Source: a virus
IMG/VR virus record: IMGVR_UViG_3300037193_002415
Location: 1-27,294 of that record
Direction: 5' to 3' (one strand)
DNA: 27,294 nt
Position numbers and translations under genes: made by a program
Shown here: one piece after another, positions 1-27,294 of the stretch
Numbering within the stretch: the first letter of the stretch is position 1
How the letters are laid out: every line of letters starts with the position of its first letter
The notes under the pieces: model-generated
What the model saw: the letters and a program-made list of their open reading frames with translations, nothing else
Told to the model about the DNA's origin: nothing
The model's database searches: none

Positions 1-1
1 G

Positions 2-517
2 TCGTTGATGGTGCCGTTCGATACGGGCGATCTGCAGGCATCTGGATCTCTACAGATTGGTGAGCACGATGACGCGACCGACATCGGCGCCATGGGGCGC
101 AAGGTTGGTCGAGGTCTTCGTGACGGAGAGCTGGCGGTTGGTGCTGGTGAAGGCTTCGGTAGCAGCCTCGGCATGCTGTCGCAGATGTCGGCGTCGTCGA
201 TCGAGCGTAAGCCGATCAAGACTTACAACATCGTCTATACGGACGGCAAGGCGTGGTTTGTTCACGAATACGAACAGGACTACAAGCAGGCCGGTGAACC
301 GACAACCTCACACCCTGGCTCCATGACGGTGCCCGACAGCGAGGGGCGCCGGCGCGGCACGAAATATCTGGAACGCGCCGTCAACGAAGTGGCGCCCAGC
401 TACCCGGACTGGGTGGCCAAGGAAATCGAAGCTACGCTGGCGTCGTTGAAACCGCCTCCGGCTCCACCCAAGCCTACGTTCGATGCTCGTCCGCGTCTGG
501 TCAAGAAGGTGAAGTGA
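2..517 (+). CDS. HK97-gp10-like neck/tail-completion protein, 5'-truncated
   Basis: The frame is open to the edge of the window, so the real start probably lies outside and only about 171 residues are visible. The first residues include VPFDTGDL, the 'VP-x-DTG-x-L' signature of HK97-gp10-like head-tail connector proteins; in that family it normally sits some 30-50 residues from the start, which supports truncation. Further on, YNIVYTDGKAWFVHEYE and KYLERAVNE fit the family's strand-rich core and C-terminal helix. Members act at the neck, where head meets tail. The C-terminus is a Pro-rich, basic tail. The stop overlaps the start of the next gene (TGATG), so the two are probably translationally coupled. 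The TTG at 5 or ATG at 8 could be read as starts, but they would remove the expected N-terminal helix. Confidence 0.7.
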   Translation, partial: SLMVPFDTGDLQASGSLQIGEHDDATDIGAMGRKVGRGLRDGELAVGAGEGFGSSLGMLSQMSASSIERKPIKTYNIVYTDGKAWFVHEYEQDYKQAGEPTTSHPGSMTVPDSEGRRRGTKYLERAVNEVAPSYPDWVAKEIEATLASLKPPPAPPKPTFDARPRLVKKVK

Positions 518-930
518 TGGCGTCCCTTGCTGCACTGATCATGACGAAACTGGCCGCTGACGTGCCCGCTATCGTCAACACGGACGCGGGTCGCAACATT
601 TTCAAGACCAAGTGGCCTAACCTGCCGCACACAGCTGTCAAGGTCGACACTAACCCAGGAAAGGGGTTTCATCGCGTCATGCGGGGCGGCGGGTCCGGTA
701 TTGCAGCCGAGAATCATGCGCTGCAAGTCATGTGGCGGGCATTCGACCTGGAGGATGGCGATGCGTTGGGCAAGCTGATCTTCGCGTCGTTGGACAACTT
801 CGTTGGCACCATTAGTGGTGTGCGCTTCTTGCACATTGTGGCCAATCATCCGCCGGCTCCCCTTGGGGAAGACGAGTCACGTCGCATGATGTGGTCAGTC
901 AACTTCGACGTAAAGAAGGAAGTCGGCTAA
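517..930 (+). CDS. Putative tail terminator / minor capsid-type protein
   Basis: 137 residues. ATG at 517 overlaps the upstream stop as TGATG and follows AAGAAGG at 503-509, so I prefer it to the GTG at 514. The protein has an N-terminal helix, then GKGFHRVMRGGG followed by a strand-helix-strand section (HALQVMWRAFDLEDGDALGK) and a C-terminal strand with RRMMWSVNFDV. This layout, the length, and the position between a gp10-like protein and the tail-tube genes match the small tail-terminator or 'minor capsid' proteins of siphophages, which cap the tail tube and join it to the neck. The assignment rests on synteny and overall pattern; no catalytic motif exists to check. The stop TAA overlaps the ATG of the next gene. 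Confidence 0.55.
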   Translation: MASLAALIMTKLAADVPAIVNTDAGRNIFKTKWPNLPHTAVKVDTNPGKGFHRVMRGGGSGIAAENHALQVMWRAFDLEDGDALGKLIFASLDNFVGTISGVRFLHIVANHPPAPLGEDESRRMMWSVNFDVKKEVG

Positions 931-1232
931 TGAATCGGGAGCTTACACTGGATGTCATTCGGGCTCAGCTGGCCATGGCGAAAAATGCTTTGGCGACAGC
1001 CAGCATCTGTATCGCCACGGTCGAGCGTATTCTGGCTCACCAGGTGCCGGATACGCCCGATCCCAAAGACGAACCAGCCGATGAAGAAGAAAGTAACGAG
1101 GGAACCGAAAATTCTGCCCTCGTAACTCCGGAAACGTGCGATCACCCTCGTCAGTGTCGCATGTCAGCCAAGGTGATGGGGAAGCCAAATCGCTGGCTCT
1201 GCACGCGGTGCGGCGGTAACTTCGACGAGTAG
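930..1232 (+). CDS. Small protein with putative C-terminal Cys/His zinc site
   Basis: 100 residues, not recognised. The ATG at 930 overlaps the upstream stop (TAATG) and has AGAAGGA at 914-920 as ribosome site. A longer frame from 891 would overlap the upstream gene by 40 nt and is less likely. Residues 1-36 form a predicted amphipathic helix, 38-62 are an acidic Pro/Glu-rich linker (DTPDPKDEPADEEE), and 70-96 carry C70, H72, C76, C91 and C94 ending in LCTRCGG, which looks like half of a zinc ribbon with an irregular first knuckle. Its place inside the neck/tail block suggests a virion or assembly role, but it could equally be an inserted accessory gene. No function is claimed. Confidence 0.7.
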   Translation: MNRELTLDVIRAQLAMAKNALATASICIATVERILAHQVPDTPDPKDEPADEEESNEGTENSALVTPETCDHPRQCRMSAKVMGKPNRWLCTRCGGNFDE

Positions 1233-1244
1233 AGGAGACGGTCA

Positions 1245-1712
1245 ATGTCAAAGCTTCGTTCGTATCGCAACGTGTCGGCTGTTCCACTGGAGATCTGCGA
1301 GGTCGGCAAGCCGATCAAGCACCGGGTGCGAGTCGAGCCCGGAGAGATCTCCCCGCTGGTTCGAGTCTCGGATGCCTGGCATCGCTACATCACGGAGACG
1401 ACCGGGTTCGCCCAGCTCATGGACGAGCAGGAAGTTCAGGACGACGTGCCCGAAGGCTACGTCGAGACGACGGGTGTCGGCGACGTGCGGCGCCGGTTCC
1501 GTCCGATGAACGCGGTCGAGCGTGAGGCGGCGGGCCTTGCACCGCTGCCGTCGACGAAGACCGAACCGCTGCCCGCCGTGGTGGTCAAGCCCTCGAACGC
1601 CGTGCGTGGGCCGGCCACGCCAACTCCGCCTGCTCCCCCGGCGCCGACGCCTGCCCCGGCAGCCGCTCCCGCGTCTCCGGCCGGCAACGACACCGTGGTC
1701 GTCAAGAAGTAG
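1245..1712 (+). CDS. Hypothetical neck/tail-region protein with Pro/Ala-rich C-terminal tail
   Basis: 155 residues. ATG at 1245 has AGGAGA at 1233-1238, six bases upstream. Residues 1-95 look folded and strand-rich (VPLEICEV, HRVRVEPGE, DAWHRYITET). Residues about 98-147 are low complexity, dominated by Pro, Ala and Thr (TPTPPAPPAPTPAPAAAP), and the end is VVVKK. A short globular domain followed by a flexible Pro/Ala tail just upstream of the tail-tube genes would suit an accessory virion protein, but I do not recognise a family. The GC content rises in the low-complexity section because of Pro and Ala codons; I see no sign that it is a separate insertion. Confidence 0.65.
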   Translation: MSKLRSYRNVSAVPLEICEVGKPIKHRVRVEPGEISPLVRVSDAWHRYITETTGFAQLMDEQEVQDDVPEGYVETTGVGDVRRRFRPMNAVEREAAGLAPLPSTKTEPLPAVVVKPSNAVRGPATPTPPAPPAPTPAPAAAPASPAGNDTVVVKK

Positions 1713-1722
1713 GAGGTAAGCA

Positions 1723-2436
1723 ATGGCGACTGAAGTCCTGACGAATTGCAAAATTCTTCTGGGTGGCTACAACCTGTCCGGGTATCACAACGGTCTCGAG
1801 ATCACGCATGGTGCGGAGATGCTCGATGACACGGTATTCGGAACGTCAGGGACGAGGTCGGCCAAGCCGGGTCTCAAGAACTTCGAGGCCAACGGAAACG
1901 TCTTCTTCGACACAACCCTTGACGGAGTGATCTACGACCGTATCGGCGCGGTTCGAGAAGTGATGTCGTATGCCATGGTCGGCGAAGCCCATGGCGATGT
2001 CACGTTCTTCATTCGAGGCATCAACGGCACTTACAATCCGTTGTCGGGTGAAGTCGGCGCGCTTCTGCAGTCGGAGTTCACGGCGCGTAGCTCGAACGCA
2101 CCGCTGGTGCGTGGACGCCTGTTCGTGCCCGATGGCACGCCCATTACCACCGGCAGTGCCACGGCACTGCAGTTGGGCGCTGTCAGCGCAACGCAGCGTG
2201 TGTATTGCGCGATCCATGTCACCAGCGTTTCGGGTGGCGGATCGGCGACGTTCACGCTGCAGAGCGACAACGCGGTCGGATTCCCCTCGGGCACGACCCA
2301 GGCGACCAGCACGGCGTTCACCGCCATCGGGGCACAGTGGTTGGAAGTCTTGGGGCCAATCACGGACGACTGGTGGAGAGTCGGTTACACCATTTCAGGA
2401 ACGGTCACGGCTTTCGTGTCCGTGGGCATCATCTAG
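1723..2436 (+). CDS. Major tail-tube protein (long paralogue)
   Basis: 237 residues, started by ATG with a near-perfect AGGAGGT at 1711-1717, as expected for a highly expressed structural gene. Residues 31-53 contain EMLDDTVFGTSG followed by TRSAKPGLKN, which matches the 'D-x-T-x-F-G ... GL-x-(D/N)' loop common in siphophage tail-tube subunits; it is followed by strands NGNVFFD. Residues about 140-237 add a second strand-rich section (YCAIHVTSVSGGGSATFTLQSD ... WWRVGYTISGT) typical of longer tail-tube proteins. Subunits would stack as rings around the tape measure to form the tube lumen. The next gene is a shorter relative, aligned without gaps through residue 53. Either one could be the main tube protein; this one has the stronger ribosome site. 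Confidence 0.8.
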   Translation: MATEVLTNCKILLGGYNLSGYHNGLEITHGAEMLDDTVFGTSGTRSAKPGLKNFEANGNVFFDTTLDGVIYDRIGAVREVMSYAMVGEAHGDVTFFIRGINGTYNPLSGEVGALLQSEFTARSSNAPLVRGRLFVPDGTPITTGSATALQLGAVSATQRVYCAIHVTSVSGGGSATFTLQSDNAVGFPSGTTQATSTAFTAIGAQWLEVLGPITDDWWRVGYTISGTVTAFVSVGII

Positions 2437-2451
2437 GAAGGAGACGTTTCA

Positions 2452-2880
2452 ATGGCTACGCTCGTCTACACGGATGCGACCATCGTGGTCAACTCGATCG
2501 ACCTGTCGGACCACTGCCGATCGCTGACCCTCAACTACGAGGCCGAGATGCTCGACGATACCGTCATGGGCACCAGCGGCACGCGCTCGGCGAAGCCGGG
2601 TCTGAAGAACTGGAGTCTCGAGGTCGAGTTCCTTCAGGATTTCGACGCCGCCAACGTCGATGCCACGCTGTTTCCGCTGGTGGGGGCCGACTCGTTCCCC
2701 GTCGCGGTCAAGCCCACGTCGGGCGCTATCGCTGCGACCAACCCCGAATACTCGGGGAATGCGGTGCTCGAGAGCTACACCCCGATCCAGGGCGAAGTGG
2801 GCACGCTGGCGACCACGCCGGCGACGTTCCGCGCGGGCGGCGGCGCGGCGAACGTTCTGGTGCGCGACACGACGCCTTAG
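2452..2880 (+). CDS. Tail-tube-like protein (short paralogue)
   Basis: 142 residues. ATG follows AAGGAG at 2438-2443, and the gap to the upstream gene is only 15 nt. Residues 31-53 are identical to those of the preceding protein except residue 39 (Met for Phe), and the motif sits at exactly the same distance from the start, so the two are paralogues. This copy lacks the C-terminal section of about 95 residues. The core continues with WSLEVEFLQDFD and ends in a short strand-rich part (FRAGGGAANVLVRD). It may be a second tube subunit, a tube-end protein, or the main subunit with the longer gene as its decorated form. An intrinsic terminator follows 25 nt after the stop. Confidence 0.75.
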   Translation: MATLVYTDATIVVNSIDLSDHCRSLTLNYEAEMLDDTVMGTSGTRSAKPGLKNWSLEVEFLQDFDAANVDATLFPLVGADSFPVAVKPTSGAIAATNPEYSGNAVLESYTPIQGEVGTLATTPATFRAGGGAANVLVRDTTP

Positions 2881-2905
2881 TTCGCGCCTAAGGCACTTTC
2901 GATGT

Positions 2906-2941
2906 CCGGGTCGGGGGTTGGGCCACCCCGGCCCGGATTTT
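2906..2941 (+). terminator. Intrinsic terminator after the tail-tube genes
   Basis: An 11-bp stem pairs 2906-2916 with 2926-2936 (one T-G wobble at 2911/2931) around a 9-nt loop and is followed at once by ATTTT (2937-2941). The stem is nearly all G-C. It lies in the longest gap within the packed operon (2881-2973), directly behind the two tube genes. It would end or reduce transcription so that tube proteins are made in excess over the chaperone, tape measure and tip genes. The T-run is short, so partial read-through is likely; I see no clear promoter between it and 2974. Confidence 0.65.
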
Positions 2942-2973
2942 CACTGTAAGGTCCAAAGAAAGCGACGAAGGTA

Positions 2974-3426
2974 ATGGCAATCACCTCGACCCCGTTCAAG
3001 ATGTTCGAGCCGTTCGATCCCAAGGGCACCAAGCGCAGCTTGCGCTTCGATGTCAATGCGCTCGCCGACTTCGAACAGGAATCCGGCATGGGCGTCTCCC
3101 AGCTGATGGCCACCAAGGCTGTCTGGGCCGCCACGCGCGCCCTGCTGTGGGCCGGTCTGAAACACGAAGAGCCTGGACTGACGATGGATCGCGTTGGCGA
3201 TCTGATGGGCCGGTTCGTCAAGTCTGGCAACAACGTCAACGAACTTCTGGTCGAGGCGCTCGCCGCATGTCAGGAGCAGGGTGCGTTCGGTGCGCCCGAC
3301 GAGGAAGCGGCGGGAAAGCTCCGAGGCGCTCGCGACCGCTTCATCGCGCTGGCGTCGGCACCCGACAGCGAAGCAACCTCCGACGATCTGTCGGTGTTGG
3401 ACGTTACGCCGACGAAACCCAACTGA
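2974..3426 (+). CDS. Tail assembly chaperone, unshifted product (G-type)
   Basis: 150 residues. ATG at 2974 has a modest ribosome site (GAAGG at 2967-2971). The sequence RSLRFDVNALADFEQESGMGVSQLM (residues 21-45), followed by LLWAGLKHEEPGLTMDRVGDLM (57-78), is typical of the N-terminal domain of siphophage tail assembly chaperones that act like lambda gpG. These proteins are not in the virion; they coat the tape measure and help the tube subunits polymerise. Residues 101-150 are a hydrophilic, partly acidic extension (PDSEATSDDLSVLDV). The codons for G114-K115 form the lambda-type slippery heptamer that gives the longer product. Placement directly before the tape measure gene is the conserved one. 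Confidence 0.85.
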   Translation: MAITSTPFKMFEPFDPKGTKRSLRFDVNALADFEQESGMGVSQLMATKAVWAATRALLWAGLKHEEPGLTMDRVGDLMGRFVKSGNNVNELLVEALAACQEQGAFGAPDEEAAGKLRGARDRFIALASAPDSEATSDDLSVLDVTPTKPN

Positions 3427-3710
3427 CCTGGACGCAGTGGGTCAAGAAAATCAAGCCCATTGCGTATGGCGCGCTAGAGTTGAAGCCGTGGGAGTTACCG
3501 TTCCTGACTCCTGGGGAGATCAACGAACTGATCGACGGGTATGAGTGGCGGTTGAATCGGCAGATGGAACGCGAAGCAAAGTGGGTCTGCGCGATCATCA
3601 ACGGCACGGGGCGGCTGAAGCAGGCAGTGCGTCCGGAGCGTTTGTTGGGTCGGCCGTTGGGGCCGCAAAACGACGCACTGGCGCGTGGTGAACGTCCGAG
3701 CAAGAAGTAG
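2974..3710 (+). CDS. Tail assembly chaperone, -1 frameshift product (GT-type)
   Basis: Predicted 245-residue fusion: residues 1-115 are shared with the unshifted product, then ribosomes slip back one base at G GGA AAG (3312-3318) and read from 3318 (GCT CCG AGG) to the TAG at 3708. The first 40 shifted residues are Arg-rich and look unstructured. The rest is a real domain: WTQWVKKIKPIAYGALEL, then LPFLTPGEINELIDGYEWRL and WVCAIINGTG, which matches the short helical T domain found in GT-type chaperones ('LTP-x-E' plus a Trp-rich helix). In lambda the T domain contacts the tube subunit while G holds the tape measure. No independent start with a good ribosome site is seen for this downstream frame, which supports frameshifting. 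Confidence 0.8.
3312..3318 (+). promoter_or_regulatory. Programmed -1 ribosomal frameshift site (G GGA AAG)
   Basis: The heptamer GGGAAAG is the one used by lambda genes G/T. It lies in the correct frame: 3313-3315 and 3316-3318 are the G114 and K115 codons, with the leading G as the third base of the codon before. The downstream frame needed is exactly -1 relative to the first. A small hairpin (CGCGA 3331-3335 with TCGCG 3344-3348) begins 12 nt further on and might help, but in DNA this GC-rich it may be chance. Unlike lambda, where slipping happens a few codons before the stop, the unshifted frame continues for another 35 codons here. Confidence 0.75.
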
Positions 3711-3721
3711 GGGACACCAGT

Positions 3722-6700
3722 ATGGCCACCATCGGCCAGTTGCTTGTCAGTGTAGGCGTCAACGCATCCGGCGTGGCGGCCGGGTTGCGAGAAGCCGAGA
3801 CGAATATCGAGCGCTTCGGCACCCGATTGTTCTTTCTTGGCTCTCGCATCAGTGCTGGTGTTACGATTCCGCTCGGTATTGCCATGGGGGCGGTCGCGAA
3901 GTTTGGCCTTGAATTCGACAAGGCTATGACCGAGTCGACCGCCATCATGGGCGACATGAGCGCCAGCCTCCGTCGTCAGATGGAGGACGTTGCGCTCTCG
4001 ATTTCCAAGACGACAAAGTTCTCGGCAAAAGAAGCCGCGGAGGCCTATTACGATTTGGCGTCGGCGGGCTTCTCTGCAAAGGACTCGATGGCATCGTTGG
4101 GCACCGTCGCCACGTTCGCCCAGGCCGGTGTCATCGATTTGTCCAAGGCCGGCGAATACCTGGCCACGACGGTGCAGGGTGTTGGCCTGAAGATGTTGGG
4201 CGTGACCGATAACGTGGCTGGCCTCCAGAAGATGTCGGACCTTCTGGTGACGGCCAACAACGCGGCCGTCGGCACGACCGAGGATTTCGCAAAGGCGCTG
4301 ATCAATACCAAGGGTGCGCTTCGCGCCTACAACGTCACGGCCGAACAGGGGTTGGCCGCCCTGATGGCCTTTGCGCAGGGCGGCATCACGGGTGCCAAGG
4401 CCGGCACGCAGTTGCTGATGGTCCTTCGCGACATGCAGACCGTCAGCATTCGTCACGCCGAGAATTGGAAGAAGCAGGGGCTCGCCGTCTACGAGACGAA
4501 TGGCGCCATGCGGGATCTGGGAGCTATTATCCGAGATCTCGAGAACAAAATGGCTGACATGTCCGTCCAGCAGCGGCGCGTGTTGTTGAATCTGTTGGGT
4601 TTCCCTGATCGTTCCAAGCAGGCCACGATGGCACTGCTGGGATTCGGCAACGAGATGGAGCGGTTCAACAAGCTCCTCGATCATGCGGCTGGCGCTTCCA
4701 TGGACGTGGCGGCAAAGCAGATGGGCGCCATGTCGAACCAGCTACTGTCGTTGCGGCACCAGTTTGAAGCCTTGGTCATTCAGTTGGGCCGTGAGCTGGT
4801 TCCGGTCGTCAACGATTACCTGATTCCTGCCCTGAAGAAGGGCATTGAGATTTTTGGCTCGTTCGTCCGATGGTTCGGCACACTGTCCACCGAAGTCAAG
4901 GCGGCCATGGTCGTCGTGGTAGGTTTCGGGGCAGCATTGGGGCCAGCCATTGCCATCACTGGGTCCTGGATGCTGGCGCTCCGGGGGCTCAGTGGCATCT
5001 TCTCCGGATTGTTGGGCACCGTCGGTCTGGCAACGAAGGCCATTCACTCGATGAGTGCCGCATCGGCCCAGTCCGCGATTGCCAGTCAGGCTGCCGCCGC
5101 TGCCGCTGCCGCACAGGCCGCCGCAGTGCAGGCGACGTTTGCCAAGTCCGCCGTATCCGCCTCGTCGCCGTTGGCGGCAGCGGCCCAGGCGAATGCGGCG
5201 TTCAAGACATCGCTGCAGACGGTTGCCCCCGTCGCTGCAACAGCCGCAACATCCATCGCCGCCACAGGGACCGCTGCGACGACCGCCGCCGGGGGCGTCA
5301 CGTTGCTGAGCCGTGCGGTGACGTTCATGCTGGGGCCGTGGGGGCTGGCGATCGGGGCAGTTACGGCACTGGGTATCGCGCTGTATCAGATGTATACGGC
5401 CGAGTCGAAGCTCGCCTCCCAGTTGAGCAGCGAGGGACGGGAGACGTTCGAAAAGCGCACACGACAGCTGGAAACCGCCGTCGCCATGTATGAGGCGATG
5501 AATGGTCAGACCAAGCGCACGCAGGCGGAACAGATGGCGCTGGACGCCTCTACCCGCATGCTGGCTGACGCATCAAGCCTCAGTTCAAAGGCATTCAAGG
5601 AAGAAGAAGAGCGGTCAAAGTCGCTCACCAATGAACTGAAGAATCAGGCCGTAGAGCGTCGGAAACTACTGACGTTCATGCGCGAACAGCGCTTGGCAGA
5701 AGTTGCGGCGGCCGAAGCAGAGCTTCAGGCGATTCAGGCTCGCATCGATGAGGTCATGGCGGGGCGAGCCAAGCGGATTGAAGTGGGGCCGGGCGGGTTG
5801 TCCACGTTGGTTCCGTTCTCTGTAGAGGAACGTAGCCAGTCGTTGATTGCGCTGAATAACCACCTTGAAGAGGCCACACGTCGTTTCAACGAACTGAAAA
5901 GGGCCGCTGGCTTCCGTGGCGATGACATCAAGCTTGGGCCGGACCCTGCAGTAAGACCTCCGGCGACACCGACTCCGGGCATGCCTACGTCGCCCAAGGA
6001 GAAGATTGAGCTCCTCGACAAGTTCAAGAAGGAGCTTGCACAGCTTGACGAGGCCTTGAAAATCAATTTCGCTGCCGGCAACACGGGCGGCGAACGACTG
6101 ATGTTGATGTTCGAGGAATACGGCTCCAAGGTTGAGGACGCCGCCCGTCGCACCAAAATCTGGGGGTTGGCTACCTCCGATGTCTTCCAGGCCTATGAGC
6201 TCGGGTTCCGAGTCATCAAGGAAGACAAGGCGATGGAAAAAATCTGGGAAGACATCCAGAAGCTCTCCCAGGTGTCGGACGAGCCGTTGAAGAAGCTCTT
6301 CGAGGAATTCGCCAAGGTCGATGAAGAGCGTGAGAAGATGATGCAGAAGGCCATGGACTTTGAGTTCCGTCTGAACTCTCAGTTCATGACCGCATCGGAT
6401 GCGCGCATCGCCCAAATCGAAAAGGAACGTCAGAAAGAGCTGGATGCGGCCGAAACGAAGTATTCGGCCAATGCCGAGATGCGCGACCGCGTTCGTGCGG
6501 CCATCAATGCTTTCTACGATTTCGAGACCAAGAAAGCGAAGGGCACCGCCGATGCGATTGTCCAGCGGATGAAGGACGCCGGTGTTCAGACCGCCAAGGC
6601 TATGGATGAAGCCGCTGCTGACATGAAGCGCGACTTCAACCAGATGCGAGAGACCGGCCAATATACGGCTAACACATTGTGGCAGGCGTTCAAGAAGTGG

Positions 6701-8845
6701 TTCGACCAGATGAACGCCAGCAATCCGTTCGTTCAGGTCAACTCCCAGTTGAGTGAGCTGTCCAGCGCATTCTCCAACCTGTCGCAAGTGGCTGGTGATT
6801 CGTTTGGCGGCTTTGCCAAGTCCGTTGGCGAGATTATCTCGGGCATGTCGCTGATGGGCACGGCGGCAAACCGAGTTGTCGAAAACTTGGTCCGTATGGA
6901 CAAAGGTTTCGAGTCTCTAAAGAACAACGCCAAGGGCGCCGGCGGCGAAATTGCAGCCAGCTTTATCGGGCTGGCCAGCGGATTGATCAGCGGCATCAGC
7001 GGCATGATGCAGGCCACGGGCGGCGCCTCCCTGGGCAAGAACATGCTGGGCGGCGCGTTGTCCGGCGCCATGATGGGCGGCACCGTCGCCTACGGCGCTG
7101 CTATGGCCGCCGGCATGGCCAAGGGCGCAGCCATGGCGGGCGTGTGGGGCGCCGTAGCGGGCGCCATCGTCGGAATCATCGTCGCCGTGTTCCGAGGACG
7201 CGAGACGCGCAGCATCATGAAGCGCGTCGGCCACGAATGGGGCCAGGACATTTCCCAGGGATTGGCCGAGGGCATTAAGGCCATGATGCGGGATGAGAAC
7301 CTGTCTCGCACGGCCGCGACCTTGATGAACATGGACAAGATCATCGAGGAGGCCGGTGGTCTGAACGAGCTGAACTTCGACAAGTTCATCGGTAAGCTTC
7401 GTGACGTGTTCGTCGAATTGGAGACGGGCGGCCTGACCGCGGCACAAGCCACGCACGTGTTGAACGAGAACTTCCAGACGTTTGCTAACGTCATCGTCAA
7501 CTCTGGGCGTGTGGCAACCAAGGAATTTGCCGAAATCCTCAAGTTGGTCCGCGAGACTGGCTTGGAAGTTGCCGCCATCACGGAATTCATCGCCGCCCAG
7601 ACCGAGCGGTTTGGCGGAGCCATGGCGACTGTGGCCGGCGCTGCAGGCGAGAAATATGCGGGCCTTGCCGACGAAATTAAGGGCGCCCAGGATGCCCTGA
7701 AAGAGCTCGACAAGCAGCGTCTCGAGGCCATGGGCGGTAAGTCCGAGGGCGACCTCGGCGTCGAGGATCAGCAGAAACTGGCCGACATCGACAAGGAGCG
7801 TGCCGAACTTCAGGCCAAGTTGGCCGAGCTTCAGAAGAAACAGACCGAGGGCGCCGCCGCCATGCGTGGTGAGATGGAGCGTATTGGCCTGATTACGATG
7901 GCCGGTTTCAACGCCTCGATGGAGAACGGCGTCGGTGTCATTCAGGCGTTTAGTTCAATCCAGCCGGCCGTTCAGGCATTGAAGCAGGCGTATACCGACC
8001 TTGGACTCGAGGCCGACAACGCCGCCATCAAGCAGCTGTTCCTGATCGACGAGCTCATGACCAAGCAGCCGGCGCTGGTCAATGGCGTGGGCGCCATGGG
8101 CGAGGCGATGCTGGCGCTGTCGAACATCGGCGGTTTGAATGCCGAAACGTTCGCGCTGATGCAGGAACAGGGCATGGCGATGTATGACCGGCTGCAGGCC
8201 GAGGCGCAGGCCCTCGGCATCGATCAGTCGTTCGCCGTCAAGGCAATGATTCCGTTCTTGGAAGCAGTGCTGTCCGCGAACGAGGAATACGGCTTCGTTA
8301 TCGACGAGAACACGCAGAAGCTTATCAACCAGGCACGGGAGATGGGCCTGCTCAAGGAAAAGGAGTTGTCCACCAACGACATCCTCATGGAAGGGTTCTC
8401 GGCGATCATCGAAGCCTTGGGCGGCGAAATTCCGCAGGCATGGAGGGACATGGCGGAGGAGGCCAAGAACTCCATGGACGATGTGCGGGGCAAAGCCGAG
8501 GATGTGTTCGAGGACTTCCCGCAGCCGCCGCCCATTGTCATCGACTGGGAATGGGGCGACCGTCCGCCCTGGGACGAGGATTACGATCCGCCGTCGCGCC
8601 CGCCGAACACGAACAACGGCCCCGATGTGCCCGAGATGGCCGAGGGCGGCGTCGTGCGTCGTCGCACGTTGGCCTACATCGGGGAGCGCGGTCCCGAGGC
8701 CGTTATTCCGCTGTCGTCGGGGCTTGATTTCGGGGACCGGGAACCCATCGTTACGAACGTTTACTTGGATGGCCGTAAGGTGTCGCTAAGCAATGCGCGG
8801 CACATGCCGGGGGTATTGCGCGTGCGGGGCATCAACACGCGGTGA
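3722..8845 (+). CDS. Tape measure protein
   Basis: 1707 residues, the longest gene, right after the chaperone pair. ATG at 3722 follows AGGGG (3709-3713). Residues about 60-370 match the TP901-type tape measure core (EFDKAMTESTAIMGD, AAEAYYDLASAGFSAKDSM, LSKAGEYLATTVQGVGLKM). Hydrophobic sections lie near 394-436 and 534-554, with an Ala-rich stretch between (445-530), and a Gly/Ala/Met-rich hydrophobic zone near 1073-1160; such segments are thought to help DNA cross the host membrane. Coiled coils are likely near 628-678 and 1315-1381. The end carries a Pro/Trp-rich linker and GGVVRRRTLAYIGERGPEAVIPL, the usual C-terminal 'GE-x-GPEAVIPL' motif. At about 1.5 angstrom per residue this implies a tail near 250 nm (inference). 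Confidence 0.95.
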   Translation: MATIGQLLVSVGVNASGVAAGLREAETNIERFGTRLFFLGSRISAGVTIPLGIAMGAVAKFGLEFDKAMTESTAIMGDMSASLRRQMEDVALSISKTTKFSAKEAAEAYYDLASAGFSAKDSMASLGTVATFAQAGVIDLSKAGEYLATTVQGVGLKMLGVTDNVAGLQKMSDLLVTANNAAVGTTEDFAKALINTKGALRAYNVTAEQGLAALMAFAQGGITGAKAGTQLLMVLRDMQTVSIRHAENWKKQGLAVYETNGAMRDLGAIIRDLENKMADMSVQQRRVLLNLLGFPDRSKQATMALLGFGNEMERFNKLLDHAAGASMDVAAKQMGAMSNQLLSLRHQFEALVIQLGRELVPVVNDYLIPALKKGIEIFGSFVRWFGTLSTEVKAAMVVVVGFGAALGPAIAITGSWMLALRGLSGIFSGLLGTVGLATKAIHSMSAASAQSAIASQAAAAAAAAQAAAVQATFAKSAVSASSPLAAAAQANAAFKTSLQTVAPVAATAATSIAATGTAATTAAGGVTLLSRAVTFMLGPWGLAIGAVTALGIALYQMYTAESKLASQLSSEGRETFEKRTRQLETAVAMYEAMNGQTKRTQAEQMALDASTRMLADASSLSSKAFKEEEERSKSLTNELKNQAVERRKLLTFMREQRLAEVAAAEAELQAIQARIDEVMAGRAKRIEVGPGGLSTLVPFSVEERSQSLIALNNHLEEATRRFNELKRAAGFRGDDIKLGPDPAVRPPATPTPGMPTSPKEKIELLDKFKKELAQLDEALKINFAAGNTGGERLMLMFEEYGSKVEDAARRTKIWGLATSDVFQAYELGFRVIKEDKAMEKIWEDIQKLSQVSDEPLKKLFEEFAKVDEEREKMMQKAMDFEFRLNSQFMTASDARIAQIEKERQKELDAAETKYSANAEMRDRVRAAINAFYDFETKKAKGTADAIVQRMKDAGVQTAKAMDEAAADMKRDFNQMRETGQYTANTLWQAFKKWFDQMNASNPFVQVNSQLSELSSAFSNLSQVAGDSFGGFAKSVGEIISGMSLMGTAANRVVENLVRMDKGFESLKNNAKGAGGEIAASFIGLASGLISGISGMMQATGGASLGKNMLGGALSGAMMGGTVAYGAAMAAGMAKGAAMAGVWGAVAGAIVGIIVAVFRGRETRSIMKRVGHEWGQDISQGLAEGIKAMMRDENLSRTAATLMNMDKIIEEAGGLNELNFDKFIGKLRDVFVELETGGLTAAQATHVLNENFQTFANVIVNSGRVATKEFAEILKLVRETGLEVAAITEFIAAQTERFGGAMATVAGAAGEKYAGLADEIKGAQDALKELDKQRLEAMGGKSEGDLGVEDQQKLADIDKERAELQAKLAELQKKQTEGAAAMRGEMERIGLITMAGFNASMENGVGVIQAFSSIQPAVQALKQAYTDLGLEADNAAIKQLFLIDELMTKQPALVNGVGAMGEAMLALSNIGGLNAETFALMQEQGMAMYDRLQAEAQALGIDQSFAVKAMIPFLEAVLSANEEYGFVIDENTQKLINQAREMGLLKEKELSTNDILMEGFSAIIEALGGEIPQAWRDMAEEAKNSMDDVRGKAEDVFEDFPQPPPIVIDWEWGDRPPWDEDYDPPSRPPNTNNGPDVPEMAEGGVVRRRTLAYIGERGPEAVIPLSSGLDFGDREPIVTNVYLDGRKVSLSNARHMPGVLRVRGINTR

Positions 8846-8851
8846 AGGACC

Positions 8852-11641
8852 ATGGATTCACTGTATATCAATGGCGTAGAACGCACCAACTACGTTCGGA
8901 TTGGAACACCAGATTTCGATTTCCAACTGAACACACGCGCAATCTTCAGCATGGAGTTCCTGGACACCAGCGGATTGGTGCGCCCTGACCTCGACGATGA
9001 GGTCATTTACACCACAAACGAGCGCACGCTGACGGTCAGCATCGGCGCCGGCAACGTCGTCGTTACCGCCAGTGTGGGCACGTTCACAGCCGACGACGAG
9101 GGCCGCGCCATCGTCATTCCTGGTGCGGGAACGGCAGGGGCCGATCACCATGCCAAGATTCTGACGTTCATGTCAGGGTCTCAAGTCGAGATTGAGATTG
9201 CCGCCGTCACCACCGTGGCCAGCGCGTCCGCACGTGTCGGTGACCGCAAGTTTTGCGGCATGATCGTCGACTACGACGAGCAGCCGTTCTTTGCTGACGA
9301 CGGCATTCTGATGCGCATCGACTGCGCGGATTACAACGCCGCCGCAGAAGAAGTGCTAATCAACGGCATCAGCAGTGCCGGCGCCGGCACGTTGCGCGAC
9401 CACGTGGACTGGTCTCTCACCAGTGGGCTAGACTCCCAGTATGGGATTGTCCGCGATCCGGCGATGGCCGCCGGGCCGACGTTGGGCGTGCTGGGCTATG
9501 CGTTCAAGTATATCATGGAGGTCTGGAAAGACCTCTCGCTGAAGTCCGGGTGGGTCTTCGTCATCGATCAGTTCAAGGTGGTCCGGTGGATTGAGCCTGG
9601 CACCTGGCTGGCCCCCTTCGACTTGGATAGCTCGTATCCGCTGGCGGACACGGTAAAGATTAACAAGACCTACAACCAGTATCGCAACTCCCAGTGGGTG
9701 TGGTATGGCGGTAGTGGGCAATTCGAGTATACCGACACCGCCACAGGCGACGGCTCCACGGCACGTTGGACACTGACAGGAGCGCCGGTCGGTGGCGTCA
9801 TCTCACGCGGCTACATCACCGTTACGATCAGCGGTGCCACCTACGACTTGCCCGTCGGACGCGAAGGTGTCGATGCGCTGGAGTGGACGTATAATCCGCT
9901 GACGAACGAGCTGGTTCGGTCCAGCGCATTGGGCAGTGGCGACTCCTGGTCGTTGATCTATCTGACCCAGGGACCGTTGGTCGTCAATCGCACTGATCCG
10001 GCCGGTATCACCGCGCACCGCCTTCGCACCAAGATCACGCAGGTCGACAGCATTACGAACGCCGCCGACGCCGAGGCGCACGCCGACGATTTGCTTCGAC
10101 GGTATTCGCGGACGCCGCGCGTTCTTACGTTTGACACCTACGATGACCGGCTGCGGCCGGGTATGACCATCACGGTCAACTTGCCAAATCGAGGCATTTC
10201 AAGTATCGATTTCCTGATCGATTCGATGGCCACGCGCGATGACGAATCTGGCCAGGAGAACGACCACTTGATCTACTCGGTCCACGCCATTGAGGGAGAA
10301 GAATTCTTCAATTTGTGGATCGAGTTCTACCGCGATCAGGCCGGCGGCTCCCTTGGCACCACGACAGGATCGCCCGCGCCGGCACCGACGCCGCCTGGCT
10401 TGGGCACGGGTTTTCCGGTTGTCACGGGCTGGTTGTCGCGTGTGACGAGTTCGGTCTCGAACTATACGATCACGTTCCCGCCGCACAACCCTGGCGACCG
10501 TCTGATGGTCTTCATCGGGCACAGCAGCCACAATGACCTGTCAATCAATGCTGCCGGCTCCTCCAGTGGATGGGTCCAGGTCTTCCAGGACGACGTAGCA
10601 CTGTCGTTGCCGACAGTGGCGCTGTTTTCGAAGATTGCTGTCAGCTCGAACGAACAGCTGGTCATCACCAATGCTACGTCGAACATTGCGCATTGGATTG
10701 CGCTGGTCTTGACGAATGCAGCCGAAGTGGAAGCGTCGGCTGAGGTCGTGCTGAATCCACAGAACACGAACATCGACCCTCCAAGCCTGGCCATGTCGCG
10801 CGGGTTCGACAATCACTTGTGGATGGTTGTTATGATGCAGACCGGCGGTGTCGGGCCAACGCCTGTGCCGCCGACGGGCTTTGGAAACACGATCCAGACG
10901 ACGTTCAGCACGGGCAATACGCGCATCAACTTGGCACGTCGGGAAGAAGCCGCCGCATCGAAAGATCCTGCCGCGTGGTCGCACGGCAACGCGGTCGCCA
11001 TTACGTTTACTGTGGGTGTAGCCCCCGCATACAGTGACCCCGTGACTCCCCCACTACATTCTGACGACTTCAACGGTGCCAATTCGCTCGCCACGGATGG
11101 CTACCAGAACATTAGCGGATCTGTATCGAAGGTCGCGGGCATTGGCCCCGATGGTTCACAGGCCGTTCGTTCCACCACAGATAATGGTGAGTATACGACG
11201 CCAACGCTGACGCCGGCGGGGCGCACGGGCGTTCTGACATTCGACTCGAAGACGTCTCGCAACGGTGTCTGGGCCTACGTGGCAGAGGTGCGACGGTCGT
11301 CGGCGTGGATCATCTCGATCTACCGCAACGACTCGACGATGACCAACGGTCTCGAAATCTACACCGGCGCGGGCGGATTCACGCCGATTGTCACGTCGAA
11401 CAACTTCTGGAACGAGACCGGGTGGGGCGAAGTCGAGGTGCGGTGGCAGCTTTCCACCTACGACGGCGGCACGTTCACGTATAACACCGATGGCTACATC
11501 CAGGTGTATATGGACGGTGTGCTCGTCATCGATGAGCAGAACATCGATGTGAGCGACAACGTGGCATCTGGTCTCGAGGCGTGGGATCGCATCGTGTTCG
11601 CTCCGCAGGGCGACATGGACAACCTCAACGTGACTGATTAA
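8852..11641 (+). CDS. Tail-tip hub fused to receptor-binding-type domains
   Basis: 929 residues; ATG lies 7 nt after the tape measure stop, with AAGGA just before it. Residues 1-56 and 130-490 form a baseplate hub-like part; AHADDLLRRYSRTPRVLTFDTYDDRLRPGMTITVNLP (about 409-445) is the pattern seen in siphophage tip/hub proteins. Residues about 68-126 (TFTADDEGRAIVIPGAGTAGA) match a small strand motif common in phage tail spikes and seem to be inserted into the hub. A Pro/Ala linker (507-516) leads to a strand-rich domain (about 525-722; PGDRLMVFIGHSS, LFSKIAVSSNEQLVI) resembling a module repeated in phage adhesins, and then a C-terminal concanavalin-like jelly roll (about 737-929; HSDDFNGANSL, GYIQVYMDGVLVIDE). 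The last two are good candidates for host binding. No peptidoglycan hydrolase motif was seen. Confidence 0.75.
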   Translation: MDSLYINGVERTNYVRIGTPDFDFQLNTRAIFSMEFLDTSGLVRPDLDDEVIYTTNERTLTVSIGAGNVVVTASVGTFTADDEGRAIVIPGAGTAGADHHAKILTFMSGSQVEIEIAAVTTVASASARVGDRKFCGMIVDYDEQPFFADDGILMRIDCADYNAAAEEVLINGISSAGAGTLRDHVDWSLTSGLDSQYGIVRDPAMAAGPTLGVLGYAFKYIMEVWKDLSLKSGWVFVIDQFKVVRWIEPGTWLAPFDLDSSYPLADTVKINKTYNQYRNSQWVWYGGSGQFEYTDTATGDGSTARWTLTGAPVGGVISRGYITVTISGATYDLPVGREGVDALEWTYNPLTNELVRSSALGSGDSWSLIYLTQGPLVVNRTDPAGITAHRLRTKITQVDSITNAADAEAHADDLLRRYSRTPRVLTFDTYDDRLRPGMTITVNLPNRGISSIDFLIDSMATRDDESGQENDHLIYSVHAIEGEEFFNLWIEFYRDQAGGSLGTTTGSPAPAPTPPGLGTGFPVVTGWLSRVTSSVSNYTITFPPHNPGDRLMVFIGHSSHNDLSINAAGSSSGWVQVFQDDVALSLPTVALFSKIAVSSNEQLVITNATSNIAHWIALVLTNAAEVEASAEVVLNPQNTNIDPPSLAMSRGFDNHLWMVVMMQTGGVGPTPVPPTGFGNTIQTTFSTGNTRINLARREEAAASKDPAAWSHGNAVAITFTVGVAPAYSDPVTPPLHSDDFNGANSLATDGYQNISGSVSKVAGIGPDGSQAVRSTTDNGEYTTPTLTPAGRTGVLTFDSKTSRNGVWAYVAEVRRSSAWIISIYRNDSTMTNGLEIYTGAGGFTPIVTSNNFWNETGWGEVEVRWQLSTYDGGTFTYNTDGYIQVYMDGVLVIDEQNIDVSDNVASGLEAWDRIVFAPQGDMDNLNVTD

Positions 11642-11650
11642 AGGTGAACC

Positions 11651-11947
11651 ATGAACGGCACACCCGTCACGTTCGAGTGGTTTACTGGTTGGATTCTTGA
11701 GGGCGGCCTCACTGCCGCATTGCTGACCGTTATCTGGTTGCTGCGGAAGGGGGAACTCCTCTGGAGACAGGAGTTTACCAACATGGAGAAGTATTACCAG
11801 GCCCGGTTGGATGACAAGGACAAGCGAATCGAAGGTCTGGTGGACGAGCGCAATCGGCTATTCGACATGGTGATCGGCGAACAGCAAAAGACGGCAAAGT
11901 CGCTGGACATCGCGTCGATTGCCATTGCCAAGAATACGCCGAGGTAG
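11651..11947 (+). CDS. Small membrane protein with coiled-coil C-terminus, lysis region
   Basis: 98 residues, ATG after AAAGGTG. One membrane helix at about 13-32 (WILEGGLTAALLTVIWLL) is followed by a basic patch (RKGELLWRQ) and a charged helix likely to form a coiled coil (about 38-85; ARLDDKDKRIEGLVDERNRL). The positive charges after the helix predict N-outside, C-inside, the opposite of an Rz-type inner-membrane spanin, so I do not call it a spanin. It opens the four-gene run that ends with the endolysin and may be a holin partner, an antiholin or a membrane anchor. The family is not recognised. Confidence 0.65.
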   Translation: MNGTPVTFEWFTGWILEGGLTAALLTVIWLLRKGELLWRQEFTNMEKYYQARLDDKDKRIEGLVDERNRLFDMVIGEQQKTAKSLDIASIAIAKNTPR

Positions 11948-11951
11948 CGAA

Positions 11952-12179
11952 ATGTGGAGACGACTCATGGCGTTCCTGGGACTCCGTCGGACGGAATACA
12001 CGCCCGCCGAAGATCACGAGCGCGACATCGACACGTCGCCTCGCGATATTCGACACCTGGTAGTCAATGAGGGGGAGCTGGCCCAGCGGCTTCGTGATGT
12101 GGAACGCGCGTTTAAGATGGAGGCCGAGCTCATCGGGCGGCGTAGCGCAGCTGCACGTGGAAGCGGTGGTGACAGATGA
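11952..12179 (+). CDS. Hypothetical 75-residue protein in lysis region
   Basis: The ATG at 11952 lies 4 nt after the upstream stop and begins MWRRLMAFLGLRRTEY; an in-frame start at 11919 would overlap the upstream gene by 29 nt and is less likely. The N-terminus is short, basic and amphipathic, then comes an acidic section (EDHERDIDTSPRDIRHLV) and a probable helix (EGELAQRLRDVERAFKMEAELI). It has no Cys, so no lipobox, and no full membrane helix; it cannot be an outer-membrane spanin. The stop overlaps the next start (ATGA at 12176-12179), implying coupled translation with the holin candidate. Function unknown; a lysis regulator is possible from position only. Confidence 0.6.
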   Translation: MWRRLMAFLGLRRTEYTPAEDHERDIDTSPRDIRHLVVNEGELAQRLRDVERAFKMEAELIGRRSAAARGSGGDR

Positions 12180-12556
12180 ACGATCCCTTGTCGTTCTGGC
12201 CTACTGCGTATGGGTGGGAGATACTGTTGCTGATCATGTCAACGACAGGTTTCATCTCCAGTGTTTGGGGCGTCATCAGTGCGTGGAACGACCGTCGAAT
12301 TTTGAAGCAGTCGGGCGTGAACGGCGAGCGAGGGTATCTCGCATTTCAGAAGTTGTTTGAAGAAATCTCTCGATTTGTCGCATTGGGCACACTGACGTAT
12401 GGCGGGGTGTTCGCGGTGTCAACGGCTCCGCCAGCGGCTCCACAGACTATCTTCGTGCTGAACGTCGTGGCGTTCATTCTGAACTTGAAAGCCTTGCAGG
12501 ATAACCGCTATCGCCGCATGCTCCGCACGGGATACTGGAAAGGAGGTCGCCGGTGA
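12176..12556 (+). CDS. Holin candidate with three membrane helices
   Basis: 126 residues. Membrane helices lie at about 13-37 (GWEILLLIMSTTGFISSVWG), 66-84 (FVALGTLTYGGVFAV) and 90-107 (TIFVLNVVAFILNLKAL). Charges (DRRILK after the first helix; RYRRMLRTGYWKGGRR at the end) predict N-outside and C-inside, the class I holin topology. Such proteins form lesions in the inner membrane that release the endolysin at a set time. The gene starts in an ATGA overlap with the upstream stop and ends in a GTGA overlap with the endolysin start, a layout typical of holin-endolysin pairs. Sequence similarity to a named holin family is not obvious to me; the call rests on topology and context. Confidence 0.65.
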   Translation: MNDPLSFWPTAYGWEILLLIMSTTGFISSVWGVISAWNDRRILKQSGVNGERGYLAFQKLFEEISRFVALGTLTYGGVFAVSTAPPAAPQTIFVLNVVAFILNLKALQDNRYRRMLRTGYWKGGRR

Positions 12557-12966
12557 TCGACGGGCCGTCGCCCCATCTGACGTGGAAGGAATTGGCGTGC
12601 AAGGACGGCACGCCGTATCCCGTCAACTGGCGGGAGAATCGGGCTGTCGTTCTTGCACGAGAGTTCGAGGAGATTCGCCGTCTGTGCGGGGGAAAGCCTA
12701 TCGTCGTGCTGTCGGCCTACCGCACGGTCGTCTACAATCGGAAGATCGGTGGCGCGAAATACAGTCAGCATATTCAGGGCCGTGCCCTGGATTTGCGGCC
12801 GCCGGCCGGCATGCCGGTGTCGGTCTTTCACCATCGCATTTTGCAGTATGCCAAGGCCGGGGAATCTAAACTTCGGGGGCTTGGACTATATGCGACGTTC
12901 GTGCATGTCGACATCCGGCCCACGCCTGGGCTGGTGCGATGGACCGGCGGTTCCCCAGTCGACTAG
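12553..12966 (+). CDS. Endolysin, peptidase M15-type (VanY/L-Ala-D-Glu or D-Ala-D-Ala family)
   Basis: 137 residues, a zinc peptidase that cuts peptidoglycan stem peptides or cross-links. The metal site is complete: SQHIQGRALD (S71, H73, G76, D80) and FVHVDIR (H118, D120), with the upstream SAYRT (54-58) that usually reads SGYRS. The length equals a bare M15 catalytic domain; no signal peptide or cell-wall-binding domain is present, so export depends on the holin. The start is GTG at 12553 in a GTGA overlap, supported by AGGAGGT at 12541-12547, one of the best ribosome sites in the window. A role as a virion-borne lysin is possible but the place after a holin candidate favours lysis. Confidence 0.85.
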   Translation: MIDGPSPHLTWKELACKDGTPYPVNWRENRAVVLAREFEEIRRLCGGKPIVVLSAYRTVVYNRKIGGAKYSQHIQGRALDLRPPAGMPVSVFHHRILQYAKAGESKLRGLGLYATFVHVDIRPTPGLVRWTGGSPVD

Positions 12967-12983
12967 GTGGTAACATCGTTCCG

Positions 12984-13000
12984 GGGCGGATGGCCCGCCC
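12984..13000 (+). other. Short GC hairpin between endolysin and last gene
   Basis: GGGCGG (12984-12989) pairs with CCGCCC (12995-13000) around a 5-nt loop, in the 50-nt gap after the endolysin. There is no T-run, so it is not a standard terminator. The ribosome site of the next gene (GAGGAGA, 13004-13010) begins three bases downstream, so the hairpin could affect initiation or RNA stability. An alternative 5-bp pairing (12989-12993 with 12999-13003) also exists. It may be chance at this GC content. Confidence 0.3.
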
Positions 13001-13016
13001 ATCGAGGAGAGGCAGC

Positions 13017-13541
13017 ATGTCGAAGAAGCAGGTCGATTCGAAGAAGGCGAAGGCCAACACGTCCAGCAACTCCGGGAAGCTGGACCGGAAGGGTGACAAC
13101 GATCTGGACATCGCGCGGGCACGCTCGCTGGACGGTGACACGTCCAACGACGATCCCAGCAAGGGGGTCCAGGATCTGGCCGACGAGGCCGGTGTCGAAG
13201 CCGATGGCGAGAACGATCGCGCGTCGGATGCCGGCGGGCCGGAAGGCAGCGAGGACGACGACGACGCCGCGACTCGCACGGCCGCGTCGGGCTACGCCAA
13301 GGCCAAGGAGGCCTACGAGGCAACGACGAAGCTCGAAGGCGGCCAGCACGAGGTGTTGACCCAGATCATTCCGCAGGGGGACGAGACGCTCCCGCCGTCG
13401 CGCAAGCACTACGGCATCGTGCGTCTTCGGACCGAGGATGGAGACGAGATGGAGTTCGGCGTCTCGTCTCCGGCGACGGCGCGGCACATCGCCAACGTCT
13501 TCAACGCCGTGGCCGACGAGATGTCACGCCGGATTCTGTAA
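13017..13541 (+). CDS. Acidic hypothetical protein with disordered N-terminal half
   Basis: 174 residues. The ATG at 13017 has GAGGAGA at 13004-13010; the frame is open further upstream, but a start there would overlap the endolysin and lacks a ribosome site. Residues 1-37 are Lys/Ser/Asn-rich, 38-86 are rich in Asp, Glu and Gly (DGDTSNDDPSKG, EGSEDDDD) and surely disordered, and 91-174 look folded: a helix (YAKAKEAYEATTKL), strands (YGIVRLRTEDGDEMEFGV) and a final helix (ATARHIANVFNAVADEMSRRIL). I do not recognise it. It is the last gene before the axis, so its neighbours on the other side in the real genome are unknown. Confidence 0.7.
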   Translation: MSKKQVDSKKAKANTSSNSGKLDRKGDNDLDIARARSLDGDTSNDDPSKGVQDLADEAGVEADGENDRASDAGGPEGSEDDDDAATRTAASGYAKAKEAYEATTKLEGGQHEVLTQIIPQGDETLPPSRKHYGIVRLRTEDGDEMEFGVSSPATARHIANVFNAVADEMSRRIL

Positions 13542-13583
13542 CGCGGTGGGCGTGTGCTCCGTAGCCGTGTCACGATGCACGTC

Positions 13584-13610
13584 CCAAGGCTGAAAGGTCA
13601 ACAGCCTCGG
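13584..13610 (+). other. Small hairpin downstream of the last gene (left arm)
   Basis: AGGCTG (13587-13592) pairs with CAGCCT (13602-13607) around a 9-nt loop; after one mismatch, CC (13584-13585) can pair with GG (13609-13610). It lacks a T-run, so it is at best a weak or Rho-assisted end of the late transcript. The mirror copy lies at 13685-13711. Confidence 0.35.
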
Positions 13611-13620
13611 AAACGGGACA

Positions 13621-13640
13621 CCAGGGCCACTCCTCCCTGG
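13621..13640 (+). other. CCAGGG/CCCTGG hairpin adjoining the axis (left arm)
   Basis: CCAGGG (13621-13626) pairs with CCCTGG (13635-13640) around 8 nt. Across the axis the same hexamers recur (CCAGGG 13655-13660, CCCTGG 13669-13674), so the local arm hairpins compete with the long cross-axis stem. If the real genome held a long hairpin here, this is where an assembler would turn back. Confidence 0.4.
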
Positions 13641-13753
13641 GCATCGTACGATGCCCAGGGAGGAGTGGCCCTGGTGTCCCGTTTCCGAGGCTGTTGACCT
13701 TTCAGCCTTGGGACGTGCATCGTGACACGGCTACGGAGCACACGCCCACCGCG

Positions 13754-14278
13754 TTACAGAATCCGGCGTGACATCTCGTCGGCCACGGCGTTGAAGACGT
13801 TGGCGATGTGCCGCGCCGTCGCCGGAGACGAGACGCCGAACTCCATCTCGTCTCCATCCTCGGTCCGAAGACGCACGATGCCGTAGTGCTTGCGCGACGG
13901 CGGGAGCGTCTCGTCCCCCTGCGGAATGATCTGGGTCAACACCTCGTGCTGGCCGCCTTCGAGCTTCGTCGTTGCCTCGTAGGCCTCCTTGGCCTTGGCG
14001 TAGCCCGACGCGGCCGTGCGAGTCGCGGCGTCGTCGTCGTCCTCGCTGCCTTCCGGCCCGCCGGCATCCGACGCGCGATCGTTCTCGCCATCGGCTTCGA
14101 CACCGGCCTCGTCGGCCAGATCCTGGACCCCCTTGCTGGGATCGTCGTTGGACGTGTCACCGTCCAGCGAGCGTGCCCGCGCGATGTCCAGATCGTTGTC
14201 ACCCTTCCGGTCCAGCTTCCCGGAGTTGCTGGACGTGTTGGCCTTCGCCTTCTTCGAATCGACCTGCTTCTTCGACAT
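13754..14278 (-). CDS. Acidic hypothetical protein (mirror copy)
   Basis: Exact reverse-complement copy of the 174-residue acidic protein at 13017-13541, including its ribosome site. The two copies face each other across the 212-nt central palindrome. Probably not a second gene in nature. Confidence 0.65.
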   Translation of the reverse strand: MSKKQVDSKKAKANTSSNSGKLDRKGDNDLDIARARSLDGDTSNDDPSKGVQDLADEAGVEADGENDRASDAGGPEGSEDDDDAATRTAASGYAKAKEAYEATTKLEGGQHEVLTQIIPQGDETLPPSRKHYGIVRLRTEDGDEMEFGVSSPATARHIANVFNAVADEMSRRIL

Positions 14279-14294
14279 GCTGCCTCTCCTCGAT

Positions 14295-14311
14295 GGGCGG
14301 GCCATCCGCCC
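14295..14311 (-). other. Short GC hairpin between endolysin and last gene (mirror copy)
   Basis: Reverse-complement copy of the 6-bp hairpin at 12984-13000, again between the endolysin stop and the ribosome site of the acidic protein gene. Confidence 0.3.
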
Positions 14312-14328
14312 CGGAACGATGTTACCAC

Positions 14329-14742
14329 CTAGTCGACTGGGGAACCGCCGGTCCATCGCACCAGCCCAGGCGTGGGCCGGATGTCGACATGCACGAACGT
14401 CGCATATAGTCCAAGCCCCCGAAGTTTAGATTCCCCGGCCTTGGCATACTGCAAAATGCGATGGTGAAAGACCGACACCGGCATGCCGGCCGGCGGCCGC
14501 AAATCCAGGGCACGGCCCTGAATATGCTGACTGTATTTCGCGCCACCGATCTTCCGATTGTAGACGACCGTGCGGTAGGCCGACAGCACGACGATAGGCT
14601 TTCCCCCGCACAGACGGCGAATCTCCTCGAACTCTCGTGCAAGAACGACAGCCCGATTCTCCCGCCAGTTGACGGGATACGGCGTGCCGTCCTTGCACGC
14701 CAATTCCTTCCACGTCAGATGGGGCGACGGCCCGTCGATCAC
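14329..14742 (-). CDS. M15-type endolysin (mirror copy)
   Basis: Identical in sequence to the endolysin at 12553-12966, with the same GTG start in a GTGA overlap and the same intact zinc residues (H73, D80, H118). No residue differs, so there is no sign that the copies evolved separately. Confidence 0.8.
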   Translation of the reverse strand: MIDGPSPHLTWKELACKDGTPYPVNWRENRAVVLAREFEEIRRLCGGKPIVVLSAYRTVVYNRKIGGAKYSQHIQGRALDLRPPAGMPVSVFHHRILQYAKAGESKLRGLGLYATFVHVDIRPTPGLVRWTGGSPVD

Positions 14743-15119
14743 CGGCGACCTCCTTTCCAGTATCCCGTGCGGAGCATGCGGCGATAGCGGTTATCCTGCA
14801 AGGCTTTCAAGTTCAGAATGAACGCCACGACGTTCAGCACGAAGATAGTCTGTGGAGCCGCTGGCGGAGCCGTTGACACCGCGAACACCCCGCCATACGT
14901 CAGTGTGCCCAATGCGACAAATCGAGAGATTTCTTCAAACAACTTCTGAAATGCGAGATACCCTCGCTCGCCGTTCACGCCCGACTGCTTCAAAATTCGA
15001 CGGTCGTTCCACGCACTGATGACGCCCCAAACACTGGAGATGAAACCTGTCGTTGACATGATCAGCAACAGTATCTCCCACCCATACGCAGTAGGCCAGA
15101 ACGACAAGGGATCGTTCAT
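14739..15119 (-). CDS. Three-helix holin candidate (mirror copy)
   Basis: Reverse-complement copy of the 126-residue membrane protein at 12176-12556. It keeps the overlaps with both neighbours, so the lysis cassette order is preserved on the minus strand. Confidence 0.62.
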   Translation of the reverse strand: MNDPLSFWPTAYGWEILLLIMSTTGFISSVWGVISAWNDRRILKQSGVNGERGYLAFQKLFEEISRFVALGTLTYGGVFAVSTAPPAAPQTIFVLNVVAFILNLKALQDNRYRRMLRTGYWKGGRR

Positions 15120-15343
15120 CTGTCACCACCGCTTCCACGTGCAGCTGCGCTACGCCGCCCGATGAGCTCGGCCTCCATCTTAAACGCGCGTTCCACATCA
15201 CGAAGCCGCTGGGCCAGCTCCCCCTCATTGACTACCAGGTGTCGAATATCGCGAGGCGACGTGTCGATGTCGCGCTCGTGATCTTCGGCGGGCGTGTATT
15301 CCGTCCGACGGAGTCCCAGGAACGCCATGAGTCGTCTCCACAT
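15116..15343 (-). CDS. Hypothetical 75-residue lysis-region protein (mirror copy)
   Basis: Reverse-complement copy of the small Cys-free protein at 11952-12179, using the corresponding ATG whose first base is at 15343. Confidence 0.57.
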   Translation of the reverse strand: MWRRLMAFLGLRRTEYTPAEDHERDIDTSPRDIRHLVVNEGELAQRLRDVERAFKMEAELIGRRSAAARGSGGDR

Positions 15344-15347
15344 TTCG

Positions 15348-15644
15348 CTACCTCGGCGTATTCTTGGCAATGGCAATCGACGCGATGTCCAGCGACTTTG
15401 CCGTCTTTTGCTGTTCGCCGATCACCATGTCGAATAGCCGATTGCGCTCGTCCACCAGACCTTCGATTCGCTTGTCCTTGTCATCCAACCGGGCCTGGTA
15501 ATACTTCTCCATGTTGGTAAACTCCTGTCTCCAGAGGAGTTCCCCCTTCCGCAGCAACCAGATAACGGTCAGCAATGCGGCAGTGAGGCCGCCCTCAAGA
15601 ATCCAACCAGTAAACCACTCGAACGTGACGGGTGTGCCGTTCAT
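15348..15644 (-). CDS. Membrane/coiled-coil lysis-region protein (mirror copy)
   Basis: Reverse-complement copy of the 98-residue protein at 11651-11947, with one N-terminal membrane helix and a charged coiled-coil tail. Confidence 0.62.
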   Translation of the reverse strand: MNGTPVTFEWFTGWILEGGLTAALLTVIWLLRKGELLWRQEFTNMEKYYQARLDDKDKRIEGLVDERNRLFDMVIGEQQKTAKSLDIASIAIAKNTPR

Positions 15645-15653
15645 GGTTCACCT

Positions 15654-18443
15654 TTAATCAGTCACGTTGAGGTTGTCCATGTCGCCCTGCGGAGCGAACA
15701 CGATGCGATCCCACGCCTCGAGACCAGATGCCACGTTGTCGCTCACATCGATGTTCTGCTCATCGATGACGAGCACACCGTCCATATACACCTGGATGTA
15801 GCCATCGGTGTTATACGTGAACGTGCCGCCGTCGTAGGTGGAAAGCTGCCACCGCACCTCGACTTCGCCCCACCCGGTCTCGTTCCAGAAGTTGTTCGAC
15901 GTGACAATCGGCGTGAATCCGCCCGCGCCGGTGTAGATTTCGAGACCGTTGGTCATCGTCGAGTCGTTGCGGTAGATCGAGATGATCCACGCCGACGACC
16001 GTCGCACCTCTGCCACGTAGGCCCAGACACCGTTGCGAGACGTCTTCGAGTCGAATGTCAGAACGCCCGTGCGCCCCGCCGGCGTCAGCGTTGGCGTCGT
16101 ATACTCACCATTATCTGTGGTGGAACGAACGGCCTGTGAACCATCGGGGCCAATGCCCGCGACCTTCGATACAGATCCGCTAATGTTCTGGTAGCCATCC
16201 GTGGCGAGCGAATTGGCACCGTTGAAGTCGTCAGAATGTAGTGGGGGAGTCACGGGGTCACTGTATGCGGGGGCTACACCCACAGTAAACGTAATGGCGA
16301 CCGCGTTGCCGTGCGACCACGCGGCAGGATCTTTCGATGCGGCGGCTTCTTCCCGACGTGCCAAGTTGATGCGCGTATTGCCCGTGCTGAACGTCGTCTG
16401 GATCGTGTTTCCAAAGCCCGTCGGCGGCACAGGCGTTGGCCCGACACCGCCGGTCTGCATCATAACAACCATCCACAAGTGATTGTCGAACCCGCGCGAC
16501 ATGGCCAGGCTTGGAGGGTCGATGTTCGTGTTCTGTGGATTCAGCACGACCTCAGCCGACGCTTCCACTTCGGCTGCATTCGTCAAGACCAGCGCAATCC
16601 AATGCGCAATGTTCGACGTAGCATTGGTGATGACCAGCTGTTCGTTCGAGCTGACAGCAATCTTCGAAAACAGCGCCACTGTCGGCAACGACAGTGCTAC
16701 GTCGTCCTGGAAGACCTGGACCCATCCACTGGAGGAGCCGGCAGCATTGATTGACAGGTCATTGTGGCTGCTGTGCCCGATGAAGACCATCAGACGGTCG
16801 CCAGGGTTGTGCGGCGGGAACGTGATCGTATAGTTCGAGACCGAACTCGTCACACGCGACAACCAGCCCGTGACAACCGGAAAACCCGTGCCCAAGCCAG
16901 GCGGCGTCGGTGCCGGCGCGGGCGATCCTGTCGTGGTGCCAAGGGAGCCGCCGGCCTGATCGCGGTAGAACTCGATCCACAAATTGAAGAATTCTTCTCC
17001 CTCAATGGCGTGGACCGAGTAGATCAAGTGGTCGTTCTCCTGGCCAGATTCGTCATCGCGCGTGGCCATCGAATCGATCAGGAAATCGATACTTGAAATG
17101 CCTCGATTTGGCAAGTTGACCGTGATGGTCATACCCGGCCGCAGCCGGTCATCGTAGGTGTCAAACGTAAGAACGCGCGGCGTCCGCGAATACCGTCGAA
17201 GCAAATCGTCGGCGTGCGCCTCGGCGTCGGCGGCGTTCGTAATGCTGTCGACCTGCGTGATCTTGGTGCGAAGGCGGTGCGCGGTGATACCGGCCGGATC
17301 AGTGCGATTGACGACCAACGGTCCCTGGGTCAGATAGATCAACGACCAGGAGTCGCCACTGCCCAATGCGCTGGACCGAACCAGCTCGTTCGTCAGCGGA
17401 TTATACGTCCACTCCAGCGCATCGACACCTTCGCGTCCGACGGGCAAGTCGTAGGTGGCACCGCTGATCGTAACGGTGATGTAGCCGCGTGAGATGACGC
17501 CACCGACCGGCGCTCCTGTCAGTGTCCAACGTGCCGTGGAGCCGTCGCCTGTGGCGGTGTCGGTATACTCGAATTGCCCACTACCGCCATACCACACCCA
17601 CTGGGAGTTGCGATACTGGTTGTAGGTCTTGTTAATCTTTACCGTGTCCGCCAGCGGATACGAGCTATCCAAGTCGAAGGGGGCCAGCCAGGTGCCAGGC
17701 TCAATCCACCGGACCACCTTGAACTGATCGATGACGAAGACCCACCCGGACTTCAGCGAGAGGTCTTTCCAGACCTCCATGATATACTTGAACGCATAGC
17801 CCAGCACGCCCAACGTCGGCCCGGCGGCCATCGCCGGATCGCGGACAATCCCATACTGGGAGTCTAGCCCACTGGTGAGAGACCAGTCCACGTGGTCGCG
17901 CAACGTGCCGGCGCCGGCACTGCTGATGCCGTTGATTAGCACTTCTTCTGCGGCGGCGTTGTAATCCGCGCAGTCGATGCGCATCAGAATGCCGTCGTCA
18001 GCAAAGAACGGCTGCTCGTCGTAGTCGACGATCATGCCGCAAAACTTGCGGTCACCGACACGTGCGGACGCGCTGGCCACGGTGGTGACGGCGGCAATCT
18101 CAATCTCGACTTGAGACCCTGACATGAACGTCAGAATCTTGGCATGGTGATCGGCCCCTGCCGTTCCCGCACCAGGAATGACGATGGCGCGGCCCTCGTC
18201 GTCGGCTGTGAACGTGCCCACACTGGCGGTAACGACGACGTTGCCGGCGCCGATGCTGACCGTCAGCGTGCGCTCGTTTGTGGTGTAAATGACCTCATCG
18301 TCGAGGTCAGGGCGCACCAATCCGCTGGTGTCCAGGAACTCCATGCTGAAGATTGCGCGTGTGTTCAGTTGGAAATCGAAATCTGGTGTTCCAATCCGAA
18401 CGTAGTTGGTGCGTTCTACGCCATTGATATACAGTGAATCCAT
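15654..18443 (-). CDS. Tail-tip hub/receptor-binding protein (mirror copy)
   Basis: Reverse-complement copy of the 929-residue protein at 8852-11641. Tip adhesins diversify quickly in nature; complete identity of the two copies argues strongly that this is one gene represented twice. Confidence 0.72.
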   Translation of the reverse strand: MDSLYINGVERTNYVRIGTPDFDFQLNTRAIFSMEFLDTSGLVRPDLDDEVIYTTNERTLTVSIGAGNVVVTASVGTFTADDEGRAIVIPGAGTAGADHHAKILTFMSGSQVEIEIAAVTTVASASARVGDRKFCGMIVDYDEQPFFADDGILMRIDCADYNAAAEEVLINGISSAGAGTLRDHVDWSLTSGLDSQYGIVRDPAMAAGPTLGVLGYAFKYIMEVWKDLSLKSGWVFVIDQFKVVRWIEPGTWLAPFDLDSSYPLADTVKINKTYNQYRNSQWVWYGGSGQFEYTDTATGDGSTARWTLTGAPVGGVISRGYITVTISGATYDLPVGREGVDALEWTYNPLTNELVRSSALGSGDSWSLIYLTQGPLVVNRTDPAGITAHRLRTKITQVDSITNAADAEAHADDLLRRYSRTPRVLTFDTYDDRLRPGMTITVNLPNRGISSIDFLIDSMATRDDESGQENDHLIYSVHAIEGEEFFNLWIEFYRDQAGGSLGTTTGSPAPAPTPPGLGTGFPVVTGWLSRVTSSVSNYTITFPPHNPGDRLMVFIGHSSHNDLSINAAGSSSGWVQVFQDDVALSLPTVALFSKIAVSSNEQLVITNATSNIAHWIALVLTNAAEVEASAEVVLNPQNTNIDPPSLAMSRGFDNHLWMVVMMQTGGVGPTPVPPTGFGNTIQTTFSTGNTRINLARREEAAASKDPAAWSHGNAVAITFTVGVAPAYSDPVTPPLHSDDFNGANSLATDGYQNISGSVSKVAGIGPDGSQAVRSTTDNGEYTTPTLTPAGRTGVLTFDSKTSRNGVWAYVAEVRRSSAWIISIYRNDSTMTNGLEIYTGAGGFTPIVTSNNFWNETGWGEVEVRWQLSTYDGGTFTYNTDGYIQVYMDGVLVIDEQNIDVSDNVASGLEAWDRIVFAPQGDMDNLNVTD

Positions 18444-18449
18444 GGTCCT

Positions 18450-21400
18450 TCACCGCGTGTTGATGCCCCGCACGCGCAATACCCCCGGCATGTGCCGCGC
18501 ATTGCTTAGCGACACCTTACGGCCATCCAAGTAAACGTTCGTAACGATGGGTTCCCGGTCCCCGAAATCAAGCCCCGACGACAGCGGAATAACGGCCTCG
18601 GGACCGCGCTCCCCGATGTAGGCCAACGTGCGACGACGCACGACGCCGCCCTCGGCCATCTCGGGCACATCGGGGCCGTTGTTCGTGTTCGGCGGGCGCG
18701 ACGGCGGATCGTAATCCTCGTCCCAGGGCGGACGGTCGCCCCATTCCCAGTCGATGACAATGGGCGGCGGCTGCGGGAAGTCCTCGAACACATCCTCGGC
18801 TTTGCCCCGCACATCGTCCATGGAGTTCTTGGCCTCCTCCGCCATGTCCCTCCATGCCTGCGGAATTTCGCCGCCCAAGGCTTCGATGATCGCCGAGAAC
18901 CCTTCCATGAGGATGTCGTTGGTGGACAACTCCTTTTCCTTGAGCAGGCCCATCTCCCGTGCCTGGTTGATAAGCTTCTGCGTGTTCTCGTCGATAACGA
19001 AGCCGTATTCCTCGTTCGCGGACAGCACTGCTTCCAAGAACGGAATCATTGCCTTGACGGCGAACGACTGATCGATGCCGAGGGCCTGCGCCTCGGCCTG
19101 CAGCCGGTCATACATCGCCATGCCCTGTTCCTGCATCAGCGCGAACGTTTCGGCATTCAAACCGCCGATGTTCGACAGCGCCAGCATCGCCTCGCCCATG
19201 GCGCCCACGCCATTGACCAGCGCCGGCTGCTTGGTCATGAGCTCGTCGATCAGGAACAGCTGCTTGATGGCGGCGTTGTCGGCCTCGAGTCCAAGGTCGG
19301 TATACGCCTGCTTCAATGCCTGAACGGCCGGCTGGATTGAACTAAACGCCTGAATGACACCGACGCCGTTCTCCATCGAGGCGTTGAAACCGGCCATCGT
19401 AATCAGGCCAATACGCTCCATCTCACCACGCATGGCGGCGGCGCCCTCGGTCTGTTTCTTCTGAAGCTCGGCCAACTTGGCCTGAAGTTCGGCACGCTCC
19501 TTGTCGATGTCGGCCAGTTTCTGCTGATCCTCGACGCCGAGGTCGCCCTCGGACTTACCGCCCATGGCCTCGAGACGCTGCTTGTCGAGCTCTTTCAGGG
19601 CATCCTGGGCGCCCTTAATTTCGTCGGCAAGGCCCGCATATTTCTCGCCTGCAGCGCCGGCCACAGTCGCCATGGCTCCGCCAAACCGCTCGGTCTGGGC
19701 GGCGATGAATTCCGTGATGGCGGCAACTTCCAAGCCAGTCTCGCGGACCAACTTGAGGATTTCGGCAAATTCCTTGGTTGCCACACGCCCAGAGTTGACG
19801 ATGACGTTAGCAAACGTCTGGAAGTTCTCGTTCAACACGTGCGTGGCTTGTGCCGCGGTCAGGCCGCCCGTCTCCAATTCGACGAACACGTCACGAAGCT
19901 TACCGATGAACTTGTCGAAGTTCAGCTCGTTCAGACCACCGGCCTCCTCGATGATCTTGTCCATGTTCATCAAGGTCGCGGCCGTGCGAGACAGGTTCTC
20001 ATCCCGCATCATGGCCTTAATGCCCTCGGCCAATCCCTGGGAAATGTCCTGGCCCCATTCGTGGCCGACGCGCTTCATGATGCTGCGCGTCTCGCGTCCT
20101 CGGAACACGGCGACGATGATTCCGACGATGGCGCCCGCTACGGCGCCCCACACGCCCGCCATGGCTGCGCCCTTGGCCATGCCGGCGGCCATAGCAGCGC
20201 CGTAGGCGACGGTGCCGCCCATCATGGCGCCGGACAACGCGCCGCCCAGCATGTTCTTGCCCAGGGAGGCGCCGCCCGTGGCCTGCATCATGCCGCTGAT
20301 GCCGCTGATCAATCCGCTGGCCAGCCCGATAAAGCTGGCTGCAATTTCGCCGCCGGCGCCCTTGGCGTTGTTCTTTAGAGACTCGAAACCTTTGTCCATA
20401 CGGACCAAGTTTTCGACAACTCGGTTTGCCGCCGTGCCCATCAGCGACATGCCCGAGATAATCTCGCCAACGGACTTGGCAAAGCCGCCAAACGAATCAC
20501 CAGCCACTTGCGACAGGTTGGAGAATGCGCTGGACAGCTCACTCAACTGGGAGTTGACCTGAACGAACGGATTGCTGGCGTTCATCTGGTCGAACCACTT
20601 CTTGAACGCCTGCCACAATGTGTTAGCCGTATATTGGCCGGTCTCTCGCATCTGGTTGAAGTCGCGCTTCATGTCAGCAGCGGCTTCATCCATAGCCTTG
20701 GCGGTCTGAACACCGGCGTCCTTCATCCGCTGGACAATCGCATCGGCGGTGCCCTTCGCTTTCTTGGTCTCGAAATCGTAGAAAGCATTGATGGCCGCAC
20801 GAACGCGGTCGCGCATCTCGGCATTGGCCGAATACTTCGTTTCGGCCGCATCCAGCTCTTTCTGACGTTCCTTTTCGATTTGGGCGATGCGCGCATCCGA
20901 TGCGGTCATGAACTGAGAGTTCAGACGGAACTCAAAGTCCATGGCCTTCTGCATCATCTTCTCACGCTCTTCATCGACCTTGGCGAATTCCTCGAAGAGC
21001 TTCTTCAACGGCTCGTCCGACACCTGGGAGAGCTTCTGGATGTCTTCCCAGATTTTTTCCATCGCCTTGTCTTCCTTGATGACTCGGAACCCGAGCTCAT
21101 AGGCCTGGAAGACATCGGAGGTAGCCAACCCCCAGATTTTGGTGCGACGGGCGGCGTCCTCAACCTTGGAGCCGTATTCCTCGAACATCAACATCAGTCG
21201 TTCGCCGCCCGTGTTGCCGGCAGCGAAATTGATTTTCAAGGCCTCGTCAAGCTGTGCAAGCTCCTTCTTGAACTTGTCGAGGAGCTCAATCTTCTCCTTG
21301 GGCGACGTAGGCATGCCCGGAGTCGGTGTCGCCGGAGGTCTTACTGCAGGGTCCGGCCCAAGCTTGATGTCATCGCCACGGAAGCCAGCGGCCCTTTTCA

Positions 21401-23573
21401 GTTCGTTGAAACGACGTGTGGCCTCTTCAAGGTGGTTATTCAGCGCAATCAACGACTGGCTACGTTCCTCTACAGAGAACGGAACCAACGTGGACAACCC
21501 GCCCGGCCCCACTTCAATCCGCTTGGCTCGCCCCGCCATGACCTCATCGATGCGAGCCTGAATCGCCTGAAGCTCTGCTTCGGCCGCCGCAACTTCTGCC
21601 AAGCGCTGTTCGCGCATGAACGTCAGTAGTTTCCGACGCTCTACGGCCTGATTCTTCAGTTCATTGGTGAGCGACTTTGACCGCTCTTCTTCTTCCTTGA
21701 ATGCCTTTGAACTGAGGCTTGATGCGTCAGCCAGCATGCGGGTAGAGGCGTCCAGCGCCATCTGTTCCGCCTGCGTGCGCTTGGTCTGACCATTCATCGC
21801 CTCATACATGGCGACGGCGGTTTCCAGCTGTCGTGTGCGCTTTTCGAACGTCTCCCGTCCCTCGCTGCTCAACTGGGAGGCGAGCTTCGACTCGGCCGTA
21901 TACATCTGATACAGCGCGATACCCAGTGCCGTAACTGCCCCGATCGCCAGCCCCCACGGCCCCAGCATGAACGTCACCGCACGGCTCAGCAACGTGACGC
22001 CCCCGGCGGCGGTCGTCGCAGCGGTCCCTGTGGCGGCGATGGATGTTGCGGCTGTTGCAGCGACGGGGGCAACCGTCTGCAGCGATGTCTTGAACGCCGC
22101 ATTCGCCTGGGCCGCTGCCGCCAACGGCGACGAGGCGGATACGGCGGACTTGGCAAACGTCGCCTGCACTGCGGCGGCCTGTGCGGCAGCGGCAGCGGCG
22201 GCAGCCTGACTGGCAATCGCGGACTGGGCCGATGCGGCACTCATCGAGTGAATGGCCTTCGTTGCCAGACCGACGGTGCCCAACAATCCGGAGAAGATGC
22301 CACTGAGCCCCCGGAGCGCCAGCATCCAGGACCCAGTGATGGCAATGGCTGGCCCCAATGCTGCCCCGAAACCTACCACGACGACCATGGCCGCCTTGAC
22401 TTCGGTGGACAGTGTGCCGAACCATCGGACGAACGAGCCAAAAATCTCAATGCCCTTCTTCAGGGCAGGAATCAGGTAATCGTTGACGACCGGAACCAGC
22501 TCACGGCCCAACTGAATGACCAAGGCTTCAAACTGGTGCCGCAACGACAGTAGCTGGTTCGACATGGCGCCCATCTGCTTTGCCGCCACGTCCATGGAAG
22601 CGCCAGCCGCATGATCGAGGAGCTTGTTGAACCGCTCCATCTCGTTGCCGAATCCCAGCAGTGCCATCGTGGCCTGCTTGGAACGATCAGGGAAACCCAA
22701 CAGATTCAACAACACGCGCCGCTGCTGGACGGACATGTCAGCCATTTTGTTCTCGAGATCTCGGATAATAGCTCCCAGATCCCGCATGGCGCCATTCGTC
22801 TCGTAGACGGCGAGCCCCTGCTTCTTCCAATTCTCGGCGTGACGAATGCTGACGGTCTGCATGTCGCGAAGGACCATCAGCAACTGCGTGCCGGCCTTGG
22901 CACCCGTGATGCCGCCCTGCGCAAAGGCCATCAGGGCGGCCAACCCCTGTTCGGCCGTGACGTTGTAGGCGCGAAGCGCACCCTTGGTATTGATCAGCGC
23001 CTTTGCGAAATCCTCGGTCGTGCCGACGGCCGCGTTGTTGGCCGTCACCAGAAGGTCCGACATCTTCTGGAGGCCAGCCACGTTATCGGTCACGCCCAAC
23101 ATCTTCAGGCCAACACCCTGCACCGTCGTGGCCAGGTATTCGCCGGCCTTGGACAAATCGATGACACCGGCCTGGGCGAACGTGGCGACGGTGCCCAACG
23201 ATGCCATCGAGTCCTTTGCAGAGAAGCCCGCCGACGCCAAATCGTAATAGGCCTCCGCGGCTTCTTTTGCCGAGAACTTTGTCGTCTTGGAAATCGAGAG
23301 CGCAACGTCCTCCATCTGACGACGGAGGCTGGCGCTCATGTCGCCCATGATGGCGGTCGACTCGGTCATAGCCTTGTCGAATTCAAGGCCAAACTTCGCG
23401 ACCGCCCCCATGGCAATACCGAGCGGAATCGTAACACCAGCACTGATGCGAGAGCCAAGAAAGAACAATCGGGTGCCGAAGCGCTCGATATTCGTCTCGG
23501 CTTCTCGCAACCCGGCCGCCACGCCGGATGCGTTGACGCCTACACTGACAAGCAACTGGCCGATGGTGGCCAT
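18450..23573 (-). CDS. Tape measure protein (mirror copy)
   Basis: Reverse-complement copy of the 1707-residue tape measure at 3722-8845, with the TP901-type core and the C-terminal GERGPEAVIPL motif. A phage keeping two identical 5.1-kb tape measure genes head to head would be unprecedented to my knowledge and unstable. Confidence 0.9.
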   Translation of the reverse strand: MATIGQLLVSVGVNASGVAAGLREAETNIERFGTRLFFLGSRISAGVTIPLGIAMGAVAKFGLEFDKAMTESTAIMGDMSASLRRQMEDVALSISKTTKFSAKEAAEAYYDLASAGFSAKDSMASLGTVATFAQAGVIDLSKAGEYLATTVQGVGLKMLGVTDNVAGLQKMSDLLVTANNAAVGTTEDFAKALINTKGALRAYNVTAEQGLAALMAFAQGGITGAKAGTQLLMVLRDMQTVSIRHAENWKKQGLAVYETNGAMRDLGAIIRDLENKMADMSVQQRRVLLNLLGFPDRSKQATMALLGFGNEMERFNKLLDHAAGASMDVAAKQMGAMSNQLLSLRHQFEALVIQLGRELVPVVNDYLIPALKKGIEIFGSFVRWFGTLSTEVKAAMVVVVGFGAALGPAIAITGSWMLALRGLSGIFSGLLGTVGLATKAIHSMSAASAQSAIASQAAAAAAAAQAAAVQATFAKSAVSASSPLAAAAQANAAFKTSLQTVAPVAATAATSIAATGTAATTAAGGVTLLSRAVTFMLGPWGLAIGAVTALGIALYQMYTAESKLASQLSSEGRETFEKRTRQLETAVAMYEAMNGQTKRTQAEQMALDASTRMLADASSLSSKAFKEEEERSKSLTNELKNQAVERRKLLTFMREQRLAEVAAAEAELQAIQARIDEVMAGRAKRIEVGPGGLSTLVPFSVEERSQSLIALNNHLEEATRRFNELKRAAGFRGDDIKLGPDPAVRPPATPTPGMPTSPKEKIELLDKFKKELAQLDEALKINFAAGNTGGERLMLMFEEYGSKVEDAARRTKIWGLATSDVFQAYELGFRVIKEDKAMEKIWEDIQKLSQVSDEPLKKLFEEFAKVDEEREKMMQKAMDFEFRLNSQFMTASDARIAQIEKERQKELDAAETKYSANAEMRDRVRAAINAFYDFETKKAKGTADAIVQRMKDAGVQTAKAMDEAAADMKRDFNQMRETGQYTANTLWQAFKKWFDQMNASNPFVQVNSQLSELSSAFSNLSQVAGDSFGGFAKSVGEIISGMSLMGTAANRVVENLVRMDKGFESLKNNAKGAGGEIAASFIGLASGLISGISGMMQATGGASLGKNMLGGALSGAMMGGTVAYGAAMAAGMAKGAAMAGVWGAVAGAIVGIIVAVFRGRETRSIMKRVGHEWGQDISQGLAEGIKAMMRDENLSRTAATLMNMDKIIEEAGGLNELNFDKFIGKLRDVFVELETGGLTAAQATHVLNENFQTFANVIVNSGRVATKEFAEILKLVRETGLEVAAITEFIAAQTERFGGAMATVAGAAGEKYAGLADEIKGAQDALKELDKQRLEAMGGKSEGDLGVEDQQKLADIDKERAELQAKLAELQKKQTEGAAAMRGEMERIGLITMAGFNASMENGVGVIQAFSSIQPAVQALKQAYTDLGLEADNAAIKQLFLIDELMTKQPALVNGVGAMGEAMLALSNIGGLNAETFALMQEQGMAMYDRLQAEAQALGIDQSFAVKAMIPFLEAVLSANEEYGFVIDENTQKLINQAREMGLLKEKELSTNDILMEGFSAIIEALGGEIPQAWRDMAEEAKNSMDDVRGKAEDVFEDFPQPPPIVIDWEWGDRPPWDEDYDPPSRPPNTNNGPDVPEMAEGGVVRRRTLAYIGERGPEAVIPLSSGLDFGDREPIVTNVYLDGRKVSLSNARHMPGVLRVRGINTR

Positions 23574-23584
23574 ACTGGTGTCCC

Positions 23585-24321
23585 CTACTTCTTGCTCGGA
23601 CGTTCACCACGCGCCAGTGCGTCGTTTTGCGGCCCCAACGGCCGACCCAACAAACGCTCCGGACGCACTGCCTGCTTCAGCCGCCCCGTGCCGTTGATGA
23701 TCGCGCAGACCCACTTTGCTTCGCGTTCCATCTGCCGATTCAACCGCCACTCATACCCGTCGATCAGTTCGTTGATCTCCCCAGGAGTCAGGAACGGTAA
23801 CTCCCACGGCTTCAACTCTAGCGCGCCATACGCAATGGGCTTGATTTTCTTGACCCACTGCGTCCAGGTCAGTTGGGTTTCGTCGGCGTAACGTCCAACA
23901 CCGACAGATCGTCGGAGGTTGCTTCGCTGTCGGGTGCCGACGCCAGCGCGATGAAGCGGTCGCGAGCGCCTCGGAGCTTTCCCGCCGCTTCCTCGTCGGG
24001 CGCACCGAACGCACCCTGCTCCTGACATGCGGCGAGCGCCTCGACCAGAAGTTCGTTGACGTTGTTGCCAGACTTGACGAACCGGCCCATCAGATCGCCA
24101 ACGCGATCCATCGTCAGTCCAGGCTCTTCGTGTTTCAGACCGGCCCACAGCAGGGCGCGCGTGGCGGCCCAGACAGCCTTGGTGGCCATCAGCTGGGAGA
24201 CGCCCATGCCGGATTCCTGTTCGAAGTCGGCGAGCGCATTGACATCGAAGCGCAAGCTGCGCTTGGTGCCCTTGGGATCGAACGGCTCGAACATCTTGAA
24301 CGGGGTCGAGGTGATTGCCAT
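23585..24321 (-). CDS. GT-type tail assembly chaperone, -1 frameshift product (mirror copy)
   Basis: Reverse-complement copy of the 245-residue fusion predicted at 2974-3710. The shift occurs at the mirrored heptamer 23977-23983 and the T-domain ends at the stop whose last base is 23585. Confidence 0.75.
23869..24321 (-). CDS. G-type tail assembly chaperone (mirror copy)
   Basis: Reverse-complement copy of the 150-residue unshifted chaperone at 2974-3426. Confidence 0.8.
   Translation of the reverse strand: MAITSTPFKMFEPFDPKGTKRSLRFDVNALADFEQESGMGVSQLMATKAVWAATRALLWAGLKHEEPGLTMDRVGDLMGRFVKSGNNVNELLVEALAACQEQGAFGAPDEEAAGKLRGARDRFIALASAPDSEATSDDLSVLDVTPTKPN
23977..23983 (-). promoter_or_regulatory. 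Programmed -1 frameshift heptamer (mirror copy)
   Basis: GGGAAAG on the minus strand (reads CTTTCCC on +), in the same frame relation to the chaperone gene as at 3312-3318. Confidence 0.7.
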
Positions 24322-24353
24322 TACCTTCGTCGCTTTCTTTGGACCTTACAGTG

Positions 24354-24389
24354 AAAATCCGGGCCGGGGTGGCCCAACCCCCGACCCGG
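24354..24389 (-). terminator. Intrinsic terminator after the tail-tube genes (mirror copy)
   Basis: Reverse-complement copy of the 11-bp stem and short T-run at 2906-2941, acting on minus-strand transcripts that leave the tail-tube genes. Confidence 0.62.
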
Positions 24390-24414
24390 ACATCGAAAGT
24401 GCCTTAGGCGCGAA

Positions 24415-24843
24415 CTAAGGCGTCGTGTCGCGCACCAGAACGTTCGCCGCGCCGCCGCCCGCGCGGAACGTCGCCGGCGTGGTCGCCAGCGTGCCCACTT
24501 CGCCCTGGATCGGGGTGTAGCTCTCGAGCACCGCATTCCCCGAGTATTCGGGGTTGGTCGCAGCGATAGCGCCCGACGTGGGCTTGACCGCGACGGGGAA
24601 CGAGTCGGCCCCCACCAGCGGAAACAGCGTGGCATCGACGTTGGCGGCGTCGAAATCCTGAAGGAACTCGACCTCGAGACTCCAGTTCTTCAGACCCGGC
24701 TTCGCCGAGCGCGTGCCGCTGGTGCCCATGACGGTATCGTCGAGCATCTCGGCCTCGTAGTTGAGGGTCAGCGATCGGCAGTGGTCCGACAGGTCGATCG
24801 AGTTGACCACGATGGTCGCATCCGTGTAGACGAGCGTAGCCAT
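24415..24843 (-). CDS. Tail-tube-like protein, short paralogue (mirror copy)
   Basis: Reverse-complement copy of the 142-residue protein at 2452-2880. Confidence 0.7.
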   Translation of the reverse strand: MATLVYTDATIVVNSIDLSDHCRSLTLNYEAEMLDDTVMGTSGTRSAKPGLKNWSLEVEFLQDFDAANVDATLFPLVGADSFPVAVKPTSGAIAATNPEYSGNAVLESYTPIQGEVGTLATTPATFRAGGGAANVLVRDTTP

Positions 24844-24858
24844 TGAAACGTCTCCTTC

Positions 24859-25572
24859 CTAGATGATGCCCACGGACACGAAAGCCGTGACCGTTCCTGA
24901 AATGGTGTAACCGACTCTCCACCAGTCGTCCGTGATTGGCCCCAAGACTTCCAACCACTGTGCCCCGATGGCGGTGAACGCCGTGCTGGTCGCCTGGGTC
25001 GTGCCCGAGGGGAATCCGACCGCGTTGTCGCTCTGCAGCGTGAACGTCGCCGATCCGCCACCCGAAACGCTGGTGACATGGATCGCGCAATACACACGCT
25101 GCGTTGCGCTGACAGCGCCCAACTGCAGTGCCGTGGCACTGCCGGTGGTAATGGGCGTGCCATCGGGCACGAACAGGCGTCCACGCACCAGCGGTGCGTT
25201 CGAGCTACGCGCCGTGAACTCCGACTGCAGAAGCGCGCCGACTTCACCCGACAACGGATTGTAAGTGCCGTTGATGCCTCGAATGAAGAACGTGACATCG
25301 CCATGGGCTTCGCCGACCATGGCATACGACATCACTTCTCGAACCGCGCCGATACGGTCGTAGATCACTCCGTCAAGGGTTGTGTCGAAGAAGACGTTTC
25401 CGTTGGCCTCGAAGTTCTTGAGACCCGGCTTGGCCGACCTCGTCCCTGACGTTCCGAATACCGTGTCATCGAGCATCTCCGCACCATGCGTGATCTCGAG
25501 ACCGTTGTGATACCCGGACAGGTTGTAGCCACCCAGAAGAATTTTGCAATTCGTCAGGACTTCAGTCGCCAT
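24859..25572 (-). CDS. Major tail-tube protein, long paralogue (mirror copy)
   Basis: Reverse-complement copy of the 237-residue tube protein at 1723-2436, with its strong AGGAGGT ribosome site. Confidence 0.75.
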   Translation of the reverse strand: MATEVLTNCKILLGGYNLSGYHNGLEITHGAEMLDDTVFGTSGTRSAKPGLKNFEANGNVFFDTTLDGVIYDRIGAVREVMSYAMVGEAHGDVTFFIRGINGTYNPLSGEVGALLQSEFTARSSNAPLVRGRLFVPDGTPITTGSATALQLGAVSATQRVYCAIHVTSVSGGGSATFTLQSDNAVGFPSGTTQATSTAFTAIGAQWLEVLGPITDDWWRVGYTISGTVTAFVSVGII

Positions 25573-25582
25573 TGCTTACCTC

Positions 25583-26050
25583 CTACTTCTTGACGACCAC
25601 GGTGTCGTTGCCGGCCGGAGACGCGGGAGCGGCTGCCGGGGCAGGCGTCGGCGCCGGGGGAGCAGGCGGAGTTGGCGTGGCCGGCCCACGCACGGCGTTC
25701 GAGGGCTTGACCACCACGGCGGGCAGCGGTTCGGTCTTCGTCGACGGCAGCGGTGCAAGGCCCGCCGCCTCACGCTCGACCGCGTTCATCGGACGGAACC
25801 GGCGCCGCACGTCGCCGACACCCGTCGTCTCGACGTAGCCTTCGGGCACGTCGTCCTGAACTTCCTGCTCGTCCATGAGCTGGGCGAACCCGGTCGTCTC
25901 CGTGATGTAGCGATGCCAGGCATCCGAGACTCGAACCAGCGGGGAGATCTCTCCGGGCTCGACTCGCACCCGGTGCTTGATCGGCTTGCCGACCTCGCAG
26001 ATCTCCAGTGGAACAGCCGACACGTTGCGATACGAACGAAGCTTTGACAT
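25583..26050 (-). CDS. Hypothetical protein with Pro/Ala-rich tail (mirror copy)
   Basis: Reverse-complement copy of the 155-residue protein at 1245-1712. Confidence 0.6.
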   Translation of the reverse strand: MSKLRSYRNVSAVPLEICEVGKPIKHRVRVEPGEISPLVRVSDAWHRYITETTGFAQLMDEQEVQDDVPEGYVETTGVGDVRRRFRPMNAVEREAAGLAPLPSTKTEPLPAVVVKPSNAVRGPATPTPPAPPAPTPAPAAAPASPAGNDTVVVKK

Positions 26051-26062
26051 TGACCGTCTCCT

Positions 26063-26365
26063 CTACTCGTCGAAGTTACCGCCGCACCGCGTGCAGAGCC
26101 AGCGATTTGGCTTCCCCATCACCTTGGCTGACATGCGACACTGACGAGGGTGATCGCACGTTTCCGGAGTTACGAGGGCAGAATTTTCGGTTCCCTCGTT
26201 ACTTTCTTCTTCATCGGCTGGTTCGTCTTTGGGATCGGGCGTATCCGGCACCTGGTGAGCCAGAATACGCTCGACCGTGGCGATACAGATGCTGGCTGTC
26301 GCCAAAGCATTTTTCGCCATGGCCAGCTGAGCCCGAATGACATCCAGTGTAAGCTCCCGATTCAT
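26063..26365 (-). CDS. Small Cys/His putative zinc-site protein (mirror copy)
   Basis: Reverse-complement copy of the 100-residue protein at 930-1232; the coupled start overlaps the stop of the tail-terminator gene in the same way. Confidence 0.65.
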   Translation of the reverse strand: MNRELTLDVIRAQLAMAKNALATASICIATVERILAHQVPDTPDPKDEPADEEESNEGTENSALVTPETCDHPRQCRMSAKVMGKPNRWLCTRCGGNFDE

Positions 26366-26778
26366 TAGCCGACTTCCTTCTTTACGTCGAAGTTGACTGA
26401 CCACATCATGCGACGTGACTCGTCTTCCCCAAGGGGAGCCGGCGGATGATTGGCCACAATGTGCAAGAAGCGCACACCACTAATGGTGCCAACGAAGTTG
26501 TCCAACGACGCGAAGATCAGCTTGCCCAACGCATCGCCATCCTCCAGGTCGAATGCCCGCCACATGACTTGCAGCGCATGATTCTCGGCTGCAATACCGG
26601 ACCCGCCGCCCCGCATGACGCGATGAAACCCCTTTCCTGGGTTAGTGTCGACCTTGACAGCTGTGTGCGGCAGGTTAGGCCACTTGGTCTTGAAAATGTT
26701 GCGACCCGCGTCCGTGTTGACGATAGCGGGCACGTCAGCGGCCAGTTTCGTCATGATCAGTGCAGCAAGGGACGCCAT
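26365..26778 (-). CDS. Putative tail terminator (mirror copy)
   Basis: Reverse-complement copy of the 137-residue protein at 517-930. Confidence 0.52.
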   Translation of the reverse strand: MASLAALIMTKLAADVPAIVNTDAGRNIFKTKWPNLPHTAVKVDTNPGKGFHRVMRGGGSGIAAENHALQVMWRAFDLEDGDALGKLIFASLDNFVGTISGVRFLHIVANHPPAPLGEDESRRMMWSVNFDVKKEVG

Positions 26779-27293
26779 CACTTCACCTTCTTGACCAGAC
26801 GCGGACGAGCATCGAACGTAGGCTTGGGTGGAGCCGGAGGCGGTTTCAACGACGCCAGCGTAGCTTCGATTTCCTTGGCCACCCAGTCCGGGTAGCTGGG
26901 CGCCACTTCGTTGACGGCGCGTTCCAGATATTTCGTGCCGCGCCGGCGCCCCTCGCTGTCGGGCACCGTCATGGAGCCAGGGTGTGAGGTTGTCGGTTCA
27001 CCGGCCTGCTTGTAGTCCTGTTCGTATTCGTGAACAAACCACGCCTTGCCGTCCGTATAGACGATGTTGTAAGTCTTGATCGGCTTACGCTCGATCGACG
27101 ACGCCGACATCTGCGACAGCATGCCGAGGCTGCTACCGAAGCCTTCACCAGCACCAACCGCCAGCTCTCCGTCACGAAGACCTCGACCAACCTTGCGCCC
27201 CATGGCGCCGATGTCGGTCGCGTCATCGTGCTCACCAATCTGTAGAGATCCAGATGCCTGCAGATCGCCCGTATCGAACGGCACCATCAACGA
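26778..27293 (-). CDS. HK97-gp10-like neck protein, 5'-truncated (mirror copy)
   Basis: Reverse-complement copy of the truncated gene at 2-517. It is cut at exactly the same base as its twin, which shows that both window ends were set by one event and are not two independent genome positions. Confidence 0.65.
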   Translation of the reverse strand, partial: SLMVPFDTGDLQASGSLQIGEHDDATDIGAMGRKVGRGLRDGELAVGAGEGFGSSLGMLSQMSASSIERKPIKTYNIVYTDGKAWFVHEYEQDYKQAGEPTTSHPGSMTVPDSEGRRRGTKYLERAVNEVAPSYPDWVAKEIEATLASLKPPPAPPKPTFDARPRLVKKVK

Positions 27294-27294
27294 C

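Follow-up and report, generated by a model that had tools for sequence, protein, structure and literature searches.

The window analysed here, the whole stretch of 27,294 bases, is identical to a complete virus record of IMG/VR (G000, one contig of 27,294 bases). Its first half, arm 1, is an ordinary siphovirus segment that covers the tail and lysis region, and all genes of this arm are directed towards the centre of the window, where an axis of symmetry separates arm 1 from arm 2. The features of the window are as follows, with the genes given for arm 1.

1..13647, plus strand: arm 1, phage tail/lysis fragment, the sole real sequence information
2..517, plus strand: gene cut by the contig end, open at its 5' side, without family match
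514..930, plus strand: head-tail connector or tail terminator-like gene (PHROG 2595, E 6.8e-7; Pfam PF12691 slightly under the cut-off)
1723..2436, plus strand: major tail protein (PHROG 9522, E 3.9e-27)
2452..2880, plus strand: second major tail protein, a paralogue of the preceding one (PHROG 4574, E 5.7e-31; also PHROG 9522)
2974..3426, plus strand: tail protein preceding the tape measure, probable G-type tail assembly chaperone (PHROG 2115, E 1.2e-13)
3722..8845, plus strand: tape measure protein of 1707 aa (PHROG 1533, E 1.9e-68; PF10145)
8852..11641, plus strand: large protein right behind the tape measure, probable distal tail protein, with weak matches only and a role inferred from position
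12553..12966, plus strand: M15 peptidase, probable endolysin (PF08291, E 6.5e-18)
12939..13541, plus strand: final ORF before the axis, 200 aa, without relatives found
13636..13659: axis region CCTGGGCATCGT / ACGATGCCCAGG, centre GT/AC, zero spacer, presumed artefactual join
13648..27294, minus strand: arm 2, exact reverse complement of arm 1, adding no independent information

Major tail and tape measure genes stand in canonical order, as in a tailed phage (Caudoviricetes, siphovirus-like). This order is supported by synteny with four of the closest related loci (L025, L027, L029, and L030), in which the arrangement of five to six window genes is conserved. Small ORFs lie between the genes of the probable distal tail protein and the M15 peptidase. 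tRNA genes were not found, and the last 1.6 kb before the axis contain neither a terminator nor a sigma-70 promoter pattern.

Three further observations concern individual tail genes. The tandem pair of major tail paralogues (1723-2880) is kept in many related IMG/VR contigs as well as in actinobacterial chromosome records (L110, L111, and L112). Downstream of this pair, a second open frame, shifted by -1 relative to the chaperone ORF (2974-3426, which stops at GAAACCCAACTGA), extends to 3710, before the tape measure gene. The arrangement of the two frames (2974-3710) resembles lambda G/GT, and a programmed frameshift at the chaperone ORF is possible; no canonical slippery heptamer was seen. 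Lastly, known relatives of the 929-aa protein encoded at 8852-11641 are almost absent, the best phage match being the Methanosarcinales-associated virus BK063672 with 24% identity.

Direct comparison of the window with its own reverse complement yields 0 mismatches over 27,294 bases, with no N in the sequence. The axis of symmetry lies between positions 13647 and 13648 with a spacer of zero, and the log10 probability of such symmetry arising by chance is about -7960. Accordingly, the earlier note was right to describe the whole window as a spacer-free, perfect inverted repeat of 13,647 bp. The identical mirrored gene twins that it noted are equally real, given that exact self-reverse-complementarity places each gene in the window twice by construction. 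The mirrored twins and the identical terminal base thus reflect the single fact of exact reverse-complement identity; the base shared by both window ends, in particular, is present in any perfect palindrome and is not independent evidence. In addition, the first 600 bases of the window occur just once more, at 26695-27294 (minus strand). Within one arm, no repeated 21-mers were found, neither direct nor inverted, so that the only duplication is the fold at the axis.

We conclude, with a probability of roughly 0.95, that an uncultured siphovirus genome (or prophage) contributed a single fragment of 13,647 bases, to which its reverse complement was attached through an artefactual turn at 13647/13648. 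The real DNA almost certainly lacks this giant palindrome. Besides the lack of any difference between the 13.6-kb arms and of other repeats within an arm, two lines of evidence support this reading. The first comes from relatives. A search of IMG/VR that used aligned sequences of the second major tail protein gathered 80 loci with identities of at most 68%, and the comparison set comprised approximately 100 related loci (~0.96 Mb). No inverted repeat was detected in this set with a seed of 28 bases, and the longest spacer-free palindrome among these loci measures 22 bp. Inverted repeats were also absent from three entire related contigs that are each joined from two pieces (20-base seed). The tail-tube pair is likewise found in chromosome records of Actinomadura, Lentzea, and Rhizocola, and the available flanks of these three actinobacterial loci contain no inverted repeats either. 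Related genomes consequently carry the region without inverted duplication, with the limit that none of them aligns at the axis itself.

The second line of evidence is provided by the ends of the contig. In L025, which is among the nearest relatives, genes for the major head protein, the protease, and the portal stand upstream of the connector gene. L025 therefore continues into head genes where the window stops within a gene, which identifies position 1 as the end of a fragment rather than of a genome. Both arguments bear on the possibility that virions or cells truly contain a head-to-head dimer or an inverted duplication, to which we assign next to no probability. The contig itself is the sole witness for such a molecule, both copies of which would have to end in the same truncated gene; moreover, none of the compared relatives contains an inverted repeat, and cells would not be expected to maintain a perfect, spacer-free palindrome of 13.6 kb stably. 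The cause favored by the earlier note, a fold-back of chimeric or assembly origin, is best supported: relatives carry the tail module without inverted repeat, the contig ends inside a gene, and the same defect has been described for other assemblies (PMC9455707, PMC12755884).

The sequence beyond the axis was sought in several ways. IMG/VR contains no exact match to the 32 bases before the axis and no close relatives of the tape measure protein, the distal tail protein, or the last ORF. DNA-level searches of phages and plasmids returned nothing useful, and the last 709 bases matched phage records at the DNA level only over 32 bases, at chance level. As no relative close enough for alignment across the axis emerged from the IMG/VR, phage, and plasmid searches, the true continuation beyond 13647 could not be located. 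A hairpin immediately before the axis (CCAGGG-N8-CCCTGG, 13621-13640) was considered as the cause of the turn and rejected, since its folding energy is unexceptional (z -1.72) and it would leave a spacer.

These searches also bear on a biological origin of the axis, joined strands at a molecule end, which the earlier note gave as its less likely cause. The axis would then be the covalently closed hairpin that terminates a linear phage (or plasmid-prophage) of the N15 type, from an unsampled lineage, and the assembler would have read around it. Hairpin ends of N15-type telomere phages, when read through, would give exact zero-spacer palindromes, and such an end would look the same as the axis seen here. 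Unlike in N15, however, no telomere resolvase was found in the arm, nor was a replication gene, although the arm is a fragment of 13.6 kb, and the outer ends of the window are truncated. In addition, the last 709 bases lack similarity to phage records beyond the chance-level match, and no end of this kind accompanies the tail module in relatives, albeit none of them aligns at the axis. We see no positive sign of a hairpin end and regard it as highly improbable.

For the artefactual turn, what is observed is an exact symmetry that relatives lack, together with a gene cut at the contig ends, while the route that led to the turn can only be inferred. The process would start from a spacer-free palindrome at the turn point, which may be native and short or stem from a few chimeric fold-back reads. 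Such a palindrome would generate a self-reverse-complementary k-mer, at which an assembler that holds both strands as one graph may follow the outbound path along one strand and return along the opposite one; the same coverage break would then stop both sides of the walked path. In a toy graph built on the arm, the self-conjugate join arises once a palindrome in the reads reaches a length of k+1 bases. Against this graph route, natural palindromes in relatives reach at most 22 bp, and could seed a fold-back only at k=21, the smallest commonly used value.

Alternatively, the fold-back may predate assembly and have been made at the bench, through amplification snap-back or a sequencing adapter that was missed. 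This sub-case of the artefact explanation is plausible, at somewhat under even odds. In a snap-back during amplification, a short native palindrome would form the turning point, its four central bases GTAC serving as the loop, and copying would lead to an identical sequence outcome. A native palindrome of 8-12 bases with this loop would give a zero-spacer product; as GTAC is itself self-complementary, the zero spacer is not evidence against snap-back. Whole-genome amplification yields many palindromic reads, which are common after multiple displacement amplification (PMC13265396, PMC6218980). The sequence, though, holds nothing that separates a bench-made fold-back from one made by the assembler.

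For either route of the artefactual turn, the consequences for the record are the same. Its length, gene counts, and length-based completeness estimates are inflated twofold; arm 1 is usable as a genome fragment, while arm 2 is to be discarded before use. The palindrome thus matters as data hygiene and not as a biological structure. Comparing each record of a virus database with its own reverse complement is trivial and would reveal such cases.

Whole-contig palindromes have been described as an assembly error in M. bovis assemblies, where 81 contigs were affected (PMC9455707), and in cyanobacterial single-cell assemblies (PMC12755884). The present contig resembles these cases in that the full contig is one palindrome with exact mirror halves and reverse-complement gene duplicates. 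In contrast to those contigs, which stem from bacterial isolate and single-cell assemblies, the present sequence is an IMG/VR virus record. Within this database, contigs with repeated genomes have been classified by CheckV as probable artefacts (PMC8116208), and they share with our record that sequence is present more than once and that assembly is blamed. However, the CheckV cases are repeated or concatenated genomes, whereas the present record is a mirrored fragment.
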